64,000 bases of DNA, from assembly GCF_026151205.1 (NCBI RefSeq), contig NC_087076.1, positions 6,314,902 through 6,378,901 on the forward strand, given 5' to 3'. This document shows, piece by piece, positions 1-64,000 of this stretch. The notes below the pieces were generated by a model that saw only the letters and a list, made by a program, of their open reading frames with translations, ran no database searches and was not told the origin of the DNA. Made by a program: the position numbers and the translations under genes. The stretch's first letter is position 1. Each line of letters begins with the position of its first letter. The stretch is from Bolinopsis microptera (lineage: Eukaryota > Ctenophora > Tentaculata > Lobata > Bolinopsidae).

Positions 1-1531
1 TTTCTAATTAATGAAATGTCGTTTTGTACCCAAAATACCACAAAATACCACAAAATGAGATTTCATCATCTGTTACGGTAATCGGAATATGAGTATGTGA
101 TGTAAGGAAAACTGTCAAATTTGAATTACATCTTTCATCTTTAACATGTTTAACAGAATCCAATATAGATTTTAAAATATACTTTTAAAATGTGACCCAG
201 CTACTGAAATCCTTTAGTGTGGTTACTACTTTAACAAAAACATTAGTCAAGCTGTATTATATTTAACAGCTGTCAGTTAACAGTCTTGTCAAGGAGGAAA
301 CACAGTTATACCAAACATATAAAACATGCCCCATTTAAATTAGCTTTAATTGGACTGTCAGTGAGTTTGCCACTAAAACAAGACGTGCGACTAATTGACC
401 TTGCTCGCCAACGTTATGGAATGGCCCAGCTGTTAAAGCAAGGCTACATTTTGTCTAAAAATGTATGATAGAATCTAGATGCATAGTCAACACCCCTTGA
501 TAGCATAATTATGATTTAATGCATATTTTATGCGAAGCAATATTACTTATCACTATTTGGTACAGTAAGAGCGGAGAAAGTAGGAGTCTGGCTTTGTGGA
601 GACAGTCGGAACCAGTAACCAGTAACCAGTAACCATGTAACCAGTATTTCTCTACTGACTGTGTGGTACAACTTGTTAACTTGTTCTACAACTCTCAAAT
701 TAATCTTACTAAACATTTCACCCGGTATCCAATACCTCCAGTGAGGAGGAAGTTTGAAACACACTGGTAAATTTTAGGCGAAATGAATTATCTTGGGTGC
801 ATTTTGAGAGTTTCATACTGATGAACAGATAACGTATGACTTATGAATTGTAAAAGGTAGTGATTGGTGAATACTGAATAACGAATAAGCATTACAAAAT
901 CTTCGTAATTGCTGATGTAGTAAATAAAACTACAAAGATTCACTCAAAAAGATACAAATGAGTGTAGTAATGATTGAGTAGAATGCGTGTGGGTTTTTAC
1001 AAACATAACATCCAGTCAGTGTTACTATCTCTGTTAGTGTGATCAATATGACGGTTGTCACTTGTCTCCTAATGCATCTCTAATATTTGTAATGGGTAGT
1101 TCGCAGCTGTTTCCTTCAGTTTTATTAATTGAGATGTTAATATTATGGAGAAATTAGCGCCAGAAAGCGCCCTCCCTTATTCAACCATATCTGAACTGCT
1201 TCTATAATTAGCTCAATTTTAATGGCACACCTTCGTGGCTTCTGCAATCTGCAAACATATGTTTTCACTTCACTCCTGATAATTATGTAACTCGTATAAA
1301 ATACACTAATATATGTGGATATTACTCAAAATACGAGCACTGGATCCAAGGTTATAGGGTAGTTCAGTGCTGGCCATGTCATATAGACAGATAGAACTCA
1401 GTAACTCATCAACAATAAGGAGTTGTTGATTCAACAACTCCTTATTTCTTGCCACCTAATATTTGTGTGCGGAATAATCTTCTAATGTAGCAGATTGTAA
1501 TTGTGGGCGTGGTACACCGTGTTTTGAAATT
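1..1531. other. AT-rich DNA without a recognised gene
   Basis: I see no convincing exon here. Short open frames lack domain signals and good splice sites. The one clear structure is a perfect palindrome at 1414-1446, listed separately. The stretch may be intron of the lectin/pentraxin gene, whose first half of the C-type lectin domain must lie to the left of 2223 or outside the window. Confidence 0.6.
1414..1446. repeat. Perfect 16-bp inverted repeat, 1-nt spacer
   Basis: AATAAGGAGTTGTTGA at 1414-1429 is followed by one T and then its exact reverse complement at 1431-1446. It could extrude as a cruciform or fold as an RNA hairpin. No matching T-run, gene end or TIR element is visible around it, so its role is unknown. 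Confidence 0.9.
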
Positions 1532-1692
1532 GTAGGTCAAAATAATAAACATCAAACACTTTTAGGTCAAAATAATAAACACCAAACACTTTTAGGTCAA
1601 AATAATAAACATCAAACACTTTCAGGTCAAAATTATAAATATCAAACACTTTTAGGTCAAAATAATAAACATCAAACACTTTCAGGTCAAAA
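1532..1692. repeat. 30-bp minisatellite, about 5 copies
   Basis: The unit is approximately AGGTCAAAATAATAAACATC plus AAACACTTTT. Because the unit is a multiple of three it leaves an open frame on the minus strand, which I treat as an artefact. Confidence 0.9.
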
Positions 1693-1772
1693 AAATTTCC
1701 GTTAATTATACAAATTGCAGTGCAAGTGGGGATCGGATGGTTTGGTTTTTTCAGAAATACTTCTTAGAAAGA

Positions 1773-2215
1773 TTTATAAACATTGCTATAACTTATAAAC
1801 CTATAAACATTGCTATAACTTATAAACCTATAAACATTGCTATAACTTATAAACCTATAAACATTGCTATAACTTATAAACCTATAAACATTGCTATAAC
1901 TTATAAACCTATAAACATTGCTATAACTTATAAACCTATAAACATTGCTATAACTTATAAACCTATAAACATTGCTATAACTTATAAACCTATAAACATT
2001 GCTATAACTTATAAACCTATAAACATTGCTATAACTTATAAACCTATAAACATTGCTATAACTTATAAACCTATAAACATTGCTATAACTTATAAACCTA
2101 TAAACATTGCTATAACTTATAAACCTATAAACATTGCTATAACTTATAAACATATAAACATTGCTATAACTTATAAACATATAAACATTGCTATAACTTA
2201 TAAACCTATTTAAAC
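1773..2215. repeat. 27-bp minisatellite, about 16 copies, abutting a splice acceptor
   Basis: The unit is about 27 bp with the core TAAACATTGCTATAACTTAT. Both strands stay open because the unit is divisible by three and lacks stops. The last, diverged unit reads TAAACATTGCAG and supplies the acceptor of the lectin exon at 2223. The repeated CTATAAC resembles a branch-point sequence. Confidence 0.93.
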
Positions 2216-2222
2216 ATTGCAG

Positions 2223-2440
2223 TACGAGCGGTATAAGGACGGGTTGGGTGGGTCTTCACAGAGACTACTCCAACTGGAGGTGGCCTGACGGTAGTCTCTA
2301 CGATAAAAGTGTGTTACGAGTAGGAAACAGAGACTCTTATAATCACCAGAATAGAGTGTTATTACAGACTGAACAAGGTCCCAACTTCCTGGTGGTCACT
2401 GACGAGGAGCGGGTCCCTTTTATCTGCAAAACAGCTAAAG
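2223..2440 (+). CDS. C-type lectin-like domain, C-terminal half (exon)
   Basis: Exon bounded by TTGCAG at 2222 and GTCTGT at 2441. It encodes WVGLHRDYSNWRWPDGSLYD near the start and ends in VPFICKTAK. Those are the classic second-half signatures of a C-type lectin-like domain: W-x-G-L, the W-x-W-x-D-G-S strand, and the final F-I-C. The first half of the domain is not visible in the window. The exon ends in phase 1 and joins in frame to the exon at 2932. No calcium-ligand EPN/QPD motif is seen in this half, so carbohydrate binding cannot be claimed. A secreted or cell-surface protein is inferred from the domains. Confidence 0.8.
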
Positions 2441-2931
2441 GTCTGTCAGTTATCTTCCTTTCTTTTGTTTCAACTAATTATAAATTTTATGCCATTTATT
2501 ACAATAAAACTTAGGGTAAAACAATTCAATTCGATACTTGAAAGCCTTATGCGTACTGGTATGGTTCTCAATTTATTACCCAACATGACGTTGTATTTTT
2601 ATCCAATGATGTTCGGCTTGCTACTCTTGTAATTATTCTTCTGTATTTTTTTGACTTCTCTCATTAATTTTTTGAGATAGTCGATATGGAAATAATTTAC
2701 AATATTACGACTTGAAACCTCACAAAGTTATAATAACTTCAAAGCTAACACTATTAACGAGTAACTGATTGAAATTTGAAGTAAAACGATTTATTTTCAA
2801 GCATTACATAAGTCCTTACCGATTATTCCAGTAAATTTCTGGGATGAAAAAATTTAACACTGCTGAATATAAGTTTTATCTTAATAGTGGTGTGTTAAAT
2901 TTCAACTTATTATTATTATTGAAATTTGCAG

Positions 2932-5900
2932 TAAAACGAGATTGCGAAGTGTTGAAGAGCACTGACCCGAGTCTATTATCCAGTCCTTCCTACTATGTGC
3001 AGCCCAAGGAGGGGGCACTCTCCAAATCTATGGTAATATTTCTAGTAGTCTTCTATTTGCATTTTTTTACTATTGAAATTGGAAGCACCATCTTCATATC
3101 ACAAATTTTCGTCATGAGTAGAACTATGATATTCTTACAACTCTCATCATAAAAAGAACTGATAAACTGTGGGCGGAATTTGTAAACCTCCGTACCCTAA
3201 AAGTGTAGTGTACCCCCACCCCCGTACCCTAAAAGTGTAGTGTACCCCCCACCCCCGTACTCTAAAAGTGTAGTGTACCCCCCACCCCCGTACTCTAAAA
3301 GTGTAGTGTACCCCCCACCCCCGTACCCTAAAAGTGTAGTGTACCCCCCACCCCCGTACTCTAAAAGTGTAGTGTACCCCCCACCCCCGTACCCTAAAAG
3401 TGTAGTGTACCCCCCACCCCCGTACTCTAAAAGTGAAGTGTACCCCCCACCCCCGTACTCTAAAAGTGTAGTGTACCCCCCACCCCCGTACCCTAAAAGT
3501 GAAGTGTACCCCCCACCCCCGTACTCTAAAAGTGTAGTGTACCCCCCACCCCCGTACCCTAAAAGTGTAGTGTACCCCCCACCCCCGTACCCTAAAAGTG
3601 TAGTGTACCCCCCCACCCCCCCCCCCACCCCCCCCCCCCCCCCCCCCCCCCCCTCCCCCCGTACCCTACTCTGGTTAGGGAGGGAGGAGAGGGAGGGGTA
3701 TCTTACATCTACTGAGTACTGATTACTGATCAAAGGTTTTACTAAGTAAACACATAAGGACCATGTAAAGGCAGGGCCCGACAAGTACAACCTCACATTC
3801 CACTCTAATTCCACACACATTCCAAATGGACAGTGGTGATTACACTTCAGAACATATTATGTGGGCCGTGGGGAGTATTAATATGTGCCTGGTATTACTA
3901 CACGGTTGGTCTGTCACACTGGTCCACCAGGTGCTGACATATTTTTCCACCCAATATTATACTCAAATTATAAGTCATTTTAAGTTATTCCACATTTCTA
4001 CTGCTAAAAATTGTGAAATTCAGTTTAAATCCTTCCATAGCAGATAGAGCAGCAAGCGTGTTATTCACGCCTATAATGATATAATAATATAATGAATAAT
4101 GATGCTTTACGTTGCACACCAAGCACGCAAATGCTATGGTGAAGACGTTGTGAGATATACGCACTTCATTTAGGTGTAACAGTTACTGTCATAACTCAGA
4201 AACCAAAATTTGGTGATATTATCTTAGATGAAACTGTTTTATCAAATAAGTGAATAATTTTTCAGAGTAGGTCTTACCTGAGAATAATTTACTTTTTAAA
4301 AGGATTGGCGCTGCTAAGAAAGGAAACTGTATAATTAATAATTAAGATGGGTCTTGTGTCAGGGAAGCTGTAGAAAGTAAAGATAAGATCTGATACGTCA
4401 CATTCCTCTCGTAATAGTGTCTCCATGACAACACCTTAACTACACACGCCGTCACCCTAACAACACCCTAACATCTACATTACACTCCTTATACGTACAT
4501 ATCTAGATACTATCTAGTAAATATCACACGTGTTCGTGTGTGTCGTCAGATGATCATAATAACTGTAACACATGTGACTATGTTATTATAGTAATAACAA
4601 TGTTCAGTAGCCATAACAAGTTAAGTTACAAATCATCGTGTAAACTAGAAGTATCTTTAAATGCGCCCTACTTTAAATGATATTTGTCCTGCTAGTGTTT
4701 TGTTTGGATCTTAATTTGGTCGAAAGTTCTCCAACGTAAGAAACAAATAATTTAGATTCTATAAAATGTGTAGCTGAGGTTTATCGTTATGTGGTGTTAT
4801 GGTCCTCCTAGTGGTTAGAGTTTCTGTAAGTTGAACTGATTGTGGTGGTACAGCATGCATGTGATATAACTCATAGAAAACACGATCATTATTAAATTGT
4901 TACCATTTTCTGAGTATCCAGATTATTCTCTGCATGAGCGCATCAAAAGATCATTAATTCACAGCTTGAAAAGAGTTGATCTATTTATCAGTCTCAAACT
5001 ATTAGCTGTACTTTTAAATTTAAGATAAGTTTGGTTCGTTAAGGAGGGACATGAGAAGTTAAGATAAGTCATTCAAGTGCCGCGATTTTATAATCCACCA
5101 CCAGATAATATAATCTTAGCAATGAATAACAGTGTTACTGTTAGTAATTTCTAGTACTACAGTAACACGTGGAAATGAAGTTTATTTAATATTTAAATAT
5201 AACGGTGAATGCCGATTCTATATGAGCATGATAGAGAGTGGGGAGATTAAAATAATGATACTGATCTAGCAGCTAGGTAAAGTAACAAGCAAGCAGCAAG
5301 TAATTTGCAAGCCTGCAAATTAACCTGAACTGCGTGAGCTCAGTATAACTGATGCAATCATCCTTTCTAACCGTGACTTTACTGGGGCGTGTCCTACTGT
5401 GTTCCACTGTGTATTGCTCCTTATCACACACGCAAATCTTAACACATTTACACTCAATTTCATGATTTTATCATCGCTCCATTGATTTTAGTAAATGGTA
5501 AACACTAAGCTCTGGTCTATGACCAAGAGTTTCACTTTCACTTTCGCTTTCACTTTCACTTTCACTTTCTTCTAAACATTTACACTCAATTTCATGATTT
5601 TATCATCGCTCCATTGATTTTAGTAAATGGTAAACACTAAGCTCTGGTCTATGACCAAATGAAAACTAATATCCTGTCAGTTTGATAAAGCAGGTGCCTT
5701 CGCTCCCCTACCAAGGGATACCTCCAACTGGCAGTCCCGTTCACATTTAGAAACTGATAGATATTATTTCACTTTCACTTTCTCCTAAACTTTCACTTTC
5801 TCCTAAACTTTCACTTTGTGTTACCAGGTGTACTGTGATATGAGCACTGACGGCGGAGGTTACACGTACTTCATTGTTAAAGATAAGCGAAACGGAGTCA

Positions 5901-8900
5901 GCAGCGCTGAAACTATCCCCAAATTCTGTCGAGACTTTCAGCCTGTCGATATTGTCTCGCCGAAACAGGTTACCAGTCTATTTTCAGTTTCACTTTAATC
6001 TATAATATATCTTATACACGTCGCGAAATGTGAACCCTTAAAATATGTTACACTCCGTTTTTTACTTTATTCACTTTTCTGATGAATCCTATGAAAACCA
6101 CAAGCTACAAGATTCTTAATTGACTATATTTATAAGACTTTACGTTGGTATCCCTAAATGTATGATAAATAATTGTGGCGTTACCATAGCTTAACCATGG
6201 CGTTACCATAGCTTTAAACTATCTCAACATTTCTAACGCCACTAAAGTGAATGTACAAATCATTCATTGTTGTTTATACTCTTCTAAGAGCATCCAATAT
6301 CCATCCATACATGCTGACAGGGCTGTTAATGAAGTATCATTATTATCTCGCCCAATGCTCTACGAGTCATATGGTTTTAGCATATTTACATATTATATTA
6401 TGGTATAATAACAAGTTGTGAGTTTCAAATACAACTGGTACAAGCCCAGAATACGGACATTATTACGCGTGAAACAGTCTTCAGAGATTGACAGCTAGGA
6501 TATTAAATTGAAATACCGCACAATTTTATCGGTAGTTCAGCTTTGTCCTTTGATGGTTTGACTGTTAGAGAAACTGGTGTATGAAGAGTACCAGAAGTAA
6601 TAATAGCATCAAAGCATGACACCGGAGCAATGAGCATAATCATTTGAAATACTATCCCGGACATGATTCCGTGTAAGATTATTCTATTTTAGAAGTGAGG
6701 ACCACCCACCGCACGGAGGTGTGTAAGAACGGTGTGTGTGTGTGTACTGTGTGACGGAACGTTTCAGTCCGTGTTGCTGGGAACAATAAACACTTTAGAA
6801 CAAGCACACTCTACTAAGTAACACTCTACTAAGTAACACTACTGCAGGTACTGGAGCTGCGGAGGATCCTGCTGAAGGAGGGGGTGTTGCAGGAGGGGAG
6901 ATCACGTGACACCGGTCTGGTTCCTGTAGCGGTCTTCAGGGACGGCAAATACACTTCTCTTACCTCTGGGTACGTTAAGTCGTTAACATTGGAGAAAATT
7001 ATATTTAATATTTATTGGAGAAAATCACGTGTAAAAGTCTGCTCCGTCGTCATAATGAGAGTGAAGCAGCCTAATAATATAATAAAATTATGTTCTTATA
7101 ATTTCACAGTAGGTAAATCACTATCATTTTGTGATGGTTAAACATTTCTTAGAAAGGGTTTGCAGTGTCCTCTGTCCAGACACTACTTAACATTTCTCAG
7201 ACCAATGTTAAGTTAATCTGAATTTTCCTTCTTTCTAATTTTCTCGCTGTTTATTCTAATTTCTAAATATATTAAGTTTATTAACTCAATGTGTGAGTCT
7301 CATCTCTCCTATTAACACAGATGTGTAAGGTGGCTGGTAGGAGGGATGGCTGGTGGTAGGGGGTGGCTGGGGAGGGGGGGGGGCTCCTTCATACTATAAA
7401 AGCAGGCTCCAGACCAACCTCAACACTAAGATGAAGTTTATTCTAGCACTTTGTGCTGCTGTTGGAGCTAAGATCATGGGCCACATTAGAGTGCCTCCTT
7501 ATGAAGCGTCAAACATCCAGGCGCTGTCTCATGGCTCTGTGGGGAGGCGCTGTCTCATGGCTCTGTGGGGAGGCGCTGTCTCATGGCTCTGTGGGGAGGC
7601 GCTGTCTCATGGCTCTGTGGGGAGGCGCTGTCTCATGTCTCTGTGGGGAGGCGCTGTCTCATGTCTCTGTGGGGAGGCGCTGTCTCATGGCTCTGTGGGG
7701 AGGCGCTGTCTCATGTCTCTGTGGGGAGGCGCTGTCTCATGGCTCTGTGGGGAGGCGCTGTCTCATGGCTCTGTGGGGAGGCGCTGTCTCATGTCTCTGT
7801 GGGGAGGCGCTGTCTCATGTCTCTGTGGGGAGGCGCTGTCTCATGGCTCTGTGGGGAGGCGCTGTCTCATGTCTCTGTGGGGAGGCGCTGTGGGAGGCGC
7901 TGTCTCATGGCTCTGTGGGGAGGCGCTGTCTCATGGCTCTGTGGGGAGGCGCTGTCTCATGGCTCTGTGGGGAGGCGCTGTCTCATGGCTCTGTGGGGAG
8001 GCGCTGTCTCATGGCTCTGTGGGGAGGCGCTGTCTCATGGCTCTGTGGAGAGGCGCTGTCTCATGGCTCTGTGGGGAGGCGCTTTCTCATGGCTCTGTGG
8101 AGAGGCGCTGTCTCATGGCTCTGTGGGGAGGCGCTGTCTCATGTCTCTGTGGGGAGGCGCTGTCTCATGTCTCTGTGGGGAGGCGCTGTCTCATGTCTCT
8201 GTGGGGAGGCGCTGTCTCATGGCTCTGTGGGGAGGCGCTTTCTCATGGCTCTGTGGAGAGGCGCTGTCTCATGGCTCTGTGGGGAGGCGCTGTCTCATGT
8301 CTCTGTGGGGAGGCGCTGTCTCATGGCTCTGTGGGGAGGCGCTGTCTCATGGCTCTGTGGGGAGGCGCTGTCTCATGGCTCTGTGGAGAGGCGCTGTCTC
8401 ATGGCTCTGTGGGGAGGCGCTTTCTCATGGCTCTGTGGAGAGGCGCTGTCTCATGGCTCTGTGGGGAGGCGCTGTCTCATGTCTCTGTGGAGAGGCGCTG
8501 TCTCATGGCTCTGTGGAGAGGCGCTGTCTCATGGCTCTGTGGGGAGGCGCTGTCTCATGGCTCTGTGGGGAGGCGCTGTCTCATGGCTCTGTGGGGAGGC
8601 CGGCTGTCTCATGGCTCTGTGGGGAGGCGCTGTCTCATGCTCTGTGGGGAGTCGCTGGTCTCATGGCTCTGTGGAGAGAGCTGTCTCATGGTCTCTGTGG
8701 GGAGCGCTGTTCATGCTCTGTGGGGAGGGCCTGTCTCATGTCTCTGTGGGGAGGCGCTGTCTCATGTCTCTGTGGGGAGGCGCTGTCTCATGTCTCTGTG
8801 GGGAGGCGCTGTATCATGGCTCTGTGGGAGGCGCTGTCTCATGTCTCTGTGGAGAGGCGTTCTCATGCTTGGGAGGCCTGTCTCATGCTCTGTGGAGGCG

Positions 8901-10255
8901 CTGTCTCAGGCTTGTGGACGCTGTCTCATCTCTTGAGGTGTTAGTCCGGAGGCGCTGCAGTTGACCGTCTCTGGCTCTGTGGGGTGATGCCTGTGAGGCG
9001 CTGTAGTCTGGAGCCTTCCAGGCTCAGCGCTGCCGTCTTGTAGCCTGTTATTCCTGTGGAGGCCGTCGTCTCGGGAGCCTGTTCTGCTCTGAAGCACTTC
9101 AGCTCGTGGTAGGCGCTGTCTATGGCTTGTGGGGCGCGCAGCTGGAGCCTGTCCCGCGTTCATCTCTGTAAGAGTGTCAGTTGTGGGGCGCCGAAGTGGG
9201 TATGGCCCCTGTGTAAGATGATGTGTGGGGCCTGTCCCTGTCCTTCGGGACTGTGAGGTGTAAGGATGGCAAGTCACAAGTGTAGGCACAAGCACCGGTG
9301 TTAATTGTGGAACACAACAAGAAAATTGAGAATAATCTTGTGCGAGGGTAGGGACCCAGATGTCGTTTCTAACCCAAATAAACTTTAAGGAGGCTTCTCA
9401 TCAGTAGCCGCACCTCCTTACTCGGTTTCTGAACTGTAATTCTATGGGCTTCCAGACGGCCAGACCGAGTATTACCACCCCATCCTTCTAGAGTTCATCA
9501 CAAGTAGCACCCACCTTGAAGATCTTTGACACCCAGACACACCCCATTGGCGAACAAACTTTGGATATAATCTTACATGCTCCCGAAGGAATCCCTGGTT
9601 TATGGTCTTTCTCATCGTCACCAGCACTTTCACTAGAGTCACCAGCCCTTTCACTGGAGTCATCAGCCCAATCACTGAAGTATACAGAAGTATAGTTGTG
9701 GAACACAACTATACTTGTAACACAAGCACCGGTGTTAACAATCTATGAATCTATCTAACTATCTAACAAATAAAGAAGAAAAGTAGTTTTAATAATACAT
9801 TTATCCTTTATCTGATTCTAGAAATAAAAATGTGTTTTATTTATAAACGAATGAACGTAAATTCAAACGAATCAATAAATTCTCGTGACAATTAATAACA
9901 GAAAAGGTAATTGTTCAGCGTTTCCTGGTATACTCTAATAATGATCACCCTTCACTAATACTGTCACCCTTTATTTATGTTTCGTTTACCTAAAAACATT
10001 AGCAATTTAATAACATAATATCAAACAATGTATACAGCTATTAATATCATGTCTGAAGAACGTATCCCTGCAGGTCAGATATAACACAGCTTTTAGCGAC
10101 CCTACAGTGGGACTATAACTTCCCAGTCCACCAGACAACCATACCTCCATTCAACGGTCAGATGTTGGGAATCAGCAGCAAACATCTCCTGACATCCTTT
10201 ACTAAGCGGAGTAACGACGTGCTGGGCCCTGTGTGTAGTATGAATAACAAGCAAG
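2932..10255 (+). CDS. Fibrinogen-related-like extracellular segment (4 exons)
   Basis: Exons 2932-3032, 5828-5968, 6848-6969 and 10074-10255 join with matching phases (1 to 2+1, 0 to 0, 0 to 0, 2 to 1). The first begins RDCEVLKSTDPSLLSSPSYY and leads into VYCDMSTDGGGYT, the pattern at the start of fibrinogen-related and COLF-type domains (C..L....SG.Y...VYCDM..DGGGWT). FCRDF and DIVSPKQ follow. The next exon has RRILLKEG and VAVFRDGKYTSL; the last has LQWDYNFPVHQ and ends VCSMNNKQ. The remainder does not clearly match a full fibrinogen globe, so a short lineage-specific relative is likely. Large minisatellites fill the introns. Alternative exons, for example near 3826, are possible but not supported. 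Confidence 0.7.
3190..3660. repeat. 33-bp C-rich minisatellite ending in a poly-C tract
   Basis: About 13 copies of a 33-bp unit containing CCACCCCCGTACCCTAAAAG, followed by an almost pure C tract at 3608-3658. It lies in an intron. The Pro- or Gly-rich open frames on each strand come from the unit length. C/G-runs may form i-motif or G-quadruplex structures and are also prone to assembly error. Confidence 0.92.
3661..5827 (+). other. Intron sequence, no supported exon
   Basis: Apart from the direct duplication at 5444-5659 and CTTTCA-type microsatellites at 5529-5572 and 5768-5815, nothing is recognised. A short frame starting with ATG at 3826 has no clear acceptor, signal peptide or domain. 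Confidence 0.5.
5444..5659. repeat. 84-bp direct duplication
   Basis: The sequence at 5444-5527 recurs without visible change at 5576-5659, starting with ACATTTACACTCAATTTCAT. A CTTTCA microsatellite separates the copies. The identity suggests a recent tandem duplication in the intron before the VYCDM exon. Confidence 0.9.
7395..7402 (+). promoter_or_regulatory. TATA box (TATAAAAG)
   Basis: TATAAAAG lies 36 bp before an ATG at 7431 that opens a signal peptide-like sequence. Spacing to a start near 7425 fits a TATA-driven promoter with a very short leader. It is among the most promoter-like sequences in the window, though not experimentally supported. Confidence 0.5.
7431..8938 (+). CDS. Possible secreted protein whose coding region is a 26-bp minisatellite
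   Basis: A reading frame starts MKFILALCAAVGAKIMGHIR, a good signal peptide (residues about 1-12 or 1-15), preceded by a TATA box. After about 30 residues it enters a 26-bp tandem array and stays open for about 500 codons. 26 is not divisible by three, so the frame rotates through ALSHGSVGR, CLMALWGG and VSWLCGE segments every 26 residues. All three plus frames are open, so openness is no evidence of selection. Either a minisatellite invaded or grew inside a short secreted-protein gene, or only the first exon-like part is real. It sits inside an intron of the lectin/pentraxin gene on the same strand. Confidence 0.33.
7515..8945. repeat. 26-bp minisatellite, about 50 copies, decaying at the right end
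   Basis: The unit is GGCGCTGTCTCATGGCTCTG plus TGGGGA, with recurrent variants (GGCTCT/GTCTCT, GGGGAG/GGAGAG, GCTGTC/GCTTTC). Units are regular to about 8600. After that, indels and point changes accumulate, and vague remnants extend to about 9270. Variant order suggests higher-order duplication of unit blocks. Confidence 0.95.
9488..9674 (-). CDS. Possible terminal exon of an unknown acidic, Cys-containing protein
   Basis: On the minus strand, a TATACTTCAG acceptor leads to a frame encoding WADDSSERAGDSSESAGDDE, then KIISKVCSPMGCVWVSK, and ends GATCDEL and stop at about 9488. The acidic Ser-Asp repeat comes from an imperfect 24-bp tandem repeat. I recognise no family and found no upstream exon. 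No ATG opens the frame. It could equally be a chance frame. Confidence 0.2.
9689..9715. repeat. 12-bp perfect hairpin with direct-repeat context
   Basis: AGTATAGTTGTG, loop GAA, CACAACTATACT. The neighbouring words TGTGGAACACAAC and CACAAGCACCGGTGTTAA also occur together at 9285-9325. The pair may mark the two ends of an approximately 450-bp duplicated or mobile segment. Confidence 0.75.
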
Positions 10256-10443
10256 GTACAACTATTGTAGACTAGATGTGGTTTCTAACTTCATGATACA
10301 GGGAGACCTAGAATACACGGTTATCCGAGCTATTAAAGGATGAGAACATGGTTTAAATAGTTGTGTGACTGAAGTTTGAGCAAATGAGTCATCGATAAAT
10401 ATTTCAGTGCCCCCGGAATCATTTTCTGCGGTATTCACTCCAG

Positions 10444-13400
10444 AAAGAAACGACACCCTCGTGTACAAGATTGAGGAGACTCAGCAGTTTGACAGCGGTT
10501 CAGTTTGTGCTTGGATTACAACGAAATACCAAGGAAAGGTAAACGCATTCTTTCAATTGCCAGACCACTTTTGATTAGTTCAATGTTAAAATATTTTGGA
10601 ATATCATCAGAGTATAAGTATAAAATATAGTAACCAATACTGAAGTTGTGTTATTATCAGAACGTGGTTTACAGTATGGTAAAGACGGATAACACAGTTG
10701 TGTTAAAGCTCGTACTAGACGGACAGAATGATCACTTCGTCATCGGAGGGGCTCCAACTCATCTTACAGGTTATATTAATTGTGAATAATAACTGTAGTC
10801 CTGGTTACTGTTGTCAGGGGTAATGTGCCAGGGAAGGGGGGGGAGGGTCTGTAGTCCTGGTTACTGTTGTCAGGGGTAATGTGCCAGGGAAGGGGGGGGG
10901 GGGGGTCTGTAGTCCTGGTTACTGTTGTCGGGGGTAATGTGCCAGGGAAGGGGGGGGGGGGGGGGTCTGTAGTCCTGGTTACTGTTGTCAGGGGTAATGT
11001 GCCAGGGAAGGGGGGAGGGGGGTCTGTAGTCCTGGTTACTGTTGTCAGGGGTAATGTGCCAGGGAAGGGGGGGGGGGGTCTGTAGTCCTGGTTACTGTTG
11101 TCAGGGGTAATGTGCCAGGGAAGGGGGGGGGGGGTCTGTAGTCCTGGTTACTGTTGTCAGGGGCAATGTGCCAGGGAAGGGGGGGGGGGTCTGTAGTCCT
11201 GGTTACTGTTGTCAGGGGGAATGTGCCAGGGAAGGGGGGGTCTGTAGTCCTGGTTACTGTTGTCAGGGGCAATGTGCCAGGGAAGGGGGGGTCTGTAGTC
11301 CTGGTTACTGTTGTCAGGGGTAATGTGCCAGGGAAGGGGGGGTCTGTAGTCCTGGTTACTGTTGTCAGGGGCAATGTGCCAGGGAAGGGGGGGGGGGGGT
11401 CTGTAGTCCTGGTTACTGTTGTCAGGGGTGATGTGCCAGGGAAGGGGGGGGGGGTCTGTAGTCCTGGTTACTGTTGTCAGGGGTAATGTGCCAGGGAAGG
11501 GGGGGTCTGTAGTCCTGGTTACTGTTGTCAGGGGTAATGTGCCAGGGAAAGGGGGGGGGGGGTCTTATTTGGAGAGTAAGTTTCATCTACACTCCTTACT
11601 ATCTTATGGAATTAAACAAAAGTTTTCTTATTTTCTGATCTGCAGATAAGAATAGGCCTCAGTCTAGGCCCTAGGCCCACAATATTATTAGGATTGCGCT
11701 CAAAGTCTTCAGTAAGATGTCATATTGATGTGAGAAACTTAGACACTAAAACAGTCAACACTAGGATTTACTATTCAGGATATTCACAATAATACAGGCT
11801 ACATACATTTGGGCTACATTCCGTCCACTCTGGGTAGTTGCTCCAACCTTCGTCCACTGGACACAGAATACTTTAACTAACCAGGCGGAGGGATGCTCTT
11901 TTATTTTCAATATTTGTATCTACATTTTGTGTTACGAACCTTAAGGCTCGAATACCTAAATTTCTTGAGTGACGAAAGCAGCTAATACCAGCAGAATTCT
12001 CCTAATCGGACCAACATGAGCATTGTACGGGTAAAACGTTTGAAGTTTTGGAATCACATCTCACAAAACTGTTTAAGGTCTACCCCAGTGAAACTCTTTT
12101 CTGCTGTAAGCTTTCACTGGTGGCATTCATTTGTTTAACATATTGACAGTAAAACAGACAAAAGGTCGCGAGAAAATTATATCTTTGAACCTGAGCACTC
12201 AGATAATTTTCATTGGCCTGTTCAAAATTCGTATCATCAAGAAGTGTCTGTTTAGAAAAACACCTTCGAGTTTCTGTATGTTATAAAGTGAATGCTTTGC
12301 AATTATCTGTTTTATAGCACAGCAGAATACATCGTTTCACTTTCACCGTTACGTGGTGTTTGCACACGACACAATGTCCAGCTCTGCAAAATTCCTTCTA
12401 AAATTCCTTCTATAATTCTTGTCAACAACCTGAAACTCCCTGTTCATCTACCGCTGAGAAAGAGCCGGAGAATTGTTCTAGACCATCTAATACTGTATAT
12501 ATTTACACAGCATTTCCATTAGCACACATTAGTAACAGATTAGTAACATATTAGTAACAGATTAGCAACACATTAGTAACACACGAATACTATGTAAATT
12601 GGGCAATTTGGTAATCGCGCTGGGCACACTTGGGGCACACTTGGGGCACAAAATTGTATTTCCTGGGGCACAGTTGGGGCAAAAAGTTACTTGGGGCACA
12701 CTTGGGGCACACTTGGGGCAGAAGCAGTTGGGGCACAGTTGGGGCACAGTTGGGGCAAAAAAGTGACCTGAAGCACAGTTTTTGTAAACTAAACACACTT
12801 GGCCCCAAGTGCTCAAGTGTGCCCCAAGTGTGCCCCAAGTGTGCCCCAGGAAATACAATTTTGTGCCCCAAGTGTGCCCCAACTGTGCCCCAACTGTACC
12901 CCAAGTGTGCCCAGCGCGATTACCAAATTGCCGTAAATCGTAAACGAATAATAATAAAGTTGATTTTTGTACCTGTAAAATATTTCCCTAATAGAAATTG
13001 ATCTTTTCACTTGTCAATGTGTCCAGCCTTTAATATAGGGTCACATAAAGAGTTGGGGGAAATGGGACAGGTATTTACAAATTATGTTATTCTCAAATAC
13101 AGTAAAATAAATATAAACTCTACAATTAATGTTATTCCAGATTTTGGAATAAAGGACGGCTCAGCTCACAGACTGTGCCTAAACCTGGTGTACAGTCAAT
13201 ACGAGGTATTGGTGGATGGGGCTATGGTTCTAGCTGGCAATACCTTCAGTAGGGATACTCGGGGCATGGTACTTGAGGGTGTAATAACTTTAGGTGTGTA
13301 TTAACTTTATCAGTTTACTTATCTTCTAATTAAATCTATTAATCTTACAAATCCAGGTTTTAATGTGTACAAATCAGAGTTATTTGGTTCTTATATTGCC

Positions 13401-14403
13401 TGCTAAAGTAGGCATTAAGTATGCCTAATGATAACTAACTTGTGCCTGTAATAACTAACTAATTGTGCTAATTAACTAACTATATTAACTAACTAAATTA
13501 ATCAGGTGACAGTTTTATTGGCACGGTGGATAGTTTGGATATCTGGGATTCTACTGTCACAGCGGTAAGCTTATTTTAATACTAATTACGTCATCAGTAC
13601 TAGTGTCTAGCAACCTTGGTAAGTTAGGAATCGCTAACCTGTATTTGTGGTTGCGTCGTCTTAGATGGTCCTAATCGGACCAACATGAGCATTTTATGGG
13701 CCGAACTTAGATGCTTGGTTAGTATCTGAAGAATGCACGGCTCCCACCCTACACTTCAGCTGCGATTTGTTAGATTAAGTCTGACTTCTAAAGATATGAT
13801 ATTTGCAAGTGAAAGTGGAAAAGTTAGTTACTGATCAGTGATCAGGGCTCAGTGATCAGGGCTCAGGGCTCAGGGCTCAGTGATCAGGGCTCAGTGATCA
13901 GGGCTCAGTGATCAGGGCTCAGACTTTTCTTGAAACTTCTCACTCCTCATTCTTAATAGAGTCAAAACTCAAAATCAATAAAATATTCCCAGCGAACAGA
14001 TGTTTACTTCTCCAACGTTTATCACGCCTTCCCTGTTAACTTAATAGTGCAAAAAGTAGCAATAAGGAGATTGTTGTGCCTGGTCCAAACTGGACTATTT
14101 GCTTTTAACTTGTCATCAATACTGTGCAATTAAAGCTAAAAGTGCAATCATAGCAAAAGGTGTGGACATATAGCGACCAGAATATCCCAGGAACTAGGTT
14201 GTGCAGAATACTCTGCACAGCAAGCAAGTATAATCCAGTTTTTGTGTATTACATAATACGTTAAACAGCTTCCTTCACACTTCTCATCTCGTAGGGAGCC
14301 AGGATAACAAAGAGTCCGCTATATTCCCCTGGAAAGATCATACGCTGGAGTGACTTGTACACTAGCCGACCAAATGACGTACTCAAGCCAGCTGCTCTAT
14401 TTC
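10444..14403 (+). CDS. Pentraxin-like (LamG-fold) domain (5 exons)
   Basis: Exons 10444-10538, 10661-10769, 13141-13293, 13506-13564 and 14295-14403 join in consistent phase. Successive landmarks follow the pentraxin order: DSGSVCAWITTKYQGK and VVYSMVKTDN (first Cys strand), HRLCLNLVYSQYEVLVDGAM (second Cys, then V-D-G), VLEGVITLGGDSFIGTVDSL followed by DIWDS (F-x-G-x-V-x-x-x-x-I-W-D), and finally SPGKIIRWSDL. The two Cys are placed as in the family disulfide. Pentraxin domains occur in secreted proteins and adhesion GPCR ectodomains. The last exon ends in phase 1. A short terminal exon at 15036-15085 with stop TAG is possible, or the gene continues to the receptor exons after 33898. Confidence 0.8.
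10795..11565. repeat. Minisatellite of about 50-60 bp with variable G runs, 14 copies
   Basis: Each unit contains GTCTGTAGTCCTGGTTACTG, TTGTCAGGGG, ATGTGCCAGGGAA and a run of 6 to about 17 G. Unit length varies mainly by the G run. The array begins right after the exon ending at 10769, in the intron of the pentraxin domain. Multiple G runs on one strand could form G-quadruplexes. Confidence 0.93.
11566..12601 (+). other. Intron sequence without recognised features
   Basis: No exon is supported. A short dispersed repeat at about 11999-12030 (CCTAATCGGACCAACATGAG) recurs at about 13669-13700 in a later intron. Confidence 0.5.
12602..12932. mobile_element. Foldback/MITE-like element with internal 11-bp repeats
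   Basis: The ends are inverted: GGCAATTTGGTAATCGCGCT at 12602 matches AGCGCGATTACCAAATTGCC ending 12932. Much of the interior is also inverted, with TGGGGCACACT repeats on the left and AGTGTGCCCCA repeats on the right. The flanks GTAAATTG (12594-12601) and GTAAATCG (12933-12940) look like an 8-bp target duplication with one mismatch. It has no coding capacity and is inserted in the intron between 10769 and 13141. Confidence 0.8.
13835..13925. repeat. AGTGATCAGGGCTC short tandem repeat
   Basis: Several copies of a 14-bp unit, some shortened to AGGGCTC. It lies in the intron before the exon at 14295. Confidence 0.85.
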
Positions 14404-15513
14404 GTAAGTAGTCTGTCAGTTTACACAGTTTTTAAGAATTCCTACGTAATTCCTCAGTACTCCTCTGACGGGGGTGACTGGTGAGCACACGCTGTGGTTG
14501 ATAAACTGCCAGCTTCCTCTTTTGTAATTGTTTTGACATTGGTGGTGAAGGGTGAAATGAGATTTGTCTGGTTGCTACTTAGAGCGATGATTTAAGAGCT
14601 GCTGGGTGTGATTCGCAGATGTTTGGCTGCTAATCACAAATCATCAAAACGATCCGAAAGCGGATACAGCATGGAATCCGCTTAATGTAAGGCGCGGTAA
14701 ATTTTTTATTACTTAAATCTAAACTTCATAACTCACCATGACGGCAATGCGCGCGCAGCTGCGCGCGTATTCTCTAGTTGTTCGGAAATGGAGCAAGTTT
14801 TTAGTAGCCCGACCTGCGGAATTCGACGTGAACTTAAATTAATTATAAATCGGCTCAACATCTAAATTGATATTAAACTATTCCAATCAAAATGTTATGA
14901 CCCGCCCTATGAAGTGAACTGCGTAGAAGCCACTTTAAGGCAACCAAGCCTGAAATATCTGGTTTTCAACAAAATTGTATGAAGTTGTGAGATAACGGAT
15001 GTATTGTTTTTTGTATATTAGAGCTTTAGCCACAGGTAGGTTGGTCTGCACGGAGCCCCACAGTTTCAATTCCTTGTGTAACTAGCCGTACAGCAAGGAA
15101 ATCCACTGTGCTCGCCAGGTTAGGCACATAACCAACACTACCCTGATAAGGTTAGCTATATACTATGGTTTTCTCGAAAGTATTTCCTTGTATTTGACTT
15201 TCGTCAAGAAAGTACTCTTACTTTCGGTTCAGATGTTATATAAGCTAGCCTTTATGTGGTCCGCAGGGCGGAGCAACCGCCACACACTCCTCACTGCCCG
15301 CTGGTGATGTTTCATAATTTTGTTTCACTTGATTGCTGGATTAATTTTGTTGCTGGCTGATGCGGGTTTTGACTGAGCGGGCTCACACTTTCGCACAATC
15401 TAGTATCACAAAAGCTGATTAAGACAATATAAAACTGTTGTTAGTTTGTTATAAAACAGTATTCTCAATCAACTCAATTATATTTCCACAATCACGAATT
15501 AACAATGTACGGT
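14404..15513. other. Region between plus and minus genes
   Basis: It holds a perfect CG-rich palindrome at 14750-14767 (CGCGCGCAGCTGCGCGCG). A possible last exon of the pentraxin gene lies at 15036-15085, where acceptor GCCACAG leads to RLVCTEPHSFNSLCN and stop. The second is weak. Otherwise nothing is recognised. Confidence 0.45.
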
Positions 15514-16971
15514 TTACCGTCGTAACCAAAACTTTCTATACACTGAACGAAACGCCGCAATATTGAAATTGGTGGTATAACAATAATACAAATGGGGACT
15601 AATCATGGGTACTGCTCTCTCCTGGTAAACTTTACCCTTTACAGCCATGAACGACCTCATTCCGTCTGATTCCTCGATAATGTTTTTAGTTTTATTGAAC
15701 AGACCCTCGGGGGTAAGTTCATTGAGACGAAAGATTTGTCCGAATGACCGGTAGGTTAAGAATTTAGGCTCAATTCTAAGTCTTGTATAATAATCTAGCC
15801 AAGTATGATAAGTAAAGATGTCCTTCAGTTTCCTCTCGTTACCATGGTTCTGAATGACTGCAATGCCATAAGATGGTTGGCCACTGTATATGGGGGAGAC
15901 ACTGGGGAAGGTGAAGGTTGCCATGTCAACGCCAGAGTTCCTCTCCACAACAAACGTGTCCTGGTGCTCGTGCCCAAATAACATGGCAATAACCTTCTCA
16001 TGGTGTCTCCGGTAGATCTCTCTGAAGTTCTCGAAATATTCCAGCCTCCAGGAAACCTTGGCCACCTTGTTGTGGTACAAGGCGTACAATGACAAGGTAG
16101 GGGGAATGTGGCCGATGATGACCACTCTGCCGGTCACTGCGTCAAGAGTGTCGCTGAGCCACTGTAAGTGTGAGACCGCGTATTCTCGTTGAGAGCTCCG
16201 GTCCTGCACACTAGCAGAAAACAGGTTAGTGTTGAGGGAAATGACTGTGAACTTATCTGCGAACAATGCGGAGTAGTACCCCCCGTACATGAAGATCTCC
16301 CTGAAATTATCAGGAAGTGTAACTTTGTGACCCCTGGTGATTGCAGGCTCGAACATTTTCAGCAGGGAAGTGTACCAGCTAATGTCAGGGACGGTGTTAT
16401 GAGCGGGGAGGTCGTTGTTCCCTACAGTCGGGAACACGGGAGTGGAGGGGAAGTGGTGTTGGAACTGTTTGAAGACTGAGCTGATGGAGTCCAGAGTGAC
16501 CTTGTAGTCCCAGGTGTCAGCAGGCTGGTGCTGTGCAGCGTCCCCTAACATCACCAACACTCTGCTTTTAGATCCCGGCAGCTTGGTAACCATGTCCTTC
16601 AGAGTGAGGTTGAGGAGCCCCAGAGTTGAGTCACAACCGAACACGCCGTACTCACTGCTGGACTGGCCCACACACTCGTCAGGGTGCAGGTTGAGGTGGA
16701 TGTCTGATATGAGGCCCAGTAGAGTGTCCTGTGGTCCTGGTTCCATCACCCCCTCTCTCCCCATATTGTCACACCATGGTCTCCTGATGGGCCACCTGAT
16801 CAGACAGAAGAGAACAGCAGTCAGCAGACACACCAGCCCCGCCAGTGTTGAGATGGTGAAGCGAGTAGGAGTGCAGCACTGTGTCTTCGGTTCGTCAGAG
16901 GGCAGCAGCTGCTCCCTCTCCTCCTGCTCCCTCTCTCCTATCTGGATCAGCTTGTAGTTCCCGCCACTCAT
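15514..16971 (-). CDS. Type II membrane acid-sphingomyelinase/endopolyphosphatase-like phosphoesterase
   Basis: Single-exon gene of 485 residues. An approximately 36-residue Glu-rich cytoplasmic head precedes one membrane segment (residues about 37-58), so the catalytic domain should face the lumen or outside. All five calcineurin-type metal motifs are present: SDIH (89-92), GDAAQH (143-148), GNND (184-187), GHIPP (287-291) and GHEHQD (333-338). The FGCDS element (111-115) matches the acid-sphingomyelinase family, which includes SMPDL3 phosphodiesterases and yeast-type endopolyphosphatase, also type II. GNND rather than GNHD favours the endopolyphosphatase-like branch, but the substrate is unproven. 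The saposin domain of true acid sphingomyelinase is absent. The first ATG is used; the protein ends KFWLRR. The lack of introns suggests retroposition or ancestral intron loss. Confidence 0.88.
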   Translation of the reverse strand: MSGGNYKLIQIGEREQEEREQLLPSDEPKTQCCTPTRFTISTLAGLVCLLTAVLFCLIRWPIRRPWCDNMGREGVMEPGPQDTLLGLISDIHLNLHPDECVGQSSSEYGVFGCDSTLGLLNLTLKDMVTKLPGSKSRVLVMLGDAAQHQPADTWDYKVTLDSISSVFKQFQHHFPSTPVFPTVGNNDLPAHNTVPDISWYTSLLKMFEPAITRGHKVTLPDNFREIFMYGGYYSALFADKFTVISLNTNLFSASVQDRSSQREYAVSHLQWLSDTLDAVTGRVVIIGHIPPTLSLYALYHNKVAKVSWRLEYFENFREIYRRHHEKVIAMLFGHEHQDTFVVERNSGVDMATFTFPSVSPIYSGQPSYGIAVIQNHGNERKLKDIFTYHTWLDYYTRLRIEPKFLTYRSFGQIFRLNELTPEGLFNKTKNIIEESDGMRSFMAVKGKVYQERAVPMISPHLYYCYTTNFNIAAFRSVYRKFWLRR

Positions 16972-19283
16972 GTTGTGTGTGTAGGTGAGGTTACTTCATC
17001 AACCAGCTCTTGTTACATCTTTCTGTGGGGACGGGTACTCATTACTAGTATACAGCAGGTTTAATTTGATCGTGTAAACTAGCAAACTACTTAAAGTAGA
17101 GTGTTAGAAGTACCTCTCTTCTCTGCACTGGAAGGAAAATATTGCAGGTATAATTTAATTCTCTGTGAAATATGGTTATTTTAGAAAATGGCAGTTTCAA
17201 TACAAGCTTTGAACTCCAACTGTGGGGTTTGTCTTGCGAAACATCAAACAAGGGTTTCTAAATTCTATCTAAATGAATGTGGCTTCTGTAGAGCAAAATG
17301 GCCAATCAAAAATATCTAAACACGTACAATACATAAACACGTACAATAGGAGGTTTGCGAAGATAGAGAACAGTCTCGAAAAACATCAACCTATACGGCA
17401 CATTTATCTACTGTACAGTATTAAGTATTATAAGTAGTAACACAAACACAACTTGAAACCGCTGATAAAGACAAATAACAGTACGAAAAGGTGGTTAATA
17501 AGACATCTGCTATAACCCTCATCGAATGACGCTCACACACTGCACGAGCCTATTCATTGACTTAACATTACAAATAATTAGTAATTAGTGTACAATTGTG
17601 CAATATTTTGACTATTCATTACATAAATAAGTGTACAATATGCAGAGTTGTGACTGTATAATTTATATGTAATGTTGGATGTTCGGAGCCTATAATCTTA
17701 AAACGGAGAAAAAGGAATGAGAATGTAACGATAGAAAAGTGCTAAGAGACAGAACCAAATACACAGTCGTACACTCTACAAATACAGGAGAGACAGAACC
17801 AAATACACAGTCGTACACTCTACAAATACAGGAGAGACAGAACCAAATACACAGTCGTACACTCTACAAATACAGGAGAGATTGATTGTATAGAAATATG
17901 CAAGCTTTTCTTACTTGTTGGTGTGGTTGCCTCAATACTGAGTACCCAATAACACAACTGTAACAACTAGATGTAGGTTACGATCTCAAACTAAATACAA
18001 TAAAAACAACACTACATTAGTAAAATACACAGTAGACTACAGACTATAGAGCCTCTCTAAGCTGCTTCATTTAAGGGACCAGCATTTCCTAAAATGTACA
18101 GTCAACATATTCAGTGCAATTGTGCAATCTCCAGGGTGCCTAATGAAGTGATAGTCTTGCACTGTACAGCTGTAAAGTTGGAGATAATGACATGGCATCT
18201 ACTTTTACAGTAGGAATAAGGGCGGTAGTTGAGTGTGTCCCATATCCTAGCTCCCTGCCTAATTATCCGGTATATATTCCACTTCTGGACTTATGTGGCA
18301 AGTTTTGCTCCCGAAACAAAAACAATTTTATCGGACAAAAGATTTAAAATGATTCATAAAGCATACAGGAAACAACAATGAACAATGGTCACAAAAATTT
18401 GGGAAAACATACAAATTACCGTTTATCAGTGATATCTGATAAGTCTGATTGCAGGCTGGCTATCTTAATATTAATTATGAGGAGATAAGAAATGTCATTC
18501 GTTGGAAATGAAATTTCTCAAAACATATTATATATATAAGCCATATAATCTGTACTAATAATCTCAAGTTGTGTGTTCGTTCGTTCGCGTGTAATTTCCT
18601 AGTGGCTTAATCAAGAAAACGGTTAGAGTTATGGACTGGTTTTTTCGGTAGATAAGAGTGCCGACAAAACTCAGACCAAGCCAAATGATTAAGGTTTTTT
18701 AAATCGACCGGTGGTAAGTGATTTAATTGATCATTCTGTGACCCAAATGTGATACTTAAACTGTCTCAACTACTCTCCCTCTTTCCCACTCTCGCTCTTT
18801 CTCCCTCATAACAGATTTGCTAATTAGGTAATTTGATAGTAGACCTCAAGATTCCCTATCAAGTATTACTATTAGATACGTGAGGGGCACTCTGAATTAA
18901 ATTGCGGTCTGTTTGGACTGAGTGACTTCATACTTTCGCACCTGTTTAACTACGAAAATGTGATGCATGTTTTCGAATATAATAGGCGGGTTTATACTTT
19001 TGTCCCGGCCGTTGGCACGGGTTACACTAGTTATGTCATAATGTCAACATCTTGAAAAGTTCAGACAAATGCATTCAAATTAGATAAATCAGTCCTTTTT
19101 AGAAACTTAACATTCTATAGCAGTATCCTCTTAGTCCGCCATAATTTTTGGTCCCCGTCATTTTTCGTATGACTCTTATAGCAATCTGCACCGATTTTGA
19201 AGCCACCATAAATTTTAAGTTCATCTTAACCAGGATCGTAACATTGGACCTCACACCAACATACCAGCCATTCCACTCATACC
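16972..19283. other. Intergenic DNA without recognised gene
   Basis: It contains a 44-bp unit repeated three times at about 17747-17880 (ACAGAACCAAATACACAGTC core). An AT-rich stretch with TATATATATA lies near 18525. The GTTCGTTCGTTCGCGTGTAA section at about 18573 has a transposon-like look, but I could not define ends. Confidence 0.5.
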
Positions 19284-20577
19284 AATCTCTCAGAACATTC
19301 ACAGGGAATATTTTACATCTCAGATTTTCTTTCTATAGACCAAAGTACAATCCTTAACTACGATATGTTCATTAACAAGTGGGAGTTGTCTCCAAATACT
19401 ATTTCCAAAACTGAGTACTGTAACATTATCATGGGGATACGGAGATATAACTGCCCCACTATTAACTCAAGGAATATTGAGTTTGTTGACTCAAATATAA
19501 AACTTAAATTTTTACATTCTGTTACTGGACAGGTGAAGGGAAGTAAAATTCGGGATAAAATGTACGACTCTATCTGCCCAAACGAGCTGTCCCCATTACG
19601 TCAATGGGTTATTGACCTAAATAATCAACCAATAGATTGGGCGGTCGTTCTTAGCAACCTATTTTTCTTAGTATCTAAAAATTTTAAGTTGATTCAATTT
19701 CAGTACAAGCTTTTAATGAGGATCACGACGTGTAGATACATGAGACACAAAATGAAAATTGTTACAGATACTCCCATGTGTAGCCTGTGTAACACATACT
19801 TAGAAACAATCCCTCATATCTATCTCCATTGTATCCACACAAATAGCTTCATCACAATACTTGAAGACTTTATAAAAAGGAAAATCGATAGAAATTACAA
19901 AGACCCCAATAAAATTAATTTTATAGTTTGTAATCACACTTCACAAATTATAAATTATTTTAATATTGTTGCCAAATGGTACATTAGCAAAAGATTTCAG
20001 GCAGGGGACATGCCGATCTGGCAGGGATATATCAAACTTCTTTAACTTTCACTTACTGGTGACAAAATAGGCCACAAAAGTTCTATTGTGTCGATCTTGG
20101 CCGATTAGGGCAAATTGTCCACCCCATTTATATTGCTGTCTTTGTTATTTATTATCAATGGTTATTGTTACTATCCTACAGTACTACTAACTGTTTTTTT
20201 GTAGTACATGCCCTGCTTCCTTCCATTCCTAAACTACCTTACAAGCTCTTCCTCTTTTACACCCTTTTCAATCACTTCATTTCACTCATTCACTTCATAT
20301 CTAATTACCACAGTATCTGCCAAAACCAACATGGCCCATGTGGAAGGGGGCCTTGACGTTGTTGACCGCTTGGCCCTGCATCCCAAGCTGACGGTCGGCC
20401 TCCACTCTCTAAAAACATACCTTCAGTGAAGGCAGATGGTCAGCAAATAGCGATGCTAGGGCTTGGTGTGAACAAATCTTGACCTACTTTCACACCTTAG
20501 GGACGACTCTCGCAAATGCGAGAGTAATGACCCCGGGGAGGGCCCCATTGGTTTTAGTAGGTTGCATTTTATATAGA

Positions 20578-20614
<37 letters not shown>

Positions 20615-20624
20615 CTCAGAACAT
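19284..20624 (+). mobile_element. 5'-truncated LINE insertion with poly(A) and 15-bp target duplication
   Basis: AATCTCTCAGAACAT occurs at 19284-19298 and again at 20610-20624, directly after 28 A residues at 20583-20610. Between them lies the end of a non-LTR retrotransposon ORF2 and a 3' untranslated region of about 540 bp. The duplication plus poly(A) is the hallmark of target-primed reverse transcription. The perfect duplication indicates a fairly recent insertion. Confidence 0.9.
19365..20045 (+). pseudogene. LINE ORF2 C-terminal fragment (RT tail and CCHC-like finger)
   Basis: 226-residue open frame inside the LINE copy. QYKLLMRITTCRYMRHKMKI, then MCSLCNTYLETIPHIYLHC, fits the C-terminal region of L1/Tx1-type ORF2 (K-x-L-x-R-x-x-T, then C-x2-C-x7-H-x4-C). 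The reverse transcriptase catalytic YADD region and endonuclease are missing through 5' truncation. It cannot be active alone. The frame is intact, consistent with a young copy. Confidence 0.8.
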
Positions 20625-20696
20625 AATTTGGATATTAACAATTGTTCGAATAAACATCATATCCCAAATACACAAAATAGCTTAATCATATAAACA

Positions 20697-21535
20697 TTTA
20701 TAAAACACTGGCCACGTGATTACAAAACACTGGCCACGTGATTACAAAACACTGGCCACGTGATTACAAAACACTAACCACGTGATTACAAAACACTAAC
20801 CACGTGATTACAAAACACTGGCCACGTGATTACAAAACACTGGCCACGTGATTACAAAACACTAACCACGTGATTACAAAACACTAACCACGTGATTACA
20901 AAACACTAACCACGTGATTACAAAACACTGGCCACGTGATTACAAAACACTGGCCACGTGGTTACAAAACACTGGCCACGTGATTACAAAACACTGGCCA
21001 CGTGATTACAAAACACTGGCCACGTGATTACAAAACACTGGCCACGTGATTACAAAACACTAACCACGTGATTACAAAACACTGGCCACGTGATTACAAA
21101 ACACTAACCACGTGATTACAAAACACTGGCCACGTGATTACAAAACACTGGCCACGTGATTACAAAACACTGGCCACGTGATTACAAAACACTGGCCACG
21201 TGATTACAAAACACTGGCCACGTGATTACAAACCACTGACCACGTGATTACAAAACACTGACCACGTGATTACAAAACACTGGCCACGTGATTACAAAAC
21301 ACTGGCCACGTGATTACAAAACACTGGCCACGTGATTACAAAACACTGGCCACGTGATTACAAAACACTGGCCACGTGATTACAAAACACTGACCACGTG
21401 ATTACAAAACACTGGCCACGTGATTACAAAACACTGACCACGTGATTACAAAACACTGGCCACGTGATTACAAAACACTGGCCACGTGATTACAAAACAC
21501 TAACCACGTGATTACAAAACACTGACCACGTGACC
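20697..21535. repeat. 22-bp minisatellite, about 38 copies, each with a CACGTG E-box
   Basis: Unit ACAAAACACTGGCCACGTGA plus TT, with TGGCC/TAACC/TGACC variants. Every copy keeps CACGTG apart from rare changes. The right end runs into the 3' coding end of the minus-strand GPCR and supplies its final codons and stop. Confidence 0.96.
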
Positions 21536-22759
21536 ATCACCCGCCACTGGAGGCAAGCCCTCCTCTCCCTCCCCAAGTCTGAAACACTGAGCCCCTACTA
21601 TACTGTTGTAATGTTCGTTTTCCCTGGACTCTATCCTCAAATGTTTAACCACCTTAACAGCACTGCACACCATCTGTAGCCTGCTACTAGCTTTACTACC
21701 CTGCATTGCAGTGAACCTTCTTGTATAACTCTCACTCAACTCGTCTGGTCTGAAAGACTTACAGTTGATCACGTGGTTGCACCAAGTTCTGAACCGCTTC
21801 ATCCGACAGTAATACAGTATAGGGTTCAGTGAAGCGTTCACCACAACACTCTCCATCTTGGCAATGTGCCAGGAGTACCAGAACATGAAGCGAGTACTGA
21901 AGTAAACCCCGGGGTACTTCACCCCGAAGAAACGGGTCGTCATGTTGTGCATGAGGTTGATGAAGAGAGGGATGTTACAAACCAAGAAGAGTCCTGTAAA
22001 CATGGCTATAGTAATACTGGCCCTGTGTCTCCCAGACTCTCGGAGCTTGGTTCTAGGGCTCCGGGGCTTGTTGAAGGTGAGGTGGACGGCTGCTGACACT
22101 TTAGCAGAGTGATGTAGTTTTATTATGGACACTAGGAGAGTTAGAAAGATAATAATAGGAGGCAGTCCAACTAGGACCAGGTTTATAGCGTGCTCAAACT
22201 TCATCTCAAAGTTGTAGTAACAGTAAGCCCCGTCCCAGGAGTACTTGTACTCGCCCCGGAGGGGAGGGATGACATATTGGAGGAGAGGGATCAGGAAGAG
22301 GATGACCAGGTAGCCCACTACACTGCTCATTACAGAGGCTGTAGTGATCTTGTAGAAGGGCTTGGCTATAGCAACAGTTCTGGAGATGCTGAGCAGCAGC
22401 ACCAGGAAGATGGATATCTTCTGCAGCACACTGTAGAGGACTTCCCACAACGCGCAGAACAGGTGGTCGTTAAACACCCCCGGTCGGCGCCCTCTGAACA
22501 GTGCTATGGCAACAGGGAGGTGAGTGAAGGAGGTGACGCTGTCTATGAAACAGATGACTATGTAGAGGGAGGTGACCAGATCTTTCCTCAGCTTGGAGGA
22601 GAAAAAGAAGGAGCCCAGGATGTTACCAGGGATACCAACCAGAGCACAGAGGAGGAGGAGAGTGCCGAGTGTGTAGTCGAGAGGAATGTTGGGTGTTCTC
22701 ATTCCGGGGTATGCTGGGTAGGACTTCACGTGGGCGTTGTAAACTTCTGATACGTTCAT
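21512..22759 (-). CDS. Class-A-like (rhodopsin family) G protein-coupled receptor, intronless
   Basis: 415 residues with seven hydrophobic segments. Family landmarks: PGN in TM1 (44-46), Asp73 in TM2, Cys102 before TM3 and Cys180 in extracellular loop 2 for the usual disulfide, SRT (126-128) replacing the DRY motif, CNIP in TM6 (261-264) and NPILYY in TM7 (312-317). The N-terminus has an NVS glycosylation site and no signal peptide, as usual. Intracellular loop 3 is basic (KPRSPRTKLRESGRHRA). The ligand cannot be told; a peptide- or opsin-like ancestry is equally open, but there is no TM7 retinal-linking Lys in the usual place. The last residues GHVVSVL and the stop lie in the 22-bp minisatellite. 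Confidence 0.87.
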   Translation of the reverse strand: MNVSEVYNAHVKSYPAYPGMRTPNIPLDYTLGTLLLLCALVGIPGNILGSFFFSSKLRKDLVTSLYIVICFIDSVTSFTHLPVAIALFRGRRPGVFNDHLFCALWEVLYSVLQKISIFLVLLLSISRTVAIAKPFYKITTASVMSSVVGYLVILFLIPLLQYVIPPLRGEYKYSWDGAYCYYNFEMKFEHAINLVLVGLPPIIIFLTLLVSIIKLHHSAKVSAAVHLTFNKPRSPRTKLRESGRHRASITIAMFTGLFLVCNIPLFINLMHNMTTRFFGVKYPGVYFSTRFMFWYSWHIAKMESVVVNASLNPILYYCRMKRFRTWCNHVINCKSFRPDELSESYTRRFTAMQGSKASSRLQMVCSAVKVVKHLRIESRENEHYNSIVGAQCFRLGEGEEGLPPVAGDGHVVSVL

Positions 22760-24842
22760 TGCTCCTGGGTCAAAGTGAGGTTAAAGTAAGGTTAAAGTGA
22801 GGTTAAGTTTTAGAAGCTTCCTTCAGTGAACGATTATAGAACATGTTATACAATTACAACGTATAAGAACAATGGAACATGTTAGGTGTAAATGGAAACA
22901 TTTTTTCTTCTTTAACACTCAACCTTTTTATGAATTATCTAAATGAATATGATCGTAAATAAAATGTCAAGGTTGTCAAATAAAATATCAAGGTTGTCAA
23001 ATAAAATGTCACGGGAAAAACCTATGGGAGAAAAGCTCGTGCTTCGAAAATCCTCGACTATATTATAAAACATATTGTGTTTACAATCACTCATTACTTG
23101 ACAAGGAGTTCTGTATAATTTTACAGTCCAATGGACGAAATAGTTTACAGCAAATATCTATAGATAGAAAACGTAAAACCCTTTCAAAATTTCGTTCACA
23201 GAGCTTCATTAAGTATAAGCACTGCAAGTTTATAAATTTGAATAGTTAACAAACCTTGCAACAACAGTAAACTAAATTCCAGCAATGCCATTAAGGAGAC
23301 CCACAAAAGTCAGACAATACATGAGACCTCTCTCCGCTCAGTTCATATCAGAGTTCTGAGCTATGTTAAATAGCAGATAGACTTGTTAGAGTAGGACTTG
23401 TTAAATATGGAGGGGAGGTTCTGTTGTGATGATTGTTCCGGAATCTAGTATCTGTCTAAATTAACAGGGACAAGGGGAGTGGACCTAGGGTTGAGGGGAG
23501 TGGACCTAGGGTTGAGGGGAGTGGACCAAGGGTCGAGGGGAGTGGACATTGGGTAGTTGACGATTAAATTTACCTCACGACTTAAACAAAAGACACATAA
23601 GCTGCTGCGAACACCCTGTCATTTTAAGTCGCCGGTAACGCTATACTAAGTATTCTAAATAGCGATTAATGCGGTAGATGTCCAATTAAGGGAGATTTCT
23701 CCCAAATGGTGGGAAACACGTACTTAAAAAGTTAAGTACGTGTGTTCAAAACGAGGTCATGATGCAGACGACTCATAGTCTCAAACACAAAACGAGGTCA
23801 TGATGCAGACGACTCAAAGCCTTCCCATATGACCTAGCTGAGTATTGAGTTAAGCTGTAATTGAGGGGACACTATCCCGTGTGATATTGCCTCTCCTGGT
23901 ATTGTAACTAGCTCGTGTGGAGCTGTTATAATTCCAGTTTTAGTTGCCTAATTCAACCTTTATTAACTTAAATAGCTGGTTCGGGGAGACTTCAGTATTT
24001 ACACAACAGTTAGTCCTACAACAAATGGACATGGAGTCTGCCTTTCATTAAATGCTTAGTTCGGTCCAAATTTGCATGAGCCTATTAAGGCATAATAATT
24101 TAATATAATGGTTATATATATATACATACTTTCATTTGTGGTTCGTTACTAGCTCGACTCAGTGCCTAATTAAGGATACTATGAAACTTTGAAACTTTGG
24201 AGGCGACTATTTTACTCTAGCGATTAAAGTGCGCTCATCGGTAAATAAATATGTGAAGAATCGACAATAAAAGATACTGGAAGACGGGCATTTTCAGGTT
24301 CAAAAAATTTTAGAGTTTAGACATTTCCTCCTATTCAGTTTGATAACATTTAACGATGTTAAGTAAACTCTAGTGCAATTATATAAAGATTAAGTTTAGA
24401 ATGATTTAGACTCCACTATGAAAGGTAGTGTTGGTATTTAGATAAGCCACATCCCACCAAATAACAGTGGGGCCACAGGATAGAGTAATCAGTGTGGTAA
24501 CCTTGCAATTTGTTTGACCACTCTTACATCTGTTTATTTCTTCTCCCGACTCTTCCAGACCATGTAACTTATTAGATAATAAAACGTTTAAATTATATTC
24601 ACTGACATTACGTAGTCAAACTAAAACAATGAGAGTAGGAGGACTAAAGAGGACTGAGGAAAACAAAATATGATAACAACGGCAAATAGATACAATGATA
24701 ATTACTAAAGTGTTGTCTAATGTCTACCAATAACGTGACTTCATAGTTTATAACATTCTGTCTAGAGAGCCCGCAGTATTAAGGTATCACATGAAACAAA
24801 ATGGTTACCAGGACAGATAGGTGGTGAAGCATGGAGCAGTAA
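22760..24842. other. Upstream region of the GPCR and intergenic DNA
   Basis: Short GAGGTTAAAGT-type repeats sit at 22770-22806, just before the GPCR start. A 21-bp repeat (GGGTTGAGGGGAGTGGACCT) lies at about 23470-23550. A 12-bp hairpin (ACACGTACTTAA / TTAAGTACGTGT) is at 23716-23743. A two-copy direct repeat, AACGAGGTCATGATGCAGAC, lies at about 23750-23815. No gene is seen. Confidence 0.55.
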
Positions 24843-25441
24843 AAAACAGTATAAAGTCTCTAAAAGAATTATGGAAAGTAAGGTGACAGGTTAGAGAGTT
24901 GATAAGGAGACAAAACAGTGTAAAGTCTCTAAAAGAATGGAGAGTACGGTGACAGGTTAGAGAGTTGATAAGGAGACAAAACAGTGTAAAGTCTCTAAAA
25001 GAATGGAAAGTAAGGTGACAGGTTAGAGAGTTGATAAGGAGACAAAACAGTGTAAAGTCTCTAAAAGAATGGAAAGTAAGGTGACAGGTTAGAGAGTTGA
25101 TAAGGAGACAAAACAGTGTAAAGTCTCTAAAAGAATGGAAAGTAAGGTGACAGGTTAGAGAGTTGATAAGGAGACAAAACAGTGTAAAGTCTCTAAAAGA
25201 ATGGAAAGTAAGGTGACAGGTTAGAGAGTTGATAAGGAGACAAAACAGTGTAAAGTCTCTAAAAGAATGGAAAGTAAGGTGACAGGTTAGAGAGTTGATA
25301 AGGAGACAAAACAGTGAAAAGTCTCTAAAAGAATGGAAAGTAAGGTGACAGGTTAGAGAGTTGATAAGGAGACAAAACAGTGTAAAGTCTCTAAAAGAAT
25401 GGAAAGTAAGGTGACAGGTTACAGAGTTGATAAGGAGACCA
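24843..25441. repeat. 66-bp minisatellite, about 9 copies
   Basis: The unit contains GTCTCTAAAAGAATGGAAAG, TAAGGTGACAGGTTAGAGAG and TTGATAAGGAGACAAAACAG. Being a multiple of three it yields a 216-residue minus frame of LINSLTCHLTFHSFRDFTLF repeats, which I do not regard as a gene. Confidence 0.95.
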
Positions 25442-25970
25442 GATGTTGCAAACAATGCTAGTCAGTCTGTGATAATAACTGTGATATTGACACAGTTAAA
25501 CTGTTAAGATGCTGTGAACTGAGAGGGAGAAGGTGCACACTATACAGTGACGTACTGTCTGTCATCTGTGTACCGAAGTAGTGGTTCTAATGAGTCTACA
25601 ACATAGTTTACCTTCTCTTGTGTGAGATGGGAAATTCACAATTGTTTAATAGTTTAATCACTAGAGTATGTAGTAATCATGCTAATCTAAACAATGTATT
25701 ATTGTCCTTAAATTGTCATCCTAACTACGCAACTACTGAATGAAAAGGCCAGCCGCCAGCTCGAAACATTCATTAAACACAACGGGGGATAGCACACTGA
25801 TGTTAAAGCTCAGGAAGGCTCCCCAGAAATGAAACTGTTTGTTGCAGGGTTAATGTAGCATAAAATAGCGGTATTGTGGTATTAATTGTCACACGGTTTG
25901 GGGCCAATTTAACGAATGAATTTTGTAGCGCGGGATGCCATTGCCCTCCCCCTCTCAACCCCCTCTCCCC
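25442..25970. other. Intergenic DNA, nothing recognised
   Basis: No exon, RNA gene or element ends are seen between two minisatellites. Confidence 0.5.
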
Positions 25971-26735
25971 CAGGCCCCCCTCTCAACCCCCTCTCCCCCC
26001 CCCCCCCTCTCAACCCCCTCCCCCTCTCAACCCCCCCTCCCCCTCCCACGTGCAAGTTAACACTCTGCAGCGCCCTCCCACGTGCAAGTTAACACTCTGC
26101 AGCGCCCTCCACGTGCAAGTTAACACTCTGCAGCGCCCTCCACGTGCAAGTTAACACTCTGCAGCGCCCTCCACGCGCAAGTTAACACTCTGCAGCGCCC
26201 TCCACGTGCAAGTTAACACTCTGCAGCGCCCTCCACGCGCAAGTTAACACTCTGCAGCGCCCTCCACGTGCAAGTTAACACTCTGCAGCGCCCTCCACGT
26301 GCAAGTTAACACTCTGCAGCGCCCTCCACGCGCAAGTTAACACTCTGCAGCGCCCTCCCACGTGCAAATTAACACTCTGCAGCGCCCTCCCACGTGCAAG
26401 TTAACACTCTGCAGCGCCCTCCCACGTGCAAGTTAACACTCTGCAGCGCCCTCCCACATGCAAGTTAACACTCTGCAGCGCCCTCCCACGTGCAAGTTAA
26501 CACTCTGCAGCGCCCTCCCACGTGCAAGTTAACACTCTGCAGCGCCCTCCCACGTGCAAGTTAACACTCTGCAGCGCCCTCCCACGTGCAAATTAACACT
26601 CTGCAGCGCCCTCCCACGTGCAAGTTAACACTCTGCAGCGCCCTCCCACATGCAAGTTAACACTCTGCAGCGCCCTCCCACATGCAAGTTAACACTCTGC
26701 AGCGCCCTCCTACGTGCAAATTAACACTCTTCAGT
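25940..26735. repeat. 31/32-bp minisatellite with CACGTG, about 22 copies, after a CT-rich lead
   Basis: Unit CCACGTGCAAGTTAACACTC plus TGCAGCGCCCT(C). Two length classes (CCTCCACG and CCTCCCACG) cluster in blocks. Most units hold CACGTG, GTTAAC and CTGCAG palindromes; CACGCG and CACATG variants occur. It is preceded by a polypyrimidine stretch at 25943-26045. Confidence 0.95.
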
Positions 26736-27699
26736 GTTTCAGTGGCTCAGTCGGTTTATTCCACATTAAAGCCTCAAAATAACACATGTAACGTTATATC
26801 AAGGATTGTGTCTTTACTGCTGCAGTGAAATATGTAAACTGGGCTATAAAGAAGATTGTGAACAATAAAACATATCTAATTGTCATTTAATTAATTGTCA
26901 TAAACCACTGTTAACATATCAATATGTACTGGAATATTACTTAACATGCCGTGAGGTGAAGACAATAGTAACTTCCCAACAATAACGTTACATATTCCAC
27001 AAACATAGCCTGGTTATAGAAACTTCATCGGATGTAGCTGATAATTGCAACTAGATGTAATATGTCTATACGTAACGCATCATGCGCACTACGTAACACA
27101 TCCTGTGCACTACGTAACACAATATCGTGCGCACTAAATAATGTGTTTGCCTCTAGAATTCCGTAACATAGGTACAGTGCATTTAAATAACTCTGGTGAT
27201 AGAAAAGCGCATAGATACATATTACACAGTACTACCTAAAACCTACCATATGATCACGTCTTACACACTAAAAGCCCAGCATCTTACTTCTTACTTATAT
27301 CATATTGTAATTTTCTCATTTCTAAGATGATTACTGAGAGATGTATCATGTAGGCACAGCTTGATTATAGTAGTGAGCACCTGTTTACTGCGACACACAG
27401 ACAAAGCTATAAAATACATTAGTTAAAGCTGTTCGGGTATCAATGGACAAATTTAAATTTAAAATGTGTTGTCCGACGTTAAGTTGGGTGTTGAACTTAA
27501 ATATAACGACAAAAACAACCCCAAAATTTTGCTCAATTCAGAAGAATACTGCCAGAGAAAAATCAGGAAATCAAGAAATATGGCAAGAAAGCGTATAACT
27601 ACTCAATTGACTGTTTGGTACCCAGAGTTGGGGCACTCCTCTACCATAGTACCATATTATGTTATTTGAATATTTGAAATTCCCAAGAAATAGAAGCAG
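26736..27699. other. Intergenic DNA, nothing coding recognised
   Basis: A short degenerate repeat around ACTACGTAACAC lies at 27068-27130. The open frame at 27466-27669 has no homology I recognise. Confidence 0.5.
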
Positions 27700-28010
27700 C
27701 TCGTGACCTGCTGACTGACCTGCTGACAGTGACCTGCTGACTGACCTGCTGACTGACCTGCTGACTGACCTGCTGACTGACCTGCTGACTGACCTGCTGA
27801 CTGACCTGCTGACTGACCTGCTGACTGACCTGCTGACTGACCTGCTGACTGACCTGCTGACTGACCTGCTGACTGACCTGCTGACTGACCTGCTGACTGA
27901 CCTGCTGACTGACCCGCTGACTGACCTGCTGACTGACCCGCTGACTGACCTGCTGACTGACCTGCTGACTGACCTGCTGACTGACCTGCTGACTGACCTG
28001 CTGCCTGACC
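27700..28010. repeat. 12-bp tandem repeat (CTGACTGACCTG)
   Basis: About 25 copies with rare CCCGCTG variants. Its minus-strand Ser-Arg-Ser-Val frame is a consequence of the unit. Confidence 0.95.
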
Positions 28011-28317
28011 TTGTGTTTTGTAGAATGTTCAGGAACACTAGGTGAGCTGCATTATATACCTACATTACGTAGCTACATCAGCTGTCAAGCAAGTAAAACC
28101 AATATGTCTGCCCTCCTCAGTGCTTTATTATCTTGTAGCATCTAATTATAAAGACATGGTCTTCAATTCATAAACTAATGAGCTTAGGTATGCACTATGC
28201 ATGATTGACGACAGTAGGGCAGAATAGGAGCTTGGTATTTGGATGAGAGAATAAGAAGATATTTATTGAAAATTGACTGTTTACATTTTATATCGCTTAT
28301 TATATAAAGTCAAATAG

Positions 28318-28665
28318 ATTGCTTGGTTGGATGGCTTGATGGTTGGCTGGTTGGTTGGCTGGTTGGTTGGCTGGTTGTTTGGCTGGTTGGTTTGATGGTT
28401 GGTTGGTTGGATGGTTGGCTAGTTGGCTGGTTGGATGGCTCGATGGTTGGTTGGATGGCTGGATGGTTGGTTGGATGGCTTGATGGTTGGATGGCTTGAT
28501 GGTTGGATGGTTGGTTGAATGGTTGGATGGATGGTTGGTTGGATGGCTTGATGGTTGGTTGGTTGGTTGGTTGGTTGGTTGGTTGGTTGGATGGTTGGAT
28601 GGATGGTTGGTTGGATGGTTGGATGGCTGGTTGGTTGGTTGGTTGGCTGGTTGGCTGGTTGATTT
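28318..28665. repeat. GGTT/GGAT/GGCT simple repeat tract
   Basis: A 4-bp periodic tract (TGGT, TGGA, TGGC) running about 350 bp. The open frames on both strands are periodicity artefacts. Confidence 0.95.
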
Positions 28666-29125
28666 ATTGATTGATAGATTATATCCAACAGAGCCTGCAT
28701 TGTACCCATTAATCACTATGCGAGTGTCAGTATTGAATATGAATAAAAGATGCAACGCTCGGATAGTATTATGTTTGCTACCATGTCTATAACTATTAGT
28801 TGATTACATGATGTTTACAAGAAGAATGTGATTGGAATGACCCTCGAGCTCTAGGACAATGATAGTTTGAAATAAGAGCCGGTACACATTGTAGTTCGAC
28901 ACACACTGTAGTTCGATTAAATCTAAAGTTCGTCTATGTTGAGTATGTCGAACTAGAGTGCGCTACCTGGACCCCTGATCGTCACGTACAAAAGTTCAAT
29001 AAGAGAACTGCGATTGGGCGAAAGGATATTCATAAACATTGATTTTGCAAATTAGATTAGTTTTCAATTCAGTTTTGTTAACAATAACACATCAGGCTGA
29101 CCTCCCAACCTACAGAGATAGGGGC
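28666..29125. other. Intergenic DNA, nothing recognised
   Basis: A short GTAGTTCGA-rich stretch at about 28890-28955 contains related direct and inverted words. No gene is seen. Confidence 0.45.
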
Positions 29126-29475
29126 TGTGTATAGGGGGAGGAGAAGGGGGAGAGGGGAGGAGAAGGGGGAGAGAGACTAGGGAGGGAGGAGAAGGGGAGA
29201 GGGGAGGAGAAGGGGGAGAGAGACTAGGGAGGGAGGAGAAGGGGGAGAGGGGAGGAGAAGGGGGAGAGAGACTAGGGAGGGAGGAGAAGGGGAGAGGGGA
29301 GGAGAAGGGGGAGAGAGACTAGGGAGGGAGGAGAAGGGGGAGGGAGAGAGGAGAAGGGGGAGGGTAGGGGGAAAGAGAGGGAGAGGGAGGAGAAAGGGAA
29401 GGGGGGAGAAGGGGGCGAGGGGAGGAGAAGGGGGAATGGGAGGGAGAAGAAATGGAAGGGGGAGGTGAAGAAAGA
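29126..29475. repeat. Homopurine (GA-rich) minisatellite tract
   Basis: About 350 bases almost entirely A and G on the plus strand, built from AGGGGAGGAGAAGGGGGAGA and GAGACTAGGGAGGGAGG units. Long purine tracts can form triplex (H-DNA). Confidence 0.93.
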
Positions 29476-32046
29476 GTATCAAATAGAAAGATAGTATAAG
29501 TAGATGTTCTACGAACGTTACTAATTGAAGATTTGTTATTTGATTATTGCCTGAACAAGGTCCAAGAACTAGAAGAGCGGGATCAATAGAAATTTACCCA
29601 AGAAAACATTTCAACTATGCGACTAATAAATAATATTTCAATCCGGATTTTACATGAACTAGACGAGCGTATTGTAAAGAAATACTTAATGGTGTTTAAA
29701 GTATCGTCAGAAAGCGGTTAGTGAACGTTAAAATACTTGACATACAATAACCCCCTTTACTTTTACTCTGTCCTGAAAAAATAGGAATACATATTTCCAA
29801 GATTGTCTAGTTTTAAATCAGACTAGAATCTTGGTCGTGTTAAACTAATTAATTTGATGTCGCCCCTTTTTAGATACGTACAGCGGAATACGTACAGCGG
29901 AATTTCCAAGAATAAATGGATGCTAAAGCAGCAGACAAATAAGTGAAATAAGGATTTATTTAAGAAGTTTCCCCGGTAGCAACTAAATAAAATACACAAT
30001 ATTCAGAGTTAGAGCAACATAATTTAAGATACAAACAACTAACTGATCTCAATAAGAAGGAGATCTATCATTATAGTATGACGAGAGTGTCAACTAATAG
30101 AAAGGGAGTATAACTGCTCTCTTATCACCAGTTATTCGTCCAACGTAACTACCAATACACTGAAACTACGGGTAATACTAATAACTTATAAATCATATAA
30201 TATAATATAATATACTGGCGTTTAATCCTTTCCCAGGTTGATCGTAGTGATCTGGACACATTGCAGTGTAAAGGAAACATATCTGACACACACGTGATAT
30301 CTGATAACCAATCAGCTTACAGCATCCGCCAATAAGGTCAATAATTTTTACTTAAAAAGATACGGCTACCCTTTCAGCCACTACCAAAGTCCAACATCTC
30401 TATTAATGTTAACACCTTGTTGCAAGTGCTACACCTTGTATTAATATGGCGTCATAATCATCTCCTCTCTCTCTTCTCGCCGCATGGTCATTTGCTGCCT
30501 ATCATCACCTTAATAACATTACTCTATCACATCTTGTTAATAAGGTAGGCTTGTTCTTGATTCAGGAAGTTTATTTATTTAAATATCAGGATATCAGGAT
30601 GAGCTACGTCGTTACATTACGTAATATTACAGTGACGTCAAGTGGGATGGAGGGAAATAACGGCATTCCATCCTTTCATACCCGACTCTACCTATTAATG
30701 GTATTTAACAAACTAATAATCAAAAGATCCGCGGCTCTGAATGTAATGCCGGCACCGGAAAGGTTCAACAATAGTTCACATTTCACAGTGAACAGTGTTC
30801 CCGTCTGTCAAGCCAGTTTATCTTGATCCACATATATATACCAGAATACTACAGTCAACAGTAATCAGTCAACAGTGAGCAATCCTGATCAATCGAGTGG
30901 GATACAGTTGTTATAAATATTCAAATATTATAAATATAATAAATATTCAAATATTTACAAACAAGCAAAATAAATATCTTTCTAAGCCCTACTAGGATCA
31001 TAATTTATATTATCTGCATCCAGACAGCTATTGCAAACTCTTAGCAGATGAACGGAAGTAACGATACCGGATCCTAGCTCAGTAACCGATCAAAACACTA
31101 CAGATCTTTGTGTTTTCATCTGGAAATGTGCGATAATATAACGGAAATATATTACTGTGCAAAACTCGGCGAAAAAAAGCAAATTTAACTTTCTGTAGTC
31201 TATTTCTAATTTTGTTTGGGGCAGACAATAGATAGATTGCCAATGGTTTGATTATTCGGGTCATACTCTCCGTTTTCAATTTACAAAGCAATCGCTTTAC
31301 TAACAGTAACTAACTAATCGCGACCACTCGCAGAAGATCATTGTACTGGTGGAAAGCAATCTTGGATATTTGAAAAACGCAATCACTAACAGTAACAGTA
31401 AAACCGATAGCGATAGTGACTAAAAATGAAACAGTAGCGAACAACTTTCTTATATAGGGTGGTGTTTACAACAGATCGTAGGGAATAAGTAATCGGGTTC
31501 GGATATATGAGGTGGCCCGATGGACCTACGATGTCGACAAAAGTCTGCTCCTTCGCAATATAGACCACTCCCCTATAAAGCCAACTGCTCTGTCGCAAAT
31601 TTATCATATCACACTTTATCAAGAGATCAGACGCTCAGACCACTCTAGTTGCTGAGATCAAGAACTGGTTTCAGAGTTTCAGTCCGCCCCGATATAATCC
31701 TTTATAATGTAGTACAGCTTACTAGTTACTATGAGCTATCCACATTAAATTAACTGCAAGGCTGTTTGATAGTTGAGATGGGAAGTTCAGAACAGGTAGT
31801 CAAGCAGTAGTGTTGGGGAAGTATTACAGTTTTGAGAGATCGCCACTCAGCTTTGATAAGATGTTGATGAAGTATAACTTTATCAGGCTGACAAGTGACA
31901 GCAATAACCCGATTCTGTTGCTCAATGTCAAATACGAGTTCAGTTGCGAGATTATATGATGGTGAGCTGTAAAACTACTTATGTGGTTTAGTTGACATGA
32001 ACAAGTTGTGATATTCAGACCATACGTAAGAGGATGGGTGAGACGG
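29476..32046. other. Intergenic or intronic DNA, no supported gene
   Basis: AT-rich sequence with scattered short frames that lack domains, signal peptides or credible splice sites. No element ends were identified. Confidence 0.5.
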
Positions 32047-33305
32047 TGAAGTTCTTTACTGCAGAACTGACACAGCTCGGTGAAGTTCTTTACTGCAGAA
32101 CTGCCACAGCTCGGTGAAGTTCTTTACTGCAGAACTGACACAGCTCGGTGGAGTTCTTTACTGCAGAACTGACACAGCTCGGTGAAGTTCTTTACTGCAG
32201 AACTGCCACAGCTCGGTGAAGTTCTTTACTGCAGAACTGCCACAGCTCGGTGAAGTTCTTTATTGCAGAACTGACACAGCTCGGTGAAGTTCTTTACTGC
32301 AGAACTGACACAGCTCGGTGAAGTTCTTTATTGCAGAACTGACACAGCTCGGTGAAGTTCTTTACTGCAGAACTGCCACAGCTCGGTGAAGTTCTTTACT
32401 GCAGAACTGACACAGCTCGGTGAAGTTCTTTACTGCAGAACTGCCACAGCTCGGTGAAGTTCTTTACTGCAGAACTGCCACAGCTCGGTGAAGTTCTTTA
32501 CTGCAGAACTGACACAGCTCGGTGAAGTTCTTTACTGCAGAACTGCCACAGCTCGGTGAAGTTCTTTACTGCAGAACTGCCACAGCTCGGTGAAGTTCTT
32601 TACTGCAGAACTGCCACAGCTCGGTGAAGTTCTTTACTGCAGAACTGCCACAGCTCGGTGAAGTTCTTTACTGCAGAACTGACACAGCTCGGTGAAGTTC
32701 TTTACTGCAGAACTGACACAGCTCGGTGAAGTTCTTTACTGCAGAACTGACACAGCTCGGTGAAGTTCTTTACTGCAGAACTGACACAGCTCGGCGAAGT
32801 TCTTTACTGCAGAACTGACACAGCTCGGTGAAGTTCTTTACTGCAGAACTGCCACAGCTCGGTGAAGTTCTTTACTGCAGAACTGCCACAGCTCGGTGAA
32901 GTTCTTTACTGCAGAACTGACACAGCTCGGTGAAGTTCTTTACTGCAGAACTGACACAGCTCGGTGAAGTTCTTTACTGCAGAACTGACACAGCTCGGTG
33001 AAGTTCTTTACTGCAGAACTGACACAGCTCGGTGAAGTTCTTTACTGCAGAACTGACACAGCTCGGTGAAGTTCTTTACTGCAGAACTGACACAGCTCGG
33101 TGAAGTTCTTTACTACAGAACTGCCACAGCTCGGTGAAGTTCTTTACTGCAGAACTGCCACAGCTCGGTGAAATTCTTCACTGCAGAACTGACACAGCTC
33201 GGTGAAGTTCTTCACTGCAGAACTGACACAGCTCGGTGAAGTTCTTTACTGCAGAACTGCCACAGCTCGGTGAAGTTCTTTACTGCAGAACTGACACAGC
33301 TCGGT
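32047..33305. repeat. 34-bp minisatellite, about 37 copies, highly uniform
   Basis: Unit CTCGGTGAAGTTCTTTACTG plus CAGAACTGACACAG, alternating GACACAG and GCCACAG. Each unit contains GTTCT...AGAAC as an inverted pair around TTTACTGC. The array ends about 600 bp before a signal-peptide exon at 33898. Confidence 0.96.
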
Positions 33306-33897
33306 AAAGCTGATCGGGGTTCATCCGCGTCAGCAGAGTGAGCAGTGAGTAGGTTTAGCAATCCTCAGGAGATGGTGTCTTTCCGTGTGAAAATCGAAGA
33401 GAAACCTTCAGTGTTCATGACAATGGTTTAACAGTGCTTATAGTTTATAACCTCCTGATTAAAGAGTAACAGCACAGTGCAAACTCCTGTTTTGACTCCT
33501 GATTTACTTTTAGACAGAGTGCTTATTATGGATACTGTTATTTAACTACTTGAAGAGCTGTGAGGGATATTTTACAAATTTCAGTAATTGTTTGAGGTTG
33601 CCTTTTATCATCGTGAGGAAATTTCCTTGATCATCATCTCAGATTTTAACAAAACTTTCTTGTTTTGAATTTTCATCTCTTACTGCATGCATGATAATCT
33701 TAAATTTCCGAATTAAATCACCATAAATGCAGCTCAACAGTATAATGCTCCTATCCGGAAACAACTCGGATTTAAAATTCTTGTCCAAGTGACTATAACC
33801 TCGTGACTGTGGTGACCGTACCCCACGTGATATTATACACGATCACATGTGCGGGACAGTAACGACTCAGTGTTGATCTAACAGTGTACGTGTCAAG
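33306..33897. other. Upstream region of candidate first exon
   Basis: No TATA box at a convincing distance from 33898. CACGTGATATTATACACGAT lies at about 33824-33843 and may be regulatory; this is not shown. Confidence 0.35.
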
Positions 33898-34012
33898 ATG
33901 CTCTTCATTTCTAACATGATTTATTGTCTCTTGTTCGCCGTTCTGCTGTCCCTGTCCTCTGCTATCTGCGAGTGGCCAGGTTTTCACGAAACTAATTACA
34001 GTTGTCAGGAAG
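33898..34012 (+). CDS. Candidate signal-peptide first exon 1 of the receptor locus
   Basis: ATG opens MLFISNMIYCLLFAVLLSLS, followed by SAICEWPG, a strong signal peptide with likely cleavage near residues 22-24. The exon then encodes HETNYSCQE and ends in phase 1 at AAG before GTAAGC. The next compatible plus-strand exon is 37584-37736, which needs two leading bases. No independent full gene follows before the minus-strand gene at 34379. I infer an alternative or distal first exon of the adhesion receptor locus, or a remnant of a tandem paralogue. Confidence 0.55.
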
Positions 34013-34378
34013 GTAAGCAAAACGAATTTTTATTCTTAAACATAATATTTTTTTCCCGAAACAACATATAATTATAATTAACAAAACAAAATAAAATATA
34101 GTAACGTTTATAATTTCCTCATGATCAGATCTTAAAATTAACAAATGTAAAAAAGTAGCTTTTTAAAATTTATTTTCTGCAATGAAAAAAATTTATTTTC
34201 TGCAATGAAAAGCAACACCACTAGTCACTACTACAATACCTATAACTCACAAAAAGTCCGCGCTCAATACGTAGCAACAAGCTAATAAAAGTGGTTGTCT
34301 GTACAAGTGTCACTATTCATCGCTTAATGGAATTTAACTCCGTATTATAACAGTTCTATAATACCGGGTCACAAATGC

Positions 34379-36154
34379 TCAGTCCACACTAAGCACAGTC
34401 TCCAGTGCCTTCTGCGACTCCAGCAGGTGTTTCCTCCTCTGGTTGTCTCTGACATACACGTTACCATTGAGGACCCACGTGTCCAGCAGTCTGCCTTGCT
34501 TTACTACCCTTCTAGCAGCTTGTTTCAGCTCATTTCGCCGCCCTATTAGCTGCTCGTCTACACAGATGGTGTTGGAGTACCTATAAGTAATAAGTAGGGG
34601 TGTAGGACGCAGAGTGTAGGACGCTGACAGAGTAGGATACGAGGGCGGTAAGAAAAGAGGGGATATAATAGTCAACTTAGTACACAGAGAGTGGTTAAAA
34701 ACCAGCGGCCAACAAAGACAGGTAACCAACATCAGGGTATTAACAGCCAGTAAAGAAAATAAAGAGAGAAACCTGCCGAACCCCTCCAGAGTTCTCATAG
34801 GAAGGCTCTGGAGCCGGTTCTTCCTAGCCAGGATCTGCCTCCTTGCTCCCAGAGCGTGCTCCATAAATATCACAATTACTGGACTCGTACGACTCGGTCT
34901 CCTGAGGATTATCATTGTAATAATGGTTTCAATTACGATAATTACAATTATTACAACAGTTTTCCTGGCAGCATAATACAAGTCTACCTACCTGAAGAGA
35001 TAGAACACGTCCCTAATGTCCTCCGACTCTAGGAACACGCCCACTCGATGAGCTACTCTTATCACCAGTTCCCTCAGCTTCCCAGGGGACAGCTTGGTAG
35101 GAACGTTTATTATCAGTATTCTGTTGGAGAGAGCTTCCTGACGGAGGTTATCACACTCCCACTCCAGCAGATACACTTTACCCTGACAGTACACAAGCTT
35201 TAGACCAATGATAATTCAGAATATCCAAATATGCCTATCAGATACAGTAGATTGTATTACAAAATGTCTGCTGAAATTATAGCATAAACCTAATCAGCTA
35301 ATAATTGGATAATTAGATTAATTAAATAATTAGTAAGTAAACCCTGATGTTTTCGTTGTCCTCCACAAGCCTTCTAATAGCAACTGCCAAGATCTCATAC
35401 TCTTCATGGTAAGCGTTGATGTTTTCCAGAATACCTTGAAATACCCCATTCAGCACTTCATCAGTGTAGGTGGTTCTGGGAGGTGAAGTGACGTCACCTT
35501 GATTAGTGACGTCATCAGAAGCAGTGCTGGGAGGGGGAGCTCCAGACACTGACCCCTGCTCACTGCCCCAACTCGGCCCACTGAGAGTGGGGACGGAGGG
35601 AGAGACACTACCCCAGTTAGAAGTCTGCTGCACTCCCACTAAATCAGAAAGCTGATCAAACAGAGCTGAGTGGGTGAGTCCTGCCGTCAGGAGAGTCGGG
35701 CTTGGTTCTGAGTGAACTCTTCTTCTCTTTATAGGACACTGATCTGTGGAACTAAGCCAAAGTTCAGTTGCCGCCGTGTAAAGTCCTTCATCTTCAGAGT
35801 CACAAAGATTGGTTCCGTTAGTAAACAGACCCTCATACTCAGGACCACAGAGGACTCCCTTTGTCTCCTCCTTCACCTTCGTCTCCACCTCTCCAACACT
35901 CTCATCACAACTCTCACCAACAACTACTACGGAGCTGCCTGGTGAACTGAGGGTCCTGACTCTGACTTCACTGTCAGACTCTTCAACAACCACTACAGAG
36001 CTGCCGGGAGAGCTGGATCTGAGTTCACTGTCAGATCCTGGGTTCAGGGACACTTCATCTGTCAGCTGCCCGTCTGGTGTGAAACAAGGCAGGACGATAA
36101 TACTGCTCCCCAGAGAGGAGTCAGAGTCCGAGTGGGTCGTGTCATCTTGCGCTG
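34379..36154 (-). CDS. SUMO-interacting-motif protein with Baculo_FP-like C-terminal domain
   Basis: Three exons on the minus strand: about 36154-35343, 35182-34992 and 34580-34379, joining in phase 0 and 2/1. The first is Ser/acid-rich and carries repeated SPGSSVVVVEESDSE and SPGSSVVVVGES blocks plus SSIIVLP. These hydrophobic V/I runs flanked by Ser and acid resemble SUMO-interacting motifs. KRRRV may be a nuclear signal. ILENINAYHEEYEILAVAIR may be a coiled coil. Exons 2-3 contain NRILIINVP, ESEDIRDVFYLFR, then TWVLNGNVYVRDNQRRKHLL, the layout of the Baculo_FP/L1-ORF1-like C-terminal domain seen in viral FP proteins and transposon-derived genes. No ATG is in the first exon's frame, so an upstream start exon is missing. 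Nuclear function and transposon domestication are inference. Confidence 0.6.
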
Positions 36155-36192
36155 CTGGGAAGAACCGGTTAAATCCATTACGAGCCGGTTAG

Positions 36193-37497
36193 TTTAAATA
36201 CACGGGGATACTGGATAGAGTGGTTGAATTATTTTAATTATTAGAATACTCTTACTACTTCCCCTTATGGTCAGAACCATGCCTTACATGATTTACTCTT
36301 CACTCTTGACTGACTCATTTTGGAAATCTTGTCACTTTGAATACACTTAATAATCTCTTAGGTGACAACTCTGTATTCATGCGAGGTAAATATAAGTGGT
36401 TTAATTCTGTGTATTGCGTAACAGTCCAGTATTTATACGGCAAAATTCGCGGACTCTGAACTTATCTGGCCAGAAATCAATTAAATCATCGCGGAGTGCC
36501 GGGCTACAAGGCAGAGTTGCGACCTCGACCAGATCATACGTCAAGCTATTGCAGTAAGGCGGATCTTCCTAACAAGTGGAGATACTTAGGATACATTACA
36601 GAGCAGAATATAATGGTAATAAACAATACATTAACCTAGACGAGAGACTGGTAGAGCCAAACTGAGCGAGTAAACCGGAGAAGTGATGCTGTGGCCTTGT
36701 TATAGCCTGCCACACTCGCTGCTTGGTCGTGTGCGCAGTGTGCGACTGTGTGTGTGACTGTGTGTGTGACTGTGTGTGTGATGGTAGTGTGAGTGGTGTT
36801 TGACTGGCAGTACGTCCTCCTGATTTCTCCTCATCATCACCACATGGTTACCATGGTTACGTCATGAGAACCGCTCTCACAGACCGTGACTTTATACTGT
36901 AATGTGACCAGAATATCTGGAGATGTAATACTGTGAGAGCGGCACAGAGCTCCGGACTTGTACGGATACAGATATACACCAGACTAGAAACCCGTAAATC
37001 AGCTGATATCGGAAGCCTCACCTTCAGTAGTGCTGGCGACGTTCGTTTCGACTAATTTCTACGAGAATACTCAGCAATATGTGCTGCTAGTTAGAACTAA
37101 CTCCTTGTAAGACTTCTTCAAATTCTTTAGATGTTTTGAGTTGTGCACGTGGTTTGTTAACCTGTGTGTTCTGATTGAGGTTAGGACTCTGCCAGATCAC
37201 ACACAATGTTCCTGGGCTTCACACGCTCTTACGTCACACCTCCTGTAATTCATAGCTCCCCCCACCACTCTCTTCTCAAATAACATCTCTGTGTCGTGAT
37301 CAACAACACCCTTCCTTACGTGTGTGTACCTTTCAAATTCGTTAGCACCCGCTTTGAACTTTTGTGTATATCTTATAAACATAACTTCTTGACGTGTTAC
37401 ACTTTGCACCTGTCACTGTTGGGCACTGTTTCACTTTGCAAGACTTTGTAACCGCTGTTTCACTTTGTAACTGTTGCTTTACCTAGTATGCTAACCT
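36193..37497. other. Intergenic or intronic DNA
   Basis: A TGTGTGTGACTG repeat lies at about 36745-36782. The missing 5' exon of the minus-strand gene may lie here, but I could not pick it. Nothing else is recognised. Confidence 0.4.
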
Positions 37498-37736
37498 TGG
37501 TACTTGCACTTATCCTACCATCCCCCTCCACTACCGACCCCCTATTTGGGGGCTGGACTACCCGAGCTGTTAGGACTGCTAAGAGGGGCTACTTCCCTTC
37601 CACCCTGAGCCTCCTGGCATGCTGCTGCTCACTAATGTGGACTATGTCAGGGAGTGTACCATAAAGGATGATTATGGGGGCAGCTTGAGGTTCTGGTGTT
37701 TGCAGAAAGCTAGGACTGGGGTCTGCTGTGAAAAAG
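37498..37736 (+). CDS. Cys-module exon, with a frameshifted signal peptide in front
   Basis: The 3' part (37584-37736, phases 1-1) encodes DYVRECTIKDDYGG, then SLRFWCLQKARTGVCCEK. This is the same C...WC...CC module found at 41410 and 45429. Upstream, ATG at 37498 opens MLTLVLALILPSPSTTDPLF, a good signal peptide, but in the next frame; the module frame has a TAA at about 37578. Either the exon truly begins after TAAG at 37583 and is spliced from 33898, or this is a first exon broken by one indel near the GGGG/CCC runs, by mutation or assembly error. Confidence 0.5.
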
Positions 37737-38227
37737 GTGAGTGGGAGACGTTATATTATATTTGAGACTGCACTCCTGTAAAGTCAGTATAGTGTAAATA
37801 CGCGGGTTTCATAAGTAATTTTCATTAATTATTGCGTCTGGCGAGCAAACAATTCCCGTCTAGAACGACCTTAAACCGGGAACCTGGTACTTACTACCTG
37901 GAGAACTAATATAACTCAGAGAGAGAGATGGACCTGGACCTGCCTTATAACCTTATAACTTTATAACTATGAGAAGTCAGACGTCCATTAGGGGACCCTG
38001 AAATAATCTTTGTGTTGATAAAGGAGCCCTATTTGGTATTATTGGTGTCAGTTCAGGACAGCCTTCAGTCAATGGAATCGGTGCTTCGTGATTCTCAACT
38101 TTATTTATTTCTGTTACATGTTCGTTCAACACCTAAATTTGGATCTGCTTTGCTCGGTCGAGTGCTATATTTCTTCGTTTGTATCTGTTATAGTCAATTG
38201 AGACCTTCATCTGTATAACTATACGTA

Positions 38228-39490
38228 TATACTATGCTCAGTATAGTATATAGAGCTACATCTATATCTGCTATCCTTAGTATATAGCTACATCTATATT
38301 TGCTATTCTGAGTATAAAGCTACATCTATATTTGCTATACTAAGTCTAGAGCTACATCTATATTCTTTATTTGCTATTCTAAGTCTAGAGCTACATCTAT
38401 ATCGATGCTATTCTAAGTCTAGAGCTACATCTATATTCTATAATATAGATGCTATTCTAAGTCTAGAGCTACATCTATATTTGATATCCTAAGTCTAGAG
38501 ACACATCTATATTTTTTATTTGCTATTCTAAGTATAGAGCTACATCTATATCTTCTATCTTAAGTATAGAGCTACATCTATATTTGAGGGACCACATGCA
38601 AAACTGGTATATCTGAACATATACCAATTTTGCGCAGGTAGCTCATAGTCTTCAGGGTGAAAAGGTGCATCTTTGGAACTTTTTTTGAACAATTTTGAAG
38701 AAATTTTTGAAAAAAAGTGAAATTTTATTTTTCCAAAACTGGTATATGTTACAATATACCATTTTAGCTTTTAACAATCATGAAAACAAAATGGTATATC
38801 TGCAGATAGACCACCTTCAAGAAACTTATCTTCTATGAAACCGGTATATCTATACACATTTTATAGACTTTAGCCAGCCCAAATGGTATATCTTCAGATA
38901 TACCATTCTCAGTTAAATTATTTTATTGTTTATAGTATAGAAAAAATGGTATATCGTGAGATATACCAGTTTTGGTACAATTCTAGTTTTAAAAATGGTA
39001 TATAGACAGATATACCATTTTTTAGAAGTGTTTTTTACACATGATATAGAATCTTTAAATCAGTAAAATGCATTTATCTCAAAACTATCAAAAACAGATA
39101 TACCAGTTTTGCATGTGGTCCCTCATTTGCTATTCTAAGTATAGAGCTACATCTATATTTGCTATACTAAGTATAGAGCTACATCTATATTTGCTATCCT
39201 AAGTGTAGATCTACATCTATATTTGCTATCCTAAGTCTAGAGCCACATCTATATATTTTGCTATCCTAAGTGTAGATCTACATCTATATTTGCTATCCTA
39301 AGTCTAGAGCCACATCTATATATTTTGCTATCTTAAGTCTAGAGATACATCTATATCTGCTATCTTAAGTCTAGAGACACATCTATATTCTATATCTGCT
39401 ATCTTAAGTATAGAGACACATCTATATCTGCTATCCTAAGTCTAGAGCTACAATTACATCCATATTCTATATTTGCTATCCTAAGTATAA
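38228..39490. repeat. Degenerate minisatellite of about 35-40 bp, split by a MITE
   Basis: Units resemble GCTATCCTAAGTCTAGAGCT then ACATCTATAT(TT). Copies are diverged and variable in length, with TATTCT insertions. The array is interrupted at 38586-39124 by an inserted element. Removing the element and one ATTT restores a normal unit. Confidence 0.93.
38586..39124. mobile_element. MITE with perfect 30-bp terminal inverted repeats
   Basis: The element starts GAGGGACCACATGCAAAACT and ends with the exact reverse complement, AGTTTTGCATGTGGTCCCTC; identity runs for 30 bp. It is 539 bp with no coding capacity. ATTT at 38582-38585 and 39125-39128 is the probable 4-bp target duplication. The interior carries many palindromic GGTATATCTG / CAGATATACC modules. 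The superfamily is not assigned. Confidence 0.9.
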
Positions 39491-41409
39491 AGCTATTTAT
39501 ACTCGCTGGTACCGTGCTCTTTGTTGTAACTAATTAGCTCCAGGTCGTGATACGCTCCCCAATCTCCAGCAGATCAGTAACGGATCGTTATGCTGCCCAA
39601 CTTACTACCCGGACGTTTCCCGGACGTTTCCCGGACGTTTCCCGTCAGATCGCTCTGTTGCCGCAGAGTGGCGACTGTAGTCCTCCTGTAGAATTAGGGA
39701 GTTGACAGAGTATAACCGCCTAGTTTCGTGATTAGTATTCTACTGCTTACGCTTATGTAGATTTCTCTTTCAATTCCCTTAATGATGTGGACGCTGCCTG
39801 ACAAGGCCTGAAGTGTGCTATTCTGTTACAAATTAGTGGTTGTCATTGGTTTGCCAGGGAAAAGAGTGCAGTTTCTTATATTGACGTGACTAGCACCTCT
39901 ATTCGCTTGTTAGTGTACATCAGACAGATGTTCTGTTGCTGAACGTCTCTTGATAACTCCCGGCCATCTTGATACTTTGTTTGTTTTGGGGTTGTAGTCT
40001 GGTCTCAATCGTCGGCTGAGATCTATTTGCTTTAAATGACTGTTTGGTTGCACTAGTAGCTTTATACCAGAAATTGGAAACAAATCACACATTGTGTAGT
40101 TCTTCGTTGTTTGTAGTTTCAACGTATCCTGATCCAGAGATCTCCATCTCGCTGATAACCTCATCCAGTCCAGATCCTCTTCCTAGAAGATATGTATCAT
40201 TGAGCTACGGACTAGGATCACATACTACGAGACTAGATCTAGAGAGAAAGTGGCAGGTTCTGTAAATAACAGCTGATGAAACTTTTTGTCATTTTAACGA
40301 CCCTTATTCGGACAGAACATCCTTCTCTGCTCATCATGTGAATTGTGAAGTACCAATATTATCCTGAGTTGAGTGTTTCTGTGAAATGTGTACAGGAAGT
40401 GTAGTGGCTGTAAACATGATTAACAGAAGGCATTAGTTCGAGCTTCGAATTCAAATTAATCGGTCTTGAAGTTACTTGACTAACAGTAAGAGAACACTAG
40501 CAGTAAGAGAACACTGCACGCTTGTACCTACCTACCTTGTAATGCAAGTAGTTCATTTGTTGCAGGTATTCCATAATGCAAAGTTGACTAGCTTGGAGGA
40601 TACTGACTGATTTGCTCACCGCCAAATCAGTGATTAATGGCCGAATCAGGATATATTTCTCACAATTATTTGTCCAACTGGACATTAGCTAGATTATCTG
40701 AGATGACATTAGCTGATGTTGATTGATTTATATTCTAGTTTAAGTAATGGATTATTACGTCTGTTTTCCGCCCAAGTGTACTGACCATTCTCCCTCCTTT
40801 CAATTTGTCATCTCTTGAAACTCTTCTTGGTCTCAGCTGGAGGTTGTCTGGCATAATGATTAGTGTTACCGTAGCAGGTCCGCTGGTTTTACTTCGTTCT
40901 AAATTTTAATTTCTCTCGGTTTGATGACAGAACAGTCGGGCTCATCCCAAAAGCACATTTTTGTAATAGTTGACAGTGTTAGTGCGTGCTAGACACCCTG
41001 CGCATAATTCTAGATCTTAAAACTATGTGTGGGATACTGCATGCTAAATATGTGTGGCTTACTGTACTCTTCTCAAACTCCTCTGAAAGCTGCAGGAAGG
41101 AACCGAGTTTCTCTCTCTCTCTTTGTCATTTCTAAAGCACGTACCTGTGTAATCTTAAGCCTGAACACACATCTCCTTTGTACCAATAATCACACTTCCT
41201 CCACCAATAAGAACCGGCACCAACACTGACTTCACAAAGCAGGAATTGTCATCACCACGGTCCTGGTTTAGTCTTCAGAGCTACACTTGAAACTCAGTCT
41301 ATCAGTCTGATATTACTACTGTCACATACCGTTCTCTTTATCAATTCTGTTTCATAGTGATGAGTTGCTTGCTGCGTCCTATAATGTATGTTCCGTGGTT
41401 CTGACAGTA
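39491..41409. other. Intron/intergenic DNA, no supported exon
   Basis: A 13-bp repeat (CGGACGTTTCCC) occurs three times at 39609-39645. Short frames on both strands have no recognisable product. Confidence 0.45.
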
Positions 41410-41566
41410 ATGCGGAACTACGTAAGGCTGGTGGTGCTGGCTTGCTGCCAGGTGGTTGTATGGAGCTGTTGGAGGTTTGTGAGGCAGTGCTACTTTCCCC
41501 GGATGAACCACCCTGCTGAATGGTGTCTTCAGCAGCACGGCAAACAGGACTGTTGCGACCCTCCAG
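41410..41566 (+). CDS. Candidate signal-peptide first exon with Cys module
   Basis: ATG at 41410 opens MRNYVRLVVLACCQVVVWSC, a hydrophobic leader. RQCYFPRMNHPAEWCLQQHG and KQDCCDPP follow, ending in phase 1 before GTACTA. The C...WC..Q...CC spacing matches the modules at 37584 and 45429. It joins in phase to 42056-42097 (GRSPPKHGAPECCT) and 42488-42559 (DCTNCLCCLQ), both symmetrical 1-1 exons. I infer an alternative first exon, or first exon of a paralogue, for the downstream receptor. RNA evidence is needed to place the 3' end. Confidence 0.55.
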
Positions 41567-42055
41567 GTACTATTAGTGTTACCAGCTGTTACCGTGAACA
41601 TTTCAGGTATTGTTCATGTGTCTGTTAATGTGGCTTGTGAAATTGAAAATATCGTAGAGTTTAAATTTATAATTCATTATAAATAATAGGTGTGAACTTG
41701 AAATGTTAGTTTCATTATGTTCCAACCTGGCTCTTGTAACCCAGCCTCTCAGCTAATTTTAGAACTATAAAATCAGTGGTTTGACCTAACACAAATTATG
41801 ATCATTGACTATTTCAACGAACTAATAATTCTCGCCTGTAGCTTGCATTTTTCCAAGCAACAAGAATACTTGCCAAGTTCAGATCAAATAGTCACCCATA
41901 ATGTATAAAACGTATCCTGAAAGTGAAAGTCCTAAAACCCGTGGAATTCCGATGTTCGGGCCGTCATATAAACAATAAAATTCCGTACAATTTTGTCTAT
42001 AAATGAGTTTGATATTTGGCACTGTTATTAGTGTGTTGGTTATATCTTGTGGCAG

Positions 42056-42559
42056 GGAGGAGTCCTCCCAAACATGGAGCTCCCGAATGTTGTACCAGTA
42101 AGCTCCTGATGTAGCTATATATCGTGTTGATATTCTTCGGAGAATATTTCACGTAATGGATCTGTTTGATGAAAACCCTATCACGAGAACTATACTCTTT
42201 GATGGTAGAATAAAAGCTTTCAAGAGTTAGGTCTTACTGTCGGATCCGGACTCTACGGCGTTAGAATTTGTTCTAAACTTGACCTTAACCCTAATTTTAT
42301 TGCGCCGAAAAATCTTACACCGTAGGGTCTCACGAGGTGGACCCTGAAGGCCACGATGATTATTTTTAAACTAGCGTGCCGATAATTTTGATTGAAATGT
42401 AAATAAAAATGTTTGAAATCTCAACCAAAAGATACCTCGGCCCTTGTCTTAGTTACAGCACATCTCAATGTCTGGAAGTAACTGCAGGTTATAACTCTGT
42501 AACTCACCTAACTACTGGGGTAGCTAGGGACTGTACTAACTGCTTATGCTGCCTTCAAG
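42056..42559 (+). CDS. Two small Cys-rich 1-1 exons
   Basis: 42056-42097 lies between GTGGCAG and GTAAGC and encodes RSPPKHGAPECCT. 42488-42559 lies between AACTGCAG and GTGAGA and encodes NSVTHLTTGVARDCTNCLCC. Both start with two bases and end with one, so they can be inserted or skipped without changing frame. Both end near a CC pair, as do the first-exon modules. They may be cassette exons after 41410. Confidence 0.45.
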
Positions 42560-45428
42560 GTGAGATTCAGATAACATACAAGTTTTAGTTAAAGTCTTCC
42601 AGCATAACACAGAGATACTGATATACTGATTTAGCAACTTCATCAGGATCTAGGCACAGCTTTAGGTTGCCGCTTGTGAAACAGGTACTAGTTGGTTTAT
42701 GGTGCGAGTAATTCTCTGACTACTGTGCAGTTGTGGTCCCAGGGGATGTTAAATGTCTAAATATAGTACTCTAGCGCAGTTGCAATGACAGGTTCACGGT
42801 TCAACAGATCAGCGATTATCCGTGTCATGAGTCAGCTTGTTACTAACTGGATAACTTCAAACGACTCTTGTATTTATTATAGCATCAAGGTTCTAGCCGC
42901 ATAAGCATAATATGGCTGCTATTTGATAAGTAAACGGTAGTTTTCTGTAAAATTCACTTTTCCAGAATTTTCTCCCGTCATTTCACGTGATGTTGGAATC
43001 GTAATGAGTGTTGACAAGGTGACTGCGTAGCTCCAATCAACTGCGACGTATGATTCGGACTCTTGTAATAACCTCGTCACTGGATAGTGGACATGTTTCC
43101 ATGACATCACCATGGTGATTCAACATGGCAACTATCTCTACTCTTCATGGTATTAACTACTGAGTGTGGAGGTTTAGGACTGTAGATACCAAATAAAGCT
43201 CATAATGTAGAGACAGCACGTGCTGCTTCCATCTGGTGGGAAGGGTTTCTGAGGTGGGAGAAGCTGGGAAACCATACAAGGGATTCCTTAATGTGCTTAT
43301 AAGGGCAGGTAGTTAAGAGTTGATTATTAGGAGTAACACTACTTAACTTGGTACTCAGCATGATCCGGGTGGCAAGTGCCAAAGCCACTGCCAGGAGTTC
43401 ACAGCAACTTCTATATGGAGACTGCTTTTATAGGGAGTACCTGCGCAATTTTGGGGGTTCTTCTTTGATAATTTGAGTTATTTTTAGAGGCCACCTCAAC
43501 GTATGAAATAGATTGTCTTATCTAGGTCAGTTAATTAAATACCAATCAAGGGCTTCAATTAACATAATGAGACTAACTTGTTTGTTGAGCATCACAACTG
43601 TTGAAGCTGCAGGGGGAGGGAGAAGGGGTCAATTTTGAGATTTTCTATTATTATGTAGAGCTCGGATTAAATTTTCAAACGCTTTTGTCGTCACCGAAAA
43701 AAATTTTCCGATTTGGAGATATCGCGTGTCAAATTTTGAGGTTTAATTTTATTATAAATTAAAACTTCAATTTCAAATGGAATTTTGTTTTAAATCTATC
43801 TTATTTTACAGTTTACGACATAAGATCTTGTAACTTGGCAACAGTTTTCGTCAAGGTCTTGTCTAATAGAAATATGTAGCGATTATTTTTCTCCAAAGAG
43901 GAGATATGAGGTTAACCAATAGCCATGAGTGCGCGTAACGAAATTTTCAACAGTTAAAAAGTAAGAAGCAAAGTTTAAAAACTCCCTGTTTAAAAACTAC
44001 TGGCACATATTTCTTGATTGTGGAACAATTAGTGTTCCGAATTGAATGTTTTTTGACCTCGGTCATCTAGCTAAATCAGATTCAGAGGCACAGGGGGATC
44101 TAGTGCCAATCGATACATTTTTAAAAGACCCAACCCTTTTTGATGTAGTTGGTATGTAGTATTGTAGATGGTATGTAGTATGAAGTATGTAGTAATATTC
44201 ACATGTTTAGCTGGGAGGGTAGTGAGGACATGTAGCTGACATATTGCCTAAGCTGGTATGCCCCTAGGAGGGAGGAATGTTTAGCACTTGTAGACCTTCT
44301 CCAGGAGTTCAAATATCTGGAAGATGGTTTCAGCGTGTATTCAGGGAGGACTGCTCAGTGGAAGTGAAGGTGTTGAGGGTATTGAAGATCCTTAACTCTG
44401 ACTCACCTCGTGATCTATCTTCTTCATTTACTGTGGTTCCTGTAAACTCAGAGCCGTAATTATTACGATGATTACAAACTATTTCAATATAGTAATAGTA
44501 TTTGATTTGAGTAGCGTAAGCGGACTGAGTTAGTTTCCGGTCAAGCTAGGTTTCCTGCTGTCCCCTCGTAGTCCAGCTGTAGCTGTGTAACTTTTATCTA
44601 GCCCTTACGCTACGCAAAAAGTGCAATTTCCCCTATTTTTTTGCTGATCACAGTATCTGATGCTCTTTTTTACTGAAACCGTTCAAATTCACTTCACCGG
44701 AGTTAGCTTTTGCTTATTATGATAATTTCGAGCTTATCGGCCTTTTATTATGAATATTGATGATTTAAACTTTCTAATGATTTAGCATGTCCGTGGCCTT
44801 GAATTAAAATATGTAATTGCATACAAATCCTATCACTAGTACGATCATTAGTTAATTAAAATGTTGCAAAGTGCCGACAATTCCAAATCATCACCACTTA
44901 CAAGTTACGTCACTCTGTCACTAACAATGATGATATTATGATTGAACTGCTTTGAAAGCACCCAGCAAATTAAAGAAGATGCTGCAGTTCTGCGTAAAGC
45001 ATGACCGGGTATATCAATATCACATGACACACCATATCATGTGACACATTATTAAGCAGTGTTAAAAAGTAACTAGGAGCTGATAAGAATCAGTGTGTTT
45101 GTTACAGGAAGTGTGTTTGTTACAGGTGTTTATCAGAACCAGCTGACACGTAGGTGAACCAGGATTTAGTAGTTTGCTCTAACTTCTCCGACTGACTGTC
45201 CGTACGACTGTCCGTACGAAGACCCGCCTGGACACCCGGGTTAGGACGTCGAATTTGTACGAATTTGAAGGACGGTCAAGATACGGTCATACAGCGCAGG
45301 GGTCCGTCAAATCATTGTACTTTTGATAGATAGGGTTACCTGTGCTCGTGTTTGTTGTTTAAACTCTCAAATTCCAAGTGTTTGCCGCAACTCTTTGGAA
45401 CATCTCTTCACCTCGCCCGCGCTGGTGG
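42560..45428. other. Intron/intergenic DNA
   Basis: No supported exon, RNA gene or element ends. GTGTTTGTTACAGGAAGTGT-type repeats just before 45130 contain acceptor-like sites without an open frame after them. Confidence 0.45.
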
Positions 45429-48400
45429 ATGTTTCTCAACGTTTTCATGGTTTTTGGTTTGAGTATTCTGTGCTTGGTAATCCACTCCCGCGCCTCCCCC
45501 GACTTTCTGCACGACACCTTCCACAACGGTACGGTCGAGAGATGCCCGCTACCGTGGGATAGGATGATCTTAACAGAGCACTGCTGGCAGAACCCGCTCC
45601 TTAATGACTCCTGTTGTAAATCAGGTGCGCATCTCTTATAGCGTTGTTTGTTGGGTGTTACTTACAGTTACTTACAGTTACTTACAGTTACTTACAGTTA
45701 CTTACAGTTACTTACAGTTACTTACAGTTACTTACAGTTACTTACAGTTACTTACAGTTACTTACAGTTACTTACAGTTACTTACAGTTATTACAGTTAC
45801 TTACAGTTACTTACAGTTACTTACAGTTACTTACAGTTACTTACAGTTACTTACAGTTACTTACAGTTACTTACAGTTACTTACAGTTACTTACAGTTAC
45901 TTACAGTTACTTACAGTTACTTACAGTTACTTACAGTTACTTACAGTTACTTACAGTTACTTACAGTTACTTACAGTTACTTACAGTTACTTACAGTTAC
46001 TTACAGTTACTTACAGTTACTTACAGTTACTTACAGTTACTTACAGTTACTTACAGTTACTTACAGTTACTTACAGTTACTTACAGTTTAATAGTTGATG
46101 ATTTAGCCGACCAGCTAACAATCAATTCTCCACCAAAGGTTTGGTGATAAAAGTAAATGATTGCAGTTAAATTTGCTTGTTTCTTTTTGCAGTATTCACT
46201 CTCTCTAGTTAGAGACTGCATATTGAAAGCATCAAAATAACTTATTGGCAGTAATTGTAATAACTTTTTGGGTTCTTCGGTAAAATCGGAATCTGAAAAA
46301 CATGACTCTCAAATCGCCAAATAACAAGTACAACTCCATCTGTATAATGCGTCTGTAGCACTCCCTCCCCGCTCAAATGGCATTTCATTAAAATGTTGAT
46401 AAGGGCTGTGTTCAGCGCTGGAGCAGGCATTTCATCCAATTTCACTAGATAATACGAGTTAAATTATCAAAATAAACCATGATCGTCTTGAATTCGATTA
46501 ATTTTATCATGATTTATCTAACCAACTTCATGTTCTACAATCCTCAGATGCTCCAATGTCCGATCGTTTAACTTTACCACTACCAAGTATTTCATATTTA
46601 AACTTTGAACTTTTAAACGGTCCTAACTCTCAGCCTGATTCTTGAAAGTGTAGAGATTTAAGCTGGCTGGTTATCAAAATAGCTGGGTTATAATTAGCGG
46701 ACCACTTGTGGACTTCAGGTTTCAGGGTGACTAGTAAGTTGTGCTGAAATCACTAGTTAATTTGCACTGAAGCTGCTGCGGAAAATTCATTGACTGGTAG
46801 AAACCATAACTTAACGGTTAAGGTGTGAAAACGTTTGAGGACAGTCACCGCGTCAGAACTGGGAATTAACACTAACTTCACATGAATAGTTTAAAATATA
46901 GAAGCCAGCGAGCAAGAGCGGGGTGACCCCACCGGGGTCACTGCTCATTTCTTTGCGATAAACATATTCGTTAGACTGATTCTGAATGTCGCGCGGAATA
47001 AGTGACAATCTCTTTATTATTATCTCGTTATTGACAATTATTCTTCAGATCAGCTCTTATTCTGACAATTTCAGCATAATTACTTCTTTTTGTAGAACCC
47101 AAAGAAAATCTCGTGTAACATGCAAAGTTAAACTTAGGTGCGCGTCTTTATGCCGTAAACCTCTCCAAATTTTCAGCACATTTCCTATCATTACCAGTCC
47201 TTGAGACTGACCTCAATTGTTATTGTCAGTAGTCATGACAACATGACAAATGAATACTGGAACAAGTATGATGAGTCACTGTGAATAGTTGCTCCAACAG
47301 TAAGAATAATTATAAGGAATCTTAGGATTACGATGTCAACTATACGATTTAATGTCGTCAAGGCGTCAATTTTTGCAACAAATTCTTGAAAATGTGTTTA
47401 TTAGATCATTTTAGGAGTTAATTTGGGATGCAGCTTTTTACTGTATTATTTATCATCGAATACAAGCATTGACTGATGTTATGTTGCAAAATAAGGCATG
47501 ATCCTAACAATACGGTAGAATTTACTGCCTCTCAATATTAACATACTCTTTGCCCAGGTTACAGCAGATTCAAGGTTGGTATTGGACCGTCAGGATTGAG
47601 ATGGGCCCACAACTACTGCAGTGCACGTGGGGGTGAGCTGGGCGCGCCGCGCGACGACTACGAGTTCACTCTGGTGCTGCAACTCCTTCAGGGACACCCG
47701 TGAGTTCTTACTTAATTAGGGGTTTCCACGGCAACGGGTTCGTTACTACACATATCGGCGGTAGCTAGCGGCAATTTCGGATCAGTAGCAGCAGTGGCGT
47801 AACGAAGGGCCCCGCTGAGTGCTGACCCCGCTGTGCAGAGGGGGGGGGGGGGGGGCGCCAAATCGTCCTTTGAATGTGGGACAATTTCGAAAAACTTAAC
47901 TACGGTACTATGTACTAGAAAAACCACGTGTTTTGCTCTATAGAAACACACATTTTTAGAGATTTTACCGGTGTATCCTCTAAAATCATCTAATTTGTTC
48001 AATTTTAGGGAGGGGCGCCAATAGGGGAGGGGGCGCTTTTTCAGCGGGGGAGGGGGCCAATAAGCAACGTTACGCCACTGAGTAGCAGTAGCGCTGACCC
48101 GCGCCGCACATGTCCTTAGAAATATTAACTTTATCTTCGTTGTTACAAAACAATTTTTTTAAATCTTGCATTGTCCCTTATTCTCATGATCCCCCCATTA
48201 AGAATATGTTTGTTTCAGTGGTTGGATCAACATGTACCGTCAGAACAACACGCTTTACTCCGGCACGACCACGCCCCTAATGAACCTTACCTACATACCC
48301 TCCGAGGGGCCTGACGGTAACCTCACCGTCAACGGGGACGGGGACCTGGAGACCAAGAGTGTTACAGAGATGTTACCCTTCCTTTGCCAGTTTTCAGATG
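45429..48400 (+). CDS. Adhesion GPCR, N-terminus: signal peptide, Cys module, C-type lectin domain
   Basis: Exons 45429-45624, 47558-47699 and 48219-48400; phases 1, 2 and 1 agree. Exon 1 opens MFLNVFMVFGLSILCLVIHS (signal peptide), then HNGTVERCPLPW, HCWQNPLLNDSCCKS, the local Cys module. Exon 2 encodes RWAHNYCSARGGELGAP, the W-A-x-x-Y-C-x-x-x-G-G-x-L signature of C-type lectin domains. Exon 3 begins WINMYRQNN and ends EMLPFLCQFSD, the domain's W-I and F-L-C end. No EPN/QPD calcium motif is obvious, so ligand type is open. Several NxT/S sequons are present. Exon 3 ends in phase 1, matching the HormR exon at 55496. Intron 1 contains the 10-bp array; intron 2 contains a hAT-like MITE. Confidence 0.75.
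45657..46088. repeat. 10-bp tandem repeat (GTTACTTACA), about 43 copies
   Basis: Nearly perfect array with one 9-bp copy near 45786. It starts some 30 bp after the donor of the exon ending 45624. All three plus frames are open because the unit has no stop in any frame. On the minus strand each unit reads TGTAAGTAAC, a strong 5' splice-site-like word. Confidence 0.97.
47792..48080. mobile_element. Non-autonomous hAT-like MITE with 8-bp target duplication
   Basis: The ends CAGTGGCGTAAC (47792) and GTTACGCCACTG (to 48080) are perfect inverted repeats. AGTAGCAG flanks both sides (47784-47791 and 48081-48088). TIR sequence and 8-bp duplication fit hAT. The interior has a G run of 17 and G-rich GGGGCGCCAA stretches and no ORF of substance. 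It is inserted between two exons of the C-type lectin domain. Confidence 0.9.
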
Positions 48401-51400
48401 GTGAGTACTGGGAGGTGTTGGGCGTTGGTGATATTCATGTGGTGGGGAATGTTTAATTTTATTGAGTTCATTATTGTGGGGATCGGTATTCTATGACAGC
48501 TTTCAGTTTTCACGTGAGGGCCAAGCCTGATAACAATCAACATATTGAGACAACTTCATGTAAATAAATCTAATTTAAGGTAAATGAAACTTCGTTAAAG
48601 ATCCACCAGGTTGAAGTTTTAACAAAAATTATTATGAGAATAATAATAATATAGGGTCGAGGCGTGTAAACCGCAAACTTTTGTCCACTATAATAAGCTT
48701 CACTTTTGCTGTTTTCACGGTGAGAAAAATGAGAAACCTCGCGAAGTGAACGAAATCTTATAAAATTTCAGTCCCGTATTTGATGTTCCGTAGAAGTGTG
48801 GGTGATGTAAATACTGGAGTATATAATTATATCCCTATCTCGCGGGGTCTCACTAATTCTATGATTCACGTTATCGTTAGTATATACTTTACATTTTGTT
48901 ATGATTCTTATATATTTTAATGTTAGTGTCCGTCAGGGTTGACAATTTCATACCATTAGGAATTAGGATCTCCTGCTTTATTGATATTTTTTTTCATGTT
49001 TCTCTCATTTTATAACTATATTTTTGCTGACAATACTGATTTTATTTTTATCCCAGAAACTGTTCTGATTTTTAAAAGATTTTCTTAACTCATTTTAGTT
49101 TTAAAACTACCCCGACTTTGAACGATGGCTCGAGTTTTGCTATTTTTTATTGTGTAGTTTTATTGCAATTTCTGATAAAAACAGTCCAACCAGCAGTCTC
49201 GCCACAGTTCCTTGAGAAGCAAGTACAGCTATATTGCAGCTAAATAGAGTATGTTAGTTCCTCCCAACGAAACAGCGTGAGGAACTTAGTAGAAATTGTT
49301 TTGAAACTAGTGCTAGATGAGGCGTGAGGAACTGAGTGGCAATTGTCGTGATGTTGTCGTGTATTGTCGTGGTGGGCGAGGCAATGTTTTGAACTTGTGC
49401 TAGTCCACCAAGCAGCACAAGAATCTAGTGACTAGATAGATATTCAGCACGACAACGTGCACTTCTCATATAGTAACACTAATTAATTTTAGTCTGTTAT
49501 TTTGATGGTTTGCTGCTCATGCGTTACGTTCCTCACTTGCTCTGCAATTAGTCTGATTGAGTCTTGTCTCTTTTCCTCTTTCCTCGTTAAAAAGCCATAA
49601 AATGTACGATATTACGTTTACCCGGGAGAGACTGGTTAACAAAAGCCGTATAATGGTAGAGTCTCTGTAATTGACTGTAACATTATGTGGGACTAACATA
49701 GGCTGGGTACCATCTTCTTCAGTCTCAGCTTATTGTTATTTTATTGTACCAGTTGTATCTTGTATCTACGCATGAAAGAGCAGTGTAAAAGTGGTTTATA
49801 TATTGTCCATCGAATGCATTGTCAAGTTGTTATTATTAAATTTTAATCGCAAGTAGACTGGGGCTAGTTGAGTACTTATCATCAAGATTTAAGAATCATC
49901 TCGATCGTTCCAGTACAAAACAAAGTTTTATAATTTTCTAGACGGTAAATGTGAAAGCGAGGCTTTTGAATCCCCCGAATAACAAGGAAGGTGTGAAAGT
50001 TTAGTTAAACTCGACTACTTGCAGTTTGTATCCTCACAGTGTGAAAAAGTTAGTCATGTAATCTCTGCAGTGTGAAACATTTAGCCGTGTTTTTACTCCC
50101 CCTGTTCCCGAACTCTGTTCTGTCGTCAACTACACCGCCGTTGCTATGACTACCCGCCGTCCTTGCACGTTCTCAACATTGTCTAACTGTAAATCTGTCA
50201 GGTACAGTTATTCTCATCCTGCAAATTCCTTAGGTTTCAATGTTATGGGCTACTGTACATTCTCAAACCTAAATACAGCTCCGGCTCGGAGTGTAATCCT
50301 GCTATTTAGTTTAAATTTGGCGTTTCAGTCCACCAACAAAAGGTTTCTCAACATTCGTCACGTTATTCATTTGTGTGTATTCCTACAACCAGGAATTCAG
50401 ATCCTGTATCCGAGTATGTTGAAATGCTGGTAACACATTATTATTTCCTATCACACTTGCCCGCGGATTTGCGTAGAACTCTTTGACATATGTTACTCAC
50501 AGTAGCTGTTAGTCACGCTCAATGCCACTAAAATATTTATAGTATTCGTAGTTCTCGTCTCACATGTTGTTTTCTTATTGCTGCCCTAAAAGTTTATAGT
50601 TCGGTGATTTTGAAGTTTGTTCTAATCTGGAAACCTTCATTACGAACATTGCTTCATAACTGTTACCAGGGTGCTTCATAACTGTTGCCAGGGTGACCCT
50701 ATTAATTTGCAGTAATCTGTGATCTGTGACACTTTGTACCGCCTGCTAAGTCCTTTCTAAAACATTAAGGTCCACAATTATTCCGATAAGGGCTCTAACT
50801 GTTAGTCTCTAATTTTATTCTTCCACAAAAGTGCAAATTTGTTAATTTTCAGCCGTAGCGTAAGATCTGCAGAACCACCTAAATGTTAATAATGACCTTA
50901 AATGGGCGATGAGTTCATTCCCTTATCATCTGTTGGTGTTCATGTTTTTGTACCGTCATGTTTTAACCATGTTATTGTAGACTGTGACCTAACATTGCAG
51001 CATTATGGTGCCCCCGTGGCGCAGGAAGCGAATATTTTGGTTTTTATGATTGTTTTTATAAATAATCTGCACAGCTTTCATGAATTATTCAAGATAATTT
51101 TTGGGTGGGGGGGGGGGGCAACCCCATGCCCATTAATTTCTCAATTTTTGGACAAATGGGCATGGGCATCGGTGGGCATTGCTGTTTTTAAACCTTAAAA
51201 ACAGCTACAAATTTAGCTGTGATGAAAAGAACTATCCTCTAATTTTAATAGTGTTCGGTAGGGAGCTCTCGACAGACAAGTGAAACAAGGCAAATGACCG
51301 GTGAAAACTAAATGAAATAATCGACGTTCCGGCACTCATTGGCCCTTTACTAACATGACTTATACTAATTATAAATTACAAGGGCCTCTCTTAAGTAGGC

Positions 51401-54028
51401 CAGTCCAATTAACTTCTTGTCACGATGTATTATTTTTAGAGCAGCATATTATCTTTAAGTACCGTGTGTATGTTTAGCCAAGTTGTGGTACACCTTACTT
51501 ACTTGCTCTAGTTCCTATAATTGGGCTGCCCTACTTAATTATAATCAGTAATCTTAGTAAAAGGCCAAAAGTAATTAGCATGTACATTGTACAGCTATAT
51601 TTCAGCTAAATAGAGTATGGTATCAGATTTTTCGATCTTGACCGATCTTGAATAATGGTGAAAATGATTTTGCCCATTTATTCCACAACTTTTGGTCAAA
51701 TGGACATGGGCTTCGCCGGGCATCGATGAGTTTGCCCCCCTCCCCCATTTGTTCTTGCAAGTTGCAACTCTTTTAACCATGACGGCATAGAACTAGAAGC
51801 CTAGACAAGTATATTGTTTCCGTGAGTTATAAAAGAAACGCTTGGCTAATTTGACCCCACTTTCTTTCACCTGTGAAGGGTTCCTGTTGTGGAACTGTAC
51901 TTTAGTTAGAGGCAGCTGGTCGGCCAGACCTGTCAGTAATTTCAATAATTAATATCCTTAATTCTCCTGATATCTCCTTAATGACGAGGAGGGCTCTTTG
52001 ATCCTTTTATTCCTTTTAACTAGGACCTCGTTAGTAGAGCGCGCTAATATCCACCCTTCATTACCCGCTATTAACTCTACTTAAGCTGCATTTTTATGCA
52101 TTTTTATGCATTCGTTGACATACAATAAGAGGTTCTAATAATTACACTTACAAAGCGTCTGAGGAAGGGCGATATAAAGTGGCTTGTTTCTTGTTTTGTT
52201 GAAGTTCTTAGCTTTTCTTACAGTTCCTTCTTCAAGTCTCCGCATATTTGCTGTCTCCACTACTATAATATATAAATATATACATCTCCGTTTTAATTGC
52301 TTCGGTATTCTCTTCGTACGTGGTCGTAAAGAACATTATCCTTATCCGAAATTAAAGAATATTATCCGTAATTAATGAACATACTCCTTGTTCGTCTTTT
52401 AAGAACATCCTCCCTTGAGTGGCGTAATGTTGCCTGTTGGCACCCTGTTGGCACCCCTCCCTAAAATTGAACAAATTAGGTGATTTTAGAAGATACGCCG
52501 GTAAAATCTCTAAAAAAGTGTGTTTCTATAGCAAAACGCGCAGTTTTGCTAGTACCTCAGTTAAGTTTTTCAAAATTGTCCCACAATCAAACGACGAGTT
52601 TGCGCGCCCCTTAGATGGCCCCAACCCCCCCCCCCCCCCCCCCCCCCCCTCCACAGCGGGTTCAGTGGGGCCCTTTGTTACGCCACTGCATCTTCCTTGT
52701 CCGTCATCAAATAAATATAAACTATAGGAAAGGATCTTCCTAATCTTGCTTCAATGACGGAATTCAGAGCAGAATATATAAGTGTTTGGGAAATCAGGGT
52801 AGGTCTGGCTTTGCTTACGTTATAGATTGCAGGTCAAGTATCGAGCTTAACGCGCACTTGCACGTGCGTGATGTTGGTCTGCCTCTAATTTGAGATGGTA
52901 TCGATCAGAGATCCAACACCTATTCTCCCATCCCAAATTATCTCGTGATCTCAAATTCCTGGACTGGGCAGAGTTGTCTGAATGATATGGGGATATGTCC
53001 CCGAGGTTTGAGAGCGTGCACGCAGTCATGTCGGGATTCCGTAATCTTCAACCTTGTTGACAGGACTACTGCCCGCTTTATGTGTGGTTTTCCGTCTCAG
53101 CTGTCGTTTTACAGGTTTTCACTTTTCCCGTCCAGGCTGGTGAAATGTCGGGAATAAAGCACCCAGCTTGTTCAGGGATCTGCTCCTCATATCTCCTCAC
53201 TCGTTGTCAACAGAATCTGTAGTTGTCTGCTTCACACCACGTGACACAAACCAACCAATCAGAGCACAGTATTCATACCACGTGACACTGACAGCTACAG
53301 TCTTGACGTGATCGCATTCTATTGACACGCTCTGGGCTTGCTTGTTGGGTACTGCCTGCTTCTACCAATTATTAAACTTGTCAACGTCTCTCCTACGAGA
53401 GGTACCCTCTCCTGCCTAATTTAAAGCCCACGTGCCTCATTACCGTGCCCGTGCCCACGTGCCCGTGGCACTCATTACCGCTAGTTGATTGCCAATTGTC
53501 GGACGGTGTTCGTCTCTGTTCCGGGTGTTATTCCGTAACATTTTCACTTCCTAAACTGTTCCAGGTCCTAAACTGCGCTAACTTCCTGCTGTCTCACGGT
53601 TTCGCTGTCTCACGGTATTTGACAGTACTGAAAATAATGAGTTAGCGTCTATTTGCTGGAATATGCACATTATCCAGGCTTGTTGTAACGGCCTGGTCAC
53701 GGCATTGCTGCCACACTCCTCAGACTATATATGTTGGAGTCACACTACTCAGCGAGATTACATCCTACACTACAGCCCTCCTCCTTCTACGAGATACGTT
53801 ATTTCTCAGAAGTGTTTTATTTTCTCCGCTTCTTGTTTGACACCTATTAGAGAGGTTATACTCCGTTCCGTTATTTCTCTGCTGTCTCTTCCACTCCTGT
53901 CTTTCACGCTAACAAAACGTTACCACTGCGCAACTCTTTTACTTCATTTTTATTTATTTATTTTATTTTATTTTATTTTAATCGCCGTTTATTTTAATGA
54001 TTATATTTATATTAAGGGTTTTTGGGAC
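48401..54028. other. Large intron/intergenic interval
   Basis: No exon is supported between the lectin domain and the exon at 54029. It holds a second hAT-like MITE copy (52414-52688). Two related stretches, with GGACAAATGGGCATGGGCAT near 51155 and a diverged relative near 51690, appear to belong to another dispersed repeat. Paired CACGTGACAC words lie near 53240-53285. Confidence 0.5.
52414..52688. mobile_element. Second, inverted and more diverged copy of the hAT-like MITE
   Basis: The right end TGTTACGCCACTG is intact; the left end reads GAGTGGCGTAATG and is mutated. The interior is the reverse complement of the copy at 47792: it contains CCCTCCCTAAAATTGAACAA, ACGCCGGTAAAATCTCT and a C run. 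Flanking CATCCTCC and CATCTTCC could be a decayed duplication. Confidence 0.8.
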
Positions 54029-54119
54029 ATGTTAAAGATTTTGATTTTGCTGTTTGTGGTTGTGGTGGCCGGCAAAACTAGAAGTCACGGCAGACAGTAC
54101 CTGAACAGACACTACTACT
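54029..54119 (+). CDS. Candidate signal-peptide first exon directly before the HormR exon
   Basis: ATG at 54029 opens MLKILILLFVVVVAGKTRSH, a textbook signal peptide. It continues GRQYLNRHYY and ends in phase 1 before GTAAGT. The next supported exon, 55496, takes two leading bases and gives an in-frame join, yielding a receptor without the Cys module and lectin domain. This would be a short isoform of the same receptor from an internal promoter. The frame is also open upstream of this ATG to about 53663, without meaning. Confidence 0.6.
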
Positions 54120-55426
54120 GTAAGTTTAAATCTCGGTTAAAGTTGAGAATGTATTTTAAAGATGATATATGGGACTCAAAAGAACTAAAAGAGTTTCCTT
54201 GCTCAAATACACTTACTGTTTAACTTTATGATCCCTTGAAATTATTATTTTTGCAACCAATGGGCGTCTGTAAACTTCATTAACAGGCAATAAGTTTTGA
54301 AATATAGTTTAATCGGGGGCGGAGAAACAATAAGTCATTGAATGGTTGGTGTTCTTTGGACAAATTATTCATTTCTAGTCCCTCGGACAAGTTGTCAGAC
54401 TTCTAGCTCTAGTGGCAGGGATTGTGTATGTCTTGACAAAAACTGAGTAAATTGTAAGAAAGCAAAGTTTACAACCATGACCATAAGTTGACATAAGCCA
54501 CTGTGATTTGGTCGGGAAGCCAAATATCGGCCACTAAGTTTACTAATTAAAGCATTCAACTGAGCTGATCCTTTGTTGGCTGTCAGATTATTTTTGATGT
54601 TTTTCTATATTTCAGCGCCAAAGTAACCCCGACCCTCTCCTCTTATAAAATCCAAAAATTAGTATTCTATAATAATTTGCCGATTGGATTGTCCTTTGAA
54701 GGATTACCGGGGGTTAATTTAATAATAAATGTCACGTCAATGTGGTATTTGTGTATAGCGGGTAAAAGTTTCTAAGTTTTACAAGAGTGGTGGGAGATGT
54801 ATGGTTTCACTCGATGATAAGTAAAGAGAGGCTGAGACACAGCGGATTGTTGATTCGCACAGGTCGCACTGAATGAGATACCTTATAGGAGATCAGCACT
54901 TAGTTAAATGTTAAAGCTTCTACTTACTCCTAAACTTATTCTCTTATAAATCATGGCGGACATCGGTAAAGTCTTTTTTTCCGTTCCAAGCACTCAATTT
55001 TAACAGCTTCAACAATCAACATTACTTCCCAAAAACTAAATTTTGATATGATAAAAGTGTCCGAATGACCTGCGACGGACGATGATGAACAAAGTTAGTA
55101 ATTTAAAAATTAAGCCACACTGTTGAAGGGTGTGTGGTCTCCGAACTGCTGGAAGAGGGCTGCTATCTTGCCACTTGTTCCATCCGGGCGACTACCCCCA
55201 CTCTACTTCTCCCTCAATATACCCATATCTCCGCAACCCGCCTAGCACCACCCCGCTCTCCCTGCTAGTTGTAACCCATACTCTCCTCTCTCTGGAGCCA
55301 GGGAGAGACTCACCGTCACTGATCACTCAGCAAACACTACTCCGCACTCAGCGACCACAAAAACAGTTTAAAATATCAATACATAGATAAGAGGATATAT
55401 AAAATTTCTTCACATACGTGTTATTC

Positions 55427-55488
55427 ACATCACGTGTTATGACGTCACACCACGTGTTATGACGTCACACCACGTGACCCATTGTTGT
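55427..55488. promoter_or_regulatory. Duplicated E-box/CRE-like cluster
   Basis: CACGTGTTATGACGTCACAC occurs twice in a row, followed by another CACGTGAC. It therefore alternates CACGTG and TGACGTCA palindromes just before the HormR exon acceptor. It could be a regulatory element for a nearby internal promoter; no binding is shown. Confidence 0.35.
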
Positions 55489-55495
55489 GTTTCAG

Positions 55496-58051
55496 TGGAG
55501 GAGGAGATACCGGAGTTACACTACTGTCTGCCCGAGGAAGTAGAGACGGAGAAGGGAGTGTTCTCGTGGGTTGCAGCGTCTACTAACAGTACTGTGAAGG
55601 TGCTGTGTCCTCATGGTGTTGTCGAGGGGGTTCCTATTCATAAGGTACTTTACATGTTTCTTAACACAAGGATATATTTTTATATATATATTGATGTTTA
55701 AAAAGGCGGAAGTTTCCTGCTTCTTTTCAAGCCGTAATGTAATGTGGTTATAAAATTGGTAAATTGAGTCTAGCCTGTTATCATGTCAACAACAGTATAA
55801 AACATAGGCTTGATGACAGGTATATGCTTATTTTTGATTAAAAGCAATTACTTAAAAACATTTTGAACGTAGTATTTAATCTAGCACCACAATTATAGGG
55901 CTGTTTTCGGGCGTCAACTTTTAGTTCCGAGTCCAACAGACCGACATTTAACACCTTGCAAACTAGGTAATCTCTTCTCCTTAAAAACAAGTAATGTTAA
56001 ACAATGTTGTATTATTGAAAGCAAAAAGAAACATTTTGACTGTAACACTGTTGTCCAGGGTTACTCCAGTAGGACCTGTGTCCCGGGGACGGCCGGACTA
56101 ACTCCAGTGTGGGCAGACGCAGACATGTCGCGCTGTAACTACGAAAACAGAAAGACCCAGGAGCTTTCCTCCCTCCGGGAACTCGCTGTTACTGGAGATA
56201 ACGCAGTGGAGATAGCTGCCAGGGTCCTGGACCTCACTAATAACTCACACGAGGTAGTTAGATCAGATACTGTAGTTAGTTAGTTTAGTTAGTTAGTTTA
56301 GTTAGTTAGGTAACTAACTAACTGGCAGTGTCATCGTGTCGCAGGGTCATGCTTTAGCGCGCAACATGGCGCAGTTACCGGGCAGGAACTCTTTGATCTT
56401 TAAATTATTGTCAAGCCTTGGCTTCTGTAAAAGTATTCCGATAATTATAATTCTAGGTGTTTTATCATAAAGAATTGTCAGCAACAATAAATGATAACAA
56501 TAGATAATATGATTCAATAATATGATACATTCCTTATCGCTTGACTTGTCAAGTGTCTTAAAAAGCTATTGGTGGGATGACATATCTTGGTTTCAGTTGG
56601 ATGATACAGGTGTAGGCATGGTAACAGATATTATAGAGCACCTAGTGGAGGCGCAGAACTCCTCAGCTACAGAGAACATTACTCAAACTCTTAGTAATAT
56701 CTTAGACGTGAGTTTATTTCCTGTGTCCATGGCTACAGGTTGTAGTTTTGATTTGCCTCGTTTTTAAAATCATGCAGGCTACCCTAAAGTCTGAAAAGCA
56801 GTAAAAGTTTTGTTAAGAGTCTGTCACCAAAATCACGATATTTCGAGCGTCAAGATATCCGTCTTTAATTTTACAGCGGGAATCCTCTTAAATCCTGTTA
56901 AAATATGCAGTTATTTCATAGTTTAAAGTTCCTCATTGTTCAGGTAGACGAACAAACACTGTCCATATCCCAACAAAAAGACAGGACCTCTGACAGGATC
57001 CTAGACTCGCTGGAGAAAGTGGCGGGGAGTGTCGCGGACACCCATTCTCAAACCCTGGACACTAAGAATATCCGCATAGTAGCTGCTCGTTCATCACTTC
57101 TGCACAACATCACGTGAGTTACCAGTCTGACATACCTGTCACATGAGATACCTGTCTTTGTTGTCTCACTGCAATGGGTTGTCATGGGTTACAGTTGGGT
57201 CGCCGTGGGTTACTGCTGATATTAGGCGCGCTCTGTTGTGACTGTCTCCTCTCCTCCTCCCCTGTCACACGGGCTCTCTGAGTTAACTCATATTTGGTCT
57301 GTCTTAATTGTATTTAGTCTTTATTATACCTTCTTTTCAGTTTGAGTTCCGATAACGGAGTTGAGTTTAATTTACCGGCAGCAACTGTATCTTCAAATAA
57401 ATCAGCTTATATCATTGCCTACACTACACCCAAAGTAAGTAATAAAGATCAACAGTAACTAAAGGATATCATAATTATCGTACTAAAAACGTCTTAATTA
57501 ATTGCTAACCAACCAGATAACCGACTTATACTGTATTTAACTAAGATATGATATTAACTCTCTTGTCCCCTAGTTGTTTACGAGCAGGGTGCTAAGTATT
57601 GGTGCTGCACTGGAACTACACACCAATACTACCCAACAAAGCGAGGAGTTCCTCAACACTGTTATAATATCAGCTGGGCTGGACAGAGAGGAGGTTTCTA
57701 ACCTCACTACCCCTGTTCAACTGGTCTTCCCTATTATCAACACGGTACGTTAGATTAACATTTCTTACAAAGTAACATTAGAAATAGTTCAGTAGACCCT
57801 ATCATGTCTCTCCGCTCCTTTAATCCTTCTCCTCCTCTAACCCTCCTCCTTCTCCCCAGGACGCGTCCATAGCCCGGTGTGTTTACTATTCCAATAACAG
57901 TGACGGACAGTGGCTATCTGACGGTTTAGAGTCTATATATGATAACGATACTAAAACTGTGACCTGTAGATCTAGTCACATGACCAGTTTTGCAGTTATT
58001 ATGACTATTGACGCTAAGACTATTGTTCACAGTGTCGGTACCAATGCTGTG
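55496..58051 (+). CDS. Adhesion GPCR, middle: HormR, GAIN domain and GPS (7 exons)
   Basis: Exons 55496-55644, 56059-56253, 56597-56707, 56944-57113, 57341-57434, 57574-57744 and 57860-58051 join in perfect phase. Exons 1-2 form a hormone-receptor-motif domain: YCLPEEVETEKGVFSWV, VKVLCPHG, SRTCVPGTAG, PVWADADMSRC. Exons 3-6 form the helical and beta parts of a GAIN domain (SDNGVEFNLPAATV, VQLVFPIINT). Exon 7 holds the GPS: ARCVYYSNNSDGQW, TVTCRSSHMTSFAV. The normal second and fourth Cys are replaced by Leu and Ser, but the other pair and the H-x-T cleavage triad (H-M-T) remain, so self-cleavage is plausible. The stalk after it, TSFAVIMTI, would act as tethered agonist. Confidence 0.88.
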
Positions 58052-58236
58052 GTGAGTAAAATATTAAATACTGTCTTACCTTGTGTTAATAGTTTTTAAA
58101 ATAACCATTAAAAATTAACTGGTTTTTACATTAACGAGTTTTTATCTCAGACTTCAATCTTTCGCCCCATTTCAATGTAGAAGATAACTTATTATCAAGG
58201 AAAGCCAGACAGTGCTTAATAATCTGCACTCTCCAG

Positions 58237-61200
58237 ATAATGAACACAATCAGCTACCTGTGCCTGTTCCTGTCCCTGGTGGGTCTGATCCTGACGGTAA
58301 TGGCTCTAACCCTACAGAGGACCCTGTGGAGACTGGACATGACTAAGATACATGTGTATCTCTCAATATCCCTCTTTGTGGGCTACGTTATCTTCCTGGT
58401 CGGGATTGATCAGACTCAGGTACAGACTCACTCTTACTCCCCTAACTTACCTAACTCACCTAACAGTGCTATAGTGTTGTGACGTGCTCACCATTCTGCG
58501 GTGTGTTTTTCTAAATCTAACAGATCATTTCTGTTGGGACCCAGCACACAATGTGTCAGATTCTCTCCGACTGAGTGTTGTGACGATAGTTTACACCCTC
58601 AGTCTACTTCATGAGGCTGGTGTATAAAGACTAATTTGGCGAAAACAAGTAAAAACTAACAAGTGTGCTTTGTTTCACCTCATTTGCGGGGAATCAGTAG
58701 AAAGGCTAGTAGACAGTCCACGGTAAACAGAGAACTTAACAGCCAGATTAAAAATAGAGGTTACGATAGTGTAGCTGGATATGTGACGATGATACCTGCA
58801 GACTGATATGTTCCCTTTTTTTCAGTCACGTGCCCTCTGCATAACATCTGCCTTCCTCATGCACTTAGCCTTCCTGACAGCCTTCGTGTGGATGGCCGTG
58901 GAGGCTTATACTCTCTACCTACAGGTGAGACACACAGTTTTACAGTTTTACACTTTATTTTTACACTTTATCATATTTACACTTTATGTTTTATCGTCTG
59001 TACTAAATCCTGACGTCATCTTCCATTTTTTTACTGTATATGATGTGGTGTCTTGACTTTTTGTTTAAATAATCTGGCAATATGTCATGTGTCAAGATCG
59101 GCTGAAAATATCAAGATGAAAATTAGATGCAGCATAGAATTAGGAACTTTAAGTAATGATAACACTACTGTTGAGTTAACAGTCTGAAAAGTAGAAACTT
59201 TAAATTTAGATGAAAATGTTTTTAGACTGCATCGATATGTCATGCATCAAAATCTATTACAAATATTGAGACGAAAGTGATATGCAGTCTGAAACTTATA
59301 GTTATAACCATAGTGATAATGGAGATGGCTTCTATTATCTTATTATATCGAGTCTGAAAACTTGAAACGTGTAATTCGGATGAGTCTTCAATATTTTCTG
59401 GTGTATTGCAACTATTGGTACTGATACTGTATTGCAACTATTGGTACTGATACTGATACATTGTCTTATCAAACATCGCACCACATCATAACACAGAGGT
59501 TGTAACTATTAACTATTATCTAGACTATAACATGTAACCCCCTCTGCAGTTTGTAAAAGTGTTTCCCAGCTACACGCCTAACTTCATACCAAAGTGTCTG
59601 ATTGTGGTATTCTCCGTCCCTCTGGCTATAGCTGGAGGATTCCTGGTCGCTGCTCTCTCTAATGATCCTGCCGACTACTATGAAGTAAGTTCTGCTTAAC
59701 ATTTCTTATCCTACTTTACATTCACATTGTTTAGTAATTACGCCATTACTTACACAAAATTACATTAATTTAAGTGCTTCTTTCACGTTTTTTTCAAAAC
59801 AAAATAAACAAATATCTAAAAAATTTATTTACCGCATGTTTTGAGGACTGTACATTTTTGAATATTTCTAAATATAATGTAATTACTGAGCACACTTTTA
59901 ATCCCTTGAACACAACTGAACACTTGCTCGCTAAAATAATATTTTCAACACTCCTAACGGTGTTAAATGAAGGAATATTTGTGTCATCAAACATAACTTA
60001 GTTTTTAAATAATAAACGTCAATTATTAGAGCACTATTTAATCTTATTGTTTTATAGTTTTGAGACTGGTTCCGGAAAGTTTCCATAATTACAATAGTAA
60101 TATTACATAAGTAAACATTGCATTACATAAGTAAACATTGCATTACATAAGTAAACATGGCATTACATAAGTAAACATGGCATTACATAACTCAGTGAAA
60201 ATTCTCACTGTTTTAAAAACTAATTACATCACTTATTTGGTGCAAAGCAGTACAGTGGTTTATACAAACTATTCAATGACATAACCCGTAAAAGACCAGT
60301 CAGCTGCTGTCCTAGGACAGTTAACACTTATCAACCAACGTAACGCGGCTAATTACTTCCCCCTCAAACTATTTACCTTTACATCACCTATCTAGATCAG
60401 TGTAGTCAGCCTCTAAATACTTTAGCGTCCGTTAAAATTTACATACCATCTGTCCAACTTGCAATCGGAACGGAAGGGATGATCTTCTTTCAACAACTTA
60501 GTTTTTTATTAAATTTTGGAACATGTGCTTGGATGGAAGAAAGAAATCAAACTGGTAGGTACTACAGAGTAGCACAGACTTTATTACACCTGTACCTCCT
60601 ACCTCCGATAGTTTAATGTTTTAGGTGTGACTAAAACCTCACTTCAGCTGCAGAATTACTGCTGGATAAAGTCGTACACACTCTACTACGGGTTCATACT
60701 ACCTATCCTCCTCATTGTCACCTGTAATATGGTCCTCTTTGGTTATGTGACACAGAAGATTTGGAGGATTATCAGTACGAAACCGGAGAACGAGGAGAAT
60801 CAACTCGGAAAGGTAGACGAACTAATTGCTTTTAAGTTGTTACCTGGTGGTAGTGGGAGATATATCTCCCACTACCACCATCTAAACCCCAGCTGTTCAA
60901 GTTGTTACCTGGAATGTTCCACTAACACCCCACTAACTACACTAACACCCCACTAACCACACTAACACCCCACTAACCACACCAACACCCCACTAACCAC
61001 ACTAACACCCCACTAACCACACTAACACCCCACTAACCACACTAACATCCCACTAACCACACTAACACCCCACTAACCACACTAACACCCCACTAACCAC
61101 ACTAACACCCCACTAACCACACTACTAACCACACTACATTCCCCAGCTATCTGTACAGTTGAGAGCCACTGTCAGTGTACTCGTGGTGTTAGGAGTTACC

Positions 61201-61561
61201 TGGCTCATCGGCGCCTTTACCTTCGGCAGCGCCTCAATCGTCTTCCAGTACATCTTCATCATTCTCAACGGTCTTCAAGTTAGTAGCTGAGTTTTATCAA
61301 TTCTTACCAGCTAACATTGAGATCACTGCTAATTTGTATTGTTTCTACACCTAATTAAAAGCAGGAAGCTAGGTTGCGTGTGATAAGGTGTGATTTAACT
61401 ACCTTTACCTCCAGGGATTCTCTATATTCATGTTCCACGTGGTGTTGAAGCCGGAGGTGAGGAAGAGGTGGTACAACAGTATCCACGATATCACCAACTC
61501 CTTGTCCTCCAACTCCCATGCTCTCAAGTCTAATTCATTCCACAGAGCTCACAAGTTCCAG
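58237..61561 (+). CDS. Adhesion GPCR, seven-transmembrane region (6 exons)
   Basis: Exons 58237-58419 (TM1-2), 58826-58924 (TM3), 59550-59684 (TM4), 60648-60812 (TM5), 61147-61278 (TM6-7) and 61415-61561 (end of TM7 and tail), all phase 0. Landmarks of the family-B2 fold: LHLAFLTAFVWMAVEAYTLY-type TM3 (actual start ITSAFLMHLAFL), Cys before TM3 and CWIKSY in loop 2 for the disulfide, LVVLGVTWLIGAF in TM6, and FQYIFIILNGLQGFSIFMFH in TM7. For TM5 I chose the acceptor at 60647 (ACTTCAG); the nearer TTTTAG at 60624 would break the frame. The helix-8 region VLKPEVRKRW follows. Introns carry a 36-bp palindrome and a 20-bp array. Confidence 0.9.
60105..60192. repeat. 20-bp tandem repeat (ACATAAGTAAACATTGCATT), about 4-5 copies
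   Basis: Short array in the TM4-TM5 intron, with TTGC/TGGC variation. Confidence 0.9.
60845..60880. repeat. Perfect 36-bp palindrome, no spacer
   Basis: TGGTGGTAGTGGGAGATA is followed directly by its exact reverse complement. It lies 33 bp after the donor of the TM5 exon. A GTTGTTACCTGG word lies on both sides (60837 and 60900). Inverted palindromes of this length without spacer are unstable and suggest recent origin. Confidence 0.95.
60921..61130. repeat. 20-bp tandem repeat (CACTAACCACACTAACACCC), about 10-11 copies
   Basis: Pyrimidine-and-A-only array directly upstream of the TM6-7 exon acceptor (CCCCAG at 61146). Each unit contains CTAAC, resembling a branch-point sequence, and the array may act as an expanded polypyrimidine/branch region. 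Confidence 0.92.
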
Positions 61562-62013
61562 GTTAGTTTCAGCTTCTTCCACAGAGCTCACAAGTTCCAG
61601 GTTAGTTTCAGCTTCTTCCACAGAGCTCACAAGTTCCAGGTTAGTTTCAGCTTCTTCCACAGAGCTCACAAGTTCCAGGTTAGTTTCAGCTTCTTCCACA
61701 GAGCTCACAAGTTCCAGGTTAGTTTCAGCTTCTTCCACAGAGCTCACAAGTTCCAGGTTAGTTTCAGCTTCTTCCACAGAGCTCACAAGTTCCAGGTTAG
61801 TTTCAGCTTCTTCCACAGAGCTCACAAGTTCCAGGTTAGTTTCAGCTTCTTCCACAGAGCTCGCAAGTTCCAGGTTAGTTTCAGCTTCTTCCACAGAGCT
61901 CACAAGTTCCAGGTTAGTTTCAGCTTCTTCCACAGAGCTCACAAGTTCCAGGTTAGTTTCAGCTTCTTCCACAGAGCTCACAAGTTCCAGGTTAATGTCA
62001 GCTTCACCTATGG
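61536..62013 (+). repeat. 39-bp exon-intron-boundary minisatellite, about 12 copies
   Basis: Unit GTTAGTTTCAG plus CTTCTTCCACAGAGCTCACA plus AGTTCCAG. The first copy is the end of the receptor exon (FHRAHKFQ and donor GTTAGT). Each later copy repeats coding end, donor and an acceptor-like TTTCAG. Read through, it encodes VSFSFFHRAHKFQ per unit without stops, ending with a stop at about 62018. Which donor is used decides the tail length. Confidence 0.95.
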
Positions 62014-62261
62014 CGTGTAGTTAATGTTTATTTACCTTATTTGGCTAAGAATGTTTGCGTCATTTTGGAAAAAGTGATAAAAGGTTCCAAATTAGAACGT
62101 AGAACGCCTACGTCCACGTTTTGATAAAGCATCATACACATTACACGATGGACCAAAAATAACGTTAAATGCAGATTCTTTCGGTGTAGCGGGTCCTCTT
62201 AAATTTATAACTGTTGGCTGATTTGTGACTTGTGATTGATGTGTTTCTAACACGTGACCAG

Positions 62262-64000
62262 ATTACCAACCAGGTTAATCAGAACAACAGATGTACGGAT
62301 GACGACTCGATAACGAACCCCGGGGGACGCTACAACACTTCCTTCTGCAGCTCCAACTCTCAGAAACCTCTTCTTCTCACTGACAAACGTTACACTTACC
62401 TCTCAAACTCCAACGATGTAAGATATACTTCTCTAACTTTGGGGTTTATTTTTACTTTTCTACTCTCAAATGTTTAATAGTTCCGTTTACAGTACATCAC
62501 CTATTTATAAACTACGAGGGTCTGGAAGTGCGATACATTTAGACCTCGTAATGAAACATTAGCCATTTAAACGACTATATTTTAATCACGTGACTCAAAT
62601 TAAACAATCAGATTAAAACCACGTGATTCAAACTAACCAATGAGAAAGCTGTATTTTAACCACGTGACTAAGATGTAACACTCCCGTGATCAGGTAGCCT
62701 GGCCTGCAGAGCTCCCTCCTCCTTTCCCGCCCCTTTATGATCCGCTCTATGAGTGTGATTGTGAGGGATCTCAGAATTCCCAGCATTCATCGCCCACTCC
62801 TAGGGGTTTGCTAACTGCTAAGTCTTTGGCTGCCTGTATGCTGCACTTTGATAACCTTATTTTGGGCTAAATACCCTAAATGCAGTGTCTAAGACTGAGC
62901 TGCCAACTTTTTAAAATCTTATGTGAAATGTTCTGATAACTGTAGATCATTCGGTTAAATGTGTCGGGATGACAGCTCGTGTAATAATATAGGGTTTTAT
63001 TCTGATAATGAGACGAACTCTTCTGAATACTTGCATTATTTACAGCCTGTTAATTCCCCGTTATGATTCCCCAGTACGCCACTCCTATTCCCCTAAAACC
63101 CCAGTACGCCACACTGATTATCCCTAGATCCTCTTCTACCCCACCTTTTACTCCCACTCTATTTAGGGCATTATGAACATTTTCTGGGAACTAATGTACC
63201 ACAAGCATTTCTGGGCAGGATTGTTTTCTTCACAGGATCCACCCCGAAGAGTTGTAGATCTGATGGGCACAACTAGTTATTCCTTCCAAACGAAAGTTCA
63301 CTTTAAATACCAGGGACTGCAAAAAATTAAAATACCTCGATTCGTGATAGTCAGAGCACTTTCAAACCCTCATTCGCCTGCCATAATGTGACCATTACGG
63401 TCATTTTTCACCACCTAGAGGTCTCCTGAGTGCTTTCCTAATTACAGAAACAAATTTTTAAAGTTTTTTCTCAGGGCGCCTGGAGATATGCTCTAGCTAG
63501 TTGTGACCATCAGATATGATTCTACAATAATTCGTTGGGGTTGTCCCTTGGACTAATGACGACATATCCCTGCACAGAAATGCTTGTGGCAAATTAGTTC
63601 CCAGATCGTTCTATATGTATGCCTTTTATCCCTAACTATTATACTCTCCATATTCCCTTTAACTCCCCAGTGCACCATTTTAATTCACAATATCTCTTCA
63701 GTACGCCACGATAGAGAGTCGCCCGAGCTCGGTGTCCTCTGCGATCAGCGACCACCCCGCAGTGTTGAACGGGACAGTGCCCCCTGCGGTGACTGGGAAC
63801 GGGGCGACCCCTCTCATAGAGCACTCGCCCGCCACTCCACCTGACATCCCTCCTATCCGTATCAGTGGTGCCTCACTCAACTTGAAGCGTCCTCTCAGCA
63901 CCGTGCCCAGTCTGGGGACTCCCTCCACCCCTGGGGATATGCTGGATGTAGACCTCTCCCCGGAGAACGGATACGCCTTCAGTCCGATCACCCATCCCAG
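62262..64000 (+). CDS. Adhesion GPCR, cytoplasmic tail exons, running off the window
   Basis: Exon 62262-62417 (phase 0-0) encodes NQVNQNNRCTDDDSITNPGG and LLLTDKRYTYLSNSND. Exon 62694 encodes VAWPAELPPPFPPLYDPLYE, with a PPLY (PPxY, WW-domain ligand) motif, and runs to TAA at 62868-62870, perhaps a terminal exon of one isoform. Exon 63707 onward is open to the window end: YATIESRPSSVSSAISDHPA, then Ser/Pro-rich sequence up to NGYAFSPITHP. It accepts a phase-0 join from 62417. A similar acceptor-plus-start CAGTACGCCAC also occurs at 63071 and 63102. The low-complexity, Ser/Pro-rich tail fits a receptor C-terminus with phosphorylation sites. The exact isoform structure is uncertain. Confidence 0.6.

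Follow-up and report, generated by a model that had tools for sequence, protein, structure and literature searches.

Whether one receptor gene can carry several interchangeable N-termini is the question raised by this locus of Bolinopsis microptera, which lies in a window (the whole stretch of DNA analysed) of 64,000 nucleotides. The receptor is an adhesion GPCR with a C-type-lectin-like part, an HRM-like part, a GPS and seven helices. Five candidate first exons (E1-E5) and two small proposed exons (C2 and C3) bear on how its N-terminus is made, and the features are as follows.

E1, 33898-34012, + strand: signal-peptide first exon MLFISNMIYCLLFAVLLSLSSAICEWPGFHETNYSCQE/G, phase-1 donor AAG/gtaagc
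Antisense gene between E1 and E2, 34379-36188, - strand: exons 36188 (at least) to 35343, 35182-34992 and 34580-34379
E2, 37488-37736, + strand: hydrophobic start, then in another frame a Cys module YVRECTIKDDYGGSLRFWCLQKARTGVCCEK/G, phase-1 donor AAG/gtgagt
E3, 41410-41566, + strand: signal peptide and Cys module FVRQCYFPRMNHPAEWCLQQHGKQDCCDPP/G, phase-1 donor CAG/gtacta
C2, 42056-42097, + strand: proposed 42-nt exon, not supported
C3, 42488-42559, + strand: proposed 72-nt exon, not supported
E4, 45429-45624, + strand: signal peptide and Cys module TVERCPLPWDRMILTEHCWQNPLLNDSCCKS/G, phase-1 donor CAG/gtgcgc
L1, 47558-47699, + strand: C-type-lectin-like part, exon 1, phase 1 in and phase 2 out, backed by acceptor and codon scores
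L2, 48219-48400, + strand: C-type-lectin-like part, exon 2, phase 2 in and phase 1 out, backed by codon score
E5, 54029-54119, + strand: signal-peptide first exon MLKILILLFVVVVAGKTRSHGRQYLNRHYY/L within the L2-H1 intron, phase-1 donor ACT/gtaagt
H1, 55496-55644, + strand: hormone-receptor-like part, acceptor exon common to E5 and L2
H2, 56059-56253, + strand: hormone-receptor-like part
GAIN/GPS/seven-helix region, 56597-61561, + strand: 11 exons with Pfam GPS and 7tm_2
Exons 1-4 of that region, + strand: 56597-56707, 56944-57113, 57341-57434, 57574-57744
Exons 5-8, + strand: 57860-58055, 58151-58419, 58826-58924, 59550-59684
Exons 9-11, + strand: 60654-60812, 61147-61278, 61415-61561

The secretin-type seven-helix domain (PF00002, 7tm_2, 115.8 bits; cut-off 20.6) and the GPS motif (PF01825, 39.3 bits; cut-off 22.5) both score above their Pfam thresholds. 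The remaining matches stay below theirs: GAIN subdomain A before the GPS (PF22259) reaches 19.3 bits against 22, the H1 and H2 region 17.4 bits against 26.2 for HRM (PF02793), and L1 and L2 together 16.1 bits against 22.6 for Lectin_C (PF00059). The HRM domain is present in many adhesion GPCRs but not in all. In the PDB, the lectin-like part matches surfactant protein D no better than at E=1; its matches to TAL repeats, 22-23 residues long with no stretch passing alone, are attributed to chance. The L1 acceptor scores 15.3 (top 0.08%). Among the best candidates scored, no close second copy of the receptor body or of the lectin-like part was found in the genome. The upstream introns span 1.4-13.5 kb, versus 95-969 nt within the body, and would leave room for internal promoters.

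The original prediction placed clean signal-peptide exons with phase-1 donors at 33898, 41410, 45429 and 54029. The reading frames bear this out: from each ATG a hydrophobic N-terminus runs to a phase-1 GT donor, at 34013, 41567, 45625 and 54120, respectively. A fifth, frameshifted exon had been placed at 37498; its frame is indeed broken, but the ATG is at 37488. The frame from this ATG breaks before the Cys module of E2; the module is read in a frame of its own, open between about 37583 and the donor that follows 37736, and by eye no frame-keeping GT..AG pair links the two parts as an intron. E2 may be either a decayed exon or one affected by an assembly error. An acceptor at about 37584, entered in phase 1 from E1, would be in frame and is possible, but by eye its surroundings are purine-rich. 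All five first exons end in phase 1, which is weak evidence taken alone because this phase is frequent at the end of signal-peptide exons in animal genes.

By the splice scores, which are rough since their training sites, 13 donors with 11 acceptors (13 in one scan), all come from this gene, the first-exon donors rank among sense GTs between the top 0.02% and the top 6.3%. E2 has the best donor of all the first exons (11.3, top 0.02%), the donor of E1 scores 9.0 (top 0.6%), and E3 and E5 have some of the weaker donors (5.7 and 5.2, versus 5.3-10.7 in the training introns). In codon score, E1, E4, E5, L1 and L2 each surpass no fewer than 299 of the 300 open non-coding frames matched for GC. Both parts of E2 score as coding, its module standing at 0.03 against the GC-matched null, whereas E3 is not above the null (0.36). 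When only the parts 3' of the signal peptide are scored, the values fall below those of the whole exons (0.77 for E1 and 0.087 for E4), and much of the coding signal therefore stems from the hydrophobic stretch.

The clustering of these exons may be compared with chance. Signal peptides were called by a rough hydrophobicity rule made for this analysis in place of a trained predictor. With hydrophobicity of at least 2.6 and a phase-1 donor score of at least 5, the scan returned four such ORFs on the sense strand of the 22-kb first-exon region, none on its antisense strand and none in the preceding 33.5 kb, with both strands scanned. None of 300 first-order Markov shuffles reached four (mean 0.27, maximum 3), and stretches of five other adhesion GPCR loci in the same genome (55.5 kb sense) gave two, a CV repeat and a transmembrane segment. 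With the donor limit loosened to at least 4, phase 2 gave three sense ORFs, one of them E4's own, and the controls gave 0, 1 and 2; the phase-2 signal-peptide-like ORF at 42003-42097 was taken as background.

Four acceptors had been proposed to take a phase-1 join, and two of them, 47558 (L1) and 55496 (H1), hold: both are good acceptors and the joined frames remain open. Among the 13 sense acceptors scoring at least 8 between the E1 donor and 55600, L1 and H1 are the only two from which a phase-1 reading stays open as far as a good donor (47 open codons and a donor of 9.1 for L1, 67 and 8.0 for H1), whereas the best donor behind the other 11 scores just 0.5; L1 and H1 were left out of the acceptor training set, and their donors were included in the donor set. 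E4 is the first exon closest to the lectin-like exons, with an intron of 1,933 nt. E5, because it is located inside the L2-H1 intron, would join H1 only, at a distance of 1,376 nt.

On the other hand, the acceptors at 42056 (C2; score 3.1, top 9% of AGs) and 42488 (C3; -5.0, top 52%) are weak, and the codon scores of C2 and C3 are at null level. Open AG..GTRA segments are common in the intron that holds them, 14 including both, against 22 on the opposite strand, and the two small exons were rejected on these three grounds. The same observations weigh on the reading of the 5' end as a single constitutive chain E3-C2-C3-L1-L2-H1 with all other starts spurious, which is open in phase throughout and yet seems to us very improbable.

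Concerning the relationship among the first exons, the proposed Cys module (C...WC...CC) is present in three of them. The pattern C-x5-10-CC-x1-4 before a phase-1 donor, although picked afterwards, occurs at 3 of 191 donors with a score of at least 4 and at least 25 open codons, and these are exactly E2, E3 and E4. Only 0.4% of 5,000 shuffles matched the local alignment score of E2 and E3, which share nine identical residues over 18 aligned codons; five of the nine use different codons, as would be expected if the protein had been kept. The homology of E2 and E3 is supported by this alignment. For E4 the relation to E2 and E3 is suggestive: as whole exons the alignments are equalled by 0.23 and 0.59 of shuffles and are not significant, and with the modules cut out beforehand by 0.013-0.017. 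Leave-one-out profiles recovered E2 only at E=0.43, and E3 and E4 were absent among the eight matches listed. Alignment showed no kinship of E1 or E5 to the other first exons, and the common ancestry of all five that the original prediction had suggested examining narrows to one supported pair and one suggestive member.

A profile of E2-E4 run over the window finds these three exons and next a match at 31430 (E=0.054), which rests on the five letters WCLQQ and was rejected as a further module exon. Elsewhere in the genome, no relative of E4 or of the E2 module appeared at E<=10 in a search that is weak for such short queries, since E2 and E4 find neither each other nor E3. The Lustrin_cystein match on E2 (PF14625, E=0.04; 14.7 bits, cut-off 27) was set aside as too weak.

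The similarity of E2-E4, together with the even spacing of the E1-E4 starts (3.6-4.0 kb, equally even in 0.3% of random draws in a post hoc test), would also fit the tandem duplication of whole receptor genes that are now degenerate, which had been named as the alternative. A search of the window turned up L1, L2 and H1 only once each, however, and among the best candidates scored the genome likewise yielded no close second lectin-like part or body. In addition, the 26 rows (E<=0.01) of a same-strand self-comparison of 33-56 kb consisted of tandem repeats and a small number of short stretches, with no repeated stretch at the first exons. Whole-gene duplication is therefore disfavoured, and we consider it scarcely credible.

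E1 has its homologue on another chromosome (C10:12244907), a first exon with a signal peptide, the motif C-[DE]-W-P-x-F-x-E-T and a phase-1 donor. There it precedes sushi-like pieces and no adhesion GPCR. In addition, E1 is set apart from the other first exons by the antisense gene, which has at least three exons, GT/AG junctions, an open joined frame and a product without a Pfam match at E<=1. Both facts favour the idea that some or all of E1-E3 are first exons of other transcripts, such as small secreted proteins or nested genes. Against it, four sushi-like query pieces from C10 gave no window match below E=0.1, and L1 and H1 are the only good phase-1 acceptors with an open exon and donor between the E1 donor and 55600, although an exon with a weaker acceptor is possible. 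We regard this idea as rather improbable.

A further explanation is that only two starts work, E4 for a lectin-like form and E5 for the short form, and that E1-E3, left over from exon duplication, have decayed or are seldom used. E4 and E5 lie closest to the acceptors that they would use and their codon scores are good, while the broken frame of E2, the null-level codon score of E3 and the antisense gene that cuts E1 off favour a relic reading. However, E2 has the best donor and two parts that score as coding, residues of E2 and E3 were kept through synonymous codon change, and E1 combines a strong donor with a homologue elsewhere in the genome; moreover, nested genes are described as common in a ctenophore (PMC8527503). 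The two-start explanation is unlikely in our judgement, yet deserves serious weight.

Based on the results presented above, we give about an even chance to the reading, drawn from the genomic sequence, that the locus is a single adhesion GPCR gene whose shared body has alternative first exons. What stands of the interchangeable N-termini originally envisaged is the single body, the phase-keeping joins, the two acceptor partners and a duplication confined to first exons; the five-exon ancestry and the acceptors at 42056 and 42488 do not. Under the alternative-first-exon reading, E1-E4 would each supply a signal peptide (in the assembly, that of E2 is in a different frame from its module), and E2-E4 would add the Cys module. 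Their phase-1 donors would join L1, giving signal peptide, module where present, lectin-like part, HRM-like part, GAIN/GPS and 7TM, while E5 would join H1 and give a short receptor without the lectin-like part. An old exon duplication may have produced E2 and E3, and possibly E4, with a separate acquisition or shuffling of E1. Which first exon is used would then set the outermost segment and leave signalling unchanged.

We infer transcription from each first exon, its splicing, and separate promoters or leader trans-splice sites. Iso-Seq and RNA-seq reads of B. microptera exist and served for its annotation (PMC10232365). In ctenophores, leaders are trans-spliced onto many mRNAs (PMC8527503), and leader trans-splicing could substitute for separate promoters. 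No outstanding acceptor-like site, as a sign of trans-splicing, lies just 5' of the ATGs; the best, at 41358, is in the top 1.8% of AGs and is the best among the AGs of one 100-nt stretch. In its strongest form, the proposal is a working array of at least four interchangeable N-termini, independent of UGT1 and the protocadherins and perhaps chosen by leader trans-splicing from one long pre-mRNA; these N-termini would comprise two or three duplicated Cys modules, one shuffled WP module and one lectin-less start. Taken jointly, these elements make a tentative and rather unlikely proposition.

The variable-first-exon pattern itself is already known from other genes. A UGT1 first exon is long and, besides a signal peptide, specifies much of the enzyme, whereas the first exons at this locus are 91-249 nt, with a signal peptide and roughly 15-45 further residues (by eye), and only two or three of the five look homologous. 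Judged from sequence, several coding first exons here are in phase with one acceptor (the E2 frame being broken), and the common downstream exons have no close second copy among the best candidates scored. This resembles UGT1, described as tandem first exons with their own promoters before one common downstream set (PMC3325998, PMC1885805).

The first exons at this locus encode about 30-65 residues, far from a cadherin ectodomain, and E1-E4 have no cadherin match in Pfam. In the clustered protocadherins, the variable exon encodes the whole ectodomain and the common part is intracellular, whereas here nearly the whole receptor is the common part. The likeness lies in variable 5' exons ahead of common 3' exons, and one source names the protocadherins beside UGT1 as such an array (PMC1885805). 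Among mammalian adhesion GPCRs, ADGRF5/GPR116 has 23 different 5' start exons and ADGRB1/BAI1 an intron-17 promoter; such alternative starts alter or remove N-terminal domains of one receptor, and the sections consulted make no mention of tandem duplicated signal-peptide exons (PMC6667449, PMC11711277). In Mnemiopsis leidyi, HormR, GPS and 7TM are among the partner domains of CTLD proteins (Fig. 3d legend, PMC11797021), so a lectin-carrying adhesion GPCR is probably not new; the portion consulted mentions no first-exon variation.

If the exons are used, one receptor could show different outermost segments in different cells while keeping the same signalling part, and would offer a testable route linking adhesion GPCR N-termini to ligands. 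Ctenophores are possibly the sister group to all other animals, and the locus would then be an array of multiple first exons in an animal lineage that branched early, at which it could be tested whether leader trans-splicing can serve exon choice in ctenophores. Were just one or two of the exons in use, the locus would still document the birth and decay of first exons.

The reading considered here is that one adhesion GPCR (aGPCR) gene carries several alternative first exons spliced to one body. Four signal-peptide exons with phase-1 donors (E1, E3, E4 and E5) are present in the sequence as proposed in the original prediction, which was mostly right; two small exons at 42056 and 42488 were not supported, failing the acceptor, codon and chance tests. 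The elements concerned are as follows.

33898, + strand: candidate first exon E1
37488, + strand: candidate first exon E2
41410, + strand: candidate first exon E3
45429, + strand: candidate first exon E4
54029, + strand: candidate first exon E5
47558, + strand: L1, exon of the C-type-lectin-like part
48219-48400, + strand: L2, exon of the C-type-lectin-like part
55496-55644, + strand: H1, first exon of the shared receptor body

From 55496 to 61561, 13 exons form a single open frame of 676 codons, in which GPS (39.3 bits) and the secretin-type 7TM domain (115.8 bits) exceed their Pfam cut-offs; the junction from 57860-58055 to 58151, whose donor lies four bases past the first choice, and the exon 60654-60812, whose acceptor was picked by frame, are less certain. 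By eye, the receptor tail runs on beyond the window. A 39-base unit repeated 12 times (61538-62005) begins where the last 7TM exon ends and repeats that exon's donor, CAG|gttagt; in-frame readthrough would give a 13-residue repeat tail with a stop near 62020. In the genome (264.65 Mb, 232 contigs; the window is C5:6314902-6378901, and matches with megabase coordinates are confined to C1-C13), the body has 72 matches at E≤10, the best by E-value outside the window showing 30% identity, and other loci reach 48-51% only in short pieces of <50 residues. The lectin-like part scores 16.1 bits against a Pfam cut-off of 22.6 and, as the pair L1 and L2, is phase 1 in and phase 1 out; its three genome matches at E≤10 are two self matches and one at E=0.92. 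Upstream on the - strand, each in one long open frame, lie a metallophosphoesterase (15517-16995; PF00149, 37.1 bits) and a rhodopsin-type GPCR (21515-22780; PF00001, 45.4 bits). The glutamate-receptor binding domain has 32 genome matches, many of them clustered and in long open frames, e.g. at C12:11.78-11.81 Mb and C3:15.86-15.94 Mb. For the S1 region of one such receptor, the best relative of solved structure is ML032222a of Mnemiopsis (E=4e-34), followed by 4zdm of Pleurobrachia (1.4e-22), both from ctenophores, and CG3822 of Drosophila (1.2e-19).

When every sense AG scoring ≥8 between E1's donor and 55600 was surveyed (n=13), phase-1 entry gave an exon with a good donor at only two: L1, open over 47 codons and with a donor of 9.1, and H1, open over 67 codons and with a donor of 8.0, its own acceptor reaching only 8.0. 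The remaining 11 fail, with a best donor of 0.5. A first exon ending in phase 1 therefore finds two good partners at this locus, each of them part of the receptor gene, which adds support to the reading of alternative first exons on one body. Since the two small exons are unsupported, E3 would join L1 directly, and the predicted junction is then of one type, CC-x2/3-G-YSRF, for E2, E3 and E4.

The fifth, frameshifted exon (E2) stands in part: an ATG opens a hydrophobic start and the Cys module, the short Cys-rich segment that follows the signal peptide in E2-E4, lies in a different frame, but the ATG is at 37488 rather than 37498. Taken separately, each part scores as coding (null fractions 0.0 and 0.03 of 300). 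The frame break may equally be an assembly error or a mutation; the former is possible because the stretch by eye contains homopolymers of five C and of five G and the B. microptera assembly was made with wtdbg in a study reporting PacBio libraries (PMC10232365). Between E2 and E3, inside a local tandem array, lies a MITE-like repeat (38574-39131, about 545 bases, inverted ends of about 32 bases), whose full-length copies, 86-100% identical, are scattered widely over most large contigs; with pieces counted, it accounts for most of the 149 match rows in one genome search. Starting 33 bases past E4's last base, the 10-base unit GTTACTTACA is repeated 43 times (45657-46088), each unit containing an acceptor-like TTACAG, and C4:2.418 Mb carries a similar array.

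The alignment of the pre-cut E2 and E3 modules was reached by 0 of 2,000 shuffles, and that of the whole exons by 0.4% of 5,000. Among 2,814 window ORFs, E3 is E2's top non-self match, ahead by one point, and E2 is fourth among the others for E3 (40 vs 45, 44 and 40); the similarity is therefore short. Over 18 aligned codons, the two agree at 12 first, 13 second and 8 third positions, with different codons behind five of nine identical residues, which is the pattern that protein-level selection after duplication would leave. E4 matches the Cys spacing, its whole-exon kinship to E2 and E3 is not significant, and leave-one-out profiles recovered the left-out module poorly. Between the first exons, a same-strand self-comparison of 33-56 kb (E≤0.01) showed no DNA similarity.

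A scan for signal-peptide ORFs running into a phase-1 donor (hydrophobicity ≥2.6, donor ≥5) gave four in 22 kb of sense strand and none antisense, and in 33.5 kb upstream neither strand had any. Of 300 Markov shuffles, 230 had no such ORF, 61 had 1, 8 had 2 and 1 had 3. Under alternative settings, the sense strand gave 2 to 4 and every control 0 or 1. At the same thresholds, phases 0 and 2 gave sense counts of 0 and 1; at donor ≥4, phase 2 gave three, E4's own ORF among them, and the controls 0, 1 and 2. Other genomic stretches (59.4 kb of strand) held two ORFs, one being the E1 homologue, and stretches of five other aGPCR loci (111 kb over both strands) held two sense and one antisense, none convincing. 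The pooled control rate gives P(4 or more)=0.001, and these figures are only guides, because the exons had already been picked and the thresholds were chosen with them known. The aGPCR at C6:5457001-5473000, whose N-terminus by eye looks lectin-like, Ig-like and sushi-like, showed no first-exon cluster in the scan; the locus also holds long reverse-transcriptase-like ORFs. Spacing among the first four starts is regular (3590, 3922 and 4019 bases); gaps as even arise in 0.3% of random draws, in a test chosen post hoc.

E1 is separated from E2 by an antisense gene with three exons; the ctenophore Hormiphora is reported to have many nested genes (2,357 within 1,654 hosts; PMC8527503). At E≤10, E1 has four genome matches including itself, the best other being C10:12244907 (E=0.048). 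Read in place, that exon (C10:12244898-12245003) encodes a signal peptide, then CDWPAFFETSNSLC, corresponding to CEWPGFHETNYSC in E1, then a phase-1 donor; sushi-like pieces just below cut-off (E 0.0026 and 0.003) lie 3' of it. Whichever gene it serves in the window, E1 thus seems to represent a genuine type of exon that has moved between genes, the homologue pointing to shuffling of a signal-peptide and C-[DE]WPxFxET exon.

The body introns measure 95-969 nt, and the distances from first exon to acceptor 1.4 to 13.5 kb. In the simplest scheme, each first exon would have a separate start and splice to the nearest good acceptor downstream, which is L1 in the case of E1-E4 and H1 in that of E5. 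Alternatively, a leader would be trans-spliced close to each first exon, a live alternative because at least 56% of Hormiphora mRNAs reportedly carry trans-spliced leaders (PMC8527503); in acceptor scans near the first-exon ATGs, no site was conspicuous. Variable-first-exon arrays are established for UGT1 and protocadherins (PMC3325998, PMC1885805), as are alternative starts altering aGPCR N-termini in mammals (PMC6667449, PMC11711277). In the literature on ctenophore and B. microptera GPCRs, ctenophore alternative promoters, and aGPCR first exons and promoters, covered mostly at title level, no title concerned such an array. Iso-Seq data are reported for B. microptera (PMC10232365). Judged from the sequence, it is plausible, with chances about even, that one aGPCR gene of this ctenophore has several alternative first exons spliced to a single receptor body.
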